NCBI GenBank assembly: GCA_900318275.1 | Contig: ONJY01000001.1 | Location: 50,978 to 114,977 of the forward strand | Direction of reading: 5' to 3' | Source of the DNA: an uncultured Bacteroidales bacterium | GTDB taxonomy: Bacteria > Bacteroidota > Bacteroidia > Bacteroidales > P3 | DNA length: 64,000 nt | Shown here: in pieces, positions 1-64,000 of the stretch | How the letters are laid out: each line of letters begins with the position of its first letter | Position numbering within the stretch: position 1 is the stretch's first letter | Made by a program: the position numbers and the translations under genes | Notes under the pieces: generated by a model | The model's input: the letters and a program-made list of their open reading frames with translations, nothing else | Database searches by the model: none | Told to the model about the DNA's origin: nothing

Positions 1-381
1 TGCCAGGGGGTGCGAATTGATGAGTCCCAGACCTCGCAGGGCAAAGGGGTACTTATCGGCGAAGGAGAGGGCCACGTAGCCGCCCATGGAGTGGCCCACC
101 ATGACGCACTGGTCGACACCTGCCTCGTTGAGTACAGATTTCACAATCTTGGCCATGAAGTCCATGGTATGAACATCGCAGAAGTTCTCCGTGAGGCCAT
201 GCCCGGGAAGGTCGATGGTTATGACACGGAAATCATTCATGTAGCTGAGCACATAGGAACTCCACACATCGAGGTTTTGCAGAAAACCGTGCAGCAGCAC
301 GAGTGTGTGCGTGTTCTCGCGACCTTCGTCACGATAGTGTACGGTGCGTCCGTCGATGGTGATTGTGCGGTGTTGTTCCAT
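1..381 (-). CDS. Alpha/beta hydrolase (partial, C-terminus outside window)
   Basis: The first 127 codons of a minus-strand gene that runs off the left edge. The translation begins MEQHRTITIDGRTVHY and contains the oxyanion-hole HGF motif near residue 37, a DLPGHG turn near residue 62 and the nucleophile elbow GHSMGG near residue 98, so the catalytic serine is present. These are the marks of the alpha/beta hydrolase fold; the acid and histidine of the triad lie beyond the window. The substrate cannot be told from this part. No signal peptide is seen, so it is probably cytoplasmic. A TAATTTTG -7 element lies just upstream, and the neighbour at 487-3246 has its own terminator, so the gene is probably transcribed alone. 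Confidence 0.88.
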   Translation of the reverse strand, partial: MEQHRTITIDGRTVHYRDEGRENTHTLVLLHGFLQNLDVWSSYVLSYMNDFRVITIDLPGHGLTENFCDVHTMDFMAKIVKSVLNEAGVDQCVMVGHSMGGYVALSFADKYPFALRGLGLINSHPLA

Positions 382-408
382 GTCCTGCAGGTGTTACTAT
401 TTCGACGG

Positions 409-416
409 CAAAATTA
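409..416 (-). promoter_or_regulatory. -7 promoter element of the alpha/beta hydrolase gene
   Basis: TAATTTTG on the minus strand matches the Bacteroidota TAnnTTTG element and ends 28 bases before the start codon at 381. Only the -7 box is clear. Confidence 0.5.
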
Positions 417-428
417 CCACCTTTTTTA

Positions 429-466
429 AAAACAAAAGCTGCGGACTTCAAAAAGAAATCCGCAGC
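429..466 (-). terminator. Rho-independent terminator after the OmpA/PD40 gene
   Basis: An 8-bp perfect stem GCTGCGGA/TCCGCAGC with a 13-base loop is followed on the minus strand by TTTTGTTTTT. It lies 20 bases past the stop of the gene at 487-3246 and so closes the glycosyltransferase/secreted protein/OmpA operon. Confidence 0.75.
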
Positions 467-486
467 CCATTGTTAATATCTCATTT

Positions 487-3246
487 TTACTTCTCGCGGA
501 AACGCACAGCGACGCCCGGGACCGAATGTTTCTTAGTGTTGACATTGCCGTAGGCGGATATGGTCACCGCCGACTCATCGGCGCCGGAAAGGACAAGAAA
601 CTCGCGTATGGCGCGGCCTCGCTCGAGAGAGAGGTTGTAGCTCAGCGCATCGTCGTTGCCTTCAACGTTGATAACCAGCTCCACGGTGCACGAGGCGTTC
701 TGCTGCATGAAGTTGGCGAGTTGCTCAAGCTGGAACTCAGCCACAGGTAGCAGTTTGGACGATGACTTCTCGAAGTCCACGGCCGGCAGCGGAAGCGGCT
801 TGTCCATGGAGACTAGTACCGGGAAAGTGTAGCCCTTAAGCCTCTGACGCGTCTTGGCGTTGGGTTCTATAATGACCGCCGGCACGAAATACATGCCCGC
901 ATCGCCGAGCACGGCATAACGCTTGTCCTTGTGGATGGCCAGGTCAACGCTGTTGGCGCCGCCGGAGTACTCGACCACCTGGGTGATAGCCTGCTGCGTC
1001 AGGTCGGCCACACGCACACGGAAAAGGAAGTCCTCCATGCCGAGAATGTCGAGGGAATAGTTCCTGTATGAATTGGAGGCGTCATGGGATGTTGGAAACG
1101 AGTAGGCAGCATAGCGCCCCAGATTGTAGTTGGAGGTAACAATCAGGGTCTTCTCATCGGCGCCGAACGATATGCTGGCCTCCTTGAAGCCGGTGTTTAT
1201 ATCCTTGCCCAGGTTGCGCGGCTTGCTCCACGACGTCCAGTCCTCGACGTTGGAACGAGTGCATATATAGACATCGCCATAGCCAAGACCGCCGCGACCG
1301 TCGGTGACGAAGTATAGAGTCTTGAGGTTGCGGCTGAGTATGGGCGAACGCTCGCTATACGGTGTATTGACTTCAGAGCCGAGGTTGATAGCAGCGCCCC
1401 AACCGTTCTGGGTGTAAGGTATGAAATAGATGTCGGAAGCAAGGGCCGTGTCACCATGGAACAGGCTGCCGGAAGGCTGGAGGTTCTGTCCGCCGGGACG
1501 GTCCGAAGCCAGTAGCAGTCCACTACCGTCAGGCATCATATAGGCATCAGTCTCAATATAATCGGTGTTGACAGGATATGGCGGGATATCGGCCACACGC
1601 CACTGGTCACCTTCCTTCTCGGCAATCCAGATGTCGCCGGCACTGCCCAGAAGCATTCGCGTACCGTTGGCATAGAAGCCGTAAATGGTCAGACCGTCGT
1701 TGTCGCTGTTGACGAACTTGACATCGCCTGCCGGCTGCCATACTCCGTTTTTCTTCACGGCGTAGCAGATACGGCGTGTGGAGCCCACACGCGTGTAGTA
1801 CAACTTGTCTTCAGCCTGGTTGTAGCAGGGGCTCTGTATATTATAGGTGGCGGTAAGAACCGGCGACAACTTGCGGCCCGACGACGGTGTCGTCAGGACA
1901 GTCTTCAGCTCCTTGTATTCTTCGGTGCCGACATTGTCAAAACAGAGCTCGAACTGACGCACTCTCTCAAGGGCAGCGCCGTAGTTGTGCATGACGAGCT
2001 GAGACTGTATCATACGCTGCAGAGGCACGATGGCTATGCGCTTGCCCGTCATGTGTCTTACATAGCCGGCATACTTGCCATAGTCCACCTCGATGAAGTC
2101 TTCCATAAGGTTCACTCTGTCTATACGCCTGGCACGCTCCACATCCTCTTCCAGGGCGCGCTGGTGCGGGTAATCGGGGTTCTCCTTGCGGAATTTCTCA
2201 ATAGGCGACATGTTACCCTCCTCGGCATGCCATGCATAGTACCTGTTATACACGTCGTTGTAGTAAGGGTCGAGCTTGAAGCGCGAGAGGTATAGGCGTG
2301 CGGCCTCAATGTCATGCTTGTCGTAGACGAGACAGCGCAGCCGCAGCAATGCGCTGTCGGCTAGAGCATTGTCGGCGTTGGAATCGACGAAGTCGGCATA
2401 TTCGCGAGCTGTATGCAGGGCAGAGTACTTAACCTCCAGCAATGTAGCAAGCTTCTCACGCGCCTGCAAATGCTCATCACTCGACGGGTACTTGCGCAGG
2501 AATTCGTTATATGCCTTGATTGTGTTGCGACGGCTTGCATTGGCATAGGCTATGCGACTCTTCTGCTTCTCAGCCGCACGCTGCACGGAGGGGCTCAGCT
2601 CGTAGGCCGCAGCGATAGTGTCGGCCTGAGCCTCGGTCGTCACACCCTCGAAGAGGCCGGGAGCGAAGCGCGAAAGCCTCTCCTCCATCTGCTCAGCCTC
2701 GCGAGTGCCGGGGTAGATGTCTATGAAATGGTAGAACGACTCCGCCGTGCCTTTGCGCAGATCCTCGTCATACACCTGGTTGATGCGGCGCTGACGCAGC
2801 AAGCGCACCAATTCTATGTCGATGCCAAACGCGTCGAGGTAGGTATCGAGCTCGACACGAGACATATCTGTACGCACCTCAAGGGTGTTGTAAGCCGCGT
2901 CGACAATAGACTGTTTGGCTTGGCGAATAGTCGTCAACGTGATATTCTTGCGGGCCAGACGCGTCAACTCACCCAGCTTGTCGTTCTCCAACAGCTTGAT
3001 GTGTTCCTTCTCGGCACGCTGCATGTACTTCATGGCCATCGGCAGGTTGCGCATAGGATGCGAGTTGTCGAAGTAGAACATCGACATATTAAACAGGTTC
3101 TCCACGTTGTCGGGCTCTTTGGCATACGCTTTGTTGAGCCGTGTGAAGCGGTCCTGATAGTCGCCCTTCAGTTCGTCGGGCAAAGCCTGGGCCAGCACGG
3201 AAGCTGTCAGCATGCAGGCCATCAATGTCGTCAGCAGTTTCTTCAT
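487..3246 (-). CDS. OmpA-family envelope protein with PD40 beta-propeller
   Basis: A 919-residue exported protein. Residues 1-20 form a signal peptide (MKKLLTTLMACMLTASVLAQ). A long, charged, helical part with TPR-like character follows to about residue 430. From about 465 to 720 there are WD40-like PD40 blades, including LLLASDRPGG and FVTDGRGGLGYGDVY. The last 105 residues are an OmpA/MotB-type peptidoglycan-binding domain with the typical YNLSLERGRAIREFL helix. The TPR, PD40, OmpA order is common in Bacteroidota envelope proteins, some tied to the type IX secretion/gliding apparatus (PorE-like). A carboxypeptidase-like domain found in PorE is not obvious here, so a direct PorE call is not made. 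It is the last gene of a three-gene operon and starts 7 bases after its neighbour. Confidence 0.85.
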   Translation of the reverse strand: MKKLLTTLMACMLTASVLAQALPDELKGDYQDRFTRLNKAYAKEPDNVENLFNMSMFYFDNSHPMRNLPMAMKYMQRAEKEHIKLLENDKLGELTRLARKNITLTTIRQAKQSIVDAAYNTLEVRTDMSRVELDTYLDAFGIDIELVRLLRQRRINQVYDEDLRKGTAESFYHFIDIYPGTREAEQMEERLSRFAPGLFEGVTTEAQADTIAAAYELSPSVQRAAEKQKSRIAYANASRRNTIKAYNEFLRKYPSSDEHLQAREKLATLLEVKYSALHTAREYADFVDSNADNALADSALLRLRCLVYDKHDIEAARLYLSRFKLDPYYNDVYNRYYAWHAEEGNMSPIEKFRKENPDYPHQRALEEDVERARRIDRVNLMEDFIEVDYGKYAGYVRHMTGKRIAIVPLQRMIQSQLVMHNYGAALERVRQFELCFDNVGTEEYKELKTVLTTPSSGRKLSPVLTATYNIQSPCYNQAEDKLYYTRVGSTRRICYAVKKNGVWQPAGDVKFVNSDNDGLTIYGFYANGTRMLLGSAGDIWIAEKEGDQWRVADIPPYPVNTDYIETDAYMMPDGSGLLLASDRPGGQNLQPSGSLFHGDTALASDIYFIPYTQNGWGAAINLGSEVNTPYSERSPILSRNLKTLYFVTDGRGGLGYGDVYICTRSNVEDWTSWSKPRNLGKDINTGFKEASISFGADEKTLIVTSNYNLGRYAAYSFPTSHDASNSYRNYSLDILGMEDFLFRVRVADLTQQAITQVVEYSGGANSVDLAIHKDKRYAVLGDAGMYFVPAVIIEPNAKTRQRLKGYTFPVLVSMDKPLPLPAVDFEKSSSKLLPVAEFQLEQLANFMQQNASCTVELVINVEGNDDALSYNLSLERGRAIREFLVLSGADESAVTISAYGNVNTKKHSVPGVAVRFREK

Positions 3247-3253
3247 CGTTATG

Positions 3254-3778
3254 CTATTTTAGCGTTCCCAGAATATCTCTGAACTCAAATTCCATTTCCT
3301 CGAAGGTGTCCTTGGTCGTCTCCAGACGGAACTCTACGGCGGTACCGCGGTCCTTGAAATAAGTCATCAGGAACTGATAGTCCTTCTGGCTTACCGGATT
3401 GGTGTAGGCTCCCACATAGCCTATGCCGCCACTCTTCGGCAGCCCGGGGCCATGGGTGTATTCATCCACCGACTGAAAGGGCTGGAGCAGGTAACGGTCG
3501 TAGGCCAGCTCGTACACGTCGCCGTCATAACCCTCGTTGACATAAATGCGGAGGCAAGGCAACACGGTATCGCCTTCCATATCCACCAACGTGCGCCCCA
3601 CGTAGTAATAGAGGTACACGTCGGCCCCGTCGTCGAGCTTAAAGGTGCGCAGGTAGCGCCAGTCGTCGCTGTTGAGGCGGAAGGATACACGCGTCCCAGG
3701 TATGTTAACCTGCGCCGCCGCCGTGCCCGCCAAGGCCAACAGCATTGCCAACATCAGTGTTTTGGCGATTCTATTCAT
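3254..3778 (-). CDS. Small secreted protein of unknown function
   Basis: 174 residues with a clear signal peptide (MNRIAKTLMLAMLLALAGTAAA, cleavage near AAAQ). The mature part is rich in aromatic residues and beta-prone stretches such as DVYLYYYVGRTLVDMEG and YQFLMTYFKDRGTAVEFRLE. I do not recognise a family. The start codon overlaps the stop of the upstream glycosyltransferase by four bases (ATGA), and the OmpA protein follows after 7 bases, so the three are probably co-translated. A role in the periplasm or outer envelope is likely from the context, but nothing more specific can be supported. Confidence 0.75.
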   Translation of the reverse strand: MNRIAKTLMLAMLLALAGTAAAQVNIPGTRVSFRLNSDDWRYLRTFKLDDGADVYLYYYVGRTLVDMEGDTVLPCLRIYVNEGYDGDVYELAYDRYLLQPFQSVDEYTHGPGLPKSGGIGYVGAYTNPVSQKDYQFLMTYFKDRGTAVEFRLETTKDTFEEMEFEFRDILGTLK

Positions 3779-4971
3779 CGTGTTTCTATTTTGTCGTAAA
3801 ACTGTAGCAATTGTGCAGTGAGCCGTTTCACATCATAGTGCTCCGCCACGAGCCTTGCAGCGGCCTCGCCCACGCTGTGGCAGTATTCCTGGTCGTCCAC
3901 CAGCCGCTTGATTTGAGCGGCGAACTGCGCGGGTGTATCGGCCACCAGCAGGTTCTCACCCTCGGTGTAATCTATGCCCTGAGCACCCACAGTGGTGGTA
4001 ACCACGGCCTTGCCTGCCGCCATTGCCTCTATTATCTTGACCCTGATACCGCTGCCGCTGAGCAGGGGCACCACATTGATCTGTTTGCCAGCTATGAAAT
4101 AGCCTGCATCCGGCACCTCGCCGACCACCGTCACGCCGTCCATGGGTGTGTCCATCCACTTCTGCGGCATCTTGCGTCCTGCCAGATACAGGTGCGCCTG
4201 CGGCACCTCGCGGTGCACCACCGGCCACACCTCGTCGAGCAACCACTCAATGCTCTCGCGGTTGGGCATCCAGTCCATAGCCCCTATGTGGAACAACGAA
4301 GCGGGTTCCACATCCACGTTGGCCGCATCGTCGGGCTCCACGCCAAAGGGTATCGACGTCAACGGGCGGCGGCAACCGTGCTGACGGAAGTAGTCGGCAT
4401 CGCCCTTGGTGATGCACACCACGCCGTCGTAGTCGTTTACATGCTCCAGCTCATAGGCCCTCAGTGCCAAAGCCAGATGCTTAAGATACCACCGCTTAAA
4501 GCCACGGGGCGTACTTGCCGCCACGCGCTGCCAGATGACATGCTCCACATTGTGCGACCGCAGCACCACCTTGGCATCGGAAAGACTGCGGATAAGCGGC
4601 ACATAGGGCGTCATGAAGAGGCTCTCAAGATGCACCACGTCAAACGTCTCCTGCTCCAGTATGGCGCGCAGCCTGGCGGCGAAAGCCTCGCTGCGGAAGC
4701 GCTTGACATGGTACGACTCGCCGCAGAGCATGGACACCGCCGCTGCCAGAGGCTTGACGGAAAGGTCCACATACTGCGACTCGAAGCCTGTCTGTCGCAG
4801 GTATTCCTCGCCCATCTTGGCGCGGTCGGCAGGGTGTTTGTCACTCTCCATCGCCAGCACCTTGACCTCGCAGCCTTCGCGCAACAGACCTTGCGTGATG
4901 CTGTTCATGGCCATGGTGCCACCGTCAACGGTGGGTAACGGCGGTTTGATGCAGAGCTGCAGTACTTTCAT
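3775..4971 (-). CDS. Glycosyltransferase family 4
   Basis: 398 residues, the usual length of a GT-B fold glycosyltransferase. The N-terminal Rossmann half shows a glycine turn (VDGGTMAMNSI) and DVVHLESLFM. The C-terminal half has FGVEPDD, FHIGAMDWMPNRESIEWLLD and the conserved donor-binding stretch LLSGSGIRVKIIEAMAAGKAVV, with the retaining-family glutamates. The expected reaction is transfer of a sugar from a nucleotide donor in the cytoplasm, for polysaccharide or glycolipid synthesis; the sugar cannot be inferred. It heads an operon with a secreted protein and an OmpA protein, which suggests an envelope role. Confidence 0.9.
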   Translation of the reverse strand: MKVLQLCIKPPLPTVDGGTMAMNSITQGLLREGCEVKVLAMESDKHPADRAKMGEEYLRQTGFESQYVDLSVKPLAAAVSMLCGESYHVKRFRSEAFAARLRAILEQETFDVVHLESLFMTPYVPLIRSLSDAKVVLRSHNVEHVIWQRVAASTPRGFKRWYLKHLALALRAYELEHVNDYDGVVCITKGDADYFRQHGCRRPLTSIPFGVEPDDAANVDVEPASLFHIGAMDWMPNRESIEWLLDEVWPVVHREVPQAHLYLAGRKMPQKWMDTPMDGVTVVGEVPDAGYFIAGKQINVVPLLSGSGIRVKIIEAMAAGKAVVTTTVGAQGIDYTEGENLLVADTPAQFAAQIKRLVDDQEYCHSVGEAAARLVAEHYDVKRLTAQLLQFYDKIETR

Positions 4972-5012
4972 TTCCTTCGGTTAAGCATTACTCTCCCTTT
5001 CTGTCGCCAGCG

Positions 5013-5969
5013 TCATTCCTTAGGCAGGTTGCGGAAACCGGTGCCCAATATCTCGGAGCTGTCCATGATATTGACGAAGGCCTTGGGGTCAATGCGGTGC
5101 AGGTTGCTCTTCAGCTTCACCATGTCGGCACGCTCAAGGGTGACATATATCATCTTGCGCTCGTTGCCCTGGTAGAGGCCGCTGCCGGTGATGCAGGTGC
5201 CACCGCGCTTGAGGTCGTTGAGAATGTAGTCGCGCACAGCCTCCAGCTCATCTGTGACGATGAACATGGTCTTGTAACTCTTCATGCCGTCCACCACCAG
5301 GTCGATGACCTTGCCCTCGATGAAGATGATGATGATGGAGTAGATAGGCAGACGTATGTCGCCGAAAGCCACGAGGGTGCTCAGCGTGATGATACCGTCG
5401 ACAATCATCACCAGAGTGCCGAGGCTTATCTTGGTGTACTTGTGCAGTATCATGCTGATAATGTCGCTGCCGCCACTGGTGGCGCCGCTGCGGAAAATCA
5501 TGCCTATGGCCACGCCGTAGATGAGGCCGGCCACGACGGTGTTGAGGAAATAGTCGGGCACGAACCAGCCGCCGCCATGCGGTATCTGCACCATGGAGAT
5601 ACCTTCTAGGGGGGCGTCCATGATCTTGCCGTCGAAGATGACGGGATTGTAGCCCCATGAGCTCTCAAGGATGAAGGTGAAGAGGAAGATAAGCGCTGTG
5701 GATATGATGGTCTTCAAGCCGAACTTCGGACCCAGAATCCATGTGCCGATGAGCAGCAGCGGCACATCCATGCAGATGGCGTAGAGGGAGATTTTCCATG
5801 GCCACAGGGTGTTGAACACGTTACTCAAACCGTATGTGCCGCCAGGGGCCATGAGATAGGGGTTGACGAACATCACGTCGCCAACGGCGAACAGGGCGCT
5901 GCCGCCTATGAGCAGCATGTAGGCCCACACTTCTTTTTTCCAGTCTTTCTTTTGAGCAGTATTTGTCAT
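5013..5969 (-). CDS. YitT family membrane protein (DUF161 plus DUF2179)
   Basis: 318 residues from the ATG at 5969; the longer reading begins with a TTG two codons earlier. Five or six hydrophobic segments fill residues 20-215, with the family glycine-rich pieces NPYLMAPGGTYGLSN and IFRSGATSGGSDIISMI. A soluble DUF2179 domain occupies about residues 225-305 (TDELEAVRDYILNDLKRG, GNERKMIYVTLE). This is the architecture of the YitT/YvjA family, whose transport or signalling role is not established. A promoter with TATCTTTG lies 54 bases upstream. The gene is separated from the glycosyltransferase by 41 bases and could read through into it. Confidence 0.9.
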   Translation of the reverse strand: MTNTAQKKDWKKEVWAYMLLIGGSALFAVGDVMFVNPYLMAPGGTYGLSNVFNTLWPWKISLYAICMDVPLLLIGTWILGPKFGLKTIISTALIFLFTFILESSWGYNPVIFDGKIMDAPLEGISMVQIPHGGGWFVPDYFLNTVVAGLIYGVAIGMIFRSGATSGGSDIISMILHKYTKISLGTLVMIVDGIITLSTLVAFGDIRLPIYSIIIIFIEGKVIDLVVDGMKSYKTMFIVTDELEAVRDYILNDLKRGGTCITGSGLYQGNERKMIYVTLERADMVKLKSNLHRIDPKAFVNIMDSSEILGTGFRNLPKE

Positions 5970-6022
5970 AAACAATTATTTATTAATACATAAAGCGTCC
6001 TGTCGGCCATAGGACAGGAATG

Positions 6023-6052
6023 CAAAGATACGAAGATTTAACAATATAGCAA
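6023..6052 (-). promoter_or_regulatory. Promoter of the YitT gene
   Basis: On the minus strand TTG (6052-6050), 19 bases, then TATCTTTG (6030-6023). This fits the Bacteroidota -33/-7 pattern. It sits between the tRNA-Gly gene and the YitT start. Confidence 0.6.
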
Positions 6053-6099
6053 TAATAAAAGCAAAAAAAGAGGGCGCCGAAACGTCCTCTTGAGCCCTG

Positions 6100-6172
6100 A
6101 GCGATAGACGGGGGTCGAACCCGCGACCTGCGGCTTGGGAAGCCGCCGCTCTGCCAACTGAGCTACTATCGC
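6100..6172 (-). tRNA. tRNA-Gly (anticodon CCC)
   Basis: A 73-base cloverleaf on the minus strand, beginning GCGATAG and ending CTATCGC plus discriminator T. The acceptor stem is 7 bp, the D arm is GCTC/GAGC, the anticodon stem GCGGC/GCCGC encloses TTCCCAA giving anticodon CCC, and the T arm carries TTCGACC. The 3' CCA is not encoded. The anticodon reads GGG glycine codons. Confidence 0.95.
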
Positions 6173-6242
6173 ATTGCCGTCCTTCACAAATTCCCATAAA
6201 AACAGGGCGACTGTAACGTAATTACCTAATCAAATGACACCA

Positions 6243-6264
6243 CAAAAACGGCGCCCTGCCGTGT
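6243..6264 (-). terminator. Probable terminator of purM
   Basis: On the minus strand ACGGC, five bases, GCCGT, then TTTTG, beginning about 35 bases past the purM stop. The stem is short, so the call is moderate. Confidence 0.5.
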
Positions 6265-6298
6265 TTATTGTGCCACCGACTGATTTTTTTCTTCGTTT

Positions 6299-7465
6299 TT
6301 ATGCAAAATACTCGAACACACCGTTCTCGCTCTTCACCGTCACCTGGGCCTTGGGAGCCTCCTCGACGCGGCCTATCACCTGGGCGTCAACGCCGAAGCT
6401 GCAGCTGATGTCGATGATGCCGCGGGCCGTGGCCTCGTCGGTGTAGAGCTCCATGCGGTGGCCCATATTGAACACCTTGTACATCTCCTGCCAGTCGGTC
6501 TGGCTCTCGTCGTGTATCATCTTGAACAGTGGCGGCACTGGGAAGAGGTTGTCCTTGACAACGTGGTTTTTGTCGATGAAGTGCAGCACCTTGGTCTGCG
6601 CACCGCCCGAGCAGTGCACCATACCGTCAATCTTGGGGCGGTATTCGTCGAGTACCTTGCGGATGATGGGAGCATAAGTCCTTGTGGGCGAGAGCACCAT
6701 ATGTCCGGCGTCGACACCGGGCACATCGGTGGGGTCGGTGAGCAGCTTGGTGCCGCAGAAGACCACACTGTCGGGCAGGTTGCGGTCGTAGCACATCGGG
6801 TACTTCTCGGCGTAGACATGCGAGAACACGTCGTGGCGTGCCGAGGTGAGACCGTTGGAGCCCATGCCGCCGTTGTAGGCGGTCTCGTACTTGGCCTGGC
6901 CGAAGCAGGCGAGGCCCACGATGACGTTGCCGGCCTTGATGCGGGCATTGTCCACCACGTCGGCGCGGCGCATGCGGGCCGTCACCGTGCTGTCCACGAT
7001 GATAGTGCGCACCAGGTCGCCCACGTCGGCAGTCTCGCCACCGGTGAGCACTATGTCGATACCCATGTCGCGCATCGTCTGACAGAACTCCTCGGTGCCG
7101 TTGATGACGGCCGAGATAACCTCGCCGGGCACCAGCTGTTTGTTGCGGCCGATGGTGGAACTGAGCAGGATGTGGTCGAGAGCGCCGACACACAGCAGGT
7201 CGTCGGTGTTCATCACGATGGCGTCCACAGCGATGCCTTTCCACACACTCAGGTCGCCCGTCTCGCGCCAGTACATGTAAGCGAGGCTCGACTTGGTGCC
7301 GGCGCCGTCGGCATGCATTATGTTGCAATAGTCGGCGTCACCCCCCAGCAGGTCGGGTATAATCTTGCAGAAAGCCTTGGGGAAGAGGCCCTTGTCGATA
7401 TTCTTGATGGCATTGTGCACATCCTCTTTCGTAGCGGAAACTCCGCGCTGGTTGTACTTATCCAT
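6299..7465 (-). CDS. purM: Phosphoribosylformylglycinamidine cyclo-ligase (AIR synthase)
   Basis: 388 residues starting MDKYNQRGVSA. PurM converts FGAM to aminoimidazole ribonucleotide with ATP, the fifth step of de novo purine synthesis in the cytoplasm. Family marks include HADGAGTKSSLAYM, the NTDDLLCVGA motif, LTGGETADVGDLV and GGMGSNGLTSARHD, and the C-terminal MVHCSGGAQTKVLHF. The reading frame is open 27 codons further upstream, but that extension crosses the promoter at 7517-7547 and encodes nothing conserved, so the ATG at 7465 is chosen. The gene stands alone between a terminator and the promoter, as often in Bacteroidota. Confidence 0.93.
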   Translation of the reverse strand: MDKYNQRGVSATKEDVHNAIKNIDKGLFPKAFCKIIPDLLGGDADYCNIMHADGAGTKSSLAYMYWRETGDLSVWKGIAVDAIVMNTDDLLCVGALDHILLSSTIGRNKQLVPGEVISAVINGTEEFCQTMRDMGIDIVLTGGETADVGDLVRTIIVDSTVTARMRRADVVDNARIKAGNVIVGLACFGQAKYETAYNGGMGSNGLTSARHDVFSHVYAEKYPMCYDRNLPDSVVFCGTKLLTDPTDVPGVDAGHMVLSPTRTYAPIIRKVLDEYRPKIDGMVHCSGGAQTKVLHFIDKNHVVKDNLFPVPPLFKMIHDESQTDWQEMYKVFNMGHRMELYTDEATARGIIDISCSFGVDAQVIGRVEEAPKAQVTVKSENGVFEYFA

Positions 7466-7516
7466 ATTACACGTTGATACGTTGATACACTGATGCGTCA
7501 GTACGCTTTGAGTGTG

Positions 7517-7547
7517 CAAAGATACAAACTTTTTGCATTCTGGCAAA
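7517..7547 (-). promoter_or_regulatory. Promoter of purM
   Basis: On the minus strand TTTG (7547-7544), 19 bases, TATCTTTG (7524-7517). This is a near-ideal Bacteroidota promoter. It decides the purM start by lying inside the longest open frame. Confidence 0.75.
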
Positions 7548-7595
7548 ATTTTCTTTCCACATTCCCCTCCTCCGGCACAGCTCCCCTACAGACCC

Positions 7596-7671
7596 GGTAC
7601 GGCAGTTCTTCAGTAGTATTTCAGTGTTTCACTGAATAACTACTGAAGAAGTATCGTTGAAATGCCGTACC
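7596..7671. repeat. Nested inverted repeat in the purM/GT5-like intergenic region
   Basis: An outer arm GGTACGGCA (7596-7604) pairs with TGCCGTACC (7663-7671). Inside it a 19-bp stem (7608-7626 with 7630-7648) is perfect except for one TA/AT dinucleotide swap and closes on a 3-base loop. The rest of the 356-base gap holds the two divergent promoters and a purine-rich stretch. No gene is seen; the short open frame across the hairpin has no protein-like features. Confidence 0.85.
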
Positions 7672-7785
7672 GACTCCGGTACAGAGAGGGGGGAAAACGG
7701 CAACGGCGAGAGCGGAAAACGGCCCCGGTGTGGGGGCGTGGAGGGGCGGCATGAAAATAAATTTCGCCATATCGAAATAATTTCG

Positions 7786-7793
7786 TAATTTTG
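7786..7793 (+). promoter_or_regulatory. -7 element of the GT5-like/DUF4270/maf operon
   Basis: TAATTTTG, 28 bases before the start at 7822, matches TAnnTTTG. No clear -33 box. Confidence 0.55.
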
Positions 7794-7821
7794 CATTTGG
7801 AATCAATATATACCAAGACTT

Positions 7822-8643
7822 ATGGCAAAAGGGAGAATACTGTATGTAAGTCAGGACATTACGCCTTTCTCAGAGGAGAGCGCCACCGCCACTCTGGGGC
7901 GTTACTTGCCGGCGAAAATACAGGAGATGGGTCGCGACATCAGGGTTTTCATGCCCAAATTCAGCAGCATCAGCGAGCGCAAGCACCAGCTGCACGAGGT
8001 GATACGCCTGAGCGGCATGAATATGATAGTGAACAACAGCGACCACCAGCTGCTGATAAAGGTGGGCTCCATCCCCACGGCACGCATGCAGGTCTATTTC
8101 ATCGACAACGAGGACTATTTCAGCCATCTGCCCCACCCTGCCGATGAAAAGGGCATGCTCGACGAGCTGAGCGACGAGCGCCTGCTCTTCTTCGGGCGCG
8201 GCGTGCTCGAGGCTGTGCGCAAGCTGGCCTGGCAACCTCACCTGATCAACTTCATGGGCTGGAGCTCGGCGATGATACCGTTCTACCTGCGCCGTATCAA
8301 CAAGGAGAATTCTTTCTTCAGCGGCACCAAGCTGGTCATCACGCTGATGGACGACAGCTTCAACGGCCATGTGGGTGGCGACCTGGAGCGCAAGATGAAG
8401 GCCGACAATGCTACGGCCAAGGACCTGCGCCTCTACGGCGACACCACATACCTCGGCCTGATGAAAGCCGCCATAACCTTCTCGCAGGGCGTCATCATCG
8501 GCTCGCCGAACGTCAACCCCGAGCTGGTGGCCTACGCTAAAGCCAACAAGCGCAATGTGCTCGACTTCATCGAGGACCGCGACGAGTTCTATGCACGCAC
8601 CAACAAATTCTACGACACCATAACGGGCAGGATAGAGAACTGA
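7822..8643 (+). CDS. Glycogen/starch synthase N-terminal-domain protein (GT5-like, probably not catalytic)
   Basis: 273 residues resembling only the N-terminal half of GT5 glycogen synthases (full length about 480). The first strand ILYVSQDITPFSEES aligns with the start of those enzymes, and IRVFMPKFSSI, MQVYFIDNEDYF and the later INFMGWSSAMIPFYLR also match. The ADP-glucose-binding KxGGL motif is missing: the corresponding segment reads ESATATLGRYL. The C-terminal nucleotide-binding half is absent. Short forms like this are common in Bacteroidales next to DUF4270 genes, so this is a family trait rather than a local truncation. The function is unknown. It leads an operon with the DUF4270 lipoprotein 23 bases downstream. 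Confidence 0.82.
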   Translation: MAKGRILYVSQDITPFSEESATATLGRYLPAKIQEMGRDIRVFMPKFSSISERKHQLHEVIRLSGMNMIVNNSDHQLLIKVGSIPTARMQVYFIDNEDYFSHLPHPADEKGMLDELSDERLLFFGRGVLEAVRKLAWQPHLINFMGWSSAMIPFYLRRINKENSFFSGTKLVITLMDDSFNGHVGGDLERKMKADNATAKDLRLYGDTTYLGLMKAAITFSQGVIIGSPNVNPELVAYAKANKRNVLDFIEDRDEFYARTNKFYDTITGRIEN

Positions 8644-8666
8644 CCCGCGCAACAGACTGACAGCAG

Positions 8667-9875
8667 ATGAAAAACTCACTCCGTTATGCAGCAATGCTGC
8701 TGACACTATTCGCGCTGACGGCATGCACCGACGACGAGAGCGACCTCGGCAGCACGCTGATGGACGCCGACGCCCTATACAACGCCAAGAACTACACCAT
8801 GACCGTCGACACGGCCTACTCGCTGCGCGACGACTCGCTGCTCACCACGGGCAACACCGAGATTATGATAGGCAACTATCACGACGCCATCTTCGGCAAG
8901 GTGACGGCGCAGTATTTCACCCAGATTACCCTACCTAACGCCACCACATCGGTGGCCTTCGAAGACGTGACCATCGACTCGGTGGTGATGACGCTCGTCT
9001 ACGACTCGGTGTTCCCCGACACCACACGCAGCTACAACCTACACTTCGAGGTGGTGCAGCTCGCCGAGGCAATAGCTTCCGACAAGCAGTACTACGCGAT
9101 GGACAGCATTGACGTCAACACCGATGCCGTGCTCTTCAACGGCACCGTGCAGACCAAACCCGGCAGCGGCACCGTCAGCATGCACCTCGGCGGGCCTATC
9201 AACAGCATGCTGCAGATGACGGCCAACCGCGACGCCTTCGCCGAAGCCACCAAGGGCCTGCGCATCAGCGTGCTGCCGACAGGCAGCGATGAGGGGATGG
9301 TGGCCATGAACCTGTCAGACACCCGCACCCTGATTCGCGTGCACTACCACTACGACACCACGTCCTACCACTTCGACCTCTCGATTAGCAACGGCAAGCA
9401 TTTCACCCACTTCGTGCACGACTACAGCGGCACCGTCCTCGACGGTGTGAGGAGCCTCGACGGCGCCTCGCGCCTGTATCTGGATCCACTGGGCGGATTC
9501 AAGGCTGTGGTGAGCTTCGACCGCACGCTGCGCGCTTTCCGCGAGGCACATCCGCGCGCCGTGGTGCACAAGGCCGACCTGCTGATTCCAGTGGCCGCAG
9601 AGGCCGATGCCAAGAAGCCGCACCGCCTCATAGCCACCAACGGCACACGCTACATCAACGATTACATCTCGGCGGGCGTGGACGGATACTACCACAGCGA
9701 CAGCAGCCGCTACCGCATCCGCGTACCCCTGCACCTGCAGAGTATGTTGCGCGACGGCTTCGACAAGGGCACACACCTGCTCATCGACGCCCGCGGCAGC
9801 GTGGCCGACCGCACCGTGCTCAACGGATATAACCAAACAGACAAGATTAAAATCAACCTCATATACACCGAATAA
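8667..9875 (+). CDS. DUF4270 lipoprotein
   Basis: 402 residues with a lipoprotein signal peptide: the lipobox LTAC places the lipidated cysteine at residue 20, followed by TDDESDLGS. The N-terminal DLGSTLMDADALYNAKNYTM stretch and the repeated IDSVVMTLVYDS pattern are typical of DUF4270, a Bacteroidota-specific outer-membrane lipoprotein family of unknown function that usually follows a GT5-like gene, as it does here. The stop codon overlaps the next start by one base (TAATG), so the downstream YwqK-repeat protein is translationally coupled. Confidence 0.88.
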   Translation: MKNSLRYAAMLLTLFALTACTDDESDLGSTLMDADALYNAKNYTMTVDTAYSLRDDSLLTTGNTEIMIGNYHDAIFGKVTAQYFTQITLPNATTSVAFEDVTIDSVVMTLVYDSVFPDTTRSYNLHFEVVQLAEAIASDKQYYAMDSIDVNTDAVLFNGTVQTKPGSGTVSMHLGGPINSMLQMTANRDAFAEATKGLRISVLPTGSDEGMVAMNLSDTRTLIRVHYHYDTTSYHFDLSISNGKHFTHFVHDYSGTVLDGVRSLDGASRLYLDPLGGFKAVVSFDRTLRAFREAHPRAVVHKADLLIPVAAEADAKKPHRLIATNGTRYINDYISAGVDGYYHSDSSRYRIRVPLHLQSMLRDGFDKGTHLLIDARGSVADRTVLNGYNQTDKIKINLIYTE

Positions 9876-11020
9876 TGACGAAGAAAACCATCCTCATACT
9901 TGCAGCCTGCATAGCCACGGCCTTGATGGCCGACGCGCAGACCATGTACCGCAAGAACTACAGCGGCACCACCCAGCTCTCGGTAGAGGGCCCCATAGCC
10001 GAAAACGGCAAGCGCAACGGCAGCTGGACCTGGTGGTACCCCTCGGGCAAAGTGTCGCAGAAAGGCACCTACACCAACGGCAAGAAGAGCGGTGTGTGGA
10101 CTGTATACTATGACGACGGCAGCCGCATGAGCGAGGAATGCTTCGCCACGGGTGTGAACCGCAGCTGGCACCGCAACGGCGACCTGAAGAGCGAGGTGGC
10201 CGTGGAGAACGGCAAGAAGAGCGGCGTATACCGCTCGTGGTACGCCAATGGGCAGCAGGAGGAAGAGATCACCTACGTGAACGGCAGCCGCGAAGGGCAG
10301 ACCACGCAATGGCACGAGAACGGTAAGATCAGGTTCAAGGGCCAGTACAAGAACGACGAGCTGCAGGGCATCGCTTCGTGGTGGTTCGAGGACGGCAAGA
10401 AAGACATGGAAGGCCCCATGGTGAACGGCGTGCAGGACGGCGAATGGTCGTTCTACTGGCGCACCACCGGCAAGCTGGGCATCCGCGGCCACTATGCCGG
10501 CGGAAAAGAGGCCGGCGTGTGGACCTACTACTACGAGACCGGCGAGCGCTGGCGTGCCGGGCAGTACCGCAACGGCGAGCGCGAAGGAGTGTGGACCACC
10601 TGGTACGAGAGCGGCAAGAAGCTTCACGAAGGCGAATACGCACGCGACATGGAGGAAGGCCGCTGGACAGCATGGTACGAAAATGGACGTGTGGACTACT
10701 ACGGCAACTTCCATGAGGGCTTGAAAGAAGGCGAATGGCGCGGCCTGTATGACGACGGTTCGGTGCGCTACGTGATAAACTACCGCGAAGACCTCAAGGA
10801 CGGCGAAGAGCTGCGCTACTTTCCCAACGGCAAGGTGGAGCTGCGCCAGAACTTCCGCAACGGCGTGCTCGATGGCAAATACGAGCGCTACAACGAGGCC
10901 GGCGCACCTGTTGAGAAAGGCCAGTTCGTGAACGGCGAGAAGGACGGCAAATGGGTGTGGTACGACAACGGCCGCGAGATGTACAAGGCACGTTTCAAGG
11001 GCGGCAAAGAGGTGAAATGA
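9875..11020 (+). CDS. Exported YwqK/MORN-2 repeat protein
   Basis: 381 residues. Residues 1-22 look like a signal peptide (MTKKTILILAACIATALMAD). The rest is a run of about a dozen units of about 23 residues built on Y.NG...G.W..WY.NG, for example NGSWTWWYPSGKVSQKGTY and GVWTTWYESGKKLHEGEY. This is the YwqK antitoxin/MORN_2 repeat. In Bacteroidota such exported repeat proteins are common and are not usually antitoxins. A structural or scaffold role in the envelope is likely, but the partner is unknown. The stop codon overlaps the maf start (ATGA). Confidence 0.85.
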   Translation: MTKKTILILAACIATALMADAQTMYRKNYSGTTQLSVEGPIAENGKRNGSWTWWYPSGKVSQKGTYTNGKKSGVWTVYYDDGSRMSEECFATGVNRSWHRNGDLKSEVAVENGKKSGVYRSWYANGQQEEEITYVNGSREGQTTQWHENGKIRFKGQYKNDELQGIASWWFEDGKKDMEGPMVNGVQDGEWSFYWRTTGKLGIRGHYAGGKEAGVWTYYYETGERWRAGQYRNGEREGVWTTWYESGKKLHEGEYARDMEEGRWTAWYENGRVDYYGNFHEGLKEGEWRGLYDDGSVRYVINYREDLKDGEELRYFPNGKVELRQNFRNGVLDGKYERYNEAGAPVEKGQFVNGEKDGKWVWYDNGREMYKARFKGGKEVK

Positions 11021-11589
11021 GGCTACTGCTTGCATCGAAGTCACCACGCCGCCGCCAACTGCTGGCCGAGACGGGGCTGCCCGTGGAGTGCGTGAGCATT
11101 GACGTGGACGAACACATAGACTCTCCCCTGCCCCCCGCCGACGTGGCGGAGCACTTGGCCCGGCGCAAAGCCGCGGCTTTTCCACAAGACAAGATTGACG
11201 CCGACTGCGTGCTGGTAACGGCCGACACCACGGTGGTGCTCAACGGTCATGTGCTGGGCAAACCGGCCAACCGCGACGAAGCCATGACCATGCTGCACAG
11301 ACTCGCCGGACGACAGCACACAGTGTACACCGGCGTATGCCTGCGCTCTCGCAACGACGAGGTTTCGTTCACCGAAAGCACCAAGGTGCACTTCCGCCAA
11401 CTGACCGACGAAGAGATTGCCCACTACGTAGACACCTACAAGCCTTACGACAAGGCAGGGGCCTACGGCATACAGGAATGGATAGGAATGGTGGGAATAA
11501 GTCGCATCGAGGGCTGCTACTACAACGTGATGGGGTTGCCGGTAGCACGGCTCTACGAGACGCTGTGCAGCAAGTTCTTGTCGAGGTAG
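11017..11589 (+). CDS. maf: Maf-like nucleoside triphosphate pyrophosphatase
   Basis: 190 residues beginning MRLLLASKSPRRRQLL, the signature Maf start with the SxSPRR motif. VTADTTVVLNGHVLGKP, the conserved KPYDKAGAYGIQEW segment and GCYYNVMGLPVARL follow. Maf proteins hydrolyse dTTP/UTP or modified nucleotides in the cytoplasm; the dTTP/UTPase (YhdE) subgroup fits the DKAGAYGIQ form. The ATG at 11017 overlaps the preceding stop; the open frame continues further upstream only inside the YwqK gene. The last 37 bases overlap the 3' end of recQ on the opposite strand. Confidence 0.93.
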   Translation: MRLLLASKSPRRRQLLAETGLPVECVSIDVDEHIDSPLPPADVAEHLARRKAAAFPQDKIDADCVLVTADTTVVLNGHVLGKPANRDEAMTMLHRLAGRQHTVYTGVCLRSRNDEVSFTESTKVHFRQLTDEEIAHYVDTYKPYDKAGAYGIQEWIGMVGISRIEGCYYNVMGLPVARLYETLCSKFLSR

Positions 11590-13445
11590 ATGTCGCCTCG
11601 GTCGAGCATGTCGCGCAGCACCTCCCTTACATTTACATAACCCTTTGCTTCGAGCATGATACAGAGGTCGTGTGGAGACAGACGGCTTGCCGCAAGCTGC
11701 TGGATGACTGCCGCACGGCAGTCGGCTTCCGCGGGCGCTGACGCATGCTGACAGACATCACAGCATCCGCAAGCCGGCACATCATCGCTCTGACCGAAAT
11801 AGGCGGCAAGCTGACGGCTGCGGCACTCGCTGTCGTTGGCGATATAATCCTCCACAGCTTGAAGACGGCGCCAGGCGGCCTGCCTGAGCAGGTCGTACTG
11901 CTGCGGCTGCAGCATGATCTCACTCTCAGGGATGCGCGCCGACGGGAAGACAATCTGCGGCTTGGTGGGACACGGACGATAGTCGGCCACATGCATGGCG
12001 CTGAGCTCGCCGAGCATAGCCACGACATCCGTGGTCTCAAGGTTGCAGCGCATGGCAATGCGCTTCTCGTCGACTGGCACCGCCATCGAGAGGAGGCCCG
12101 GGTACATGCGCAACAAGGTCTGCACAAAGTCGCCGAGACGCATATGGTTCACCTGGAAGCGGTAAAGCTCGTCGCGCCCGACGATGATGCCGAGCGTCGA
12201 GACAGCCTCGTCGAGCTCAGGCAGGGCTATGAGGCCTTCACGCTCAAGGAAGCGGCAGGCAGCATAAAACTCACGTGCTTTGAAGGTATAAGTGTCGCAG
12301 ACTTTCTGCAAGTCAAAGTCATAACGGCTATCGGCTCCGCCACCCATAGGCAGGCGGTAGTAGTTGCAGAGAGCCCTGTAGACGTTGCGGATATATACCA
12401 GCATCGGGAAGTCCTTGGCGTGGTTGGCCTTCAATGCCGCCGTATCGGACGGCCCACAGAGGAGGTAGGCGCGTGCAGGGGCACCATCGCGTCCAGCCCT
12501 TCCGGCTTCCTGGAAGTAGGCTTCGAGGGAATCGGGCACGTCGGCATGCACCACAAAGCGCACGTCGGGCTTGTCGATACCCATGCCGAAGGCATTGGTA
12601 GCCACCATGACACGGCACAGACCCTTCATCCAGAGCCCCTGCCGGCGGTCACGCTCGGCGGCACCGAGGCCTGCATGGTAGAACTCGGCTGTGACCCCGT
12701 TCTCCACAAGCAATGCGGCTATCTGTTCTGTGTAGCGGCGGCTGCGGGTGTAGACGATGCCGCATCCTTCGGTGGCGGCAGCTATGGCAAGCAGGCGCCG
12801 GTTCTTGTCCTCGTCATGCACAACCATATAACCCAGATTTGGGCGCACAAAACTGCCGCAGAAAAGCTGCCGGTTGTGCATGGCAAGGTGAAGGCAGATA
12901 TCTTCCACCACCTCGGGGGTGGCAGTGGCGGTGAGGGCCATGAGCGGCACAGCAGGATGATAGGCCCGGATGTCGGCAATCTGGAGATAGGGGGGGCGGA
13001 AGTCGTAACCCCACTGGGAGACACAATGAGCCTCGTCGACAGCTATCAGACTCACCTTCATCTTGCGGAAATGCTCTATAAAACGGCGCTGCCGCAAGCG
13101 TTCCGGCGAGACATAGAGGAACTTGATACTGCCGTAAAGACAGTTGTTAAGCACCGTCGATACGTCGTCCTGGCTCATGCCGGAGGTGATGCAGGCGGCT
13201 TTGATGTGGCGAGCAGAGAGCTGCACGACCTGGTCTTTCATCAGCGCTATCAAGGGTGATACCACAAGACAAAGCCCCTCCATCATCAGCGCAGGTAGCT
13301 GGTAACAGAGGGACTTCCCTCCGCCGGTGGGCAGCAGCACCATGGTGTCGTGTCCCGCTACGGCAGAGTCTATTATTTCCTCCTGCATGGGGCGGAATGT
13401 GTCGTAGCCCCAATAACGCTTCAACAGGAGGTGCTTGTCGGCCAT
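11553..13445 (-). CDS. recQ: RecQ-family ATP-dependent DNA helicase
   Basis: 630 residues. Helicase motifs are in order: motif 0 YDTFRPMQEEII, Walker A LLPTGGGKSLCYQ (residues about 34-46), VSPLIALMKDQV, DEAH box AVDEAHCVSQWGYDFRP, TATATPEV, and motifs V-VI (ATNAFGMGIDKPDVR, YFQEAGRAGRDG). A RecQ zinc-binding domain with ACGCCDVC follows a winged-helix part. A clear C-terminal HRDC domain is not seen, as in short Bacteroidota RecQ forms. It unwinds DNA 3' to 5' in recombination and repair. It starts 3 bases after the stop of the CHU_C-tailed gene, so the two may share a transcript, and it overlaps maf tail to tail by 37 bases. Confidence 0.95.
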   Translation of the reverse strand: MADKHLLLKRYWGYDTFRPMQEEIIDSAVAGHDTMVLLPTGGGKSLCYQLPALMMEGLCLVVSPLIALMKDQVVQLSARHIKAACITSGMSQDDVSTVLNNCLYGSIKFLYVSPERLRQRRFIEHFRKMKVSLIAVDEAHCVSQWGYDFRPPYLQIADIRAYHPAVPLMALTATATPEVVEDICLHLAMHNRQLFCGSFVRPNLGYMVVHDEDKNRRLLAIAAATEGCGIVYTRSRRYTEQIAALLVENGVTAEFYHAGLGAAERDRRQGLWMKGLCRVMVATNAFGMGIDKPDVRFVVHADVPDSLEAYFQEAGRAGRDGAPARAYLLCGPSDTAALKANHAKDFPMLVYIRNVYRALCNYYRLPMGGGADSRYDFDLQKVCDTYTFKAREFYAACRFLEREGLIALPELDEAVSTLGIIVGRDELYRFQVNHMRLGDFVQTLLRMYPGLLSMAVPVDEKRIAMRCNLETTDVVAMLGELSAMHVADYRPCPTKPQIVFPSARIPESEIMLQPQQYDLLRQAAWRRLQAVEDYIANDSECRSRQLAAYFGQSDDVPACGCCDVCQHASAPAEADCRAAVIQQLAASRLSPHDLCIMLEAKGYVNVREVLRDMLDRGDIYLDKNLLHSVS

Positions 13446-13448
13446 GGC

Positions 13449-16400
13449 CTAACGCAGAAGGGTGATGGTACCCTTGCGGCTGCTCAGGGTGCCGACATGC
13501 GGTTTGCGGTAGTTACAGACATACACATAGGCGCCCTGCGGGCAGGCGGTGCCGTTGTGGGTACCGTCCCACTCAAAGGCCGGGTCCTCGGACTCGAACA
13601 CGAGCATTCCTTCACGGTTGTAGACGTAGATATGGAAGTATTCGTACTCGTTTATAGTGTAGAGTTTAAACTTTGCGTTGACATCCTCGCTACCCGGAGT
13701 AAAGACTGTGGGCAACCATGCGGTGAAGAGGTGTACCGGTATGGTAAAGGGGTAGACGGTGACGCAGCCGAGTTCATTGGCGGTGGTGAGTTCCACGTTG
13801 ACTACCGAATCCTGGCCTGTCTGAGCCTCCTCAAATACATGCTTTACAGACTTCTGGTCGACGCGCTCTCCATCACTGAAGAGCCAGCTGGTGGTGGCAG
13901 CATGTGACGAAGCGTTGGTTAGCACCACGGTAGGGTCTTCGCTGTCCACATATTTGGGCGATAGTTCTACCTTGGGTGTCGGGAAAGGTATCACGGTGAC
14001 GCGCTCGGTCAGGGGCAAAGCGTCACAATTGTTGGCGCCATGACCTATCATGGTATATGTGGTGCTGCTGTTGGGTGTCACGAACACCGTGTCGCCAGTG
14101 GCCACGGTCGTCGAGCCGACTCTCCACGAGTAGTGGTCGGCCATGCTGCCGATGAGCATCACGGTGTCGCCTGGGCAGATGCGACCGTCGGGCGGGTACA
14201 TCTCCACCTGTGGCTGCACGTAATAGGCATAGGCGCTGTCCCATGCAACACAGCCCTGCGGACTGGTGACCCTGATGTAATACTTGGAGACCGGGGCATA
14301 GGGTATTTCCTGCAAGGTGGCGCCGGCAGGTATACCACCTGAAACATAGCCGTTGGTCAACGACCACTGATAGGTGCAGTTTTCGACGCCGACGGTGTTT
14401 ACCACAGCGTTGGTGCGGCTACCCTCGCAGACGATGGTGTCGCCGGTAACCTCCAGTTCCGGGTGCACGAAGACCGCCACGGTGTCGTAGGCACGGTTGG
14501 CGCATGGCACCATCTGACCGGTGGCACGGTCGCGATAGTTTAGACCGTTCCAGACGATGAGCTCTATGGGCTCAATGGAATGGGTGAAGGAACGCACCAC
14601 AGTGGCACTGTCGTTGAAATATCCCTCGACGGTGTCGAGCATGCCCGCCATGTTGTCGAAATCAAGACCGATGAGAGGACCGTCATATTCCTGCTTGAGG
14701 AAGCGCCACATGCGCCGCTGGACACCATCGGTGGTGTCGGTGATGGTGGTTGTGGCGGCGTCGCACAGCACACGTGGTGCCACAGTCATGCCGGTATTGG
14801 GCGTTTCCAAAGCCTTTATGGGATATATGGCCTCGGAGTAGCAGGAGGGGTCGCCGCTGTTCTCGGTACGAACCAGCACATAGTACGTGTTGGTGTTGTG
14901 CGCGTTGTATGTGGCGCTGTCGCCAACCATGGTGGTATCGGGCGTACCGACAGCTTGACTGTTGTTAAAGATGCTCCACGAGGTGGTTGAGAGGTCGACG
15001 GCATTGGGGGCGCCTGGGACGCTGCTCTGGTTCCACAGACGCACAGTACCGTCGCAGCGCGACAGGCTGTCAATGCGCATCGAGGGCTTAAAGTTCTGCA
15101 CATTCAGGTACAGGTCGGTCTTGAAAGGCTTTGAGGGGTCAATAGCCGAAGTCATGCGGCAGCGGAAAGTCTGCTTGTTACCCATTGAGTCGGGGCTGGC
15201 GTCAATATAGCGTACTTTGTTGACATTGGGGCGGTAGAGTATGCGGTAGTCGTCGGCCTGCACCTTGTAGTCATAGAAATGCAGCGTGTCGCGACGGCTG
15301 CCGCGTACAATAATTGTATCCTCGGGGCCTGAGGCGAACTGCCCACCCATTGGAGAACTTGCCGGCAGCCTGAGGTTGCGGAAGGTGAAGTAGTCGTTAG
15401 GCATGCCTGGGTTGATGTCTGACGTTGGGTCGCTGACGCCATATTCCGAGGCAGACCATTCATAACGCTTCATACCGCGCGGGGCCGATATAGTGGCAAC
15501 ATCGGTGCTCAAACCCGGAGGGCAGCCCGTGGCCTTAAGGTCCATCTCACGGCACTCGCCAGCGATATATGCATAGGCGTAGTGGAACTCATACAAACAG
15601 TCATATATAAGTGCTTGAATCTGCACCGTGTCGTAGATATACTTGGAGAGGTTGATGGCCACCTTGTCCCAATCTTTGTAATATACATCAGAGCTAGCTG
15701 CATGCCATCCATTCTCATTAGGATTGCTCAAAATATTCGCATATTCCATAGGAGGACATGCGTTTGTCGTGTTGCTACTCGGCGTAGCACTGATGAAGTA
15801 TGCCAAAGTGTCGTTAATCTGCTTCCAAGTACCGGTATTGTCTTTTCTCATCACCCTAATGATAAAGGTAGGGTTACCTGACTGGCCATGTGTCGGCGCC
15901 ATTGCAACAATAGCGTAATAGAGGAACAGCATAGCATTCTGAGAAGTGACACGCATCTGATAGTTGAGAAGAGATACTCCATAATTGCCGCCATTTGAGC
16001 AACCATCACCGATACGTATACTCGTGCTGATCTGAGTGCTCGGACGGCCAGTAGTGTCAATATAGTTAAACTGTGTAGGTACATACTTCAGGTGGTTCCC
16101 CGTGTTCGGGTCAGTGCCAGTAGTATTTGTCATGATGGCAAATTGGCGAGTCTGATCCGGTATCGGCAACGATGCTTGATAGCAGCCAGAGGCCTCTACA
16201 GTATTCATCTGAGCCGCCGTATATGCCGGACCGAGGCTCTGTGCACCAGTAGCCTCTGTCATCACATTTGGGCACGAGGAGCTGTTCTTGACACCACCGC
16301 TGCCGCTATAACCGCCGGAGCCCAACTGACCGTTGGTCCAGGCGTTAAAGTTGGCAGGGTTGCTCCAACCAGGGCATGCCTTCTGCTGCGTCCACTGCGC

Positions 16401-16481
16401 AGCAGCGCCGCTGCACATAACAAGCGCTAATGCCAGCGCCAAAAAGGCGGAAAAAGTGCTTTTGCGTATCATAGCCATCAT
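13449..16481 (-). CDS. Large secreted protein with gliding-motility (CHU_C) C-terminal domain
   Basis: About 1010 residues. A signal peptide (IRKSTFSAFLALALALVM then GAAAQ) is followed by a serine/glycine/asparagine-rich region, several PKD/Ig-like segments with repeated Y.W....G pieces (for example CTYQWSLTNGYVSGG and ADHYSWRVGS), and a C-terminal domain of about 90 residues starting WLPTVFTPGSEDVNAKF and containing FHIYVYNREGMLVFES. That end is the gliding-motility-associated CHU_C domain, a type B sorting signal of the type IX secretion system, so the protein is predicted to cross the outer membrane. The open frame starts at 16523, but the -7 element at 16538-16545 would leave almost no leader, so the MMAMIRK start at 16481 is preferred. 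Confidence 0.85.
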   Translation of the reverse strand: MMAMIRKSTFSAFLALALALVMCSGAAAQWTQQKACPGWSNPANFNAWTNGQLGSGGYSGSGGVKNSSSCPNVMTEATGAQSLGPAYTAAQMNTVEASGCYQASLPIPDQTRQFAIMTNTTGTDPNTGNHLKYVPTQFNYIDTTGRPSTQISTSIRIGDGCSNGGNYGVSLLNYQMRVTSQNAMLFLYYAIVAMAPTHGQSGNPTFIIRVMRKDNTGTWKQINDTLAYFISATPSSNTTNACPPMEYANILSNPNENGWHAASSDVYYKDWDKVAINLSKYIYDTVQIQALIYDCLYEFHYAYAYIAGECREMDLKATGCPPGLSTDVATISAPRGMKRYEWSASEYGVSDPTSDINPGMPNDYFTFRNLRLPASSPMGGQFASGPEDTIIVRGSRRDTLHFYDYKVQADDYRILYRPNVNKVRYIDASPDSMGNKQTFRCRMTSAIDPSKPFKTDLYLNVQNFKPSMRIDSLSRCDGTVRLWNQSSVPGAPNAVDLSTTSWSIFNNSQAVGTPDTTMVGDSATYNAHNTNTYYVLVRTENSGDPSCYSEAIYPIKALETPNTGMTVAPRVLCDAATTTITDTTDGVQRRMWRFLKQEYDGPLIGLDFDNMAGMLDTVEGYFNDSATVVRSFTHSIEPIELIVWNGLNYRDRATGQMVPCANRAYDTVAVFVHPELEVTGDTIVCEGSRTNAVVNTVGVENCTYQWSLTNGYVSGGIPAGATLQEIPYAPVSKYYIRVTSPQGCVAWDSAYAYYVQPQVEMYPPDGRICPGDTVMLIGSMADHYSWRVGSTTVATGDTVFVTPNSSTTYTMIGHGANNCDALPLTERVTVIPFPTPKVELSPKYVDSEDPTVVLTNASSHAATTSWLFSDGERVDQKSVKHVFEEAQTGQDSVVNVELTTANELGCVTVYPFTIPVHLFTAWLPTVFTPGSEDVNAKFKLYTINEYEYFHIYVYNREGMLVFESEDPAFEWDGTHNGTACPQGAYVYVCNYRKPHVGTLSSRKGTITLLR

Positions 16482-16537
16482 CTCTATTATATTCTGTTTC
16501 TTTACTTTGCACCCACACGGCATACTATTTCACATTA

Positions 16538-16545
16538 CAAAGATA
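16538..16545 (-). promoter_or_regulatory. -7 element of the CHU_C gene
   Basis: TATCTTTG on the minus strand. A transcript starting about 7 bases downstream gives a leader of about 50 bases to the start at 16481, but only about 8 bases to the upstream ATG at 16523. Confidence 0.65.
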
Positions 16546-16633
16546 TACATTTTTCCCGAACCGTGCAAGTTTTTCTTTTCGCCATGTAGACGCACAAGGT
16601 ATCGTTTTGTTACCGCCGAGGTGAAATTTTTTT

Positions 16634-16670
16634 CAAAAAAAGAGGGATGCCGTCGATGACGGCATCCCTC
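16634..16670 (-). terminator. Terminator of rpsA
   Basis: A 13-bp perfect stem GAGGGATGCCGTC/GACGGCATCCCTC with a 3-base loop, followed on the minus strand by TTTTTTTG. It begins 28 bases past the rpsA stop. Confidence 0.9.
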
Positions 16671-16697
16671 GGAGTTGTGTCCTTGGCGGACAGAGGT

Positions 16698-18503
16698 TTA
16701 TTTTTCCTCTTTCAGTTTCTGGAAGATGTCGAGGTCGCCAAGGGTGGTTTTCTCCAGATTATCGTTGATCTGCTTCACCGTCTTCTTGGTGTTGCGCTCG
16801 CGACTGTCGCCCTCGGCGCGTGCACCGTCGTTGCCTTCCTGGAAGGTGCGGGTGTGGCTGACGATAATCTTCTTGCTGTCCTTGTTGAACTCGATGACCT
16901 TGAAGTCGAGGGTCTCACCGTTCTTGGCCTTGCTCTTGTCCTCCTTGTCGAGGTGACGCATCGGGGCGAAAGCCTCGACCTCGTAGGGCAGGATGACGGT
17001 GGCGCCCTTGTCGTTCATGTTCACTATCTTGCCCTGGTGCACGCTACCCACGGTGAAGAGGGTCTCGTAGACGTCCCAGGGGTTCTCCTCAAGTTGCTTG
17101 TGACCGAGGCTGAGGCGACGGTTCTCGGCATCGACCTCAAGGACGACGACATCGATCTTCTCGCCGATCTTGGTGAACTCGGCGGGGTGTTTGATCTTCT
17201 TGCTCCAGCTGAGGTCGCTGATGTGGATGAGGCCGTCGACGCCTTCCTCAAGCTCGACGAAGATGCCGAAGTTCGTGAAGTTGCGCACGGTGGCGGTGTG
17301 TTTGCTGCCTACGGGGTAGCGCTCGGCGATGCTGAGCCAGGGATCAGGCATGAGCTGGCGGATGCCGAGGCTCATCTTGCGGTTCTCGCGGTCGAGGTTG
17401 AGGACAACGGCCTCCACCTCGTCGCCAACCTTCAGGAAGTCCTGAGCGCTGCGCAGGTGCTGGCTCCAGCTCATCTCGCTGACGTGGATGAGACCTTCAA
17501 CACCGGGCATGACCTCGACAAAGGCACCGTAGTCGGCGATGACGACAACTTTACCCTTGATGTGGTCACCCTCTTTGAGGTTCGGGTCGAGGGCATCCCA
17601 GGGGTGAGGGGTGAGCTGCTTGAGGCCGAGGGCGATACGACGTTTGGCCTCGTCGAAGTCGAGTATGACGACGTTGATCTTCTGGTCGAGCTGGACAATC
17701 TCTTCGGGGTGGTTGATGCGGCCCCAGCTGAGGTCGGTGATGTGGATGAGGCCATCCACGCCGCCGAGGTCGACGAAGACGCCGTAGGAGGTGATGTTCT
17801 TGACAACACCTTCGAGCACCTGACCCTTTTCGAGGTGGCTGATGATCTCGGCCTTCTGAGCCTCGATCTCGTCCTCGATGAGAGCCTTGTGGCTGACGAC
17901 GACATTCTTGTATTCGTGGTTAATCTTGACGACCTTGAACTCCATCTGCTTGTCGACGTACACGTCGTAGTCGCGGATAGGCTTAACATCGATCTGGCTG
18001 CCGGGCAGGAAGGCCTCGATGTTCTCGAAGACGGTGACGATGAGACCGCCTTTGGTGCGGCTCTTCACGTAACCGGTGATAATCTCCTGGTTGTCATAAG
18101 CCTGGTTGACACGCTCCCAGCTCTTGAGGATGCGGGCCTTCTTGTGGCTGAGCATAAGCTGGCCATTGGCGTCCTCCTGGCTCTCGACGAAGACCTCAAT
18201 CTTGTCGCCGGGCTTCAGGTCGGGGTTGTAGCGCACCTCGCCAGCGGGGATGACACCGTCGCTCTTGGCGCCGACGTTCACCACCACCTCGCGGTCGGTG
18301 ACGGCCACCACGGTGCCCTCGATGACTTCCTGCTCGGTGAACGAGTTGAAGCTCTTCTCGTAGGCATCGTTGTTGGCACCAGCCTCTTGTTGTTTGATTT
18401 TACCGGCTTTCTCGTCGATGGCGTTCCAATCGAAGTCAGCCAGCGGTTGCACATTCTTGTAATCCATGTGTAGGGTTTCTTTTTGTTGTGTGCCTTCTGC
18501 CAT
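16698..18503 (-). CDS. rpsA: 30S ribosomal protein S1
   Basis: 601 residues from the ATG at 18503; the longer reading uses a GTG two codons upstream. Six S1 (OB-fold) repeats are visible. The conserved signatures VDGLIHITDLSWGRINHPEE, EGLIHVSEMSWSQHLRS and VDGLIHISDLSWSKKIKHP mark repeats 3-5, each with the following ALGLKQL- or SLGIRQL-type strand. A Bacteroidota-type acidic N-terminus precedes them. S1 binds mRNA on the small subunit during initiation; in Bacteroidota, where Shine-Dalgarno sequences are weak, AT-rich leaders are thought to matter more. It is a single-gene transcript with its own promoter and a strong terminator. Confidence 0.96.
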   Translation of the reverse strand: MAEGTQQKETLHMDYKNVQPLADFDWNAIDEKAGKIKQQEAGANNDAYEKSFNSFTEQEVIEGTVVAVTDREVVVNVGAKSDGVIPAGEVRYNPDLKPGDKIEVFVESQEDANGQLMLSHKKARILKSWERVNQAYDNQEIITGYVKSRTKGGLIVTVFENIEAFLPGSQIDVKPIRDYDVYVDKQMEFKVVKINHEYKNVVVSHKALIEDEIEAQKAEIISHLEKGQVLEGVVKNITSYGVFVDLGGVDGLIHITDLSWGRINHPEEIVQLDQKINVVILDFDEAKRRIALGLKQLTPHPWDALDPNLKEGDHIKGKVVVIADYGAFVEVMPGVEGLIHVSEMSWSQHLRSAQDFLKVGDEVEAVVLNLDRENRKMSLGIRQLMPDPWLSIAERYPVGSKHTATVRNFTNFGIFVELEEGVDGLIHISDLSWSKKIKHPAEFTKIGEKIDVVVLEVDAENRRLSLGHKQLEENPWDVYETLFTVGSVHQGKIVNMNDKGATVILPYEVEAFAPMRHLDKEDKSKAKNGETLDFKVIEFNKDSKKIIVSHTRTFQEGNDGARAEGDSRERNTKKTVKQINDNLEKTTLGDLDIFQKLKEEK

Positions 18504-18584
18504 AGGCACGGGTTAAACTTATTTTGGCTTTAAGCGTTTGAGCGACACGACGTTGGCAGGCTACGCGGCGCAACAAGCGAAGTG

Positions 18585-18615
18585 CAAAGATACAACTTTT
18601 TTATATTCTGACAAA
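18585..18615 (-). promoter_or_regulatory. Promoter of rpsA
   Basis: On the minus strand TTTG (18615-18612), 19 bases, TATCTTTG (18592-18585). It leaves a leader of about 75 bases. The remaining gap up to 18820 holds a small GTGAAACTTTCAC palindrome and no convincing gene. Confidence 0.75.
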
Positions 18616-18820
18616 GCCAACGCACTGATTTTAACATTATTTTTCATCCCGGACGCACAACTTCCTTTACAAGGACTGATGTGGTTCGGAGTCCCTTCGG
18701 CCCCCTCCTCGGCCATGCTTCGTCCGTGAAACTTTCACGCCCCGGATGCGGTAGAAAATCCATAGGTGGGTTGAGGCAGAGCCGTGGAGGATGCACAGAG
18801 GCCTGGACCATTGGGTACAA

Positions 18821-18852
18821 CAAAAGCCCGTCAGCTTGTGGCTGACGAGCCT
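18821..18852 (-). terminator. Terminator of the greA-HIT operon
   Basis: On the minus strand a CGTCAGC/GCTGACG stem with flanking GGC/GCC-type pairs and a short loop is followed by TTTTGTTG. It lies just past the HIT stop codon. Confidence 0.6.
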
Positions 18853-18870
18853 ATAACACTGCAGCACAGC

Positions 18871-19263
18871 CTACTCAATGGCGTCGCCAATACGGGCGGC
18901 AAGCTCCTTAAGCTCATCGCTGCTCATCTCCACATGGTGTGCGAAGTTGAGGTCGCCCGGCTTGTTGAGTGGCATGAGGTGGATGTGCGTATGGGGCACA
19001 TCGATGCCCACCACAGCCTCGCCGACCTTGATGCAGGGGCAGACCTTCTTGAGGCCCTTGGCGACGCGCTTGGCGAAGAGGTGAAGCTCGCAGAAGAGCT
19101 CGTCGTCAAGGTCGAAGATGTAGTCGACCTCCTGCTTGGGGATGCAGAGGACATGGCCGCGGACCACAGGGTTGATGTCGAGGAAAGCCAGACAGCGGTC
19201 GGTCTCGAAGACTTTGTAGCAGGGGATCTCACCGGCTACGATTTTGCTGAAGATTGATGCCAT
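18871..19263 (-). CDS. HIT family nucleotide hydrolase/transferase
   Basis: 130 residues. The histidine-triad signature HTHIHLMPL is near residue 94, preceded by the N-terminal IFSKIVAGEIPCYKVFE and GHVLCIPKQEVDYIFDL segments typical of the Hint branch (PKCI/HinT-like). The Hint family hydrolyses AMP-linked phosphoramidates in the cytoplasm; the physiological substrate is usually unknown. It begins 3 bases after the greA stop and is clearly its operon partner, an arrangement widespread in Bacteroidota. Confidence 0.93.
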   Translation of the reverse strand: MASIFSKIVAGEIPCYKVFETDRCLAFLDINPVVRGHVLCIPKQEVDYIFDLDDELFCELHLFAKRVAKGLKKVCPCIKVGEAVVGIDVPHTHIHLMPLNKPGDLNFAHHVEMSSDELKELAARIGDAIE

Positions 19264-19266
19264 AGG

Positions 19267-19740
19267 TTAACGTTCTATTTTGGTTAGCTCGAAAGTCATC
19301 TTGCCGGCGGGGACATTGACCTCGACGACGTCGCCCACCTTGTGGCCGAGGAAGGCCGACGCAAAGGGCGAGGTGATGGAGATCTTGCCCTGCTTGAGGT
19401 TGGCTTCGCTCTCGGGGACGATGGTGTAGCGCTGCGTCATATTGTTCTTGGTGTTGCGGATGGTGATGATGGAGAGCAGGAGCACCTTGGAGGTGTCTAT
19501 CTTGCTCTCGTCGAGCAGACGGGCGTTGGCCACGAGTTCCTGCAGCTTGGAGATGCGGGCCTCGAGGTGGCCCTGGGCCTCCTTGGCGGCGTCGTACTCG
19601 GCGTTCTCGCTGAGGTCACCTTTGTCGCGCGCTTCGGCGATGGCTGCGCTGGCGGCAGGACGCTCGACGGCGATGAGGTGGTGCAACTCGTCCTTCAGTT
19701 TCTGAAGGCCTTCTTCACTGTAATACTTTATCTCTGACAT
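19267..19740 (-). CDS. greA: Transcription elongation factor GreA
   Basis: 157 residues, the standard length. The N-terminal coiled coil begins YYSEEGLQKLKDELHHL and carries the conserved ARDKGDLSENAEYDAAKEAQ tip with its acidic pair, which stimulates transcript cleavage by backtracked RNA polymerase. The C-terminal FKBP-like domain includes SPFASAFLGHKVGDVVEV. The gene is followed at once by the HIT protein. Confidence 0.96.
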   Translation of the reverse strand: MSEIKYYSEEGLQKLKDELHHLIAVERPAASAAIAEARDKGDLSENAEYDAAKEAQGHLEARISKLQELVANARLLDESKIDTSKVLLLSIITIRNTKNNMTQRYTIVPESEANLKQGKISITSPFASAFLGHKVGDVVEVNVPAGKMTFELTKIER

Positions 19741-19769
19741 GTTGACGATATGTTTTTATTAAGACGTTT

Positions 19770-19811
19770 AAAAAGTGGGAAAGGCTTAGCGGAAAGCCTT
19801 TCCCCACTTTG
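19770..19811 (-). terminator. Terminator of the PorV-like/TonB receptor operon
   Basis: AAAGTGGGAAAGGCTT and AAGCCTTTCCCCACTTT form a 16-bp stem with one bulge, ending on the minus strand in TTTTTAAA. It lies between the stop at 19830 and greA. Confidence 0.7.
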
Positions 19812-19829
19812 TGTTATGTTACGTTGACG

Positions 19830-20903
19830 TTAGAAGCGGAAGCTGGCGCCGATGGCATGCGTGCCCTTGAGCGGCGTGGCGGTACGGTAGGAGTAATCCA
19901 GTGTAAGACCGATGTCGGAGCCTTCCTTCTTGCTCAGCGGTATGTCGACCGAGGCACCGGCGCAAATGCCGCTGTTGGCGGTGGCGGCATTGCCGTTCCA
20001 CAGGCCCTCCTGGAAGACATAGCCGGCACGTAGCTGGACGATGTTGAGGAGGCCGTACTCAAGGCCGAGGGTAAAGTTGTCGCGCAAGAAGGCGTTGGAG
20101 GTGAAGCTACCGGCCACGGTGATGCGCTGGTCCCACTTTTCAATGAGGAAGTCGTAGGAGAGGCCGATGTTGAGGCAGGTGGGAAGCTCCATCTCGGCGG
20201 CGCGTGTCTCGACGGTGAAGTCGTTGCTGGCGTGGTTGATCATGGTCAGCGAATGACCGGTGCCGCCGAACTTCATCGAGGGACCCCAGTTCTTAAGACT
20301 GATACCGAACTTGAGCTCGTCGTTCTCACCGGTGACATACTGGATACCGGCATCGATGGCGAAGCCCGAACCGGAAATGTTGTCGGTGCTCTCGGTGGCC
20401 AGCTTGAAGACGACACCACCATGGATGGTGTTGGTGAAGCTGTGGGCATAGGCCACGTTGATGTTCATGTAGCTGGGCGAGAAGGTGCCGTTGGAACCGG
20501 GCTCGGGGCTGTCATAGGTGGTGACAGGGAGGTCGCCGAAGCCGATGGTCATGACGTAGACACCAAGAACACCCGACTCGAAGACGCGAACGCCGAGACC
20601 GAAGGAGTTGATGGAAGCGCCACTGTTGAAGCCCGACTTGCCACCGTAGAGGATGGTGTTGGTGTAGGCAACCTCGATGTTTTTGACGAATGCCAGACCT
20701 GCGGCATTGTTGAACATGGCGTCGATGCCACGCACGCTGGAGATGTTGACACCACCCCAGCCGGTGCTGCGTGCCCACGGGTTGATGAGAAGCTCGGAGG
20801 CACCTGCAGTTCCGCGACGCTCATCGTTGCCAGCCATGGCCGACTGGGCCGTCATGGCCGACAGTATCACAACTACTGCAAATATTTTTAATATTCTCTT
20901 CAT
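19830..20903 (-). CDS. PorV/PorQ-type outer-membrane beta-barrel protein
   Basis: 357 residues with a signal peptide (about 1-24, ending SAMAGN). The mature protein opens with ASELLINPWARSTGWGGVN and IDAMFNNAAGLAFV, the conserved start of the PorV/PorQ family in which a G.N.....A...NPAG-like element precedes a 14-strand barrel, and it ends in the outer-membrane signal GASFRF. PorV carries type IX substrates from the translocon to the surface attachment complex; PorQ is a relative. Which of the two it is cannot be settled here. It is the last gene after a TonB-dependent receptor and a giant secreted protein, so it could be dedicated to that neighbour. Confidence 0.75.
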   Translation of the reverse strand: MKRILKIFAVVVILSAMTAQSAMAGNDERRGTAGASELLINPWARSTGWGGVNISSVRGIDAMFNNAAGLAFVKNIEVAYTNTILYGGKSGFNSGASINSFGLGVRVFESGVLGVYVMTIGFGDLPVTTYDSPEPGSNGTFSPSYMNINVAYAHSFTNTIHGGVVFKLATESTDNISGSGFAIDAGIQYVTGENDELKFGISLKNWGPSMKFGGTGHSLTMINHASNDFTVETRAAEMELPTCLNIGLSYDFLIEKWDQRITVAGSFTSNAFLRDNFTLGLEYGLLNIVQLRAGYVFQEGLWNGNAATANSGICAGASVDIPLSKKEGSDIGLTLDYSYRTATPLKGTHAIGASFRF

Positions 20904-20936
20904 TTCTGTGATGTTTTTTTGAGGTTACTTACATGG

Positions 20937-23900
20937 TTAGAATTGGTACGAGTTGAGGTCGACAGGACGCATGGTTCCGAACCACTTGATGACCTTCTCA
21001 CCGATGCCGGGGACCGACACATGGATGAGGTACATGCCGCCGGCGATGGGGATGCCGGTGTGGTTGTGGAGATCCCAGTCGACAGAGGTGTTCTCGCCAA
21101 TAATGCTGGAGTTACTTGCGTTCTGGTTACGAGTCACTGCGGTGGGGCCGATGGTGCGGACCAAGGTGCCGTCGACAGTGTAGATGTTGATGGTGCAGCC
21201 TTTCTTGACGCCGTTCTCCTCGCCAACGGGGAGGTTGATGATGCGTACCTTGGTCTCAAGCTGGCTGGAGGTCTCATACTTGGAGTAGCTGTAGTAGGGG
21301 TTGGGCACCACGCTGATGAGGTTGAGCAGCGAGTCGGCATAAGCCTTCTTGTCATCGCTGTTGATGGCCAGGTTTTCAAGGACGGCATCGGAGGCCGAGA
21401 GGGTGAACTGGTAAGCCGGCATGTTGCCGTTGAGGTTGGGCTGGCCGCAGTTGGCATAGGAGGTACCGTTGGGGCCCATGTAGCGGCCATAGGGGGCGCG
21501 GATGTCAATGTCGATGATGGCGTCGGTGGGTATGCCGTTGGAGGCGCAACCGGCATTCTTGACGGCATTGCGGCCAGGATAATTGAAGGCATAACGCGGT
21601 GACACCAGAGGCATATTGACCCAGGCAACGGAGGCATAAAGCATGGCGATGGAGTCACGGACAGGGTCGACGCTGTTCTCACTGGAGATGATACCATGCC
21701 AGAGGTGAGGTGCACCGGTAAGGCTATCGACAGAGTCCATCAAATGAGCCACCGAGCTCAGCATCTGGTTGGCCCAGCGACCGGCATCATAGGAAGGAGT
21801 ACGATAGCGGCATACATTACCGAGAACGGTAGACTTGCGCATGTTATGGAACGGCTGGTTGCCGGCATTGAGAACATAAATGTAATGGCGGCCACCCAAG
21901 ACATAGTCCTGCGTGCCATCACGCTCGACGGCCACGGGATTCCATATCATATCGCGACCGTTGTGTTGCACATAACGGGAATCTTCGCCGAACATAATGT
22001 TCAGACGCTCACCGGTGACGGTATTGATGGCGTAGCCGGGGAACCAACCCATACCATACTCTGAGATGTAGGCAGGGCTGTTGGGGTTGGTAAGGTCGGC
22101 GGCAGTGGCGGCACCTGCAAGGGTATCGCCGTTCTTGTCGACAGACTTATGTGCACGAGAGCTGAACTTACGTGCCTGACCCTCAGCCTGCGTATAGTCA
22201 TCGCACATCTCGACAACCGGGCAGCGAGTCCACTTGGTGGTGTCGGCAGTCAAAACGATGTGCACGCTGGGCAACTGGGCCATATCGTTGTAGTTGAGGG
22301 TCTGGTTAGTGAAGTTGGTCATCAGCGAGCGCTGGTAGGCTATGATCTTGTTCGGGCGGAACTCCTGATAGCCTTTATGACCAGGACTCAAAGCCTGCAT
22401 GCTGTCAATGATCTGCTGTGACGGCATGTAGTATGAGAAATTGAAGCCAGGATGGAACGGCATTGTCGAAACAAGACCATAAGGGGACCACAGGCCATAG
22501 ACAATATCTTCATACTGCTCGTCCTTATCCATAGAAACAGTCTGCATACGATTGTTATCTCTGTCAATGCGCTCCTTAAAGTAGTCGTCGTCAAGGTAAG
22601 GCTCACTAAGCGAGACCTCGGTGGTCATGCCTCTGAACGATGAAGGCGTATTGGAGTGCTGTGCACCGGAACGAATCCAGTTCGTGATGGTGGAGTTGTC
22701 ATTATCAGGCACACCGCTGAGCCACTGATACTGGACATCGGCGAATCTCATACCTGAGTACAGCAAGGCACCCTTGTTGACAAAGCCATTAAAGAATGTC
22801 GCCGCACCGCCTCGTGTCATTGTTGTATCACCGAGGTCGGTAGCTGCCGCTTCTGGATTGACCAAGGATACCGCAAGACCGAGCTCAAGGAAGAGCTGTT
22901 CATTGTAGCGCGAGATAGAGAAGTCAGACCATACCACATTGGTATCGACAATGCGGCCATTTTCATGAATAGGTATTGTACCGCCATCGGCACGCATAAT
23001 GCACCAACGCGTGGTCTTGTTGACACCCTTGACAGTGTCGGCCAGTGTCGGAACAAACTGGTGTGGTTTCACAGTGGTGTCAATATAGCCATTCCAATAA
23101 TAGATATTGTACTGACCGGCCCTGACTTTTAGCGGGTCGATGACACGCACATTGATTGGGCCAAAGTTTTCCTCATACTCAGGGTGAGTAATGATGCATG
23201 GATTCTGCATAAACGAATTGTCAGCCGTCCCAGTCGAAGATACTGAACTGACAAAGGTGCCAGGACCTTTCTTGGCAGTTTCGCCAGGAGCACCCATAAG
23301 ACCTGTTATCGAGGCTTCTGTGAGGCGGAGTGCATAGCCGCCATTACCATATCCCTCAAGACGGGTAATCTTCGGGCTCATGCCAAAATCAGACTGTGCT
23401 ATCATACCACCACCCTCCGATATAGGATTGTGCGGGATGACCGTAATGGGTGTGATACTACCACCGTTCTCGTTCATACGACCGGCAAGATAGGGAGTCA
23501 TCTGACCGTCAAGCTTGGTGGCCTCGGTCTGAGAATACTCCTTGTAGCGGTTTTGCGCATAAGCAATGGCAATATAGTAGTACTCACGGTTATTGACAAG
23601 TCCGGTATTGGTTCCAGTAGCAAACATATCGCGAGTGATGCGGAAAGCATGCTGGATACCAGTGTTGGCACCATTTACCATAACTTCACCTCTGACGATA
23701 CCATCGACGATATCATAGTTGACAAGCTTCGATATAGCCTGGTTTCTGTCGCCAGTGCTGTCATAGTAGTTCTCAATGTCGCACTGAGCAACCTGACGGG
23801 CTTTGCTGTAGTCGCGGATATCAGCAATTGACGCGTTGGCGTCAACGAGCTGGAAGATTTGATAACCCTCGAACTTATAGCTACGCTGGTCTTTCGAGTA

Positions 23901-25991
23901 CTCCTTGGAAGTGGTGGTCGTAGTAGTATAAGTCACACCGCCAATAACAGTATCGGTGGAAGTTACCACAGAGTAGCTCCTCATAATGGCAGGATCCTCT
24001 TCATTATACTTCTCACCATAGTTGTTTGATTCGGGATTTTCGTAAGATATATAAAGGATAATCTCGTTGTTGAGTTCCTGAGCAGTGAGCGTGGGAGCAT
24101 CCGGACCATCGAGGACTTTGAAGCAGTTCTCGAACAGGGCCTGGCAGACATCGTCAACCTGACGAAGCAACTCAACAGAAGACCACTGGTCGCCAGAGGC
24201 TGCCTGAGCCCAAGGAATACCAACGGTAATGTAGTTCAAGGCACCAGGTTTCAATGTGAAGGGGCCAGCCGACTGCATGAAACGACGGTCGTCTGGTGGG
24301 TTATTCGGCATCTCATACTCCGTCCAGTGATCCTTTACGTCATCGCCAGGATTGACACCGTCGGTACCCCAAAGCCATGGGTCGGAGTCACCGGGGAACA
24401 TGAAGTCGCAGACGACAGTACCGTCAAGACCCATGTTGCCAAAGGTCATACGAGTATTGTCACGCCAATAGCCACGCAGATAGTTATAGTAGTCAACAGC
24501 CTTGGAAGGTTCTGCATTACGGCCAGAAACACTATTCAAATAATACACGAAACGACGCATGCCGAAACGCTCATCGTCAACAATGTTGTTACCAAAGTTA
24601 ACACCATTAATAGCGCAGTTACCTATGGCGTCGCCAGGAACGAAATACCAACTCTTGTAACCATCATCGGCTGCATTCAAGAAACCATCGGCATCATCGG
24701 TAATTGCAATAGTATCATAGGTACCGTCATCATTACGATAACGGCTCAAGCGCTGCTTAAGAGCGTCACTGCCGTTAGAAAGAATCCACGGTATGTTAAT
24801 CTTGGGATTGTCTTTGCCATCGGGATCCATATAGGGACCCTGGAAGAAGTCAATACCTACCGCTGGAGGAATGCCGCTGTAACTACCGGCACCTGCGAGG
24901 TCTGTCTTTGTACCGTTATAGCAGTAGCCAAGGCCACGACGTACATCACACCCGACGTAATCATCTTTGGCATTACCAAGGTCTGGGTCAACCCACTGGC
25001 TGAAGTATGTATCCTTTAACTCGTACGTCGAACGGTTGATAATCTCATACGAGTAGAAAGTCATGTTGTTGATTTCATCATTGGTTGAGAAGGCAAAAGC
25101 CTGAGCACGAATCTCAAGGCCAATGGGGAGGCCCTGTGATTCTGTATGGGTGTTACCCATATCATTGAAGACCCACCAGATAGTCTGGTCGCCTTTCAAC
25201 ACCTGGTCTGAGAGAAGACCGCCGCTAACTATGCCAGCATCGTCCTCCATTGTCGGAGTGACATGATCAATGTAAGCATTACCCCACTGGGCTTTCAGCG
25301 TACGGGGGCAAAGGCTATTGTCAAAGTCATAGTAGGGATAGTCACCACTGGCAGGGTTATACTCAAGGTCACCATCGGCATCATAGAACGGAGCAAGGAA
25401 GCTCGTCAAGTCATCACCCTCACCCTTAGCGGGCCAGTTAGCAATAACATCGGTAATGTCTTCCTGCAGATGATCAGGATTTACCAGAGTGACACCCGTG
25501 CTGTCATATCTGAAGTGAGAGCGGAGGGCAAGAACCTCAGCCTTTGTGATAATCCAGTGCTTGTCATAAGCGTTGCAAACGGGGAGGTCTGTTGAAGCCG
25601 TACCATTAATCTTAATGGGGCCGGGCCAGTAGTCGTCACCCTCAGAGCCGAAACGCAAAGCAGCAAGACGGAGCTGGTCATTAACGTCAGTACCACCAAT
25701 CCACAATGCAGCGCAATACAGCGGGCTGGCATTGCCGCTCTTCGGGACATAGTACTTGGTAATACTGCCATCGAACCACATGTTGCCGTAACCATTAATC
25801 TGAGCACGCACATTGTTAATGTTTAGCTCTGCCGTACTCTGGGCTCGCTTACAAACTGCCGCTTTGGTTTGTACGCTGGCATTCTTTACATTTGACTTCT
25901 TGCACTCGGTACATTCACGAGCCATGACAGACCCTGAGAATATTCCCAGCAGCAAGGATACCAAAAGTAGTTTGTTATATGTACTTTTCAT
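20937..25991 (-). CDS. Very large secreted protein with T9SS-like C-terminus
   Basis: 1684 residues from the ATG at 25991; the open frame extends six codons further, to a GTG. A signal peptide (KLLLVSLLLGIFSGSVMA) is followed by a cysteine pair region (ECTECKK). The long body is rich in aromatic, asparagine and aspartate residues without a domain I can name. The C-terminal 90 residues read like the type IX sorting fold: CTINIYTVDGTLVRTIGP, then WDLHNHTGIPIAGGMYLIHV and KVIKWFGTMRPVD. That would place the protein on the cell surface. It lies 25 bases from the TonB-dependent receptor and 33 from the PorV-like barrel, so a shared surface function is likely. Confidence 0.75.
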   Translation of the reverse strand: MKSTYNKLLLVSLLLGIFSGSVMARECTECKKSNVKNASVQTKAAVCKRAQSTAELNINNVRAQINGYGNMWFDGSITKYYVPKSGNASPLYCAALWIGGTDVNDQLRLAALRFGSEGDDYWPGPIKINGTASTDLPVCNAYDKHWIITKAEVLALRSHFRYDSTGVTLVNPDHLQEDITDVIANWPAKGEGDDLTSFLAPFYDADGDLEYNPASGDYPYYDFDNSLCPRTLKAQWGNAYIDHVTPTMEDDAGIVSGGLLSDQVLKGDQTIWWVFNDMGNTHTESQGLPIGLEIRAQAFAFSTNDEINNMTFYSYEIINRSTYELKDTYFSQWVDPDLGNAKDDYVGCDVRRGLGYCYNGTKTDLAGAGSYSGIPPAVGIDFFQGPYMDPDGKDNPKINIPWILSNGSDALKQRLSRYRNDDGTYDTIAITDDADGFLNAADDGYKSWYFVPGDAIGNCAINGVNFGNNIVDDERFGMRRFVYYLNSVSGRNAEPSKAVDYYNYLRGYWRDNTRMTFGNMGLDGTVVCDFMFPGDSDPWLWGTDGVNPGDDVKDHWTEYEMPNNPPDDRRFMQSAGPFTLKPGALNYITVGIPWAQAASGDQWSSVELLRQVDDVCQALFENCFKVLDGPDAPTLTAQELNNEIILYISYENPESNNYGEKYNEEDPAIMRSYSVVTSTDTVIGGVTYTTTTTTSKEYSKDQRSYKFEGYQIFQLVDANASIADIRDYSKARQVAQCDIENYYDSTGDRNQAISKLVNYDIVDGIVRGEVMVNGANTGIQHAFRITRDMFATGTNTGLVNNREYYYIAIAYAQNRYKEYSQTEATKLDGQMTPYLAGRMNENGGSITPITVIPHNPISEGGGMIAQSDFGMSPKITRLEGYGNGGYALRLTEASITGLMGAPGETAKKGPGTFVSSVSSTGTADNSFMQNPCIITHPEYEENFGPINVRVIDPLKVRAGQYNIYYWNGYIDTTVKPHQFVPTLADTVKGVNKTTRWCIMRADGGTIPIHENGRIVDTNVVWSDFSISRYNEQLFLELGLAVSLVNPEAAATDLGDTTMTRGGAATFFNGFVNKGALLYSGMRFADVQYQWLSGVPDNDNSTITNWIRSGAQHSNTPSSFRGMTTEVSLSEPYLDDDYFKERIDRDNNRMQTVSMDKDEQYEDIVYGLWSPYGLVSTMPFHPGFNFSYYMPSQQIIDSMQALSPGHKGYQEFRPNKIIAYQRSLMTNFTNQTLNYNDMAQLPSVHIVLTADTTKWTRCPVVEMCDDYTQAEGQARKFSSRAHKSVDKNGDTLAGAATAADLTNPNSPAYISEYGMGWFPGYAINTVTGERLNIMFGEDSRYVQHNGRDMIWNPVAVERDGTQDYVLGGRHYIYVLNAGNQPFHNMRKSTVLGNVCRYRTPSYDAGRWANQMLSSVAHLMDSVDSLTGAPHLWHGIISSENSVDPVRDSIAMLYASVAWVNMPLVSPRYAFNYPGRNAVKNAGCASNGIPTDAIIDIDIRAPYGRYMGPNGTSYANCGQPNLNGNMPAYQFTLSASDAVLENLAINSDDKKAYADSLLNLISVVPNPYYSYSKYETSSQLETKVRIINLPVGEENGVKKGCTINIYTVDGTLVRTIGPTAVTRNQNASNSSIIGENTSVDWDLHNHTGIPIAGGMYLIHVSVPGIGEKVIKWFGTMRPVDLNSYQF

Positions 25992-26016
25992 CTTGATATT
26001 TTTTTTCACGTTGACT

Positions 26017-29000
26017 TTAGAAATTGTAAGACAGAGACACTCTTATAGTGCGCGGCGAAGAATAGTTCCATGTGCCGTTACGGAGCGATATAGCATAAAG
26101 CTCTCGATAGGCTACAGGGTTAAGTTCGTTGTTGATGGACACCTGGGTCTCGGGGTCGGTCAGATAACCATTATCCTCCGGGTTACCAGTCACGTAGAAC
26201 ACATTAACAACATTGCGGATGTCGAAGAGGTTGTTGACTGTGACAGCAAGATTAAGGAACGTGTCACGTTTGCCAACCTTAATGGGCCACGTCTTGTCGG
26301 CAACAATGTTGAAATAGAAGCCCCAAGGCAGACGAGCGCCACGATATCCACCAACGATTGTGGAACGAGTGTTGGAGAACTGACGGGTATATGGACGGCC
26401 GGACTGGGCCACAGCCATGAAGTTGATACCGAAGTTCTCAAGAAGCTTAACTTCCTTCTTGCGTTTCTCGCCAGTCTCCTTGTCGGTGACAACGCGGGTG
26501 ATGGTAGGACCATTGTACTTGGCACCAGCAGCATAACGGAAGTCGACATTTGCCTTGAACTCATGACGACGGTCATCGCTGATGGGGTTGAGCATCTTCA
26601 GTGTGGTGTAACCTTCCTTGATGAGCTCGGTCATAGTAGTCGTTGACAGACCTGTACCCTCAGCATACTGAAGGGTATAGTTGGCATTGATACGAATGTT
26701 CTTCGTCTGGCGGAGGTCATAAGCAAGAGTTATACCCTTGATGGTACGGAAGTCCTTATTATCATAGCTGTAATAGTTGGTGTTGGGGTCAGCACCTGCA
26801 TACTGAACAAGCTGGATTAGGTTGCGAGTCTCTTTGTAATACGCAGAAGCGCTGACTGCGGACGACTGGTTAAGAGCCTGCTGGAAACCGAGCTCATAGT
26901 TGGTGATGCGCTCAGGTTTCAAGTTGGGGTTAGAGATGGAAGAAATCTGGCTCATATAAAGGTAGCTGAGATAATTGGCCGACCAACCCGAAGAAGGACG
27001 GCGGGCAATAATATCATAACTGGCCTTAAACTGAGATTTGTCACCGATGGGGAAGGAGAAAGCGATACGCGGCATAGCAACGATCTGCGGTTTGTAACGC
27101 TCGAAGACGCCATCCACATGCACCTTGCCTTCTGTCACCGAACGCTGACCGGCGGCAGTACGATAAGGAGTGGGCTTACCGGTATTACCGCTCACGCTGT
27201 TCGGGGAGGCGACCTGTGTACCAGTGGCATCGTACCAGTTGCCAGCCTTGTCACGATAACCCTTGATGGTGGGCAGCGAACGGTTGGTCTCATCCTGTAC
27301 GAAGTCAACATAGGGCACCCAGTCATCACCGGCACCAGAATAAATCTCATTGGTAGAGACGGCGTTGCCGCTGGCAATTCTCTCACGTAACTGGCCGACG
27401 GTGTAAGACTCATACAACAGGTAGGGGTCTTTCATCACATACTGGTTACCATCAAAGTAGTCGACACGGACACCGACATTGAAGATAAGGTCTTGGAAGT
27501 AGAACTTATCCTGGATATAACCGGCCATGTAGATGGGAGAGAAGGACGGCAGGTTCATATACTTGCTGGAGCCGGGGTTGAAGTAATCCTCAAGCGACCA
27601 GTTGGCACCATTATACTTCTTACCAGTGTGGTCGTAGCCGATATAAGAGACGTATGGATTGCCGCTGTTGATGAGCTCGTTGGCCGAGAACATATCGATA
27701 CCGCCAGCGTTGACAAAATCCTCAGGCATGTAACGGTCGACATCGATCCATTCACGCGAGGGGTCGCTTCCAAGGAGGCCCTTGCTGGCAAGGTACTCAC
27801 GGAAGGCGGCATCAAACGGAGTCTGCTGCGAGGCATCCAAACGGCGGTTGTAGTCAACATAGAGCTGAGAACCATTCTGTCTGTATATAGGATGGTCGAG
27901 GTCCAGCTGCAGGATGTGACGGTTAGCATTCTGACGCATGAGTGTCCAGAGGCCATAAGCGCTCAAACTATAGGAAGACTCCCACAACTGGTCGTACTGG
28001 AAGCCAATTTCTATTTCATGACCAAGCACATCGGCCGAAGCCTTGGCTTGCAGGTAGAGAGCATCGGTCTGCGACAGGGCATAGCTGCCACCCTGGACGC
28101 CGACATTGGAGAGCAGACCATAGATGTTTCCGGGGGAGTCACCGTTATACAGACCATAAAACTGCTGGATGTATTCCTTCATGGTGAGGGCGCGGCGGAT
28201 GTCGCTGAACTCTTCGCTATGGAACAGCTGCTCGTTGTAGTTGGAGAGAATGGGGTTGTACTCAGAACCACCCGCATAGGTCACAACGTCGTTCCAGTTG
28301 TTCTGAACCATGGCAGTACGGGTAACACCATTATAATCTATAGTCTTCTCCTCATAGGTACGCTCTTTCTCAGTAATAAACTTGCCTATATAACCGTACT
28401 TGAAAATATCGTCAATCGTCTTGCCATAGTTCTCGTTATATGACTTGGCAGTGCTGCGCTGCACCATGCCGGTGATGTTGTACATCACGTTCTTGATGGG
28501 CGACGAAGCCTTTGCCTCATCCTCATTGGAGACCTCGGGGTCACGGAAACGCTGGGTGAAATCCACCGTCAAGCCCATGCTCATACCTTCGCTCACCGAC
28601 GAACCGGACAGCGGCATGTTGAGCGGAGAGAGAGAAGCGCTGGGCGAATGGCTGGCGCTGAACTCACCGGTGAGGGTCAGAGTAGCATAATCCGAGAAAC
28701 GGAAGTCCAAAGCACCCTCCATGGCGACACCGTAATACTGCAGATTAGGTACGCGCGATGCATCGCCGTCGAAGTCTTTCTTCTTGAGACGGGTAATCTC
28801 ATGGAAGTCAGAGCCGCGGAGAGAGGTCTCACCGGTATAACGCACAGCACCCGTAACAGGATCGTACGTCAACGGCTTGTTCTCTATCATGCGCACCTTC
28901 TCGTCATTGACAATCTGGTAACGGTAGCCTTTCACGCGATAGAACGGCGACTTCTCATACTGAGCCTGGCCGGTGAAGCGGAAGCCCACCAGGGTGCGCT

Positions 29001-29805
29001 CCAACGACGAGCCATCGCTGTTCTTTATGTTCCTCTTGATAACCGGACCAGTGAGGTAGACCATAAAGGTGTTGAGCAGACGGTAATCCAGATAGCCTTC
29101 CCAACGCACCATGCCTTTGAACTGGCTGGTTGGCGGCTTCAGGGTAATAATCTGCGTACCACCGATAGCCTCACCGATGCTGGCAGGAGTACCACCAAGG
29201 ATAACCTGAATCTCAGCGATAGCGTCTTTCGGCACATTGACGCTGGTACGTTTACGTACATTACCCTGCATGGTAACCATGCCGCCCTCACCACGGGCTG
29301 AACCTGTACCACCGTCCGAGTAGCCGACGCCACCCACAGCGGCGACGATACTCTCAACCGAGTTACCAGGCATACGAGCGATATCGTCGCTCGAAAGGCG
29401 CTGGCCGCTCTCGGCGGTACCGATCTCGATGACAGGCACCTTCTCCTCAACAATCTCCACAGCGTCGAGCACCGTAGCCGAAGGGTTGAGTTCTACGTCG
29501 ACAATCGTGAAACCCGATGCCGTCACGTTAATACCGGTACGCACATAGGTAGCATAGCCGACGAACTTGACTTCGAGGTCATACTTGCCGACGGGTAACG
29601 GCTTAATGGTATAGATACCATCAAAATCGGTCACACCGACAAGCACCTGTTTGCCATCTTGCTTGGCAATAACATTGACGAAAGGCATCGGCTCCTTTGA
29701 CTTGGCGTCAACCACCGTACCCTTCATCGTGCCCTGTGCCAAAGCGGTCACTTCCGCCAACAGCAAGAGTCCGAGTGTCAATAGTACTTTTCTAAACATT
29801 CTCAT
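26017..29805 (-). CDS. TonB-dependent receptor with carboxypeptidase-regulatory domain
   Basis: 1262 residues. A signal peptide (1-23) is followed by a CarboxypepD_reg-like domain (about 24-110, MKGTVVDAKSKEPMPFVNV to LEVKFVGYATYVRTG). The plug domain comes next (about 185-260), with DAIAEIQVILGGTPASIGEAIGG altered from the usual SusC form, and then a large barrel ending in the outer-membrane signal RVSLSYNF. No SusD partner follows, so this is not a standard polysaccharide-utilisation pair. Instead it precedes a giant secreted protein and a PorV-like barrel. The ligand is unknown. Confidence 0.9.
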   Translation of the reverse strand: MRMFRKVLLTLGLLLLAEVTALAQGTMKGTVVDAKSKEPMPFVNVIAKQDGKQVLVGVTDFDGIYTIKPLPVGKYDLEVKFVGYATYVRTGINVTASGFTIVDVELNPSATVLDAVEIVEEKVPVIEIGTAESGQRLSSDDIARMPGNSVESIVAAVGGVGYSDGGTGSARGEGGMVTMQGNVRKRTSVNVPKDAIAEIQVILGGTPASIGEAIGGTQIITLKPPTSQFKGMVRWEGYLDYRLLNTFMVYLTGPVIKRNIKNSDGSSLERTLVGFRFTGQAQYEKSPFYRVKGYRYQIVNDEKVRMIENKPLTYDPVTGAVRYTGETSLRGSDFHEITRLKKKDFDGDASRVPNLQYYGVAMEGALDFRFSDYATLTLTGEFSASHSPSASLSPLNMPLSGSSVSEGMSMGLTVDFTQRFRDPEVSNEDEAKASSPIKNVMYNITGMVQRSTAKSYNENYGKTIDDIFKYGYIGKFITEKERTYEEKTIDYNGVTRTAMVQNNWNDVVTYAGGSEYNPILSNYNEQLFHSEEFSDIRRALTMKEYIQQFYGLYNGDSPGNIYGLLSNVGVQGGSYALSQTDALYLQAKASADVLGHEIEIGFQYDQLWESSYSLSAYGLWTLMRQNANRHILQLDLDHPIYRQNGSQLYVDYNRRLDASQQTPFDAAFREYLASKGLLGSDPSREWIDVDRYMPEDFVNAGGIDMFSANELINSGNPYVSYIGYDHTGKKYNGANWSLEDYFNPGSSKYMNLPSFSPIYMAGYIQDKFYFQDLIFNVGVRVDYFDGNQYVMKDPYLLYESYTVGQLRERIASGNAVSTNEIYSGAGDDWVPYVDFVQDETNRSLPTIKGYRDKAGNWYDATGTQVASPNSVSGNTGKPTPYRTAAGQRSVTEGKVHVDGVFERYKPQIVAMPRIAFSFPIGDKSQFKASYDIIARRPSSGWSANYLSYLYMSQISSISNPNLKPERITNYELGFQQALNQSSAVSASAYYKETRNLIQLVQYAGADPNTNYYSYDNKDFRTIKGITLAYDLRQTKNIRINANYTLQYAEGTGLSTTTMTELIKEGYTTLKMLNPISDDRRHEFKANVDFRYAAGAKYNGPTITRVVTDKETGEKRKKEVKLLENFGINFMAVAQSGRPYTRQFSNTRSTIVGGYRGARLPWGFYFNIVADKTWPIKVGKRDTFLNLAVTVNNLFDIRNVVNVFYVTGNPEDNGYLTDPETQVSINNELNPVAYRELYAISLRNGTWNYSSPRTIRVSLSYNF

Positions 29806-29837
29806 TGCGTTTACATGTATAGATATTATTGATTCTG

Positions 29838-30194
29838 TTAATTTTCCGCGTTGATATACCTGTTGTCCAACACCGTCTGGTAGATTATCGCCTGCCTCAG
29901 GTCAAACACCGGACGCTGAAGCGGTTCTTCAACCGCAACCTGCACAGGTGCAGGGGCTTGTTTCGTCTCAGGCTCAAGTGTTTCATAGGTGAAATAAGAA
30001 GGCTCCTTGACGGCTTCTTCCGCCGGTTCTTCGTCGTCGAAACTGAAGAAGCCGTCGTCATTGGTCTCCTCGTCGTTGTCACTGTCGTCGTTGTCGGTCT
30101 CAATGACGCGGCCGACACGTGCCTTCTTGGCTCCTGCCAAGAGTGTCGGCAGGAATGTGAGGGCCACGATGAGTATGAGCCAGGTTATTTTCAT
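29838..30194 (-). CDS. Small exported acidic protein of unknown function
   Basis: 118 residues with an N-terminal hydrophobic segment (ITWLILIVALTFLPTLLAGA) that could be a signal peptide or anchor. A very acidic stretch of aspartate and glutamate follows at about 33-62, then a proline/glutamate-rich part and a short hydrophobic C-terminus (DLRQAIIYQTVLDNRYIN). I do not recognise a family. It lies between secDF and the TonB-dependent receptor on the same strand, 32 bases before the receptor start, and is probably transcribed with it. Confidence 0.65.
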   Translation of the reverse strand: MKITWLILIVALTFLPTLLAGAKKARVGRVIETDNDDSDNDEETNDDGFFSFDDEEPAEEAVKEPSYFTYETLEPETKQAPAPVQVAVEEPLQRPVFDLRQAIIYQTVLDNRYINAEN

Positions 30195-30231
30195 CTATTG
30201 CCTATTGTTTGACAACAATTATCTTTTATCT

Positions 30232-33200
30232 TTATGCCAACTCCTTGGTTTCTGCAGTTTTCTGTTTACCGGAAATCTCATACACCACGGCACAGGCGAT
30301 GCACAGCGACGAGAAGACGCCGACGAGCACACCGACGAGCAGGGCGAAGATGAAGCCACGGATAACCTCGCCACCGAAGATGAACATCATCAGCAGTGTG
30401 ACGAAGGTCGTGCCGGAGGTGTTCACCGTACGGGCCAACGTGGAGTTGATAGCATCGTTCATGTGGGTGCGGAGGTCACGCTTCGGATATAGCTTGCGGT
30501 ACTCGCGCACACGGTCAAAGATAACCACCGTGGCGTTGATCGAGTAACCGATAACCGTCAGCACAGCCGAGATGAAGTACTGGTCAACCTCAAGGTTGAA
30601 GGGCAGCAAGCCGTAAAGGAGCGAGAAGATACCGATAACCAGAATGGTATCGTGAGCCAGAGCCGTCACCGAGCCCACACCGAAGCGCCAGCTGCGGAAG
30701 CGGAGGCCGATATAGACGAACATCACAAGCAGACCGCCGATGACTGCCCAGATGGAGTGCATCAGGTTGTCGTGGGCGATGGTGCCGCCGACCTGGTCGG
30801 CCTGGATGATACCCAGCGGGTTGGTCTCAGTGCTCTTGAATGACTCAAGGCTGATGGGAGTCTTATAGTACTGGCTTGTACCGGCATACAGTTTCTCAAC
30901 GATCTCGTTCTTCACGGCGTCACCATCCTCGGCAATCTTGTACTTGGTGGTTATCTTCAGCTGGTTGTTGGGGCCGTAGGTCTTCACCTCGGGAGCCTCC
31001 TCAAACTGCTTGGCAAGGTCGGAACGCACGTCGACGGCGTTGACGGGCTGGTCGAAACGCACGACATAGGTGCGGCCACCGGTGAAGTCAATACCGAAGC
31101 TCAGACCGCGGGCAACGAAGCTGCCGGCACAGATCAAGATGGCAACACAGGCGATGATATAGAAGGTCTTGCGACGGCCGAGGAAGTCAAAGTGCACGTT
31201 GCGCAGGAAGTTCTCCGAGAAGGAGTACGAGAAGGTCATGTTGCGCTTCTTTTCCACGCGGTTGTCGATAATCAGTCGAGTGATGAAGATGGAGGTGAAC
31301 AGCGAGGTGACGATACCGATGCAGAGGGTCACTGCGAAGCCCTGCACGGCGCCGCTGCCGAACATGATGAGCACCAAGCCCAGGAGGAAGGTCGTGACCT
31401 GACCGTCGATGATGGCGGAGTAAGCGTTCTTGAAGCCGGCCTCGACAGCGTTGGCCACGCTCGAGCCGTTGCGCAGTTCTTCCTTGATACGCTCGTAGAT
31501 GATGACGTTGCCGTCGACAGCCATAGCCATAGTCAGCACAATACCGGCGATACCGGGCAGTGTGAGCACTGTGCCGATGGATGCCAACACTCCTATAAGA
31601 AGGAATACATTAGTAATAAGGGCAGCCACAGACACCCAGCCGGCACGGTTGTAGAAGAACACCATGTAGGCCATCACGATGATGAAGGCGAGGATGAACG
31701 AGAGCAGACCGTTGCGTATGGACTCCTGACCGAGCGAGGGGCCTACCACAGCCTCCTGCACGATGACGGCGGGGGCGGGCAGCTTACCGCTCTTCAGGAT
31801 GTTGGCAAGGTCCTTGGCCTCTTCAAGCGTAAAGTCGCCGGTAATGGAGGAGCGGCCACCGGCAATCTCGCCGTTGACACGCGGTGCGGAATAGACCTGG
31901 TCGTCAAGGACGATGGCTATGCAGTTGCCTACATTCTCGCCGGTGATGCGTTTCCACTCGCGGGCGCCTTCGTTGTTCATAGTCATAGAAATCTCGTTGC
32001 CACCGACATTCGAGAAGTCCTGACGGGCGTCGCTGATGCAGCCGCCGTCGAGCAGGGCCGAACCGTCACGTGTCGTTATCTTGATGGCATAGAGGGTATA
32101 GACGTCGCCGCCGAAGTGCTCGTCGGGCTTGGCCGACCATAGGAACTTGACGGTGCGGGTGTCAAAGACTTTCTTCTCGGCAGCCGCAGCCAGCATCTCG
32201 TTGATGGTCTCGCGGTCCTTGCCGGCGGCAAGACCCACGATGGGGCCCTGCAGAGGCATGCCGTTGTTGTCGACATAGAGCTGCAGTTTGGCAAGGAGCG
32301 GGTGTTCCTTGGCAAACTCCTCGCGGCTGGCATCGCTGACGCCGGCCTGATTGTTGTTGTCGGCGGTCAGCTGGTCGAGCAGAGCCTCGGTGCTGTCCTT
32401 CACTTCGGCAACGGCCTCGGTCTCAGCTTCGGCAGCGACGGTGTCAGCGACAACGCCCTTGTTGATGGAGCCAAGATATTCGTCGGCAGCAATAAGGTCC
32501 TTGGCCACCTCGGTATTGTCGTGCGTCAGCCAGAACTCCAACTGGGCGGTACCCTGCAGGAGTTTGCGCACACGCTCGGGCTCCTTGACGCCGGGGAGCT
32601 CCACAAGGATACGCTCCGAGGCGCTGAGTTTCTGTATGGTGGGCTGAGCTACGCCGAACTTGTCGATACGCTGGCTCAGCACCTGGTAAGTGCGGTCATA
32701 GGCGGAGGCAGCCTCTTCGCGGACCACCTTGATGACGGCCTCGTTGTCGTCGCCAAGCTTAATTTGGTCGCGGAGCTGGCCGCTGAAGTAAGAGGCAAGC
32801 TGTACGTTGGGGTCGAGGCCACGGATGGCATCGTAGAACAGCGACACGAAGTCGCGGTTGGTGGTACGCTTCTGGTTGGCCAAAGCGATGTCGATGGCGT
32901 GGTTGAAGAGAGTGTCCTCGGTGTGGTCGGCCAGGGCACGCACCACATCCACCGTCGAAACCTCAAGCATCACGTTCATACCGCCCTTAAGGTCAAGGCC
33001 AAGGCTGATCTCGCGGCTCTGGCACTGACGGTATGTGTAGCCCAGATAGACCTTCTCGGTAGCCATCGAGTCAAGGTAATGGGCCTCACTGGCGTTGCGC
33101 AGCGAGTCCAGGAGCACCTGCTCGTCGCCGCTGTTGGTAGTGCGTGAGGCAACGTAATTCTGAACCTGTTCGCTCTTGATGTAGTTTTCAGCTGACTTTT

Positions 33201-33306
33201 TGGCATTGTTCTGAATGGCGATTGTCACAACAGTAAACGACAATTGGAACAAACACACCAGTGCGAAAGCCCATGCCAAAACTCTGATAAGTCCTTTATT
33301 CTGCAT
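30232..33306 (-). CDS. secDF: Fused protein translocase subunit SecDF
   Basis: 1024 residues containing both SecD and SecF. The SecD half has the conserved ISLGLDLKGGMNVMLEV near residue 100, the periplasmic P1 region, and DGNVIIYERIKEELRNG in its membrane part. SecF begins near residue 715 and shows GIDFTGGRTYVVRF and ATVVIFDRVREYRKLYPKR. Twelve membrane segments are expected. SecDF uses the proton gradient to pull exported proteins through SecYEG and is needed here for the many envelope proteins nearby. The fused form is standard in Bacteroidota. A -7 element precedes it, divergent from radC. Confidence 0.96.
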   Translation of the reverse strand: MQNKGLIRVLAWAFALVCLFQLSFTVVTIAIQNNAKKSAENYIKSEQVQNYVASRTTNSGDEQVLLDSLRNASEAHYLDSMATEKVYLGYTYRQCQSREISLGLDLKGGMNVMLEVSTVDVVRALADHTEDTLFNHAIDIALANQKRTTNRDFVSLFYDAIRGLDPNVQLASYFSGQLRDQIKLGDDNEAVIKVVREEAASAYDRTYQVLSQRIDKFGVAQPTIQKLSASERILVELPGVKEPERVRKLLQGTAQLEFWLTHDNTEVAKDLIAADEYLGSINKGVVADTVAAEAETEAVAEVKDSTEALLDQLTADNNNQAGVSDASREEFAKEHPLLAKLQLYVDNNGMPLQGPIVGLAAGKDRETINEMLAAAAEKKVFDTRTVKFLWSAKPDEHFGGDVYTLYAIKITTRDGSALLDGGCISDARQDFSNVGGNEISMTMNNEGAREWKRITGENVGNCIAIVLDDQVYSAPRVNGEIAGGRSSITGDFTLEEAKDLANILKSGKLPAPAVIVQEAVVGPSLGQESIRNGLLSFILAFIIVMAYMVFFYNRAGWVSVAALITNVFLLIGVLASIGTVLTLPGIAGIVLTMAMAVDGNVIIYERIKEELRNGSSVANAVEAGFKNAYSAIIDGQVTTFLLGLVLIMFGSGAVQGFAVTLCIGIVTSLFTSIFITRLIIDNRVEKKRNMTFSYSFSENFLRNVHFDFLGRRKTFYIIACVAILICAGSFVARGLSFGIDFTGGRTYVVRFDQPVNAVDVRSDLAKQFEEAPEVKTYGPNNQLKITTKYKIAEDGDAVKNEIVEKLYAGTSQYYKTPISLESFKSTETNPLGIIQADQVGGTIAHDNLMHSIWAVIGGLLVMFVYIGLRFRSWRFGVGSVTALAHDTILVIGIFSLLYGLLPFNLEVDQYFISAVLTVIGYSINATVVIFDRVREYRKLYPKRDLRTHMNDAINSTLARTVNTSGTTFVTLLMMFIFGGEVIRGFIFALLVGVLVGVFSSLCIACAVVYEISGKQKTAETKELA

Positions 33307-33353
33307 AGTTTATGTATATAATTTGTTTTTTTATTTACACTACTTTGAATGTG

Positions 33354-33361
33354 CAAAAATA
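33354..33361 (-). promoter_or_regulatory. -7 element of secDF
   Basis: TATTTTTG on the minus strand, 48 bases before the secDF start; fits TAnnTTTG. Divergent from the radC element. Confidence 0.5.
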
Positions 33362-33403
33362 ATAAATTTTATTGACATAACAAGGAATTTTAGAAAAAAA
33401 GTG

Positions 33404-33411
33404 TAACTTTG
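33404..33411 (+). promoter_or_regulatory. -7 element of radC
   Basis: TAACTTTG, 30 bases before the radC start; fits TAnnTTTG. Confidence 0.6.
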
Positions 33412-33440
33412 CACTCAAAATTGAAGATTGACAGCAAGAT

Positions 33441-34154
33441 ATGGAAACAAAAAAAAACATCACACTCAAGGACTGGTCGGAGATGGACAAACCACGAGAG
33501 CGACTGCTTTCGCAAGGTGCCAAGCAACTGACTGACGCCGAACTACTTGCCATACTCATGCGCACCGGCGTCCCGGGCAAGAACGTCGTCGAGGCCGCCA
33601 AAGAGCTCCTCGCCTCGGCCGACAACAGCCTGGTGACACTTTCCCTCTTCGACTACAGCCGTTTACGGACCTTCAAGGGTATGGCCAAAGCCAAGGCGGC
33701 GACACTCATGGCCGCCCTTGAGATTGGGTGGCGGCTGCACGGCGAGACGAATACACGCCGTGAGACGCTGATTGCCAACAGCGACGACCTCTTCAAACAC
33801 ATACATCCGCTGATAGTCAACATCGACCACGAGGAGTTCTGGGCCGTATACATGAACAACCGCAACAAAGTGCTTGGCACCCAGCGCATTTCCGTGGGAG
33901 GGCAGACCGAAACCAATGTCGACCCGCGCATACTCTTCCGCGGCGCTCTCGAAGCCAAGGCGACCACTGTGGCTGTGGCCCACAACCACCCCTCGGGCAC
34001 CCTCAAGCCCAGCAGCAACGACCGCGCCCTCACCAAGCGTCTCGCCGAGGCTGGCAACATGCTGGGTATCAGGCTTGCCGAGCATATCATCGTAGCCGTA
34101 GGCCCCGACGGCAGAGCCGACTACTACAGCTTCCACGACAACGGCATGCTGTAG
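33441..34154 (+). CDS. radC: RadC family JAB/MPN metalloprotein
   Basis: 237 residues. A helix-hairpin-helix-like N-terminal part (LRTFKGMAKAKAATLMAALEI) is followed by the JAMM domain with the zinc motif VAHNHPSGTLKPSSND near residue 178. RadC was first linked to DNA repair, but that role has been questioned and the activity of the family is unknown. The JAMM residues (H-x-H and the downstream S and D) are all present. About 120 non-coding bases follow, holding a CGGCCG-rich inverted repeat but no T-run, then convergent folB. Confidence 0.92.
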   Translation: METKKNITLKDWSEMDKPRERLLSQGAKQLTDAELLAILMRTGVPGKNVVEAAKELLASADNSLVTLSLFDYSRLRTFKGMAKAKAATLMAALEIGWRLHGETNTRRETLIANSDDLFKHIHPLIVNIDHEEFWAVYMNNRNKVLGTQRISVGGQTETNVDPRILFRGALEAKATTVAVAHNHPSGTLKPSSNDRALTKRLAEAGNMLGIRLAEHIIVAVGPDGRADYYSFHDNGML

Positions 34155-34277
34155 CCTCCCAACCACCCGCCTCGGCCGCGATAAGAGAACCAACGACTTA
34201 CGGCCGTCGAACGGCCGAGGAAAAGCCGTCCGACAGCCGTAGGGATACCGTAGGGACTCCGAAGAGGATGTGAAGCG

Positions 34278-34634
34278 CTACGCCTTCAGGTCGAGTTCAA
34301 CGCTGACGGAGTGCATCTGCCCACCCAAAGGTGGGTTCATCTTGCTGACTTTCACCTTGATGTCGGTCACGGTGGGGAACTCCTTCAGCACCGCCTCCCC
34401 TACCCTGCGGGCCACATGTTCCAGCAGGTTGGAAGGCTGTTGCATCTCGCGTTTTACAATCTGATAGACATCGAGATAGCTCACCGTATCGGCGATGTTG
34501 TCGCTCTGTTCGGCACGCGAGGTGTCGGTGTTGAAGACGATGTCTACGGTGAAGTGCGTTCCGATAGCCCTTTCCTGTTGGAAACAGCCATGATGCGCAT
34601 AGAAGCGCATCCCGTTTATCGCTATGGTTGCCAC
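34278..34634 (-). CDS. folB: Dihydroneopterin aldolase
   Basis: 118 residues using a GTG start at 34634 (reading VATIAINGMRFYAHHGC). The family normally begins a few residues before this MRFYAxHG motif, and the longer open frame upstream overlaps pheS in a serine-rich shadow reading. The protein retains the active-site glutamate in the QERAIG segment and the VKVSKMNPP segment near the end. FolB cleaves dihydroneopterin to 6-hydroxymethyldihydropterin in folate synthesis. It starts 10 bases past the pheS stop on the same strand. Confidence 0.88.
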   Translation of the reverse strand: MATIAINGMRFYAHHGCFQQERAIGTHFTVDIVFNTDTSRAEQSDNIADTVSYLDVYQIVKREMQQPSNLLEHVARRVGEAVLKEFPTVTDIKVKVSKMNPPLGGQMHSVSVELDLKA

Positions 34635-34644
34635 GACGTTACGC

Positions 34645-35691
34645 TTAGATGATGTTGTCGAACTGATGCAGGAAGCGCAGGTCGTTCTCAAAGTAGAGGC
34701 GCAGGTCGCGTATCTGGTACTTGAGCATAGCCATACGCTCGACACCCATGCCGAGGGCGAAACCGCTGTACTCATGGCTGTCTATACCACACGCTTCCAG
34801 TACGTTGGGGTCGACCATGCCGCATCCGAGAATCTCCAGCCAGCCGGTGCCCTTGCAGATGTTGCAGCCCTTGCCGCCGCAGATGTTGCACGAGATGTCC
34901 ATCTCGGCGCTGGGTTCGGTGAAGGGGAAGTAGCTGGGGCGCAGACGTATCTGGGTGTCGGGGCCGAACATCTCCTTGGCGAAATAGAGCAGTGTCTGCT
35001 TGAGGTCGGCGAAGGTGACCTTCTTGTCGACATACAGAGCCTCAACCTGATGGAAGATGCAGTGTGCGCGTGCGCTGATAGCCTCGTTGCGGAACACGCG
35101 GCCGGGGGCGATGATGCGGATTGGTGGCTTGTGGGTCTCCATGACGCGCACCTGCACCGACGATGTGTGGGTGCGTAGGGCTATGTCCTGCATGCCTTCC
35201 TCTTTCTGGACGAAGAAGGTATCCTGCATGTCGCGCGCGGGATGGTCGGGGGGGAAGTTGAGAGCCGAGAAGAGGTGCCAGTCATCCTCGATCTCGACGC
35301 TTTCCTCGACGGTGAAGCCGATACGTGCGAAGATCTCGGCTATCTCGTTCATGGTGACCGAGAGGACGTGGCGGCTGCCGCGCTGGCTGAAGTCGGCGGG
35401 CATGGTAAGGTCGTGGGTGTCGTTGAGCTCGACTGACTGCTCGACGAAGCTCTTGAACTCTTCGACCTTGGCCAAGGCGGCGGTTTTCAGCTGGTTGAGG
35501 GCTATACCCATCTCTTTTTTCTGGTCGTTGGGCAGCGTCTTGAACTGCTCGAAAAGCTCTGTCATAACGCCTTTGCGGCCAAGGAAGCGGACACGGAATT
35601 TCTCCACTTCGGCGGCTTTGTCCTTGAAGTCCTCTATACGGGCGTTGCGTATCTCCTCAATGTACTGGGCTATAATGTTATTCATCGACAT
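34645..35691 (-). CDS. pheS: Phenylalanine-tRNA ligase alpha subunit
   Basis: 348 residues, normal length. An N-terminal coiled coil (about 1-85) is followed by the class II catalytic core: motif 1 near DFSQRGSRHVLSV, motif 2 with HTSSVQVRVMETHKPPIRII and GRVFRNEAISARAHCIFHQVE, and motif 3 with GFALGMGVERMAMLKYQI. It forms the alpha2-beta2 enzyme that charges tRNA-Phe; pheT is not in this window. It is followed by folB and preceded 10 bases away by the secreted cyclophilin gene. Confidence 0.96.
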   Translation of the reverse strand: MSMNNIIAQYIEEIRNARIEDFKDKAAEVEKFRVRFLGRKGVMTELFEQFKTLPNDQKKEMGIALNQLKTAALAKVEEFKSFVEQSVELNDTHDLTMPADFSQRGSRHVLSVTMNEIAEIFARIGFTVEESVEIEDDWHLFSALNFPPDHPARDMQDTFFVQKEEGMQDIALRTHTSSVQVRVMETHKPPIRIIAPGRVFRNEAISARAHCIFHQVEALYVDKKVTFADLKQTLLYFAKEMFGPDTQIRLRPSYFPFTEPSAEMDISCNICGGKGCNICKGTGWLEILGCGMVDPNVLEACGIDSHEYSGFALGMGVERMAMLKYQIRDLRLYFENDLRFLHQFDNII

Positions 35692-35701
35692 AACTGCAGG
35701 G

Positions 35702-36388
35702 TTACTTTATCACTTTCACACTTATTATCTTCACGTCCTCGACGGGGCGGTCCATGCGGTCGCACGGCATTTCGGCTATCTTGTTGATAACATCCATACC
35801 GTCAACGACTTCGCCGAAGACTGTGTAGTCGCCGTCGAGGTGCGGCGTACCGCCCACGGTGGTGTACACTTTGCGCTGCTCGGCGGTGAACTTCTTGCCG
35901 AAACGCTGCTCCATCATGTCGAGGGTCTTGTCATCCCACACCTGTCCCTGCACGATGTAGAACTGCGTGGCCGACGAGGCCTTCTTGGGGTTGACCTGGT
36001 CGCCTTGGCGGGCAGCGCAGAGGGCGCCGCGCTTGTGTATCAGGTTCGGGCGGAACTCGGCGGGGACGGTGTATCCCAGGGTGCCGTCGCCTAGGGGCTG
36101 GCCGGGTTTGGCGTCGCGCGACTTGGGGTCGCCGGCCTGCACCATGAAGTTCTTGATGACACGGTGGAAAAGGAGGCCGTCATAGGTGTGATTTTCGACC
36201 AATTTCAGGAAATTGTCGCGGTGGAGAGGGGTCTCATCATAGAGACGGAGGGCGATTTTACCCTGTGAAGTGACCATTTCTATCATAGTACCTTTGGCTT
36301 TATTTACCTTTTGATTAGTAGCGACTTGCGCCGATGAAAGAAACGCTGCCGCAAAAAAAATAACGAGAAAAGATATTTTTTTCATCAT
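35702..36388 (-). CDS. Exported cyclophilin-type peptidyl-prolyl isomerase
   Basis: 228 residues. A signal peptide (KISFLVIFFAAAFLSSAQV) is followed by one cyclophilin domain. Conserved pieces include GKIALRLYDETPLHRDNFLKL, YDGLLFHRVIKNFMVQAGDP with the catalytic arginine, and FGEVVDGMDVINKI near the end. A family-typical insert (SRDAKPGQPLGDGTLGY) is present. The enzyme speeds proline isomerisation during folding of exported proteins in the periplasm. It is upstream of pheS on the same strand. Confidence 0.93.
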   Translation of the reverse strand: MMKKISFLVIFFAAAFLSSAQVATNQKVNKAKGTMIEMVTSQGKIALRLYDETPLHRDNFLKLVENHTYDGLLFHRVIKNFMVQAGDPKSRDAKPGQPLGDGTLGYTVPAEFRPNLIHKRGALCAARQGDQVNPKKASSATQFYIVQGQVWDDKTLDMMEQRFGKKFTAEQRKVYTTVGGTPHLDGDYTVFGEVVDGMDVINKIAEMPCDRMDRPVEDVKIISVKVIK

Positions 36389-36406
36389 TTATACAATAAA
36401 AATTAC

Positions 36407-36414
36407 TAATTTTG
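36407..36414 (+). promoter_or_regulatory. -7 element of the lipoprotein/DUF4301 genes
   Basis: TAATTTTG, 56 bases before the start at 36470; fits TAnnTTTG. Confidence 0.55.
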
Positions 36415-36469
36415 CAACTGCAAAAATAAGAAGAAAAAAAGACATAAAGCGACAAAAAAACTCTCTTTT

Positions 36470-36895
36470 ATGAAGAAAAAAACTCTCAACCTGGCCGTCG
36501 TGCTGTTTTTCAGCCTGTTATCAGTAACGCTTTTTTTGTGCTGCGACAAAGACACCAACTGCTATTTGGAGGTGCAAGCCTACCAAGGGAACACCGAAAA
36601 TGCAGTTTCTAACGCCCAGGTGCAGATATACCAGATGGTGTGCGACTCGTCCGACCACACCTACCGTGCTGGTATAACGGATGATAACGGCCGTTTCAAG
36701 ACCACCTACACGGCTCCCGCCATCCTCAAAGTCAAGGTGACACGCATCTATGACACAATACGTCCCGACTTCCACGTCGGCTATGACACGGTGCTTGTCA
36801 ACGTCAAGCTTGTCGAAGGCGAGACAAAGACTGCTATAGCACGCATGCCGGGCGACACCCTCTGGATGCCGATTCCCATCCCCTCACAGAAGTAA
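36470..36895 (+). CDS. Small lipoprotein with an Ig/carboxypeptidase-regulatory-like fold
   Basis: 141 residues. The lipobox LFLC puts the lipidated cysteine near residue 24, followed by CDKDTNCY. The rest has the strand pattern of a CarboxypepD_reg or Ig-like domain: VSNAQVQIYQMV, then GITDDNGRFKTTYTAPAILKVKV. A short proline-rich end (MPIPIPSQK) closes it. Outer-membrane or periplasmic location is predicted; the partner is unknown. It is 12 bases upstream of the DUF4301 gene. Confidence 0.7.
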   Translation: MKKKTLNLAVVLFFSLLSVTLFLCCDKDTNCYLEVQAYQGNTENAVSNAQVQIYQMVCDSSDHTYRAGITDDNGRFKTTYTAPAILKVKVTRIYDTIRPDFHVGYDTVLVNVKLVEGETKTAIARMPGDTLWMPIPIPSQK

Positions 36896-36907
36896 AGTTC
36901 ATAGAAC

Positions 36908-38434
36908 ATGACATTTAACCCCACTGCGGAAGACCTTGTACAGCTGAAAGAACAAGGTCTGACCGCTGAGCAGGTACAGGCTCAGATAGACAATTTCAAG
37001 AACGGCTTTCCCAAAAGCAAGCTCGACGCTCCAGCGACACCCGCCAACGGGGGCATACGTGTGCTGAGCGCCAACGAGATAGCGCGCTACGAGAAGCAGT
37101 ACCGCACCCTCGGCAGCGGCAAGAAGATACTGAAATTCGTGCCCGCCTCCGGCGCTGCGACGCGTATGTTCAAGGATCTCTACTCATTCACAGCCACCTA
37201 TTTCGGCATCGCCGACAACTTCGAGAAGGAGTACCCGTCGGTGAAGGAGTTCCTGGACAACCTCACAGTCTTCGCCTTCTATAACGACTTGAAAGCATGT
37301 ATGCTGCGTGCAGACCTCGACATCGACGACTACATGCAGCGCGGCGACTACAGCACGGTGATAAACTTCCTCCTCAAGGAGCAGTATATGGGTTACGGCT
37401 CGCTGCCGAAAGCGCTGCTCAAGTTCCACCGCTACGGCGAGGTGCAGCGCACCCCGATGGAGGAGCACATCGTCGAAGGGGCCCTCTACGCCCGCAACAG
37501 CGACGGTACTGTGGACCTGCACTTCACCATCTCGCCCGAGCATCGCGCCGCCTTCCGGCGCAAGCTGGCCGAGGTGAAGCCTTACTACGAGAGTACGCTG
37601 GGCATAAAGCTCAAGGTGTCAACGTCGGAGCAGAAGCACTACACCGACATCATAGCCGTCGACGAGCAGAACCAGCCCATCCGCGACGAGGAGGGCCGCC
37701 TGGTGTTCCGTCCCGGCGGTCACGGCGCCCTGATAGAGAACCTCAACGAGCAGCGCGCCGACCTCATCTTTGTCAAGAACATCGACAATGTGGTGCCAGA
37801 CTGGATGAAACCCAGCACGGTGACCTACAAGAAAGTGCTGGCAGGCATGCTGCTGGAACTCAAAGCCAAGGTCGACGACGCCCTGCGCACCCTCGACGGC
37901 AAGCCCGACGCCAAGGAGGTCAAGAAGATAGCCGACTTCGCCGCCAAAGAGCTGAACATCACCGTGCCTGACGGCTGCGACGCCAAGACGTTGCATGCCC
38001 TGCTCAACCGCCCGATGCGCGTGTGCGGCATGGTGAAGAACCTCGGCGAGCCCGGCGGCGGCCCCTTCTTCACCATCGACACCCGCGGACGCCGCAGCCT
38101 CCAGATAGTGGAGTCGGCTCAGGTGAACCACAACGACCCGCAGCAAGAGGGGCTCTTCCAAGGCTCGACGCATTTCAACCCTGTGGACCTCGTGTGCTGC
38201 ACCAAGAACTACAGAGGCCGCTATTTCGACCTGCGCCAGTATGTAGACCCGCAGACGGGTTTCATCAGCAAGAAGACCAAGGGAGCCACGATGCTGAAGT
38301 CGCAGGAGCTGCCGGGCCTCTGGAACGGTGCTATGGCCGACTGGATAACCCTCTTCGTGGAGGTGCCCGTCGAGACCTTCAACCCCGTGAAGACCGTCAA
38401 CGACCTGCTGCGCAAAGAGCACAGGGAGAGTTGA
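36908..38434 (+). CDS. DUF4301 family protein
   Basis: 508 residues matching the Bacteroidota DUF4301 family: the opening LVQLKEQGLTAEQVQAQIDN, then VPASGAATRMFKDLYSF near residue 78 and FRPGGHGALIENLNE near residue 268. These two motifs resemble the nucleotide- and sugar-binding loops of nucleotidyltransferases, so a sugar-phosphate or nucleotide enzyme is possible, but no activity is established. No signal peptide, hence probably cytoplasmic. A dispersed 98-base repeat lies just downstream. Confidence 0.9.
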   Translation: MTFNPTAEDLVQLKEQGLTAEQVQAQIDNFKNGFPKSKLDAPATPANGGIRVLSANEIARYEKQYRTLGSGKKILKFVPASGAATRMFKDLYSFTATYFGIADNFEKEYPSVKEFLDNLTVFAFYNDLKACMLRADLDIDDYMQRGDYSTVINFLLKEQYMGYGSLPKALLKFHRYGEVQRTPMEEHIVEGALYARNSDGTVDLHFTISPEHRAAFRRKLAEVKPYYESTLGIKLKVSTSEQKHYTDIIAVDEQNQPIRDEEGRLVFRPGGHGALIENLNEQRADLIFVKNIDNVVPDWMKPSTVTYKKVLAGMLLELKAKVDDALRTLDGKPDAKEVKKIADFAAKELNITVPDGCDAKTLHALLNRPMRVCGMVKNLGEPGGGPFFTIDTRGRRSLQIVESAQVNHNDPQQEGLFQGSTHFNPVDLVCCTKNYRGRYFDLRQYVDPQTGFISKKTKGATMLKSQELPGLWNGAMADWITLFVEVPVETFNPVKTVNDLLRKEHRES

Positions 38435-38440
38435 GAATTG

Positions 38441-38538
38441 AAAGAGAAACGGCGAATTACGCGAATTTAACGAACTATGGTCAGCGACCTTGTTGAGCTA
38501 AGCTACGCAGGTCAATTTTTTTACGAATTACTCGAATT
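38441..38538. repeat. Dispersed intergenic repeat, copy 1
   Basis: Similar over about 90 bases to 41216-41302, including an identical 23-base stretch (38471-38493 and 41237-41259) and the shared words AGCTAAGCT and GAATTACTCGAATT. It lies between the DUF4301 and lemA genes. Confidence 0.8.
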
Positions 38539-38576
38539 GAAAGGTAAAAAGGTGTAATTAAAAACAAATTAATGAT

Positions 38577-39176
38577 ATGAAAAAAGGAACCATCACTATC
38601 ATCGCCATTGTGGCCGTTGTGGCCATCATCGTCCTCTGGGGCATACGCGTGAACAACAAGCTCGTCACCTCCGACGAGAACGTGCAGAAAGCCTGGGCGC
38701 AGGTGGAGAACGTCTACAAGCGTCGTGCCGACCTGATACCGCAGCTCGTGGCCACCGTCCAGGGGGCAGCCAACTTCGAGAAGGGCACCCTCACCGAGGT
38801 GATCCAGGCCCGCGCCGGCATCGACAACGCCAAGGTGGACCCCTCGCAGCTCACCGAAGAGCAGGTCGCCGCCTACCAGAAGGCGCAGGACAACCTCGGC
38901 AAGGCCTTGGCCAACACCATCAAGGTCACCGTGGAGCGCTACCCTGAGCTCACCGCCACGCAGGGCTTCCGCGACCTGCAGGTGCAGCTCGAAGGCACAG
39001 AGAACCGCATCGCTGTGGAGCGCGGCAAGTTCAACGAAGCCGTGCAGGGCTACAACACCATGCTGCGCCGCTTCCCGAACAGCATCATTGCCGGCATCTG
39101 CGGCTTCGACAAGAAGGGCTACTTCACCGCCCCCGAGGGCAGCGACGAGCCCGTGCAGGTGGAGTTCAACTTCTAA
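38577..39176 (+). CDS. lemA: LemA family protein
   Basis: 199 residues. One N-terminal membrane anchor (TIIAIVAVVAIIVLWGIRV) is followed by the LemA domain with WAQVENVYKRRADLIPQLVATVQG, the YPELTATQGFRDLQVQLEGTEN signature and YNTMLRRFPNSIIAG. LemA proteins are anchored helical-bundle proteins of uncertain role, very often paired with a TPM/YgcG protein, as here: the next gene begins 9 bases after the stop. Confidence 0.94.
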   Translation: MKKGTITIIAIVAVVAIIVLWGIRVNNKLVTSDENVQKAWAQVENVYKRRADLIPQLVATVQGAANFEKGTLTEVIQARAGIDNAKVDPSQLTEEQVAAYQKAQDNLGKALANTIKVTVERYPELTATQGFRDLQVQLEGTENRIAVERGKFNEAVQGYNTMLRRFPNSIIAGICGFDKKGYFTAPEGSDEPVQVEFNF

Positions 39177-39185
39177 AAATTGATA

Positions 39186-40049
39186 ATGATTAAAAGTAAT
39201 CCCCTACGGGGAATATGCCGTAGGCATTTTCGTTTAATAGCTATTAAGAGTAATCCCCTACGGGGAATACTCCGTAGGAGTTTTCTTTTAATTATATGCC
39301 TTCTGCATTTATCCCTATCGGCCTACGCCGAGTGGCTGCCCGAGAAGAGCAACCGGCTGGTGAACGACTACTCGGGCATGCTCACCGCGGAGCAGGCGCA
39401 GACCCTTGAACAGCGGCTCGTGGCCTTCAACGACAGCACGTCGAACCAGGTGCTGATAGTCATCACCCCCACCATCGGGGGCGACGACGAAGACGCTGCG
39501 GCGCAACGCATAGGACAGGCGTGGGGCGTGGGTCAGGAGGAGTTCGACAACGGTGTGGTGATACTCATCAAGAGCAAGACCGAGGAGGAGAACTGGGGCG
39601 CTGTGGCCATAGCCACGGGCTACGGCGTCGAGGGGGCGCTGCCGGACATCTTCTGCAAGCGCATCATTGAGAACCAGATGCTTGGCGCGCTGGGCGACGG
39701 CGAATACTACCGCGCTTTGACCAAGGCGCTGGACGTCATGCTGCCCGTGCTTGCCGGCGAATACAGCTACGCGCAGTACAAGAAAGACCGCAACCGCAGG
39801 GGTGCCATAGCAGGGCTGATAGCCATCGCCGTGCTTGTAGCCATAATAGTCTTTGTGGCGCGCTATGCCAAGAATCACCCCGACCAGTGGAACAACAACG
39901 GCGGCAGCAGCAGCGGTGGGGGCATGCTCTTCGGGGGTCCGATAGGCGGCACATGGCGCGGCGGCTACTCGTCGGGCGGCGGCTTCGGAGGCTTTGGCGG
40001 CTTCGGCGGCGGCAGCTTTGGCGGCGGTGGCGCATCGGGAAGATTCTGA
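39186..40049 (+). CDS. TPM domain (YgcG-like) membrane protein with repeat-derived N-terminus
   Basis: 287 residues from the ATG at 39186. The first 35 residues are encoded by two tandem copies of a hairpin repeat (39189-39238 and 39243-39292) and read IKSNPLRG twice. The hydrophobic stretch FLLIICLLHLSLSAYA that follows works as a signal peptide whose basic n-region comes from the second repeat. The TPM domain covers about 50-175 (RLVNDYSGMLTAEQAQTLEQ, WGAVAIATGYGVEGALPD). Then come one membrane segment (GAIAGLIAIAVLVAIIVFV) and a glycine/serine-rich tail. The family partners with LemA. No other start lies between the repeats and the TPM domain. Confidence 0.85.
   Translation: MIKSNPLRGICRRHFRLIAIKSNPLRGILRRSFLLIICLLHLSLSAYAEWLPEKSNRLVNDYSGMLTAEQAQTLEQRLVAFNDSTSNQVLIVITPTIGGDDEDAAAQRIGQAWGVGQEEFDNGVVILIKSKTEEENWGAVAIATGYGVEGALPDIFCKRIIENQMLGALGDGEYYRALTKALDVMLPVLAGEYSYAQYKKDRNRRGAIAGLIAIAVLVAIIVFVARYAKNHPDQWNNNGGSSSGGGMLFGGPIGGTWRGGYSSGGGFGGFGGFGGGSFGGGGASGRF
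39189..39238. repeat. Hairpin repeat copy A at the start of the TPM gene
   Basis: A 50-base unit containing TCCCCTACGGGGA and ATGCCGTAGGCAT palindromes. It is separated by 4 bases from copy B, giving a 54-base (18-codon) period that stays in frame. Confidence 0.9.
39243..39292. repeat. Hairpin repeat copy B at the start of the TPM gene
   Basis: Differs from copy A at six positions. Four of them change both sides of two base pairs in the second hairpin (ACTCCGTAGGAGT in place of ATGCCGTAGGCAT), so pairing is kept. Confidence 0.9.
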
Positions 40050-40050
40050 A

Positions 40051-40147
40051 AATTAAGAATTAAGAGTTAAGAGTTAAGAATATCTTGGTCGGCTGTGATA
40101 AAAAATATTGTTAATTTTTCAATTTTCAATTTTCAATTTTCAATTTT
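40051..40147. repeat. AT-rich short-period repeats upstream of the small ORF
   Basis: TTAAGAGTTAAGAG-type words (40051-40081) are followed after about 35 bases by four or five TTTTCAA units (about 40115-40147). No coding sense is seen. The TATCTTTG element of the next gene begins just after them. Confidence 0.7.
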
Positions 40148-40151
40148 TTCG

Positions 40152-40159
40152 TATCTTTG
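40152..40159 (+). promoter_or_regulatory. -7 element of the 46-residue ORF
   Basis: TATCTTTG followed by GC, a strong match to the Bacteroidota -7 box, 75 bases before the ATG at 40235. Confidence 0.65.
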
Positions 40160-40234
40160 CCGAGCGTTTTTGTTGCAGAGTATTGCAATTAGGCGCTGAC
40201 ATTCAGGATTATAAACAATTAAAAAGTATACACC

Positions 40235-40375
40235 ATGGGTATCAATGCTAACAAAAAGGTGAAGAGAAGAAAAGTCCGCATCAACGGTAACAAGAACTCC
40301 ACGAACAACTGGGGTATCACCGCTGCTGGCTGGAATGCTGTGCACAAAGCCATCATCAACGCTCCTGAGGACTAA
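40235..40375 (+). CDS. Small basic protein of unknown function (46 residues)
   Basis: An ORF reading MGINANKKVKRRKVRINGNK, then an asparagine/serine stretch and WGITAAGWNAVHKAIINAPED. The N-terminal half is highly basic (KKVKRRKVR), fitting nucleic-acid or ribosome binding; the C-terminal half has a possible amphipathic helix. It has its own -7 element and an AT-rich leader ending AAAAAGTATACACC before the ATG, and no overlapping gene competes for the space. I do not recognise a family, and at this length chance cannot be excluded. Confidence 0.55.
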   Translation: MGINANKKVKRRKVRINGNKNSTNNWGITAAGWNAVHKAIINAPED

Positions 40376-40461
40376 ATCTCCACTACAAGCAAGGAATTAA
40401 GAGTCATGAGTAAACCTCGTGACTCTTGATTTTTATCTACAACCCATAACACCAACCTGCC

Positions 40462-40986
40462 ATGAAACAGACCACCCTCTGCTATATAGACAACGGCGAC
40501 AGCTACCTGATGCTGCACCGCGTGAAGAAGGATAACGACGCCAGTCACGGCAAGTGGATAGGCGTCGGCGGCAAGTGCGAGGCCGACGAGAGCCCGGACG
40601 AGTGCATGCTGCGCGAGGTGAAGGAGGAGACGGGGCTGGAGATCACGGAGTGGCGCTACAGGGGCATCGTCACCTTCATCTCCGACACGTGGCCCAACGA
40701 ATATATGCACCTCTTCACCGCCACCAAGTGGAACGGGGAACCCGACATGAGCATCGACGACGAGGGGGAGCTGGCGTGGATAAAGAAGACGGTAATCAGT
40801 GGCCAGTGGTCAGTGGACAGTGGACAGCGGGCGGTGCCTGTGTTGCCGCTCTGGGAGGGCGACAAGATATTCCTGCGTCTGCTGCTCGACGAGGGCACGC
40901 CGTTCTTCTCCCTCAAGCTCGTCTACGAGAACGACGAGATGACCAGCGCCACGCTCAACGGGAGGGGAGTGAGAGTTAAAAGTTAA
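40462..40986 (+). CDS. NUDIX hydrolase (MutT-like) with in-frame repeat insertion
   Basis: 174 residues. The Nudix box is complete: GKCEADESPDECMLREVKEETGL, with the REVxEExG core, at about residues 36-58. The C-terminal LPLWEGDKIFLRLL is typical of the MutT/8-oxo-dGTP diphosphatase-like branch, which cleaves oxidised or other nucleoside diphosphate-X compounds. Between GELAWIKK and VLPLWEGD, where relatives have only a few residues, about 16 residues (VISGQWSVDSGQRAV) are encoded by a CAGTGG-word repeat. The insert falls in a surface loop and leaves the catalytic part intact. The gene appears to be single. Confidence 0.88.
   Translation: MKQTTLCYIDNGDSYLMLHRVKKDNDASHGKWIGVGGKCEADESPDECMLREVKEETGLEITEWRYRGIVTFISDTWPNEYMHLFTATKWNGEPDMSIDDEGELAWIKKTVISGQWSVDSGQRAVPVLPLWEGDKIFLRLLLDEGTPFFSLKLVYENDEMTSATLNGRGVRVKS
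40797..40827. repeat. CAGTGG-word repeat inside the NUDIX gene
   Basis: Four tandem words of 7-8 bases (CAGTGGCCAGTGGTCAGTGG and so on). The same words recur at 41396, 60846-60920 and 63855-63887. Here only one arm of the inverted repeat is present and it is translated in frame. Confidence 0.85.
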
Positions 40987-41002
40987 GAGTTAGGGGGAGA
41001 GG

Positions 41003-41215
41003 GAGAATTGAGAATTGAGAATTGAGAATTGAGAATTGAGAATTGAGAATTGAAAGTTGAGAATTGAAAGTTGAGAATTGGAAGGGAACGGCGAACTTAG
41101 AAAATTGAGAATTGAGAATTGAGAATTGAAAATTGGTGAGGGGGTCTTGTGCTGTTGTGTGGCCGTCTTGTGGCCGTTTCGAAAATTGACAATTGAGAAT
41201 TGAAAGTTGAGAATT
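41003..41215. repeat. Period-7 GAGAATT repeat tract
   Basis: Three blocks of GAGAATT/GAAAGTT units (41003-41081, 41101-41136 and 41183-41215), split by a GTGGCCGTCTTGTGGCCG stretch. No open frame of note. This begins the non-coding region that runs to 42635. Confidence 0.85.
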
Positions 41216-41302
41216 GGAAGAGAACGGCGAATTAGGCGAACTATGGTCAGCGACCTTGTGGAGCTAAGCTGCGCAGGTTGATTGGGGGCGAATTACTCGA
41301 AT
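41216..41302. repeat. Dispersed intergenic repeat, copy 2
   Basis: The second copy of the element at 38441-38538, with the same central 23 bases. It is followed by about 90 bases of AT-rich sequence with no feature I can name. Confidence 0.8.
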
Positions 41303-41395
41303 TTTTCACCGGCAAAGCCTGGTGTTGGGTTGAAGGTCGGCCTACGGCCTCAAAATCTTTAGAAAATCTAATCGAAAATCTTTATAAAAACAACT

Positions 41396-41470
41396 CAGTG
41401 GCCAGTGGATAGTAGCCGTCTTGTAGCCGTTTAGTAGCCGTCTTGTAGCCGTTTAGTAGCCGTTTAGGGG
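41396..41470. repeat. CAGTGG and TAGCCGT word repeats
   Basis: A short CAGTGGCCAGTGG piece is followed by five TAGCCGTYTTG/TAGCCGTTTAG units of 11 bases. Non-coding. Confidence 0.75.
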
Positions 41471-41571
41471 CTGTTTTGTCAGTAAAAATAAGGGAAGGGG
41501 GAATGTGCACGTTTGGTAATAGCTGTATGACAGCGGGTTATCGGCGTGGGATGATGCAGGTGGTGGTTGGT

Positions 41572-41731
41572 GGGACAGTGGGACAGTGGGACAGTTCAAA
41601 ATACGGTATTCCAAAAGTCAAAAAAAAATTTCTATATCTATATATCTATATATATAGATATATAGATATAGAGGTATAATTCAGGTGTAGGAAGACATAA
41701 AAGAACAACTGTCCCACTGTCCCACTGTCCC
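41572..41731. repeat. 160-base inverted-repeat element with a central palindrome
   Basis: The arms are three GGGACAGT words (left, 41572-41596) and the exact 25-base reverse complement (right, 41707-41731). A perfect 40-base AT palindrome (41632-41671) sits near the centre. There is no transposase. About 320 bases without a recognisable gene follow; the open frame across 41681-41950 on the minus strand is low-complexity and not believed. Confidence 0.9.
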
Positions 41732-42051
41732 TGTAAGATAATAATATTGTTGATTTAGAAATATTTGAGTCTTGGCAGTTGGCATAGATTGCCATGAGGG
41801 GAGGTCGGATTGGCACAAAAAAGGGTCTGGAATGAGGGATGATGGGTGAGATTCGGGAGTGCGAAGGTGAGCGCTGAGGAGGGTGAAGGGTGCTGGACGG
41901 AGGGGTGCAGAGGGTGTTTTATGGCCTTTTAGAGGAGGATTTGGATGCATTATGTGCCTTTTCTGAAGGTCGGCATCTTGGGTGCCTTGGGGTTTGTGAT
42001 GTCGTATTTCATTGTTTGTTTGCTTTTTAGGTGAAACTTGGTGTGAGTTTT

Positions 42052-42219
42052 CTATCAGTTATCAGTTCTATCAGTTTTTTTAGAGGGGTGTCTTTTTTTA
42101 TTTCATCCCCTTTTTTGTTTATATATATATCTTATTATTAATTAGTTATAAGTATTATAAGAAGGTTTTCTGAAATTGAGGGGTGTCATTTTTTAATTGA
42201 TAGAACTGATAACTGATAG
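42052..42219. repeat. 168-base element with 22-base perfect terminal inverted repeats
   Basis: The left end is CTATCAGTTATCAGTTCTAT plus CA; the right end at 42198-42219 is its exact reverse complement. Inside, GAGGGGTGTC followed by a T-run occurs twice in direct orientation and the centre is AT-rich. It has no coding capacity, so it is MITE-like in form. Confidence 0.9.
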
Positions 42220-42392
42220 ATTTTAATTATTCATTATTTCCCTATGAGGCGTTTGTGGTTTTTGTTGAGGAGCATAGAGGAGAGTTTGCGTGCGGAGGCG
42301 AGAAGGACACATAGGAGTTGGGATTAGGGGTGAGAGGGAGAGCTGGGATTAGCGACTTTTTCTGTTGCCAGAAAACGATTGTTGAAAATAAA

Positions 42393-42424
42393 TTTGCAAT
42401 TATAAAAATATTTTTATACCTTTG
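42393..42424 (+). promoter_or_regulatory. Promoter of the accessory cluster
   Basis: TTTG (42393-42396), 20 bases, TACCTTTG (42417-42424) is close to the ideal Bacteroidota promoter. It gives a leader of about 205 bases before the first gene at 42636, long enough to carry regulation. The leader contains a C-run and a GCGTGCGCAAAGCATGC near-palindrome. Confidence 0.75.
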
Positions 42425-42635
42425 CAGCGATGAAAATTTGTTGCAATGACCTGCACACATCTACATAACTCACTGACAATCACCCCCCCCCACCAGAAGC
42501 ATAACCCTCTTGGGATGTGCGGACAACCACACTGCCTCCATTTTATTTACCAATACCTCCTGCGTGCGCAAAGCATGCAGAGAGAGTCTTTTGTCTGATT
42601 CAAAAATATATTAATCAAATAAAAACACAATTATC

Positions 42636-43001
42636 ATGGGACTTTTAAACAACATCAAGGATGCCTTCAACAAGGCTGAATTCACGGTAGCACCGAACAA
42701 GAAACTGAAGACCATCTCGGCCGACTTCATGAAAGCTTTCGACCTGCAGCTGGCCTTCTACAAAGGCATGCAGCTTGCCGACCCCGAGATGACCCTCGCG
42801 GCGCTGAACAGCAAGACCACCAAGGAGGTCAACACCAAGGCCGACGGCCTCAAGATTAAAGGCTCGATGAAGGTGGGCGATGCCGAGAAACTCTTCGACC
42901 AGAACTTCGGCGTCACCGTCCAGATCAAAGACAAGGAAGGCAAGGCCTGCGTCCCCAATAATATCACCATCGGCCAGGCCGCCAGAGGGGAATACAAATG
43001 A
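42636..43001 (+). CDS. Small tandem-unit protein 1 (candidate beta-grasp repeat family)
   Basis: 121 residues, no signal peptide. Two copies of a unit of about 45 residues are visible: unit 1 PNKKLKTISADFMKAF, then LQLAFYKGMQLADPEMTLAAL; unit 2 GSMKVGDAEKLFDQNFG, then VTVQIKDKEGKACVPNNITI. Each unit has the pattern basic strand, helix ending in F..xFG, a hydrophobic strand, then D/N-x-x-T-hydrophobic. The same pattern recurs in the proteins at 45756, 46411, 46805, 47566 and 48267. The strand, GK.L.D..TL and strand order resembles the second half of ubiquitin-like folds; that likeness is inferred by eye. The function is unknown. This is the first gene of the cluster. Confidence 0.75.
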   Translation: MGLLNNIKDAFNKAEFTVAPNKKLKTISADFMKAFDLQLAFYKGMQLADPEMTLAALNSKTTKEVNTKADGLKIKGSMKVGDAEKLFDQNFGVTVQIKDKEGKACVPNNITIGQAARGEYK

Positions 43002-43019
43002 ATTGACAAAGATTAAACT

Positions 43020-43793
43020 ATGGAAAAAATAGTAACCTACAAGGGTTTTCGTTATCGTCTTTTAAATAGTAAAGAGGCGGAATTAATTGATGCCACTTCT
43101 GCAAAGGGTAAAGTAAAAATCCCTGAGACTATAATTGAGGGAGGAAAAGAATATACGGTAGTGTCTATTGGGGTTGAGAAATTGCCCATAGTAGAATTAC
43201 ATAGAATATATGATAAAAGACTAAAAAAAGGGTATCGAGATGAATGTGAAAAGAAGGAAGACGTCCCTTTTACACCATTTCGTCAGAGAATACATTCTGC
43301 TGACTATCCAGGGTATTACGAAGACAAAGATCGGTATAGTGGCCCCATAAGTGAAATCGTTTTGCCTTGCACTATCAAAAAAATATGTAGCGGTGCTTTG
43401 TATTATGTGAAACGCGGGGATAAACCTGGTCAATTACAGCCGGAAAAAATCATCCTCTCAGAAGGTATAAAAGAAATACCTACTTGTTTATGTGAAATGG
43501 GCGTCAAGGAACTGCACATTCCGTCCACGGTCAAGAATGTCCCCGAATTTGTGGCCTGGCCGTTGGAGGCTACAAGGAATGTGCAGGATGCGGCTCGCAA
43601 AGAAAAACAGTGGCCTCCAGAAATCTATAAAAAAAACAATCCTCCCGAGAAATATAAAGACGATTGGGCGTATAGGACCCAAATTATAATTCATAATGAT
43701 GAAGGGTTCGTAGCAGTGAATCCCATCAATGCACCCATAAAATATGTAGGCAAACCCGGCTCCAGCATATTGTCAAAAATCTTCAAAAAATAA
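43020..43793 (+). CDS. BspA-type leucine-rich-repeat protein
   Basis: 257 residues, cytoplasmic by appearance. LRR_5-like repeats appear as GKVKIPETI, ISEIVLPCTIKKICSGAL, EKIILSEGIKEIPTCL and KELHIPSTVKNVPEF, each a strand of the form .h.hP..h..I......, as in BspA surface proteins. The usual signal peptide and sorting domain are missing, and the N-terminus (YKGFRYRLLNSKEAELIDA) resembles the start of LRR folds that follow other cluster domains. The codon choice is more AT-rich than in its neighbours. It is probably a binding or adaptor protein of the cluster. Confidence 0.75.
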   Translation: MEKIVTYKGFRYRLLNSKEAELIDATSAKGKVKIPETIIEGGKEYTVVSIGVEKLPIVELHRIYDKRLKKGYRDECEKKEDVPFTPFRQRIHSADYPGYYEDKDRYSGPISEIVLPCTIKKICSGALYYVKRGDKPGQLQPEKIILSEGIKEIPTCLCEMGVKELHIPSTVKNVPEFVAWPLEATRNVQDAARKEKQWPPEIYKKNNPPEKYKDDWAYRTQIIIHNDEGFVAVNPINAPIKYVGKPGSSILSKIFKK

Positions 43794-43850
43794 AATCGGC
43801 CCAAAATCCGCTGAGGCAGTATTACAACGCATGTCTACATAAAACCGACT

Positions 43851-44747
43851 ATGGAAAAGAGTATTGAGACTTTGAATACAAAATCACTGCAAGATATCCT
43901 CAGAACCATCAAAGAATGTGATGACTCGGGGGATGGTTATACCGTAGACAAGAAGAGCATTCGTAAAGTGTTCAGCTTAACCGATAGCAGACATATTGAG
44001 GATGTGATGGCCCGTTTGGCATTGATTGATGGTATGTATTCCACTCAAATGAATCGCCGATACTATCCGTTGGAGGACCTGGCAGAAGTGCTGGTAGCAT
44101 TGGACAGGGAAAGTCCTCTGAGAAATAGGTTTAGAAGCTTCACTGCAGATTTGGATACAAATCATTTCAGCGTAGATGACAACAATAATTTGTGGAGCAA
44201 CGGATATGGTATTGGCAAAGACGGAACCCCCAAAGGCGCTGCAGTATCACTCATCAGCAAGTATGCATATTTTGAGACAGAATACAGATTTCCCATCTTT
44301 GACTCTATTGCATGCGAAGTTCTCCCGCTGTTGTGGCGCATAGTGATTGGTGACACCGTTCCTAAACTGATTTACAACAAAAGCAACCAGCAGATGGATG
44401 GCCAAAAGACCATTGTGGCCTTTACCACAGCAATAAACAAAATACGAATGAAACTTGGCTCGGGTGCTGATTACGACACACTTGACCGATTGATGTGGTA
44501 TACGGGCAAAATGCTGCGTGGTAATTTTTCACTTGTTTTTTCAAAAGATGATTATATAACATGGGCAGATATAGCACGGGGTTCCGGACTCAAGTTTGAT
44601 GATGAAAGTCTCAAAGAGGCAGTCAAAAAAATCAGTATAAAGCAACTGCCTTTTTTAGAAAGGACGGACAATAGGCATGTTAAAATGCTTTATGAATTAG
44701 CGCATGGATTAGCCGAAAACAGCGACTTGACAAACAATTTAAGTTGA
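43851..44747 (+). CDS. Conserved-looking protein of unknown function
   Basis: 298 residues, helical, no signal peptide or membrane segment. The N-terminal 90 residues (SLQDILRTIKECDDSGDGY, then SRHIEDVMARLALIDGMY) look like a small helical or winged-helix domain. A central AAVSLISKYAYFETEYRFPI followed by FDSIACEV resembles a motif, often SxxSKYLxF...FPIYDS, that I have seen in uncharacterised helix-hairpin-helix-like proteins. The C-terminal part may be a second helical domain (YITWADIARGSGLKFDDESL). The sequence is more AT-rich than the flanking small genes. No function is assigned. Confidence 0.65.
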   Translation: MEKSIETLNTKSLQDILRTIKECDDSGDGYTVDKKSIRKVFSLTDSRHIEDVMARLALIDGMYSTQMNRRYYPLEDLAEVLVALDRESPLRNRFRSFTADLDTNHFSVDDNNNLWSNGYGIGKDGTPKGAAVSLISKYAYFETEYRFPIFDSIACEVLPLLWRIVIGDTVPKLIYNKSNQQMDGQKTIVAFTTAINKIRMKLGSGADYDTLDRLMWYTGKMLRGNFSLVFSKDDYITWADIARGSGLKFDDESLKEAVKKISIKQLPFLERTDNRHVKMLYELAHGLAENSDLTNNLS

Positions 44748-44766
44748 CCAGAAAATAAAAAAACTT

Positions 44767-45741
44767 ATGTCAGAAATTCAGACGACCAATTATCCGAGCA
44801 CCGCGAAAGTGCTGGTGCGCAGTGAGAACATGAGCCGCACGGCTCTGGGCATCGCCCACGCCTACCTGCTCATCTACCCCAACTCGACGGTGGAGAACCT
44901 CAACAAGGCCTTCCCCAAAGAGGAGTTCGGCCAGGGGAGCGACCTCTTCCTAGGCCCCAACGAGCGTAAGGCTTACATCGAAGCCCACAAGAACGACGAG
45001 AAGAGCCTCCGCACCAACTACTTCTACGAAGAGGAGAAGGCTATGCTCAAGCTCAAGGACGGCAGCGAGGTGGCTGTGCTGCAGATGTGGAGCAGCGACA
45101 AGTTCCCCAAGCTGGTGGAATGGGCCAAGCGCTACGACATCTACGTGGCCGAGTTCACCAAAGGCGCCAAAGGCAAGCTGGGGTTCTTCGAGCTGGAATA
45201 CCTCAACAACTGGAAGCCCGTCATCATCGAGAAAGTGGTGGAGAAGAAGCACATCCCATGGTGGGTGTGGTTGCTGCTGGGATTGGCCGTCGTCGGCATC
45301 ATTCTGGCGCTGCTCTGCCGTCCGAAGGCCAAGACAGAGGTGGTGACGGTGACCGACACCGTGGTGCAGACAGTAGTCGACACCGTTTACATACAGCAGT
45401 TGGAGGAGATAGAGAACAACTTCAACGCTGCCGAGTTCGTAAAGGGCAAAGCCGACCTCAGCGAGGACGCCAAGTTCGTGCTGCACGACCTGGCCAAGCT
45501 GATGAACAAATATCCGGAGCTAAAACTCCGTATCGAAGGCCACACCAGCGCCGAAGGCGACGCCAACTACAACCAGAAGCTCAGCGAGGCCCGCGCGCAG
45601 GCCGCCGTCACCTTCCTCGTGGAGCATGAGGGCATCGACGCCAGCCGCCTGGTGGCCGAAGGCTTCGGCAGCAGCAAGCTGAAGAACGCCGACGACCCGA
45701 TGGCTCCGGAGAACCGTCGCACCGAATTCGAGATTATCTAA
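44767..45741 (+). CDS. Inner-membrane protein with cytoplasmic domain and periplasmic OmpA domain
   Basis: 324 residues without a cleavable signal. Residues 1-155 form a soluble domain of unknown family (SRTALGIAHAYLLIYPNST, then LKDGSEVAVLQMWSSDKFPK). One membrane helix lies at about 166-188 (WWVWLLLGLAVVGIILALLC). A coiled stretch leads to an OmpA/MotB-like domain (about 215-324) with LRIEGHTSAEGDANYNQKLS and the closing NRRTEFEI. The expected topology is N-terminus in the cytoplasm and OmpA domain in the periplasm bound to peptidoglycan, similar in layout to MotB. It would anchor the cluster proteins to the envelope. Confidence 0.8.
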   Translation: MSEIQTTNYPSTAKVLVRSENMSRTALGIAHAYLLIYPNSTVENLNKAFPKEEFGQGSDLFLGPNERKAYIEAHKNDEKSLRTNYFYEEEKAMLKLKDGSEVAVLQMWSSDKFPKLVEWAKRYDIYVAEFTKGAKGKLGFFELEYLNNWKPVIIEKVVEKKHIPWWVWLLLGLAVVGIILALLCRPKAKTEVVTVTDTVVQTVVDTVYIQQLEEIENNFNAAEFVKGKADLSEDAKFVLHDLAKLMNKYPELKLRIEGHTSAEGDANYNQKLSEARAQAAVTFLVEHEGIDASRLVAEGFGSSKLKNADDPMAPENRRTEFEII

Positions 45742-45755
45742 AACACAATTACATT

Positions 45756-46367
45756 ATGGCAACAACGACCAAGAAAACCACCGCCAAGAAACCGGCTGTG
45801 AAGAAGACCGCCACTGCAGCCAAGAAAACAACTGCTGCTGCCAAGCCCGCTGCCCAAAAGGCCACCGCAGCTGCCAAGCCGGCTGTGAAAAAGACCGCTG
45901 CCGCCAAGCCTGCCGTGAAAAAGGCCACCGCAGCCGCCAAGCCGGCTGTGAAGAAAGCCGCTCCGGTTAAGACCGCTGTCGAGTTGTCGGTGACCGGCAA
46001 CAAGAAAATCGGCACGCTGATGAAGGAGTTCAACAAGCAGTTCCCCTACCTGCGCCTGAAGATTTGCTACAGCTATGCCCGTCAGGCAGTGGCCAAAGGC
46101 GAGAGCATCAGCGGAATCGACGTCGACAAGACGCTGGCTTCGGTGCGTCGTGCCGATTCGGGTGGCGACATCTCGATTGGCGGCAACAAGAAAATCAAGA
46201 CTCTTGAGAAAGAGTTCGACACTGTATTCGGCCTCTACGCCCAGGTGTGCTACACCGAGAAAGACGGCCATCGCTATTACACCAGCGGCAGTGCCGACGA
46301 TATGACCCTTGCGGCCTTCAACAAAAAGTGCGAAGCCAATGGCTGCAAGAAGGGAGAATGGAAATAA
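45756..46367 (+). CDS. Small tandem-unit protein 2 with histone H1-like basic tail
   Basis: 203 residues. Residues 1-68 are almost only alanine, lysine, proline and threonine in an AAKPAVKK repeat, like bacterial histone H1-like proteins, so nucleic-acid binding is likely. Residues 70-203 carry two units of the cluster family: GNKKIGTLMKEFNKQF, then a long loop and DKTLASV; and GNKKIKTLEKEFDTVFG, then AQVCYTEKDG and DDMTLAAF. The close match of the two halves shows internal duplication. It begins 14 bases after the OmpA protein. Confidence 0.75.
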   Translation: MATTTKKTTAKKPAVKKTATAAKKTTAAAKPAAQKATAAAKPAVKKTAAAKPAVKKATAAAKPAVKKAAPVKTAVELSVTGNKKIGTLMKEFNKQFPYLRLKICYSYARQAVAKGESISGIDVDKTLASVRRADSGGDISIGGNKKIKTLEKEFDTVFGLYAQVCYTEKDGHRYYTSGSADDMTLAAFNKKCEANGCKKGEWK

Positions 46368-46410
46368 AGACCAATATTTTATTCACCACTTAAAACAATA
46401 CAATTCGATT

Positions 46411-46758
46411 ATGGAAATCAAAGTTGATGGACGCCTTTTGGTGTCGACGCTCTGCGAGCGCTTCAAAGAAGAGTTCGGTGGCACGCTGCGCGTGTACCAG
46501 GGACAGAAGCGCCTCACCGGCAGCGAGAAAGTTAGCGAGATAGCCACCAAGACCGGCAGCTACGAATGTCGTGGCAGCAAGACCGTCGGCGGCTTCGAGA
46601 AAGACATGATGGAGAACTTCGGGCTGAAAGTCCAGGTGGCTTCGGCCGACGACTGGGTGCTGGCCCTTGACGAGATGACCCTCGCCAAACTGCCCGAAAT
46701 CCCCAAGAACGCCAAGAAGGCCGACATGGATGCCCTCAAGGCAAAATACGCAAAATAA
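46411..46758 (+). CDS. Small tandem-unit protein 3
   Basis: 115 residues starting MEIKVDGRLLVSTLCERFKE. Unit 1 runs DGRLLVSTLCERFKEEFGG, TLRVYQGQKRL; unit 2 GSKTVGGFEKDMMENFG, LKVQVASADD and LDEMTLAKL. A short lysine-rich end follows. The open frame runs upstream into the previous gene's reading, but the ATG at 46411 opens on the family strand. Cytoplasmic; same family as the products at 42636 and 46805. Confidence 0.72.
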   Translation: MEIKVDGRLLVSTLCERFKEEFGGTLRVYQGQKRLTGSEKVSEIATKTGSYECRGSKTVGGFEKDMMENFGLKVQVASADDWVLALDEMTLAKLPEIPKNAKKADMDALKAKYAK

Positions 46759-46804
46759 ATTACAATTATCAACCCTTTTTATTAACCCATTAAAATTTTT
46801 AATT

Positions 46805-47119
46805 ATGGCAGAAATTGCATTAAAAGGACAGATGAAGGTGAAAACCCTCAAGGCTGATTTCAAGAAGGCTTTTGGTTCGACGCTCCGCGTCTACATGAGC
46901 CCCACCTGCAAAGGCCGCATGGCCGATGACGAGGCTACCCTCGCTTCCATCCGCGGCGAAGGCGCCAAAGGTGGCGAGCTGAAAGTGGTTGGCCAGACAA
47001 AGGTCAGCAGCTTCGAGAAGAAGATTGCCGAGATGTACGGCATCGGTGTCCAGGTGGCCAACGCCGACGACTCGGCCCTCGCCGCCAACGACGTCACCCT
47101 TTGCGGTGCCGCCAAGTAA
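46805..47119 (+). CDS. Small tandem-unit protein 4 (paralogue copy A)
   Basis: 104 residues, the minimal form of the family: unit 1 GQMKVKTLKADFKKAFG, TLRVYMSPTCKGRMADDEAT; unit 2 GQTKVSSFEKKIAEMYG, VQVANADDSALAANDVTL. It is nearly identical to the product at 47566-47880, and the DNA copy includes the leader (AACCCTTTTTATTAACCCAT) and the hairpin that follows the stop, so a unit of about 405 bases was duplicated. The C-terminus is CGAAK, with no di-glycine end. Cytoplasmic. Confidence 0.75.
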   Translation: MAEIALKGQMKVKTLKADFKKAFGSTLRVYMSPTCKGRMADDEATLASIRGEGAKGGELKVVGQTKVSSFEKKIAEMYGIGVQVANADDSALAANDVTLCGAAK

Positions 47120-47132
47120 GCCTATGGCAACC

Positions 47133-47169
47133 AATCCTGCGGGCGGGGGACCGCCCGCAGGGTTCCAAT
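47133..47169 (+). repeat. Intercistronic GC hairpin, copy 1
   Basis: CCTGCGGGCGG pairs perfectly with CCGCCCGCAGG around a 4-base loop, flanked by AAT and GTTCCAAT. It lies between the genes ending at 47119 and starting at 47183. There is no T-run, so it is not a simple terminator. Confidence 0.85.
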
Positions 47170-47182
47170 TTATAATAAAACG

Positions 47183-47524
47183 ATGAGATTCGAAGCCACA
47201 TCATCCGAAGCCGCATTGGCCGCCAACGGCAAAATCATCAACGCCGCCACCCCTTGGCACCTCATCGTCGACACCGACGAGGAGACCATCACCGTGCGCA
47301 AGCGCAACCTCACCATGATAGGAGTGGACGAGGACGTGCTGGCTTTCCGCTTCATCCGTCGCATCCGCATCGACCAGCACCTCATCGGTGCCGATATCGA
47401 GATTAAGGCCGTCGGCGGCACCGTCACCGCCTATTGCCTCAGCAAGAGCGACTGCAAGAAGATAAAACAGATACTGATGGAATATAATGCTACCAAGCGT
47501 GGAAAAGGAATAATATTTTCATAA
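47183..47524 (+). CDS. Small PH-like domain protein
   Basis: 113 residues. A beta-rich pattern with a final helix fits the bacterial PH-like fold: WHLIVDTDEETITVRKRNLT, VLAFRFIRRIRIDQHLIGAD, IEIKAVGGTVTAYCL, then the helix SKSDCKKIKQILMEY. No signal peptide. Such domains often mediate protein or membrane-lipid binding. It is inserted between the two near-identical 104-residue paralogues. The assignment rests on pattern only. Confidence 0.6.
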   Translation: MRFEATSSEAALAANGKIINAATPWHLIVDTDEETITVRKRNLTMIGVDEDVLAFRFIRRIRIDQHLIGADIEIKAVGGTVTAYCLSKSDCKKIKQILMEYNATKRGKGIIFS

Positions 47525-47565
47525 ACAATCAACCCTTTTTATTAACCCATTAAAACGTTTTAATT

Positions 47566-47880
47566 ATGGCAGAAATTGCATTAAAGGGACAGATGAAGGT
47601 GAAAACCCTCAAGGCTGATTTCAAGAAGGCTTTTGGTTCGACGCTCCGCGTGTACATGAGCCCCACCTGCAAAGGCCGCATGGCTGATGACGATGCCACC
47701 CTCGCATCAATCCGCGCCGAAGGCGCCAAAGGTGGCGAGCTGAAAGTGGTCGGCAACATGCAGGTCGGCAACTTCGAGAAGAAGATCGTCGAGATGTACG
47801 GCATCGGTGTCCAGGTGGCCAACGCCGCCGACACGGCCCTCGCCCCCAACGACGTCACCCTTTGCGGTGCCGCCAAGTAA
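47566..47880 (+). CDS. Small tandem-unit protein 5 (paralogue copy B)
   Basis: 104 residues, differing from the product at 46805 at about a dozen positions, most of them in the second unit (VVGNMQVGNFEKKIVEMYG, ANAADTALAPNDVTL). Shared leader and trailing hairpin show a recent duplication. Most changes preserve charge and hydrophobicity, so both copies look functional. Confidence 0.75.
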   Translation: MAEIALKGQMKVKTLKADFKKAFGSTLRVYMSPTCKGRMADDDATLASIRAEGAKGGELKVVGNMQVGNFEKKIVEMYGIGVQVANAADTALAPNDVTLCGAAK

Positions 47881-47896
47881 GCTTTGCTTACAACCC

Positions 47897-47933
47897 AATC
47901 CTGCGGGCGGGAGGCCGCCCGCAGGGTTCCAAT
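47897..47933 (+). repeat. Intercistronic GC hairpin, copy 2
   Basis: Same hairpin as copy 1 with a different loop; the 11-bp stem is intact. It lies after the second 104-residue paralogue. Confidence 0.85.
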
Positions 47934-47948
47934 ATAACGAAAAACATT

Positions 47949-48206
47949 ATGGCGGTTCATAGATTTAAAACAGCAGGTGGCGTAACTTTCTGTGCCAAAT
48001 GCGGAACGACAGATAGCTTCTATTCATGCAGCGACAAAGGACATTCTTTTAAAATTGCCAAAGGAAAGATATTCTGTTCAAAATGCGGAACGACCGATAG
48101 CTTTTATTCATGCAGCGACAAAGGACATTCTTTTAAAATAATGTCAGACGGCGTTATACGTTGTTCAAAATGTGGAACGACTGATAGTTTCTATTCATGC
48201 GTGTAA
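47949..48206 (+). CDS. Triple zinc-ribbon repeat protein
   Basis: 85 residues from the ATG at 47949. Three nearly identical units of about 32 residues each hold CxKCGTTDSFYSC, and the first two continue SDKGHSFKI, so each has a CxxC pair, a third cysteine and a histidine: a plausible zinc-binding treble clef. The DNA copies are also nearly identical, showing recent tandem duplication. It could bind nucleic acid or another cluster protein. The third unit ends at YSCV, before its histidine. Confidence 0.7.
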   Translation: MAVHRFKTAGGVTFCAKCGTTDSFYSCSDKGHSFKIAKGKIFCSKCGTTDSFYSCSDKGHSFKIMSDGVIRCSKCGTTDSFYSCV

Positions 48207-48215
48207 AATACAATT

Positions 48216-48253
48216 AATCCTGCGTGTGGGAGACCGCCCGCAGGGTTCCAAAT
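48216..48253 (+). repeat. Intercistronic GC hairpin, copy 3 (degraded)
   Basis: The left arm reads CCTGCGTGTGG against an intact right arm CCGCCCGCAGG, leaving one mismatch and one G-T pair. It lies between the zinc-ribbon gene and the gene at 48267. Confidence 0.8.
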
Positions 48254-48266
48254 AAATAAAAACATT

Positions 48267-49490
48267 ATGGCGACATTCAGCATTAGCGGACGCATGACCG
48301 TAAAGACGGTAAAGAAAAACTTTATGGACGCCTTTGGCGGGAGTCTCCGTATTCTGAAAGACGGCAAGCTTGCCGACGATGGAGCGACTATGGCTTCCCT
48401 CAAGGCGGAAGGATGCAAGGGTGGAGAGCTTGAGTTGAAAGGCAACACCAAGGTGGCCGGGATGAAGAAGAAGATTGCCGACCTGTATGGCATCAGCGTT
48501 GTAGTATACGCTGCCGATGGCAAGAAACCCGTGGACGACGGCCTGACGCTGGCCTCTATCGGTGCGCCTCAGGCTGCCTTCCCAGCGGAAAAACCTGCCG
48601 AAAAAAAAGAGCCGAAAGAGAAGCCCGCCAAAGAGCCGAAAGAGAAACCTGAACAGAAAGCGGCATCAGCCCAACCCACCGCCGCAGGCTTCTCTTTCAA
48701 CGAGTTGCTTAATGCCGCCCTAGCCGACGGCGTGCTGACCGACAAAGAGCGCGCCATTCTCCTCAAGAAAGCCACCGCCCAAGGCCTCGACCCCGACGAA
48801 GTGGAAATGATCATCGAAGGTCGATTGGCGAAGAAGATGCGTATGCAGCCCAAGGTCGAAAAGAAGAATGAGGAAAAGAAAAAAACTCATTCATCTGATA
48901 CCAATAATAGCATCTCGGACCATAACAGGGAGCAATTGATGAAAATCAAGGCGACAACTGGATATAAACAGACACAAATGCAGGATCACAACAGAGAACA
49001 GTTGGAAAGGATCAAGGCACTAAGAAAAACGTCGGAAAAACCGATACAACAGAAACAGCCAGTACCGACAAAACAGTCAACAACAACAGAAACGAAGCAA
49101 TCTTTAATGGAAAAGGCTGAAAAGTGTTTGAAAATAGGAGATGACAAGGAAGCTATAAAGATATACAAGAAGATCATTATGGACTATGATGAAGCCTGGG
49201 AATGTTATGAGAAACTGTTTATAATTTATGAGAAAAAAAGCGACTATAAAGAGGCAATAAAGTTCGGTACTCTATGGGCTGATGCAAGGTGGGAGAGGCC
49301 TGGGTCATGGAGAGATGTTGTAAAACTTATAGAGAACATGTTTGATGAAATGCTCACATCAAACCGTAAAAGAGATGCTTCTCGTTTACTTGATACCTAT
49401 GGTAAATATATCGACCATTATGCGTACAAAGCTTATGGTAGCATTTGGTATCATTTCAACGCAAATTCTCTTAGAAAAAAATTAAACTAA
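48267..49490 (+). CDS. Multidomain protein: tandem-unit, TerB-like and TPR-like parts
   Basis: 407 residues. Residues 1-105 are the cluster family domain, with the clearest internal duplication: GRMTVKTVKKNFMDAFGGSL then KDGKLADDGATMASL, against GNTKVAGMKKKIADLYG then AADGKKPVDDGLTLASI. A lysine/proline/glutamate linker follows. Residues about 148-195 (NAALADGVLTDKERAILLKK, then GLDPDEVEMIIEG) match the TerB-type helical pattern with its DG..T..E motif. The rest is charged, with one TPR-like hairpin (AEKCLKIGDDKEAIKIYKKI). TerB domains occur in tellurium-type stress systems. The second half is AT-rich compared with the first. Confidence 0.75.
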   Translation: MATFSISGRMTVKTVKKNFMDAFGGSLRILKDGKLADDGATMASLKAEGCKGGELELKGNTKVAGMKKKIADLYGISVVVYAADGKKPVDDGLTLASIGAPQAAFPAEKPAEKKEPKEKPAKEPKEKPEQKAASAQPTAAGFSFNELLNAALADGVLTDKERAILLKKATAQGLDPDEVEMIIEGRLAKKMRMQPKVEKKNEEKKKTHSSDTNNSISDHNREQLMKIKATTGYKQTQMQDHNREQLERIKALRKTSEKPIQQKQPVPTKQSTTTETKQSLMEKAEKCLKIGDDKEAIKIYKKIIMDYDEAWECYEKLFIIYEKKSDYKEAIKFGTLWADARWERPGSWRDVVKLIENMFDEMLTSNRKRDASRLLDTYGKYIDHYAYKAYGSIWYHFNANSLRKKLN

Positions 49491-49514
49491 AATAAATCAT
49501 AAAAATAACGAACT

Positions 49515-51029
49515 ATGAGCGACGAAGTCAACAAAGTACCTGTGTATGACGAGCCGGAGGGCATCGACTACATCATCATCAAAGTAAAGGAAAGCGTCAT
49601 CAATGGCGAGCGTGGTGGCAGTCTATATGAGACCACTCGAAAGGCGTGGCGTGCCAAGCTGGAGAGCGCTATGCCGTATCAGTATGTGCTGTCCGTGGTA
49701 GGCGGCGTAGTGCAGGAGGTATACCATGTGAAGCGCTGGTACACCAGTCCCACCGATGCCTCGCGCATCGAGTTTGAGGGCGAGGTGGCTGAGTTCAAGG
49801 TCCGCAACCTCTTTGTCGGCAAGATGATCCCCGAGTGCTACCGTCAGAAAGGTCTGGCTTCACCGTTCCTCTACAAGAAGAAAGCTGGCGCGCCTGCTGC
49901 GGTTCCTGCACAGGAGGAGACCTCGGCTGCCGACGCTCTTAAAGCTGCAGCATTGAAAAAGGCGGAAGAAGCAGCAATCAAAGCCAAAGCCGAGGCGCAG
50001 GCACAAGCTGCAGCCGCAGCGGCCTTAGCAAAAGCTGAGGCAGAAGCCAAAGCTAAAGCAGAGGCAGAAGCGAGAGCTAAAGCGGAGGCGGAAGCAAAAG
50101 CAAAAGCAGAGGCGGAAGCGAAGGCCAAGGCAAAGGCGAAAGCAGAGGCGGAAGCAAAAGCCAAAGCTGAGGCAGAAGCAAAGGCCAAAGCAGAGGCAGA
50201 AGCAAAGGCTAAGGCGGAGGCAGAGGCTAAAGCGGAAATAGCGGCTAAGGCCAAAGCGGAAATGGAAGCCAAAGCCAAAGCGATAGCAGAAGCCAAAGCC
50301 AAGGCTAATAATGCAACAAAGTGTGAAGATAATGGCGATGGCAAACTGGTGCTGAAACAGGGACAGAACAAGCTCTTCTTCATAATTGTCGATCAGCACG
50401 CCGAAGTAGTGTCAGAGTATGACGGCATGTGGGACGAGGAACCACAAGGTGAAATTAATATCCCCGATGCAGTTACCAAAGGCGAAGGATCCTATAAGGT
50501 AACCATCATCAGCCGTCTTGCATTTGCCAACTGCACAAAACTCACCAAGGTAAATCTACCAAGAGAATGCTCTAAGGTGGACGAAAAAGCTTTTTATGCC
50601 TGCACGGGGTTACAGAGCATCGACTTCAAGAACGTCAGCACCATCGGGCAGTCGGCATTCCAAAGCTGCACAGGCCTTCAGAGCATCGACTTCAAGAACG
50701 TCAGCACCATCGGGCAGTCGGCATTTCAAGGCTGCACTGGCCTTCAGAGCATCGACTTCAAGAATGTCAGCACCATGGGGGAGTCAACATTCGAAGATTG
50801 CAAGAGTCTTGCAAAGGTAATTGTACCGAGTGGAATAAAAATAATTCCCAAACGTGCATTTCATGGATGTAATAAGATGGAGAAGGTGATTATTCCGTCT
50901 ACCGTAGAAAGGATAGGATATGAGGCATTCGAGTACTGCGGAGCACTTGGCAATGTCGTTATTCCCAACAAAGAGGCTGTTATAGAAAGTTATGCATTTA
51001 ATGGTATTAAAGGCCAAGTGATTCGTTAA
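49515..51029 (+). CDS. Protein with GIY-YIG-associated domain, Ala/Lys/Glu helix and LRR end
   Basis: 504 residues in three parts. Residues 15-115 (GGSLYETTRKAWRAKLESAM, YVLSVVGGVVQEVYHVKRWY, IEFEGEVAEF) match the C-terminal domain of the GIY-YIG protein at 51051. Residues about 138-262 are a run of AKAEAEAK-type repeats that would form a single charged helix of roughly 18 nm. Residues 280-504 are BspA-type LRRs, with three successive 22-residue units CTGLQSIDFKNVSTIGQSAF encoded by near-identical 66-base repeats (50601-50798). No signal peptide. It looks like an adaptor or sensor that joins a binding domain to an LRR face by a rigid rod. Confidence 0.75.
   Translation: MSDEVNKVPVYDEPEGIDYIIIKVKESVINGERGGSLYETTRKAWRAKLESAMPYQYVLSVVGGVVQEVYHVKRWYTSPTDASRIEFEGEVAEFKVRNLFVGKMIPECYRQKGLASPFLYKKKAGAPAAVPAQEETSAADALKAAALKKAEEAAIKAKAEAQAQAAAAAALAKAEAEAKAKAEAEARAKAEAEAKAKAEAEAKAKAKAKAEAEAKAKAEAEAKAKAEAEAKAKAEAEAKAEIAAKAKAEMEAKAKAIAEAKAKANNATKCEDNGDGKLVLKQGQNKLFFIIVDQHAEVVSEYDGMWDEEPQGEINIPDAVTKGEGSYKVTIISRLAFANCTKLTKVNLPRECSKVDEKAFYACTGLQSIDFKNVSTIGQSAFQSCTGLQSIDFKNVSTIGQSAFQGCTGLQSIDFKNVSTMGESTFEDCKSLAKVIVPSGIKIIPKRAFHGCNKMEKVIIPSTVERIGYEAFEYCGALGNVVIPNKEAVIESYAFNGIKGQVIR
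49930..50310. repeat. Low-complexity Ala/Lys/Glu-coding repeat
   Basis: Repeats of AAAGCAGAGGCGGAAGC-like 12- and 18-base words encode (AKAEAE)n in the product of the gene at 49515. The tract is likely to vary in length between strains. Confidence 0.85.
50601..50798. repeat. Three 66-base LRR-coding repeats
   Basis: Units start at 50601, 50667 and 50733. They are almost identical at the DNA level, with drift toward the end of the third copy. Confidence 0.9.
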
Positions 51030-51050
51030 TTCAATAAAAATATCAACACT

Positions 51051-51800
51051 ATGTTACAAGACTTTTCACCAAGGACTGAGGAGGCGTTGGGATACTACGT
51101 CTACCTGCTGGTGGACCCGCGAGACGGGAAGATTTTTTATGTGGGCAAGGGCAAAGGCGACCGCGTCTTTGCACACTTGCGCTGCGCCGAGTCAACCGAC
51201 GCTGAGAGTGAAAAGTTGAACACCATCCGCGACATCAACAAAGCAGGCAAGGAGGTGCGCTACTATATTGCCCGTCACGGATTGGAGGAAGCCGAGGCTT
51301 TCCTCGTGGAGAGCGTGCTGATAGACCTGCTGACCTTCCGCGACTTCAGCTCCGTGGCCAACATCACCAACATACAATCCGGCCATCATCAATTCGATCG
51401 CGGCATCAAGACCGCCGAAGAACTGGAAGCCCTCTACAATGGTGGCGAATTGGAGGAGCACGGCATCATGGACCGTGTGCTGACTATCAACATCAACGGC
51501 ACCTACAACCGGAACTACAAAGGCAAGGAGAGCATATACGAAGCCACACGTAAGAGCTGGAGACTATCGCCACGTCGAGCCGAGAAGGTGCAGTATGTGC
51601 TGAGTGAATATCGCGGCGTGGTGCGTGCCATCTTCGTGCCTGAGAAATGGGATCATGAAAAGGACAACGACAAGCGTTGGCTGTTCGAAGGTTACGAAAT
51701 CACAGAGCAGAACAACCCCGAAATCTACCACCGCTACATCAACAAGCACCTGTCCAAAACCAAAGGTACACAGAACCCGATTCATTATTACAACGTATAA
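51051..51800 (+). CDS. LEM3-like GIY-YIG domain protein
   Basis: 249 residues. Residues 12-125 form a GIY-YIG nuclease-type domain of the LEM-3-like subgroup: GYYVYLLVDPRDGKIFYVGK, then GKGDRVFAHL with the arginine and a later EAEAFLVESVLID bearing the metal glutamate. Residues 140-249 (LTININGTYNRNYKGKESIY, then EATRKSWRL and RWLFEGYE) are the domain shared with the N-terminus of the previous gene product. GIY-YIG enzymes cut DNA; in this subgroup the target is unknown. It starts 21 bases after the previous stop. Confidence 0.85.
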   Translation: MLQDFSPRTEEALGYYVYLLVDPRDGKIFYVGKGKGDRVFAHLRCAESTDAESEKLNTIRDINKAGKEVRYYIARHGLEEAEAFLVESVLIDLLTFRDFSSVANITNIQSGHHQFDRGIKTAEELEALYNGGELEEHGIMDRVLTININGTYNRNYKGKESIYEATRKSWRLSPRRAEKVQYVLSEYRGVVRAIFVPEKWDHEKDNDKRWLFEGYEITEQNNPEIYHRYINKHLSKTKGTQNPIHYYNV

Positions 51801-51818
51801 CCTTAAAAAATCAACACC

Positions 51819-52079
51819 ATGAGCGTAGAATACTATCGCAAGAAACTTATCGACCTGCGGGCCGATGTCGCCAAAGAGCGCGAAGCAAAGAAAAGAGACA
51901 ACGAACGCTATGCCGGCTACATCAAGAATGCCAGCTCACCAAGCAGCAAAGCCAGCTACCGCAAGCAGAAGATCGACCACGCCGCCAGCCACGACCGTCA
52001 AATCGAAAGCCTGAAGCGCCAGATAGAGAGCGCCAAGGAAAGCCTGGCACGTGAGCGTGCTGCCGCCAAGCGGAAATAA
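51819..52079 (+). CDS. Small coiled-coil protein
   Basis: 86 residues: YYRKKLIDLRADVAKEREAK, a short serine-rich break (NASSPSSKAS), and a second helix SHDRQIESLKRQIESAKESL ending in RERAAAKRK. This is a helical hairpin with heptad spacing and a strong positive end. No enzyme features. It probably acts as a partner or assembly factor for the GIY-YIG or channel proteins on either side, 18 and 37 bases away. Confidence 0.65.
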   Translation: MSVEYYRKKLIDLRADVAKEREAKKRDNERYAGYIKNASSPSSKASYRKQKIDHAASHDRQIESLKRQIESAKESLARERAAAKRK

Positions 52080-52116
52080 GCGGCATAGTATAATACCGAT
52101 TGTTTTTAATGTTTGA

Positions 52117-53814
52117 ATGATGACGAAATTCAAGCAGGAGTTGGCTCGTGTCTTCGACGACAACCTGCGCACAAGACAATGGCAGAACTGGGTGGACTAT
52201 GCCATCATTGGACTGATTATCATCAGCACCATAGAGGTCTTCCTTTCGACGTTTGACGGCATTGCCAACCGCTACGGCGAATGGCTTAAGGCCATTGACC
52301 TCTTCACCACCATATTCTTCACCATCGAGGTGACGTTGAGGATATGGTGCGCCGACCTCAGCGACCCCAAGTACAAGGGGTTCTGGGGCAGGGTGAGGTA
52401 CTGCTTCTCGTTCTATGGCTTCGTCGACCTCGTCTCCACCTACAGCTTCTATGTGGCGCTAATATTCCCCGTACCATATGCAGCGCTGAAGGTGCTGAGG
52501 GTGTTCCGCCTGCTGAGGGTGTTCCGCTACATGAAGTCGTTCCGCCTGCTGGGTGACGCCTTCCGGTCGAAACGGAGCGAGCTGTGGATCTCGCTGCAGT
52601 TCCTCTGCATCGTGACCCTCATCCTCTCGTTCCTGCTCTTCTTCGTCGAGCATCAGGCACAGCCGGAGGTCTATGACAACGGCTGGCGCAGCGTGCTCTG
52701 GGCTTTCGCCCAGTATATAGGTGACCCGGGCAACTTCGCCGACACGCCGCCCATCACCTTCTGGGGCCGTGTGATAGCGGTCATCGTGGGTGTGCTGGGC
52801 ATAGCCATCTTCGCCGTGCCGGCAGGTCTGATAGGTTCTGGATTCATCGAGGTTATCGAGGACGACAAAAAAGAAAAGACGTTGAAGGAACAACGTGATT
52901 TGATATATCAACGCTTCGAGGCCAACCACTCGAAGAAAAAGGCCCTGTTGAGCGACGATACGCATAGCCGACCCGCCCCTGCGCGCTATCTGTCTACGGA
53001 AGTCCTCCATTCAATATGCATGCTGACGGACAACGAGATACTGGAGGCCGTGCGCACGTCGGACGACCTGCGGCTGCGAGCCATGAAGAGCGACGAGAGC
53101 CTGCGAGTGAACGACCTGACGGTGGTGGAGCGGTTCCTTTCCAACACCAGTTACGGCTATTGCCGTTGGGACGCCGACGAGAAGCTTGTGCTGCTCGGCT
53201 CGATGGGGGCCGTCGAGTATGGCATCTCGCACATCATGGCCACACTGGCCGAGAACACCTCATACAATATCATAAGCCGTGAGAAACGCTTCTACGGAGC
53301 CGCCAACGAAACCGGCCAGCACGACAGCCCGTTCTATGCCGACATGCAGGTCACCGACGGCAACCCCATGTTCGAAGACTACATGGATGCGCTGAAGCAG
53401 ATACATCGCGGCCAGCGGGTGGTGCACATCATGAGCGGTGCTTCGGGTCGTGCCGACATCGAGGTGCAGTGGGGCATGCCATCGGGTACCGAAGGGTATC
53501 GGTTTGACGGCTCGCATGTGGCCGAAGCGGACCGCCAGTGGGTTGAGGAATTCTGCGAACGGCTGCGTCGCAACGCTGCCGAAGTCACGGTGCATTCCGC
53601 CGCACGCAAGGATTACACCTTCAACTTCACCTTCGCGACCCACAACAAGGCATGCTTCGGGCTGAAGGACACCTACATCGACCGCGCCATCTACAACCAT
53701 AGCGGTGCCACCGTTGTGGCGGTATACCTCAATGTGCTCTCGGTACTGAAAGCCCCGGACGAACGATATTTTGCCGCCCTCAAGGTGCTGATGGACACAT
53801 TGGAAAATAATTGA
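52117..53814 (+). CDS. Voltage-gated-type ion channel with novel C-terminal domain (copy A)
   Basis: 565 residues. Residues 20-260 follow the six-helix Ion_trans layout: S1 VDYAIIGLIIISTIEVFLS, S2-S3, an S4 with regularly spaced positives (LRVFRLLRVFRYMKSFR), S5, a pore helix and S6 ending AVPAGLIGSGF. The filter region reads AFAQYIGDPGNF instead of the potassium-type TVGYGD, so selectivity cannot be assumed. The last 300 residues form a soluble domain I do not recognise (LRLRAMKSDESLRVNDLTVV, SGASGRADIEVQWGM). It would sit in the inner membrane with the tail in the cytoplasm, where it could gate the pore. A paralogue follows. Confidence 0.85.
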   Translation: MMTKFKQELARVFDDNLRTRQWQNWVDYAIIGLIIISTIEVFLSTFDGIANRYGEWLKAIDLFTTIFFTIEVTLRIWCADLSDPKYKGFWGRVRYCFSFYGFVDLVSTYSFYVALIFPVPYAALKVLRVFRLLRVFRYMKSFRLLGDAFRSKRSELWISLQFLCIVTLILSFLLFFVEHQAQPEVYDNGWRSVLWAFAQYIGDPGNFADTPPITFWGRVIAVIVGVLGIAIFAVPAGLIGSGFIEVIEDDKKEKTLKEQRDLIYQRFEANHSKKKALLSDDTHSRPAPARYLSTEVLHSICMLTDNEILEAVRTSDDLRLRAMKSDESLRVNDLTVVERFLSNTSYGYCRWDADEKLVLLGSMGAVEYGISHIMATLAENTSYNIISREKRFYGAANETGQHDSPFYADMQVTDGNPMFEDYMDALKQIHRGQRVVHIMSGASGRADIEVQWGMPSGTEGYRFDGSHVAEADRQWVEEFCERLRRNAAEVTVHSAARKDYTFNFTFATHNKACFGLKDTYIDRAIYNHSGATVVAVYLNVLSVLKAPDERYFAALKVLMDTLENN

Positions 53815-53866
53815 CAGACAACATAACTAACAAACAACTGCTGTTCTCGAAACAACCTATTCAAAC

Positions 53867-55585
53867 ATGATGAAGAAATTCAAGCAAGAGCTGGCGCGTG
53901 TCTTCGACGACAACCTGCGCACAAAACAATGGCAGAACTGGGTCGACTATGCCATCATCGGACTGATTATCATCAGCACCGTCGAGGTGTTCCTCTCCAC
54001 CTTCGACAGCGTTGCCAGCCGCTACGGTGAGTGGCTGAGAGCCATAGACCTTTTCACCACCATATTCTTCACCGTCGAGGTCACGTTGAGGATATGGTGT
54101 GCCGACCTCATCGACCCCAAGTACAAGGGCTTCTGGGGCAGGGTGCGCTACTGCTTCTCGTTCTACGGGCTCATCGACATCCTCTCAACCTACACCTTCT
54201 ACATAGCTTTCCTGCTGCCTATCCCCTACTCGCTGCTCAAGGCGTTGCGAATAGCGCGACTGATGCGCGTGTTCCGCTACCTCAAGGCCTTCCGCATCCT
54301 CTCGAAAGCCATAAGCAACAAGAGTCGCGAGCTGCTCGTCTCGCTCGAGTTCCTTGCCATCGTGACACTCATCCTGTCGTTCATCCTCTACTTCGTGGAG
54401 CATGAGGCGCAGCCGGAGGTGTATGAGAACGGATGGACGTCGGTGGTATGGGCTTTCGCCCAGTATATCGGCGACCCCGGGGGATTTGCCGACATGCCGC
54501 CCGTCACCCTTGCGGGGCAGATCATCGCCTGTCTGGTGGGCATCCTCGGCATCGCCATCTTCGCCGTGCCGGCGGGATTGGTGGGCAGCTCGTTCAGCGA
54601 CGTGATGGAAGAAGAGCAGAAAAAACAAGAGCTGAAAGACACCGCTGTCGCCATCAACGAGATGATGCTGGTGAAAAGCACCAGGAGAGAGAACATGTAC
54701 TGGCCGGCAAAGAACCTCAGCTTCGGCGACCTGACGCTTAATCTCAGCATCACCGAGGAAGAGATTATCAAATCGGTAGCAGCATCAAGCAATCTGCGTG
54801 TCAAAAATCTGGCTGCAGTTGTAAACGATGGGCCAAAGACCGACATGATGGTGGTGAACCAGTTCTGTGTGAACGAGAGCTATGGATGTCACTTGGAACG
54901 TGGTTCCAGCGTCACCATCGTCAACCCGCTGGGTTTGGGCGACAACGGGCTGAGTTACTTCGACTGGCATATTGCCCAGCTGGGGGGATTCAACTATGTG
55001 GCCAACGAGATATTCTCACGCCAGCATTCCGAACGCGAGAAAAGGTGCAATTTCTACACCATAGACGATGAAAGCAAAGAAAACGCAAATTTCCTGAGAT
55101 TTGCCGACCATATCTTGACCGGACGAGGCAAGGAAGACTGGATTATTGTCATTGCCGGTGAACAAATTGTCAAGAACAAAACACACATGCACTTCGAGTT
55201 CGGTGGCGAGACAGGAGAGGAGCGTTTCGATTTCGAAGGAGGCATAGCCCCCGACCGAGACACCGTGAAGAAGCTCTTCGCCGACATGCAGAACACGTTG
55301 CAGAAAATTGGCTTGACTGTCGATGCCCACAAGGTGCAGCCTAAACTCAACCCACAGAACATATCGCGCTACCTGCAGTCGAAAACAGAAGCCAACGTGC
55401 TGCTGCTGACCATGTCATACAAACTCATGGTGTTCGGCAAAGAGGTGCACAGTGCCATCGTCAATATCGCCGACGTGCTCAACCGCAACCTCGAACACAA
55501 CCGTCCTGCAGGATTACACAAAGACGAATACCTTGTGCGTACGATAGATTCGGACTATTGGACAAAACTGTATGGTTTAAGCTGA
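53867..55585 (+). CDS. Voltage-gated-type ion channel with novel C-terminal domain (copy B)
   Basis: 572 residues. The first 270 are very similar to copy A, including S4 (LKALRIARLMRVFRYLKAFR) and the same AFAQYIGDPGG filter region. The C-terminal domain is related but far more divergent, keeping pieces such as SNLRVKNL and the later GEERFDFEGGIAPD against copy A's GTEGYRFDGSHVAE. A conserved pore with diverging tails suggests two sensors driving the same kind of channel, or a heteromer. It ends 15 bases before the pyroglutamyl peptidase gene. Confidence 0.85.
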   Translation: MMKKFKQELARVFDDNLRTKQWQNWVDYAIIGLIIISTVEVFLSTFDSVASRYGEWLRAIDLFTTIFFTVEVTLRIWCADLIDPKYKGFWGRVRYCFSFYGLIDILSTYTFYIAFLLPIPYSLLKALRIARLMRVFRYLKAFRILSKAISNKSRELLVSLEFLAIVTLILSFILYFVEHEAQPEVYENGWTSVVWAFAQYIGDPGGFADMPPVTLAGQIIACLVGILGIAIFAVPAGLVGSSFSDVMEEEQKKQELKDTAVAINEMMLVKSTRRENMYWPAKNLSFGDLTLNLSITEEEIIKSVAASSNLRVKNLAAVVNDGPKTDMMVVNQFCVNESYGCHLERGSSVTIVNPLGLGDNGLSYFDWHIAQLGGFNYVANEIFSRQHSEREKRCNFYTIDDESKENANFLRFADHILTGRGKEDWIIVIAGEQIVKNKTHMHFEFGGETGEERFDFEGGIAPDRDTVKKLFADMQNTLQKIGLTVDAHKVQPKLNPQNISRYLQSKTEANVLLLTMSYKLMVFGKEVHSAIVNIADVLNRNLEHNRPAGLHKDEYLVRTIDSDYWTKLYGLS

Positions 55586-55600
55586 GCTCAACAAGACGTC

Positions 55601-56194
55601 ATGAAGCTGCTTATTACAGGATTTGAACCATTCGGCAGTGAGAATGCCAATCCCTCATGGGAAGTGGCGAAACGCATCGCATTGGTTCATCCTGACGGTG
55701 TAGAAGTCTACGCCAGACGTCTGCCCGTTGTGTTTAACAGAGTGGGCGACGTGCTGTGGGAAGCAGTAGAGCGGTTCGCTCCTGATGTGGTCCTGATGTT
55801 GGGCGTTGCAACAAAACGATCGGTGATAAGCTATGAACGTGTTGCCATCAACATCGATGAATCGAGCAAAATGGACAACGAAGGGAAAACCTACGCTGGG
55901 ACACCCATACGCCGCGATGGTCCTGCAGCTTATTTTTCGACACTTCCCATTAAAGAGATGCGTGATGCCACCCTCTCGGCCGGACTGGCCGCCGAGATTT
56001 CGAACTCCGCCGGCACATACGTATGCAACCACGCGATGTACGAATGTCTTTATCGCATAGAACAAAGTGGGTTGGCCACACGAGCAGGATTTGTGCATGT
56101 GCCACCAGTCAACGGAAACGGCGAAACGGGAATAGACAAACTGACTGAAGCTATATATATTGCAATAGAAACACTCAAAAAACATGAAGTTTAA
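55601..56194 (+). CDS. pcp: Pyroglutamyl peptidase I
   Basis: 197 residues beginning MKLLITGFEPFGSENANPSW, the signature start of C15 pyrrolidone-carboxylate peptidase. The catalytic glutamate lies in the RVAINIDESSKMDNEG region, the cysteine in SAGTYVCNHAMYECLY and the histidine in GFVHVPPV near the end. The enzyme removes N-terminal pyroglutamate from peptides in the cytoplasm. It overlaps the next gene by 11 bases. Its place just after the channels may mean it acts with them or only shares the transcript. Confidence 0.93.
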   Translation: MKLLITGFEPFGSENANPSWEVAKRIALVHPDGVEVYARRLPVVFNRVGDVLWEAVERFAPDVVLMLGVATKRSVISYERVAINIDESSKMDNEGKTYAGTPIRRDGPAAYFSTLPIKEMRDATLSAGLAAEISNSAGTYVCNHAMYECLYRIEQSGLATRAGFVHVPPVNGNGETGIDKLTEAIYIAIETLKKHEV

Positions 56195-56954
56195 ATATGT
56201 TGTTCTTACGGCAATGATGTTGCCGATGATGGTACTTGCCCAAGAGGGAGTCGGCTTCACTGCCGACAGGCCCGGAGCCTCCACCGGTCCCGACGTACTG
56301 CCGCTGCATAGGGTGCAGTGGGAGACGGGTGTGGGCTTCAGCCGCACCTTCGACAGCGAAGCGTTCACGCTAAACAACACACTCCTGCGCTATGGCTTGA
56401 CCAATTTCGCCGAGTTGAGATTAGGCTTTGACATACTGAATCTACGTCAACGCCACACAGAGGACTCCAAATACGGAGTGTCGGCCCTCACCATAGGCAG
56501 CAAGATAAAGATGCTCGAAGGGGCGGGGCTTATGCCCAGCGTGTCGGCCTTGATAGAGATGGCTTGTCCACATATCGGCAGCAGGGATTTTGTTCCCGAC
56601 CACCTGGCGCCATCGCTCTACCTGCTCGTCAACCACGATGTCGCCGACTGGCTCGGCATCGGCTATTCCGCCGGCGCCGAATGGGGCGGCAGCGACCCTG
56701 CGCCGGCAGCCTTCTGGGCTTTGACGCTCAGCTTCGCACCTGTCGACAAGCTCGGTCTTTTCGTAGAGAGCTACAACAGATATTATCAAACGAAAGACCC
56801 GTTGCTCAATTCGAAGGGCGACTACTCGGTTGATTTCGGTGTGACATACATGGTGCACCCGAAGGTGCAGCTTGATGTAGCGGCAGACTTGAACCTACAG
56901 CAACCGGATAAATACTATGCCGTCAGTGCCGGAGTAGCTTGGCAGATCAACTGA
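56184..56954 (+). CDS. Outer-membrane transporter-like protein (phenol MetA family type)
   Basis: 256 residues with a signal peptide (KYVVLTAMMLPMMVLAQ). The mature part opens GVGFTADRPGASTGPDVLPL, followed by strand pairs such as VQWETGVGFSRTF, LLRYGLTNFAELRLGFDI and the closing YYAVSAGVAWQIN. This is the pattern of the MetA-pathway outer-membrane barrel family, whose substrates are mostly unknown. The start overlaps pcp by 11 bases, so translation is probably coupled. Confidence 0.75.
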   Translation: MKFKYVVLTAMMLPMMVLAQEGVGFTADRPGASTGPDVLPLHRVQWETGVGFSRTFDSEAFTLNNTLLRYGLTNFAELRLGFDILNLRQRHTEDSKYGVSALTIGSKIKMLEGAGLMPSVSALIEMACPHIGSRDFVPDHLAPSLYLLVNHDVADWLGIGYSAGAEWGGSDPAPAAFWALTLSFAPVDKLGLFVESYNRYYQTKDPLLNSKGDYSVDFGVTYMVHPKVQLDVAADLNLQQPDKYYAVSAGVAWQIN

Positions 56955-57010
56955 TTGCAAACATCCTTTTAGACAACAACCACAAAATAAAAAACCAAAT
57001 ACTCACTGCT

Positions 57011-57157
57011 ATGTCAATATCAAAAACGAGATCCGTCCTTTACAAGACAGCCAAAGTGCTGGGCGACATAGATGCTGTAAAAAAAGGCAAAGTTGGCAAA
57101 CGTGTAAAAAGCCGCCTATTAGGCAAGCTTACCGGCAAATTGCTGAAAAAATTATAG
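57011..57157 (+). CDS. Small basic amphipathic protein (48 residues)
   Basis: Reads MSISKTRSVLYKTAKVLGDI, then DAVKKGKVGKRVKSRLLGKL and TGKLLKKL. It has about fifteen lysines or arginines and only two acidic residues, and a C-terminal amphipathic helix. It could bind membranes or nucleic acid. No family is recognised. It is the first of three small helical genes at the end of the cluster. The ATG at 57011 follows an AT-rich leader; longer readings overlap the barrel gene. Confidence 0.6.
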   Translation: MSISKTRSVLYKTAKVLGDIDAVKKGKVGKRVKSRLLGKLTGKLLKKL

Positions 57158-57216
57158 CAGCTCACCATCTTTCCGCCCTATCTGATAGAATACTTCGGTT
57201 ATGAATTAATTGTTTT

Positions 57217-57525
57217 ATGGCACTCATTAACATCGACAAACTGAAAGATAGCGCCGGCAAAGCCCTCAAAGACGCCTCGGAATGGACTTCAAAAGCCACC
57301 AAAGACGTTTCCGACTGGACTTCGCAGACAGTCAAGGAGGTGTCGTCGCAGACATCGGAACTAAGCACCAAGGCCATCCGCGCCATGTTGAAAGGAGTAG
57401 ACCTCGACGGACTTCTGGTTCGCATAGACGAATACCAGCAGAAGAGCGGAAAGGATGCATCGAAGCTTATCGAGTTTATCGGGAACCTCAAACAACTGCA
57501 ACAAGATGGAACAGGAGAAGAGTGA
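57217..57525 (+). CDS. Small amphipathic helical protein (102 residues)
   Basis: The N-terminal half is built of 11-residue-like units (DASEWTSKATKDVSDWTSQTV, KEVSSQTSELSTKA), as in apolipoprotein- or LEA-like amphipathic helices; the C-terminal half (GVDLDGLLVRIDEYQQKSG, KDASKLIEFIGNLKQL) is a second helix pair. No signal peptide. Membrane-surface binding is a reasonable guess. It overlaps the next gene by 20 bases. Confidence 0.65.
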   Translation: MALINIDKLKDSAGKALKDASEWTSKATKDVSDWTSQTVKEVSSQTSELSTKAIRAMLKGVDLDGLLVRIDEYQQKSGKDASKLIEFIGNLKQLQQDGTGEE

Positions 57526-57676
57526 GAAGATGACCGTGCAGAAGCTGGCGCAAAGCGTGCCGTTGGCCGATGTGCTCGACATCGCAGAAGATGTGGCCAA
57601 ATATGTTCCTGCCGCCAGCGGGGTGATTAAAATAGTCATCAAGATATTGCGCTTGCTTCTTACGATTAAGAAATGA
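57506..57676 (+). CDS. Small protein with C-terminal hydrophobic helix (56 residues)
   Basis: Starts MEQEKSEKMTVQKLAQSVPL and ends in a hydrophobic, basic-tipped helix (SGVIKIVIKILRLLLTIKK) that could insert into or lie on the membrane. The start is chosen because it opens within the last codons of the previous gene (20-base overlap), the usual sign of coupled translation. It is the last gene before the cluster terminator. It could be a membrane-active small protein. Confidence 0.6.
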   Translation: MEQEKSEKMTVQKLAQSVPLADVLDIAEDVAKYVPAASGVIKIVIKILRLLLTIKK

Positions 57677-57688
57677 TATGAATCTATC

Positions 57689-57725
57689 GCCAGACGATTT
57701 TTTCGTCTGGCCGCAGCTTTTTTTG
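57689..57725 (+). terminator. Terminator of the accessory cluster
   Basis: A 9-bp perfect stem GCCAGACGA/TCGTCTGGC with a T5 loop, then CGCAGCTTTTTTTG. It closes the cluster 13 bases past the last gene. Confidence 0.8.
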
Positions 57726-57732
57726 CATACAT

Positions 57733-57763
57733 TTTGTCGGTTGAAATATTTTTATTACTTTTG
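57733..57763 (+). promoter_or_regulatory. Promoter of the AAA ATPase/helicase pair
   Basis: TTTG (57733-57736), 19 bases, TACTTTTG (57756-57763), 47 bases before the ATG at 57811. Confidence 0.7.
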
Positions 57764-57810
57764 CAATTATTATAAAAGCAATAATTATTATCTCAATAAC
57801 CGACATTATA

Positions 57811-58950
57811 ATGAAAAACAACGAAATAAGCAATCCATTCATCGTTTCGAGGAGCATTCCGGACGAGTTATTTTGCGACCGAAAAGAGGAGACAGCGCTC
57901 CTAATCAAGCATATCGAGAACGGAAGAAACGTCGTTCTGATGTCACCACGACGCCTGGGGAAAACAGGTTTGATACACCACCTGTTCTCACAGGACGAGA
58001 TTACCAAGAAATATTATACTTTCTTCGTAGACATCTATCCGGCCTCATCCCTTCAGGAGATGTGCTATATCTTCGGCAAGGCAGTATTCGAGCAGCTGAA
58101 GAGCAAGAAAGAGAAACAATGGGAGGCTTTTTTCAAGACCATTAAGTCGCTACGTGCCGGATTCAAAGTGGACACCCTCACCGGCGAACCTTCCATAGAG
58201 CTCGGTATCGGAACGGTAGAGAATCCTACGACAACGCTGGAGGAGATCTTCACCTATCTGGAGGAGGCCGACGAGCCATGCATTGTGGCATTCGACGAAT
58301 TCCAGCAGATAGCCGAATTCCAGGAGAAACGAGTGGAAGCCACCCTGCGTGGAATCATACAGAACTGCCGCAACACTTCGTTCATCTTCAGCGGCAGCCG
58401 CCAGCATTCCATCGAGCAGATGTTCCACTCGAAGTCACGTCCTTTCTACCAAAGTGCCCAACTGATGGACCTCCGCCCATTGAACCGCGAGGTGTACACA
58501 GACTTCGCCTGCCGCCTGTTCTCACTTTATGACAAACAATTGGACCCGGCGGTAGTGTCGACCATCTACGATGACTATGGGGGAATCACATGGTACATGC
58601 AGATGATGCTGAACGAGCTGTTTGCCATCACCGCTGCCAGCCAGACCTGCACACCCGCCATGTTGCCTCAGGCGAGACAAAACATCATCGACATCCAGGA
58701 AGGTGCCTACCAAACACAGCTGAACATGCTTTCCCCTAAACAGAAACAGGTGCTACAGGCCATAGCGCACGAAGGTATTGTGAAATCAGCCACCTCGGGA
58801 GCATTCATCAAGAAATACTCCCTCGATTCGGCAAGTTCCGTTCAATCCGCCATCAAAGGGCTAAACGACAAAGAAATCATCTCCAACACCGGCAACGGAA
58901 CAAGAATCTACGACTATTTCTTCGCCTGGTGGCTGAAGAACAACTATTAA
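57811..58950 (+). CDS. AAA ATPase (archaeal-ATPase type)
   Basis: 379 residues. The opening NPFIVSRSIPDELFCDRKEE and Walker A VLMSPRRLGKTGLIHHLF (near residue 44) have the PRRxGKT form of the PF01637-like STAND-related ATPases. Walker B is CIVAFDEFQQI near residue 155, and a sensor FIFSGSRQHSIEQMF follows near 190. The C-terminal 80 residues have a winged-helix look (LSPKQKQVLQAIAHEG, KKYSLDSASSVQSAIKGLND). Members are often paired with conflict or DNA genes, but their substrates are unknown. It is followed 11 bases later by the helicase. Confidence 0.88.
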   Translation: MKNNEISNPFIVSRSIPDELFCDRKEETALLIKHIENGRNVVLMSPRRLGKTGLIHHLFSQDEITKKYYTFFVDIYPASSLQEMCYIFGKAVFEQLKSKKEKQWEAFFKTIKSLRAGFKVDTLTGEPSIELGIGTVENPTTTLEEIFTYLEEADEPCIVAFDEFQQIAEFQEKRVEATLRGIIQNCRNTSFIFSGSRQHSIEQMFHSKSRPFYQSAQLMDLRPLNREVYTDFACRLFSLYDKQLDPAVVSTIYDDYGGITWYMQMMLNELFAITAASQTCTPAMLPQARQNIIDIQEGAYQTQLNMLSPKQKQVLQAIAHEGIVKSATSGAFIKKYSLDSASSVQSAIKGLNDKEIISNTGNGTRIYDYFFAWWLKNNY

Positions 58951-58961
58951 CACCGAATTCT

Positions 58962-61715
58962 ATGCAGCAGCGACAGTTTGACCCGTGGCAGCGGGAGGCG
59001 ATAGAGATCAGGGGCGGGCGGCATCTGGTGCTGGCGCCGCCGGGGTGCGGCAAGACCGACATACTGACAGAGCGCGTGGTGCATGCCCACGAGCAGGGGG
59101 TGGATTACGGCGACATGCTGTGCCTGACCTTCACCAACCGCGCCGCCAAAGGGATGGCGCAGCGCATCGCCGACCGTACGGGGAACCCCGTGCCCGACGG
59201 TCTCTACGTGGGCAACATACACCGCTACTGCTCGCAGATGCTCTTCAACCTCGGCTTGGTGAACCACAACAGCGCCATCATCGACGAAGGCGACGTGGAG
59301 AACATCGTCCAGGAGGAGCTCTGCAAGAAACTGGGCATCCAGAGCCGCACCACGGAGCTCATGCGCTACCAGCATTCGCTGTGGCAGCTGACGCTGGGCG
59401 TGCGCGGCGACCTCATACTGCACGGCGAGCTGCTGCACACCGGCGCTATGGCCAAGCTCTGCGACGTCCTCGGGCGCCCCTTCGACGAGGACTCGCTGGC
59501 GGCGATATACGCCAACATCGACGACCTGACGGCGCGCTACACGGTGCTCTACGAGCTGCCTGCCACCAACACCATGCTGCTGGCCAAAGCCTACCAGCAG
59601 TACAAGGCCGACAACGACCTGCTCGACTACGACGACCTGCTGGTGCTGGCGTACGATTTCTTAACAAAAGGAGTGAAAGGAAGTAAGAATGGAGTGAAAG
59701 GGAGTGAAATGACAAATGTGCCTGCTGACGGTAACGTCCTCTCTCTCCCTCTAACTCCCTCTCACTCCCTCTCACTCCACAATAATTATTCCTGGATTGA
59801 GGTGGACGAGGTGCAGGACCTGAACCCCTTGCAGTTCGCCCTGATAGACCTGCTGGCCACCGACGACGCCACCATCGTGTACCTCGGCGACGAGCAGCAG
59901 GCCATCTTCTCGTTCATCGGCGCCAAGCTCGAGACACTCGAAGCCCTCAAGCGCCGCTGCGCTGGCAACATACACTACCTGCACACCAACTACCGCTCGC
60001 CCAAATACCTGCTCGACCTACAGAACGACTTCGCCGTGCGCAACCTCGGCATACGGCGCGACCTGCTGCCTACGACCGACAACACCAGCGAACGGCAGCC
60101 GGCGGACCTATGCCTGCTCAATGTCGGCGACGCCAGCCTCGAGAGCTACTACGCCGCCCGCTTCGCCAAACGCTACGGCGACCTCGACGCCGACGGCCGT
60201 GTGGCCATCCTCGTCAGCACCAACCGCGAGGCCGACGAGGTGAGCGAGTCGATGACAGCGCAGGGCATAGAACACTTCAAGATCAGCGGCACCGACCTCT
60301 TCTCGCTGCCCACGGTGCGCATGCTGCTGGCGCACCTCAGCGTGCTGGCCGACGAGAGCGTCTTCATAGCCTGGGCGCGCCTCTTCTGGGGTCTGAAGGT
60401 GACGCCCACCTACACCGCCGCGCGCGACCTGATGCGCGACCTGCGGCGCGCCGCCATGCTGCCCACCGACTTCCTGCTCTATCCCGGCAGCTCCTACCTG
60501 CAGGAATTCGTGCGCGCCTACGACAGCGAAGAACTCGTCATCTTCGACACCGAGACCACGGGCCTCGACGTGTACCACGACGACATCATACAGATTGCCG
60601 CCATAAAGGTGCGGCAGGGCAAGGTCGTGGGCAAGCCCTTCAACATCATCCTCGAGACCACCAAGGAGCTGCCCGCCACCGTCGGCGGCAAGCCCAACCC
60701 CATGCTGGAGGTATACCGCAGCAGCAAGCGCCATCCGCGCGCCGAAGGCCTACAGCTGTTCATGGAGTACTGCAAAGGCAAGGTGCTCGTGGGGCACAAC
60801 GTGGAATACGACTACCAGATACTCCGCAACAATTTATTGCGGGTGAGTGGCCAGTGGTCAGTGGCCAGTGGTCAGACGGCTGCCGCCCCACTAGACACTA
60901 GCCACTGGTCACTGGACACTCTCTGCCCCCGCTATTTCGACACGCTGAAATACATACGCCTCGTGCGGCCGCGCCTGCGGCAGTACAAGCTGGGGCACCT
61001 GCTCGACGTGCTGCACCTCGAAGGGCAGAACAGCCACCAGGCCGACGACGACATCATGGCCACATTGTCGCTGCTCAACTTCTGCCACCTCAACGCCACA
61101 CAGCTCGTGGCCAAACAGCTGCTCTTCTGCGAGGGGCACAAGCGTCAGATAGACAAGTTCCGCGAGCGCTACGCCGACATCTACCGTCACGCCCATGCGC
61201 GCATGCATGCCGCCGGCAGCGGCATCATCGAGGAGATGCAGTTCTTCTACGACAGCGACAACGTGGAGAAGGTGGACAAATGGGGCCACCTGGTGCACTA
61301 CATAGAGACCGACGTCGTGCGGCCGGAGCTCTACCCCACCCTGCGCCTGCAGCTCGACCGCTACGTCACCGACCTCTGCACCAGCAAGGAAGCCGACATG
61401 TGCGGCAGCTCGCTGCAGGAGCGCTACATCATCTCCACGGTGCACAAAGCCAAAGGGCTGGAATTCGACACGGTGGTCGTCTACCGCGCCGTCGACGGCA
61501 ACTACCCCGGGAGCCACAGCTGGACGGAGAAGCAGATACAGGAGGACGCGCGGCGGCTCTTCGTGGCCCTCTCGCGCTCGCGCCGCCACCTCTGCGTCAT
61601 CTACGACGAATACTACGGCCGCTCCACCCACGCCCTCAGCCCCTTCCTTGAGAAGGTGAAGAGCCACTTCACCCTCTACCGCCGCAGCAGCAACGGCAAA
61701 ATTCGCGAAGAGTGA
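58962..61715 (+). CDS. UvrD/Rep-type helicase with embedded DnaQ-like exonuclease
   Basis: 917 residues. Helicase motifs: Q motif FDPWQREAIEI, Walker A APPGCGKTDIL (about 27), motif II WIEVDEVQDLNPLQ, motif III LGDEQQAIFSFIGA, motif IV HTNYRSPKYL, V STVHKAKGLEFDTVVV (about 825), VI RRLFVALSRSRRHL. Between IV and V sits a DEDDh exonuclease (about 525-710): ExoI VIFDTETTGLD, ExoII VGHNVEYDYQIL, ExoIII NSHQADDDIMATL. One chain may thus both unwind and degrade DNA. Two repeat elements are translated in frame: 59670-59778, just before motif II, and 60846-60920, between ExoII and ExoIII. The start at 58962 avoids overlap with the ATPase gene. Confidence 0.9.
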   Translation: MQQRQFDPWQREAIEIRGGRHLVLAPPGCGKTDILTERVVHAHEQGVDYGDMLCLTFTNRAAKGMAQRIADRTGNPVPDGLYVGNIHRYCSQMLFNLGLVNHNSAIIDEGDVENIVQEELCKKLGIQSRTTELMRYQHSLWQLTLGVRGDLILHGELLHTGAMAKLCDVLGRPFDEDSLAAIYANIDDLTARYTVLYELPATNTMLLAKAYQQYKADNDLLDYDDLLVLAYDFLTKGVKGSKNGVKGSEMTNVPADGNVLSLPLTPSHSLSLHNNYSWIEVDEVQDLNPLQFALIDLLATDDATIVYLGDEQQAIFSFIGAKLETLEALKRRCAGNIHYLHTNYRSPKYLLDLQNDFAVRNLGIRRDLLPTTDNTSERQPADLCLLNVGDASLESYYAARFAKRYGDLDADGRVAILVSTNREADEVSESMTAQGIEHFKISGTDLFSLPTVRMLLAHLSVLADESVFIAWARLFWGLKVTPTYTAARDLMRDLRRAAMLPTDFLLYPGSSYLQEFVRAYDSEELVIFDTETTGLDVYHDDIIQIAAIKVRQGKVVGKPFNIILETTKELPATVGGKPNPMLEVYRSSKRHPRAEGLQLFMEYCKGKVLVGHNVEYDYQILRNNLLRVSGQWSVASGQTAAAPLDTSHWSLDTLCPRYFDTLKYIRLVRPRLRQYKLGHLLDVLHLEGQNSHQADDDIMATLSLLNFCHLNATQLVAKQLLFCEGHKRQIDKFRERYADIYRHAHARMHAAGSGIIEEMQFFYDSDNVEKVDKWGHLVHYIETDVVRPELYPTLRLQLDRYVTDLCTSKEADMCGSSLQERYIISTVHKAKGLEFDTVVVYRAVDGNYPGSHSWTEKQIQEDARRLFVALSRSRRHLCVIYDEYYGRSTHALSPFLEKVKSHFTLYRRSSNGKIREE
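59670..59778. repeat. GGAGTGAAAG-word inverted repeat inside the helicase gene
   Basis: The left arm is of GGAGTGAAAGG words, the core ACAAATGTGCCTGCTGACGG, and the right arm of CTCCCTCTCACTCC words. It resembles the intergenic element at 63718-63832, including the core (there ACAAATGCGCTTGTTGACG). It encodes about 36 residues with no stop. Confidence 0.85.
60846..60920. repeat. CAGTGG-word inverted repeat inside the helicase gene
   Basis: Left arm AGTGGCCAGTGGTCAGTGG, a short core, right arm CCACTGGTCACTGGACACT. It is translated as SGQWSVASGQ and then SHWSLDT, in a loop of the exonuclease domain. Confidence 0.85.
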
Positions 61716-61751
61716 TTTTACCTGCGGCCTGTTCGAGCGTATAATAGGCAA

Positions 61752-62288
61752 ATGAACAGCTCAACGGACATAGAACTGATGCAGCAGCTGCGTGGCGGCA
61801 GCGAGGCAGCCCTGCGCCAACTCATCGAGCGTCACCGCGAACGCCTCTACCGTCTGGCCTACCACCTGTTGAATGACCGCGACGCTGCCAGCGATGCTGT
61901 GCAGGAGACCTTCATACGCCTGTGGAAACACTCGAGGCGTTACGACCCGAGCAAAAGCCTGTCCACATGGCTCTGCACCATCTGCGCCCGGCGCTGCTAC
62001 GACGAGCTGCGCCGTAGGTACCGACACTTCTCACTCATCACCACCCTGCACACTGAAGCAGTAAATCCCGACGACATGGTTGCCGACGAGCTCCTCAACC
62101 TGCTGCAACAAGCCGTCGCCTCACTTCCACCCAAACAGCGTATAGTCTACCAACTGCGCGAAATAGAAGGCCTCAGCGCCGACGAGGTAGCCGTAGCCAC
62201 CCGCATGAGCGCCGACAATGTGAAAGCCAACCTATACGTGGCACGCACCGCCGTCCGCGAAAAACTGAAGCAATATGGAATACAATGA
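61752..62288 (+). CDS. ECF-type RNA polymerase sigma factor
   Basis: 178 residues. Region 2 spans about 10-90: ERLYRLAYHLLNDRDAASDA, VQETFIRLWKH, STWLCTICARRCYDELRRR. Region 4 spans about 115-170: LPPKQRIVYQLREIEGLSAD, EVAVATRMSADNVKANLYVA. This is the plain two-domain ECF layout. It directs RNA polymerase to a small regulon controlled by the anti-sigma gene that overlaps its end by 14 bases. A target promoter cannot be named from this window. Confidence 0.93.
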   Translation: MNSSTDIELMQQLRGGSEAALRQLIERHRERLYRLAYHLLNDRDAASDAVQETFIRLWKHSRRYDPSKSLSTWLCTICARRCYDELRRRYRHFSLITTLHTEAVNPDDMVADELLNLLQQAVASLPPKQRIVYQLREIEGLSADEVAVATRMSADNVKANLYVARTAVREKLKQYGIQ

Positions 62289-62580
62289 ACTCATAGCAAA
62301 AATACAGCACCAGCCTGTCGACACCCCTGACACCGATGCCATCCTCGCCGGCATGCGCCGCAAAATGCACCGCAGCAGACAACGCCAGGCATTAGTGGCT
62401 GCAGCATGCCTGTTGCTGGCCATTGTACCGCTGGCATTACCCATAGCTGACACCACGCCCAAGCCCACCCTCGCCGAGACCGTCAGTGCGACGCTCCCGT
62501 CCTCGCCCGACGACCTACCGGCACCCCTTGCAGGCTACAGAAACTCGCTTCGCAACCATCAAATACATACCGCAATATGA
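62275..62580 (+). CDS. Probable anti-sigma factor (short, single membrane span)
   Basis: 101 residues. A cytoplasmic N-terminus (YNELIAKIQHQPVDTPDTDA, then GMRRKMHRSRQRQ) is followed by one membrane helix (ALVAAACLLLAIVPLALPIA) and a short periplasmic tail. It overlaps the sigma gene by 14 bases and the next lipoprotein by four (ATGA). Position and topology point to an anti-sigma factor, but no zinc-binding HxxxCxxC motif is present, so this rests on context. Confidence 0.65.
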   Translation: MEYNELIAKIQHQPVDTPDTDAILAGMRRKMHRSRQRQALVAAACLLLAIVPLALPIADTTPKPTLAETVSATLPSSPDDLPAPLAGYRNSLRNHQIHTAI

Positions 62581-63512
62581 AACGTCATTCCATCATCATC
62601 GCAGCGGCATCGCTGCTGCTTGCCTCGTGTGCCGCACACTATGTGGCCACCGACAGCGTAACGCACCACCTGGACGGCTCACGCAGCATATTAACCCCAC
62701 GCAGCGACACCGCCCTCTTCAAAGGCTGGCAGGAAGATACCCTCGCCACACCGCTGCCCTTCGACTTCCGCAGCGAGAAAGACACCATGCGCTATTCCTA
62801 CACCATCGGCATCATACGCGACGGATGGAGCGTGCAGCACGACAGCATGCCAAGGATACTGCAACCCGAGGTGACCGTCGGCAAGAGCTTCCGCTGGTTC
62901 ACCACCCGCTACCGCTACACGGCCCGTTTCCCGCAGCTCGACAGCCTGCCGGTGCCCATCTCCGACTACCTCACCGACGACGAGCAGCGGCTGCTCTTCA
63001 CCCCCAACGAACTGCCCGCCGACTGGACCGGAACCGACCTCTACGGCATGCTCGACAATCTGAACACCAAGTATGTAAGATGGTGGAGCCACTGTCTGTT
63101 CGAGAGAGAGATGGCAGCTTACGCCACCGTCTGCGACAGCACGCAACGAGCTCTGCTGGACAAATACCACGACACCCTCTTAGTCCTCACCCTCGCCGAG
63201 CTGCCCAACGAATTCAAATCGGCAAGCAATGTATCCACAGCCTTCCCCGAGCTGGAATTCATCAACAGGATCAACAATGTAGGCTTCGAGGCACTACAGA
63301 AGTCCCAAGACCTTTGGGAACTCAACAGGTGGGTGCTGTGGCGCATACAGCTGCCTGGCGGACGCATGTCGGAGCACATGGTCAGCGCCGACCGCATGAT
63401 AGGGGGCGACTATGTGATAGAGGAGCACTCCGACGTCGTCAACTGGTGGGCCGTCATACTTACACTGCTTCCCATTGCCGGTATTGCAGCGCTGTTAGCG
63501 AAACGCCGGTAG
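62577..63512 (+). CDS. Lipoprotein of unknown function with C-terminal membrane helix
   Basis: 311 residues. The lipobox LLASC puts the lipidated cysteine at residue 18, followed by AAHYVATDS. The body has strand-rich pieces (FRWFTTRYRYTARFPQLDSL) and a central helical region; a hydrophobic C-terminal segment (WWAVILTLLPIAGIAALLA) with RR at the end looks like a membrane anchor. It is unusual for a lipoprotein to have both ends in a membrane. It is translationally coupled to the anti-sigma gene, so it probably belongs to the sensing arm or is a regulon product. Confidence 0.7.
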   Translation: MKRHSIIIAAASLLLASCAAHYVATDSVTHHLDGSRSILTPRSDTALFKGWQEDTLATPLPFDFRSEKDTMRYSYTIGIIRDGWSVQHDSMPRILQPEVTVGKSFRWFTTRYRYTARFPQLDSLPVPISDYLTDDEQRLLFTPNELPADWTGTDLYGMLDNLNTKYVRWWSHCLFEREMAAYATVCDSTQRALLDKYHDTLLVLTLAELPNEFKSASNVSTAFPELEFINRINNVGFEALQKSQDLWELNRWVLWRIQLPGGRMSEHMVSADRMIGGDYVIEEHSDVVNWWAVILTLLPIAGIAALLAKRR

Positions 63513-63522
63513 CGGACCGTAT

Positions 63523-63610
63523 CCGCACCGTCGACGGCAACTACCCCGGCAGCCACAGCCACTTCACCCTCTACCGCCGCACCACCAACGGCAAGATACG
63601 TGAAGAGTGA
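63523..63610 (+). pseudogene. Decayed fragment of the UvrD-type helicase 3' end
   Basis: The frame reads RTVDGNYPGSHSHFTLYRR then TTNGKIREE and a stop. It matches two separate parts of the helicase C-terminus (VDGNYPGSHS near 61490, HFTLYRRSSNGKIREE at 61665-61715) joined by deletion of about 150 bases. Both sides of the join carry AGCCAC, so the deletion probably used that microhomology. There is no start codon of its own. Confidence 0.85.
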
Positions 63611-63624
63611 CTGGAACTAAAAAA

Positions 63625-63655
63625 AACGGCCCCCGAAGGAGCCGTTCTTTTAGTT
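63625..63655 (+). terminator. Terminator after the sigma/lipoprotein operon
   Basis: AACGGC/GCCGTT with a mostly paired CCCCGAAGGA top, an A-run before and TCTTTTAGTTTTT after. It could work in both directions. TTTTTAATTTTTAG word repeats follow to about 63685. Confidence 0.65.
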
Positions 63656-63717
63656 TTTAATTTTTAATTTTTAGTTTTTAGTTAGCCGACAGTAGTTAAG
63701 GTTAAGGTTGTTTTATA

Positions 63718-63832
63718 GGGAGTGAGAGGGAGTGAAAGGGAGTGAGAGGACAAATGCGCTTGTTGACGTCGTTGCTAGCTAAAGGTATTGTCCTCTATCT
63801 CCTTCTATCTTCTTTTATCTCCCTCTATCTCC
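63718..63832. repeat. GGAGTGAAAG-word inverted repeat, intergenic copy
   Basis: GGAGTGAGAGGGAGTGAAAG arms on the left and CTCCCTCTATCTCC arms on the right, with the core ACAAATGCGCTTGTTGACG shared with the element inside the helicase gene. No coding sense. Confidence 0.85.
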
Positions 63833-63854
63833 ATTAGATTAGCCAACAGTAGTT

Positions 63855-63887
63855 CACTGACCACTAGCCACTGTCCACTGACCACTC
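63855..63887. repeat. CAGTGG-word repeat, reverse orientation
   Basis: CACTGACCACTAGCCACTGT and further words, the reverse complement of the CAGTGG family. It ends 2 bases before the stop codon of the last, minus-strand gene. Confidence 0.85.
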
Positions 63888-63888
63888 A

Positions 63889-64000
63889 TCAGCCGACATT
63901 TCCGGTTCCGACGTAGGCGGAGGGGGAGCCGAGGCCGAGGTTGTCGCGGCCGGCGCCGATGGTGAAGCCGTAGACGTGGACGGTGAGGCCGCTCCAGGTG
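63889..64000 (-). CDS. C-terminal end of an unknown minus-strand gene (partial)
   Basis: Only the last 36 codons are in the window. The frame reads TWSGLTVHVYGFTIGAGRDN, then LGLGSPSAYVGTGNVG and TGA. Strong third-position GC bias in this frame supports coding. Glycine, serine and aromatic content suggests a beta-rich or secreted protein end, but no family can be named from so short a piece. Confidence 0.5.
   Translation of the reverse strand, partial: TWSGLTVHVYGFTIGAGRDNLGLGSPSAYVGTGNVG

Follow-up and report, generated by a model that had tools for sequence, protein, structure and literature searches.

An apparently undescribed, membrane-linked gene island of Bacteroidales with putatively swappable effectors

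Within the window, by which we mean the whole 64,000-nucleotide stretch of DNA analysed from an uncultured, gut-type Bacteroidales bacterium, a ~15 kb island of 21 genes encodes what is apparently an unnamed and undescribed membrane-linked gene system (Table 1). At the level of sequence, its parts, their co-occurrence, their common strand and a swap of effectors between like flanks are established; from these, we infer that the parts are coupled. We propose that the island is one member of a protective system of Bacteroidales, modular and anchored in the envelope, whose swappable effectors act against phages or stress, most probably phages, and hold this proposal with about as much confidence as doubt.

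All 21 genes lie on the + strand, separated by −20 to +68 nt. An earlier sequence-only reading, which had counted ~18 genes, was right about the strand and the short gaps, not the number. The genes at 47949 and 57011 were missed by the gene caller and are based on the zinc-ribbon match and tblastn relatives, respectively; the Pfam scan covered 20 of the 21 genes, leaving out 57506. The single promoter and single terminator of that reading were also recovered, the latter as a terminator-like hairpin. The pattern TTTG-N17-23-TANNTTTG has five matches in the 64 kb, where shuffles predict 0.58; its + strand matches around the cluster are confined to one just upstream of it (42393-42424) and one just downstream (57733-57763); the pattern search found no further match between the promoter and the terminator. 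The stretch 57677-57800 folds with a z of −3.84, no shuffle being equally good, and the T run lies ~6 nt beyond the hairpin. This terminator is missing from the list of a generic scan. The next gene downstream, encoding an AAA ATPase, begins 134 nt on and is preceded by its own promoter match. Inside the cluster, the genes at 46805, 47566 and 47949 are each followed by a strong stem-loop that lacks a T run (z of −4.9, −4.5 and −3.8, respectively). We therefore regard one uninterrupted transcript as likely. We rejected the idea that the palindromic repeats behind s4, s5 and the zinc-ribbon gene serve as cassette recombination sites: across the 43 sets described below plus L091, L034 was the one locus besides the window to have the motif, in a single copy.

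Table 1. Features of the island, with positions in the window.
Feature	Position	Strand	Basis
Bacteroidota-type promoter (TTTG...TATACCTTTG)	42393..42424	+	pattern match
s1, small two-unit protein, F0 (s1 type)	42636..43001	+	tblastn relatives at 67-85%
257-aa protein, LRR-like by eye	43020..43793	+	no Pfam match
298-aa protein, F24	43851..44747	+	3 sets by clustering, window included
F2: N-terminal domain, hydrophobic segment, OmpA domain	44767..45741	+	Pfam 4.8e-19 (PF00691)
s2, Lys/Ala-rich start and F0 units	45756..46367	+	family comparison
s3, F0 protein	46411..46758	+	family comparison
s4, F0 protein	46805..47119	+	predicted fold weakly resembles tandem ubiquitin-like units
Stem-loop after s4	47133..47164	+	copies at 47897-47928 and 48216-48247
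PH-like small protein, F12	47183..47524	+	bPH_3 0.07 only; recurrent
s5, F0 protein	47566..47880	+	89% identical to s4
Triple zinc-ribbon protein	47949..48206	+	Zn_Ribbon_1 1e-7, 3 stretches
s6, F0 fused to TerB/DUF533-like and TPR-like parts (both weak)	48267..49490	+	weak domain matches
CMoRE-type modified-base reader domain, Ala/Glu/Lys-rich stretch, LRR_5	49515..51029	+	reader at ~residues 1-130
CMoRE/PD-T4-3 homologue: GIY-YIG nuclease and reader domain	51051..51800	+	PADLOC 1.9e-49; phmmer 1.5e-35 to 9u75
F1: 86-aa probable coiled-coil protein, highly conserved	51819..52079	+	core part
F5 channel A: voltage-gated-type channel and ~320-aa tail	52117..53814	+	Ion_trans 6e-19; 47% to channel B
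F5 channel B: layout as channel A	53867..55585	+	Ion_trans 1e-23; filter QYIGDPG
pcp, pyroglutamyl peptidase	55601..56194	+	Pfam 4e-56; recurrent
Outer-membrane-type protein (Phenol_MetA_deg), F16	56184..56954	+	Pfam 5e-19; 5 sets
Small basic protein	57011..57157	+	tblastn relatives in L034, L058
Small protein F36	57217..57525	+	relative in L034
Small protein F37	57506..57676	+	relative in L034
Terminator-like GC hairpin and nearby T run	57689..57725	+	hairpin 57689-57711, T run 57717-57724

The window and 42 loci found via the small proteins make up 43 sets, all of which contain F0 by selection; short loci (L001-L033, L076-L102) were left out of the neighbourhood counts. According to profile searches, 29 of the sets encode the coil protein, 23 the OmpA protein, 22 a regulator-like protein, 21 a Ser/Thr kinase and 18 the channel tail. 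At least two of the coil, membrane-OmpA protein, kinase and channel tail occur in 31 sets, in shuffled gene order; the other 12, some of them short contigs, carry fewer than two. The sequence-only reading had staked its case on the small proteins and channels recurring together elsewhere, and they do. No loci are near-identical over their whole length, the best pair being 93% alike. In 36 sets, all 158 genes of F1, F2, F4-F11 and F15 lie on the F0 strand; this count omits L069-L075, distant F0 matches lacking the core that are included among the 43, and the regulator (F3), which is divergent in 6 of 22 cases.

Reciprocal searches of 295 genomes of the order found F0 in 14. The coil occurs in eight genomes, all of them F0 genomes, and the channel tail in six, five of them F0 genomes. 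With the window's own genome left out, 7 of 7 coil genomes carry F0 against a background of 13/294 (p 5e-11), as do 4 of 5 channel-tail genomes (p 1e-5), both values being hypergeometric and uncorrected for relatedness. In G148, the channel tail lies on a 12.5 kb contig and there is no F0 match. Together, the core families are found repeatedly in Bacteroidales and partly also in another class. The relatives' kinase possesses a hydrophobic segment (Pkinase 2.7e-34 in one relative), and its K, HxD and DFG motifs are invariant in 19 rows. By profile, the kinase and the regulator-like protein are absent from the window; this kinase was not found in the window's genome either, a single genome, 88.6% complete, for which an empty result alone shows nothing.

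The six tandem-unit small proteins perceived in the sequence are indeed two-unit paralogues (F0, s1-s6), of which s4 and s5 are recent duplicates together with their stem-loops. The predicted F0 fold is α/β, the protein mostly stands alone, and its C-termini are AAGK or AAK, not GG. With the s4 model, Foldseek ranked ISG15 and linear di-ubiquitin highest, though weakly (best E 0.027, prob 0.51); the HOIL-1L UBL superimposed with an rmsd of 1.8 over 47 columns (prob 0.82, E 0.33). The model thus suggests a weak resemblance to tandem ubiquitin-like folds. A PDB profile search gave no match, and Pfam, NCBIfam, PADLOC and PHROGs gave no convincing match to F0. The TerB-like/TPR assignment of the 48267 protein stands on weak matches (DUF533 9e-5, under the cut-off; TPR 0.014). 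Because neither 72,556 plasmid records nor 50,697 phage records contained a match to s4, a mobile-element reading was rejected. L036 carries a chimera of an s2-like start and an OmpA end.

The predicted OmpA anchor was confirmed by its domain match and hydrophobic segment; the OmpA motif is kept in 17 of the 18 rows of the F2 alignment, L103 lacking the domain. The coil has 28 invariant columns in 21 rows and no convincing match in Pfam and PHROGs, the libraries scanned. The zinc-ribbon protein held up, and the PH-like protein, whose family occurs in 8/43 sets by profile, found weak support. Of the supposed LRR adaptors, the 49515 protein was upheld and the 43020 protein was not.

Both ion channels, with tails lacking an assigned fold, were likewise verified. 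They have the Ion_trans fold (PF00520) with invariant S4 arginines (R128, R131, R134 and R137), and the membrane part of channel B is Kv/KCNQ-like (matches from 1.9e-8). The K+ filter TVGYG is absent from F5, where Y-x-GDPG occupies 18/18 rows instead; across the sets, the pore motifs are of three kinds, Y-x-GDPG, T[IV]EGW and TVGYGD. Although the membrane part does match, the tail had no convincing match in any of Pfam, NCBIfam, PADLOC and PHROGs and none in a profile search of the PDB, and the best 50 Foldseek matches fit Kv-type membrane parts, none placing the tail. By clustering, F5 or F15 occurs in 22/43 sets; the F15 profile also matches F5 membrane parts, and its six members were counted by clustering. 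The pcp gene, taken earlier for a lone core-metabolism gene, recurs in six sets by clustering (window included) and adjoins a channel in five of them.

The GIY-YIG protein reported earlier is real (Pfam 6e-16) and is not an undescribed component: by similarity over its full length, it is a CMoRE/PD-T4-3 homologue, a known anti-phage nuclease type. The PADLOC model covers residues 3-246 of 249, including the C-terminal modification-sensing domain. The Arg and Glu that we take to be those of the GIY-YIG family pattern are present. Tyrosines occupy the positions aligned with Y17, Y19 and Y31 of CMoRE, the GIYxY-YIG tyrosines, whose roles are given in PMC12923530. This homologue occurs in only 2/43 sets, the window and L065, and is therefore exchangeable cargo; another GIY-YIG family, F10, occurs in 13/43. 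The adjacent 49515 protein matches 9u7u (phmmer 2.4e-10), the nuclease itself (BLASTP 2e-9) and LRR_5 (2e-49), with no match to a nuclease domain. No homologue of the CMoRE reader domain had been found, according to PMC12923530.

The clearest exchange is between L036 and L062, whose nearest flank blocks are 83-87% alike and whose kinase-coil-s1 stretches are 86% alike. There follow 5.3 kb (nuclease-like F14 and a KAP NTPase) in the one against 3.4 kb (a GIY-YIG-like gene and a channel) in the other, with only 184 nt alike. The KAP NTPase ends, by eye, in an F9-like tail, and a representative matches PADLOC PDC-S20, PifA and QatA. L047 carries an AbaSI/PvuRts1I-type enzyme (4.2e-36). By homology, the cargo, scanned as 38 proteins with no matched control, thus includes two unrelated modified-cytosine nuclease types, CMoRE and AbaSI/PvuRts1I. 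In a PADLOC scan of 131 proteins, made up of 130 of 138 listed flank proteins of at least 150 aa and one added cargo protein, 14 models were matched at 1e-20, several housekeeping-like and each by one protein except for one model with two. A control scan of 27 window proteins matched 33 models, and among the first 25 listed, helicase-type proteins seem to account for most of the matches, which makes it a poor baseline. A defence-island setting of the loci was rejected, flank matches being few. One of the flank matches, to type IIG restriction, possibly comes from the L048 protein added from the cargo list.

In our proposal, exchangeable effectors are joined to a reusable core of several F0 adaptors, the coil and the membrane OmpA protein, to which about half of the sets add the kinase and regulator-like protein. 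The OmpA protein would grip peptidoglycan and, with readers such as the reader-LRR protein, signal a disturbed envelope or the presence of modified foreign DNA. The F0 adaptors, which may be tandem ubiquitin-like, and the coil would tether these sensors to the effectors without covalent conjugation; the small proteins may relay a signal to channel and nuclease. CMoRE, judging from the activity of its E. coli homologues, would cut hydroxymethylcytosine (5hmC/5ghmC) DNA, and the channels would open, collapsing ion gradients and stopping the infected cell. Counting against this proposal are the flanks, which are not defence islands, the F0 homologues of other orders described below, the G148 tail with no F0 match, the 12 sets with fewer than two core families, the window's missing kinase and regulator, the weak ubiquitin-like match and the lack of an s4 match on plasmid and phage records. 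A more specific version is, in our estimate, unlikely: an immune hub of non-conjugated, ISG15-like tandem ubiquitin-like adaptors, in which the OmpA protein and, in many relatives, the membrane kinase pass a phage alarm via adaptors and coil to depolarising channels and hypermodified-DNA nucleases, the reader-LRR protein being a dedicated sensor.

The same parts could instead serve a general envelope or ion stress response, in which the OmpA protein, kinase, TerB protein, channels and F0 detect wall stress or ionic stress and change ion flux accordingly, the nucleases being passengers. We consider this possible, if doubtful. It is favoured by the F0 homologues in eight genomes of other orders, which occur without the other profiled families: read by eye, at least 4/8 lie beside universal stress genes, and CBS or small heat-shock-like genes were also seen nearby. 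The frequency of the channels, the occurrence of a TerB protein, F7, at 13 loci (one member matching Pfam at 2e-6) and flanks of mostly non-defence genes point the same way. A stress response explains poorly the exchange of a channel for a KAP NTPase and nuclease-like protein between like flanks, the two unrelated modified-cytosine nuclease types and the patchy spread (the coil in 8/295 genomes). That the small proteins are attached to targets, as in Bil, the bacterial ISG15-like conjugation, is very hard to credit: the s4 model's best Foldseek matches suggest it, but the fold match is not significant, the C-termini do not end in GG, and no E1, E2 or deubiquitinase was found among 20 window, 10 recurrent-family and 38 cargo proteins.

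It is rather improbable that the genes are independent cassettes under one promoter, co-inherited without joint function at a site that takes insertions. The shuffled gene order, the s4-s5 duplication with its stem-loops and the L036 chimera are consistent with cassettes, as is CMoRE, which PMC12923530 describes as single-component in E. coli and which need not depend on its neighbours. Against them stand the near confinement of coil and channel tail to F0 genomes, the uniform strand of 158 genes, and the fusion of F0 units to TerB/TPR-like parts in the 48267 protein and of an F9-like tail to the KAP NTPase, as expected of adaptors. Should the island prove immune, as we favour, voltage-gated-type channels whose pore motifs are of three kinds would be unusual as a class of defence effectors, and the CMoRE reader domain, reported without relatives, would turn into a mobile sensor module. 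Should it prove a stress system, its parts would still be clearly listed. L036 and L062 provide a natural contrast, a like core with a different output.

The open-access literature searched, which excludes most subscription papers and preprints, showed no description of this gene set, in keeping with the sequence-only reading, the nuclease itself being known. The small proteins weakly share the two-unit ubiquitin-like look of Bil, but conjugation enzymes are missing among the proteins scanned and the C-terminus differs. No TerC or TerD of tellurium systems was matched in the window, where the DUF533/TerB-like match is the only link; PMC10952713 lists TerB domains in Shango and Bunzi defence. 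Effector-associated-domain and ternary vWA-MoxR systems also share small adaptor domains among diverse effectors (PMC8195603 and PMC7159879). By contrast, Pfam matched no vWA or MoxR among the window proteins scanned, and effector-associated domains are helical bundles, whereas F0 is predicted to be α/β and mostly standalone. In CapK/CapS, a kinase and regulator adjoin diverse exchangeable operons (PMC13373217), as they do in relatives of the window; CapK is a GHKL-type kinase and CapS a STAS protein, whereas the relatives have a Pkinase-family kinase and a regulator-like protein and the window has neither. The logic of Zorya (PMC11890865) is also similar: a membrane protein with a peptidoglycan-binding OmpA-type domain, ion flux and swappable cytosolic effectors. 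PADLOC ZorB models match the OmpA part of the 44767 protein (9e-8). None of 20 window proteins matched MotA at E<=1, the only ZorA-type match being ZorA3 at 0.024 in the 48267 protein; the channels here are of voltage-gated type, and F0 and F1 are other families. With CMoRE, the 51051 protein shares the GIYxY-YIG tyrosines, the Arg and Glu, and the reader domain. CMoRE was described as a single gene, whereas here it lies within a 21-gene unit beside a nuclease-free reader-LRR protein.

The unit comprises 21 + strand genes separated by intergenic gaps of −20 to +68 nt. The sequence-only reading had assigned the cluster one promoter and one terminator, and the analysis bore this out. Five copies of the Bacteroidota promoter consensus, TTTG-N17-23-TANNTTTG, lie in the 64 kb versus 0.58 expected; near the cluster, copies were present only ahead of the first gene and beyond the last, the latter serving the next gene. 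At the unit's end, a GC hairpin is followed ~6 nt further on by a T run. Neither promoter nor terminator was among the strong sites of a generic sigma-70/terminator scan. Within the unit, three stem-loops lacking a T run lie 3′ of s4, s5 (two of the six small paralogous proteins, s1–s6) and the zinc-ribbon gene. These strongly folding copies of a 32-nt palindrome could tune expression; beyond the window, the palindrome was sighted once, in locus L034. Arrays of short repeats (GAGAATT units and GTAGCCGTCTTGTAGCCGTTTA units) occur upstream of the cluster.

Positions of features in the window and in related loci (L numbers)
Sequence	Positions	Feature
Window	41003-41477	Short-repeat arrays
Window	42393-42424	Promoter consensus of the unit
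Window	42636-57676	Genes of the unit
Window	46805-47119	s4
Window	47133-47164	32-nt palindrome, directly 3′ of s4
Window	47566-47880	s5
Window	47897-47928	32-nt palindrome, directly 3′ of s5
Window	47949-48206	Zinc-ribbon gene
Window	48216-48247	32-nt palindrome, directly 3′ of zinc-ribbon gene
Window	49515-51029	Reader-domain and LRR gene
Window	49515-49904	Reader domain of that gene
Window	51051-51800	CMoRE gene
Window	57689-57725	Hairpin and T run
Window	57733-57763	Promoter consensus of next gene
L035	951-1883, 12321-13244	GIY-YIG-like cargo, family F32
L036	7178-7450	90-aa chimera
L047	11330-12172	AbaSI/PvuRts1I-type endonuclease
L062	9223-10140	GIY-YIG-like cargo, family F32
L072	8312-11217	F0 proteins and F10 GIY-YIG gene

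To follow the unit into other genomes, we used the small paralogues, family F0. A profile of all six matched 14 of the 295 genomes of the order, including its own. Scanning genome contigs with s4 alone yielded 27 further loci, 12 with titles that name the gut or faeces of a herbivore (cattle, yak, horse, sheep, deer, buffalo) and others with coded titles. A further 15 loci surround the other F0-profile matches, two of those genomes contributing two each; this gave 42 loci, and with the window 43 sets. According to tblastn with the window genes, many of the 42 loci contain the same partners in changed order, and no pair of loci was near-identical over its full length.

Families were counted in the 43 sets by de novo clustering of called ORFs and by profile at 1e-6. 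F0 was present in 43 by selection, the 86-aa probable coiled-coil protein F1 (the coil) in 29, the OmpA protein F2 in 23, the regulator-like F3 in 22, the kinase F4 in 21 and the tail of the channel F5 in 18. Of F1, F2, F4 and the F5 tail, two or more occurred together in 31 sets, and three in 20. Other families were F9 (16 sets), the lipoprotein-like F6 (14), F8 (14), F7 TerB (13) and F10 GIY-YIG (13), followed by F13 pcp (8), the PH-like F12 (8), F11 KAP (7) and F14 (7). All 158 genes from eleven families, in 36 sets, matched the strand of F0; F3, outside this count, was divergent in 6 of 22. Co-occurrence of the small proteins with the channel or GIY-YIG genes in unrelated genomes had been named as a check that would support one system. 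For the channel such co-occurrence was seen, with partners recurring in new orders; for GIY-YIG genes it held through family F10, but hardly for the window's own nuclease, CMoRE, found in 2 of 43 sets (the window and L065).

Because loci selected for F0 cannot prove that the partners accompany F0, the coil and the channel tail were used as queries against the 295 genomes of the order. Eight genomes from seven families had the coil, all of them F0 genomes and each time on the F0 contig. The channel tail was found in six, five being F0 genomes. With the own genome excluded, 7 of 7 coil genomes (p 5e-11) and 4 of 5 channel-tail genomes (p 1e-5) carried F0, against a background of 13/294 and uncorrected for relatedness. 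In the exception, G148, the contig is 12.5 kb long and the channel adjoins a protein matching a BspA-type LRR protein. Profile searches did not find the coil in 6 of the 14 F0 genomes.

F0 itself consists of two similar units per protein. In its own genome the six paralogues lie in the cluster; a seventh candidate on another contig matched weakly (E 0.015) and was not accepted. No convincing match was obtained in Pfam (six proteins scanned), NCBIfam (four), PADLOC (three) or PHROGs (two). An AlphaFold2 model of s4, built from 46 natural relatives (pLDDT 84, pTM 0.68), best matched ISG15 and linear di-ubiquitin in the PDB, with weak E-values (0.027 at best, so above 0.001 throughout). Several single ubiquitin-like domains also matched (1.8–2.4 Å across 45–47 columns), each of which we take to correspond to one half of the s4 model. 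A profile search of PDB sequences gave no match. Taken together, these results suggest but do not prove a tandem ubiquitin-like fold. Conjugation of F0 is disfavoured, because its C-termini are AAGK or AAK and no E1, E2 or deubiquitinase was matched among the scanned proteins.

Of the other core parts, F2 combines an N-domain and an OmpA domain with one hydrophobic segment; 17 of 18 rows retain the usual OmpA motif. The kinase F4 is of Ser/Thr type, K, HxD and DFG being invariant in 19 rows, and by eye has a hydrophobic segment; one member matched Pkinase at 2.7e-34. F3 is a regulator by look only, the one member scanned having no Pfam match. By profile counts the window has neither F3 nor F4, and a search did not find F4 in the own genome. 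The TerB protein of the relatives is F7; PMC10952713 also lists TerB for two defence systems, Shango and Bunzi.

Loci L036 and L062, from different genomes, illustrate the exchange of effectors, or cargo. They share an upstream block with the regulator (87%), a kinase–coil–s1 block (86%) and a downstream block (83%). The middle differs, spanning 5.3 kb in L036 versus 3.4 kb in L062, with 184 nt alignable, solely within an F0 gene. The L036 insert encodes F14, F9 proteins, F0 and a KAP NTPase, and a sampled relative of F14 matches PDDEXK_4 at 0.0036; that of L062 encodes F0, an F5 channel and, by eye, a GIY-YIG protein. A 90-aa chimera in L036, in which a Lys/Ala-rich s2-like start is joined to an OmpA-domain end, is likely a trace of recombination. 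Channels vary as well: F5 carries Y-x-GDPG in 18 of 18 rows, F15 carries T[IV]EGW (six loci by clustering, one also with F5), and L048 has F15 and a TVGYGD channel. From these motifs, the conserved trait seems to be ion flux, not one particular ion. Family F32 is, by eye, a third GIY-YIG-like cargo family. In L072, where the rest of the core is missing, F0 proteins adjoin an F10 GIY-YIG gene and genes for what are probably a DEDDh exonuclease and a DUF6884 protein; one of these F0 proteins has, by eye, a hydrophobic segment at its C-terminus.

The GIY-YIG protein of the window is a full-length PD-T4-3 (PADLOC 1.9e-49), now named CMoRE, of which structures have been solved; it matches 9u75 (phmmer, 1.5e-35). 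According to PMC12923530, CMoRE is a modification-dependent endonuclease acting on 5hmC/5ghmC DNA; its nuclease is N-terminal and its reader domain C-terminal, and the authors found nothing related to the latter. The gene directly before it encodes such a domain at its start (phmmer 2.4e-10 to 9u7u; BLASTP 2e-9 to the neighbouring CMoRE), then an Ala/Glu/Lys-rich stretch and BspA-type LRRs; this protein had no nuclease match. A profile from the two window copies and L065 matched 13 of 295 genomes. When ORFs were read by eye, the domain occurred with GIY-YIG in G000, G274, G207, G186, G041, G088 and G154, and without it, in ORFs of ~110–122 aa, in G068, G293, G258 (one ORF inside a longer frame) and G109; those of G190 and G111 were ambiguous or fragmentary. 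The domain occurs outside CMoRE, as an LRR fusion in the window and, by our reading of the ORFs, as ~110–122-aa proteins in other Bacteroidales. Besides the window, such occurrences were noted at loci L116, L118, L119, L123 and L126. AbaSI/PvuRts1I-type enzymes are another class than CMoRE, targeting the same kind of DNA. One is cargo in L047 (4.2e-36 to AbaSI), and a cargo domain scan found SRA and PvuRts1I-like domains.

The reading we favour, at roughly even odds, is that the unit is a protective island, probably anti-phage, whose effectors are exchangeable; the OmpA protein would anchor it to the envelope, and F0 and the coil would act as adaptors. A role in stress response, which we consider less likely, draws on the absence of defence islands from the flanks and on the F0 relatives in other orders. 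An improved F0 profile matched 10 of 395 genomes of the phylum, its own included. One, G486, lies outside the class and has F0, F8 and the N-domain of F2 in a single run; there, F2 has its hydrophobic segment but lacks the OmpA domain. The remaining eight (L104–L111, other orders) have one F0 protein each, except G327, in which two lie at a distance of 5 kb; near F0, no other profiled family was found in any of the eight. By eye, universal stress genes adjoin F0 in L104–L107, and universal stress, CBS or Hsp20 genes lie beside it in several of L104–L111. That the genes are independent cassettes is, in our estimate, improbable; the shuffled gene order and the single-component nature of CMoRE favour it.

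In logic, the unit is near Zorya, for which PMC11890865 describes peptidoglycan sensing, ion flux and exchangeable effectors, and near the CapK/CapS-controlled operons of PMC13373217. It lacks the defining parts of both, and no paper listed in the searches of open-access literature gives a description of its gene set. On these grounds, we regard the system as apparently undescribed as a whole, with one member gene, CMoRE, already known.
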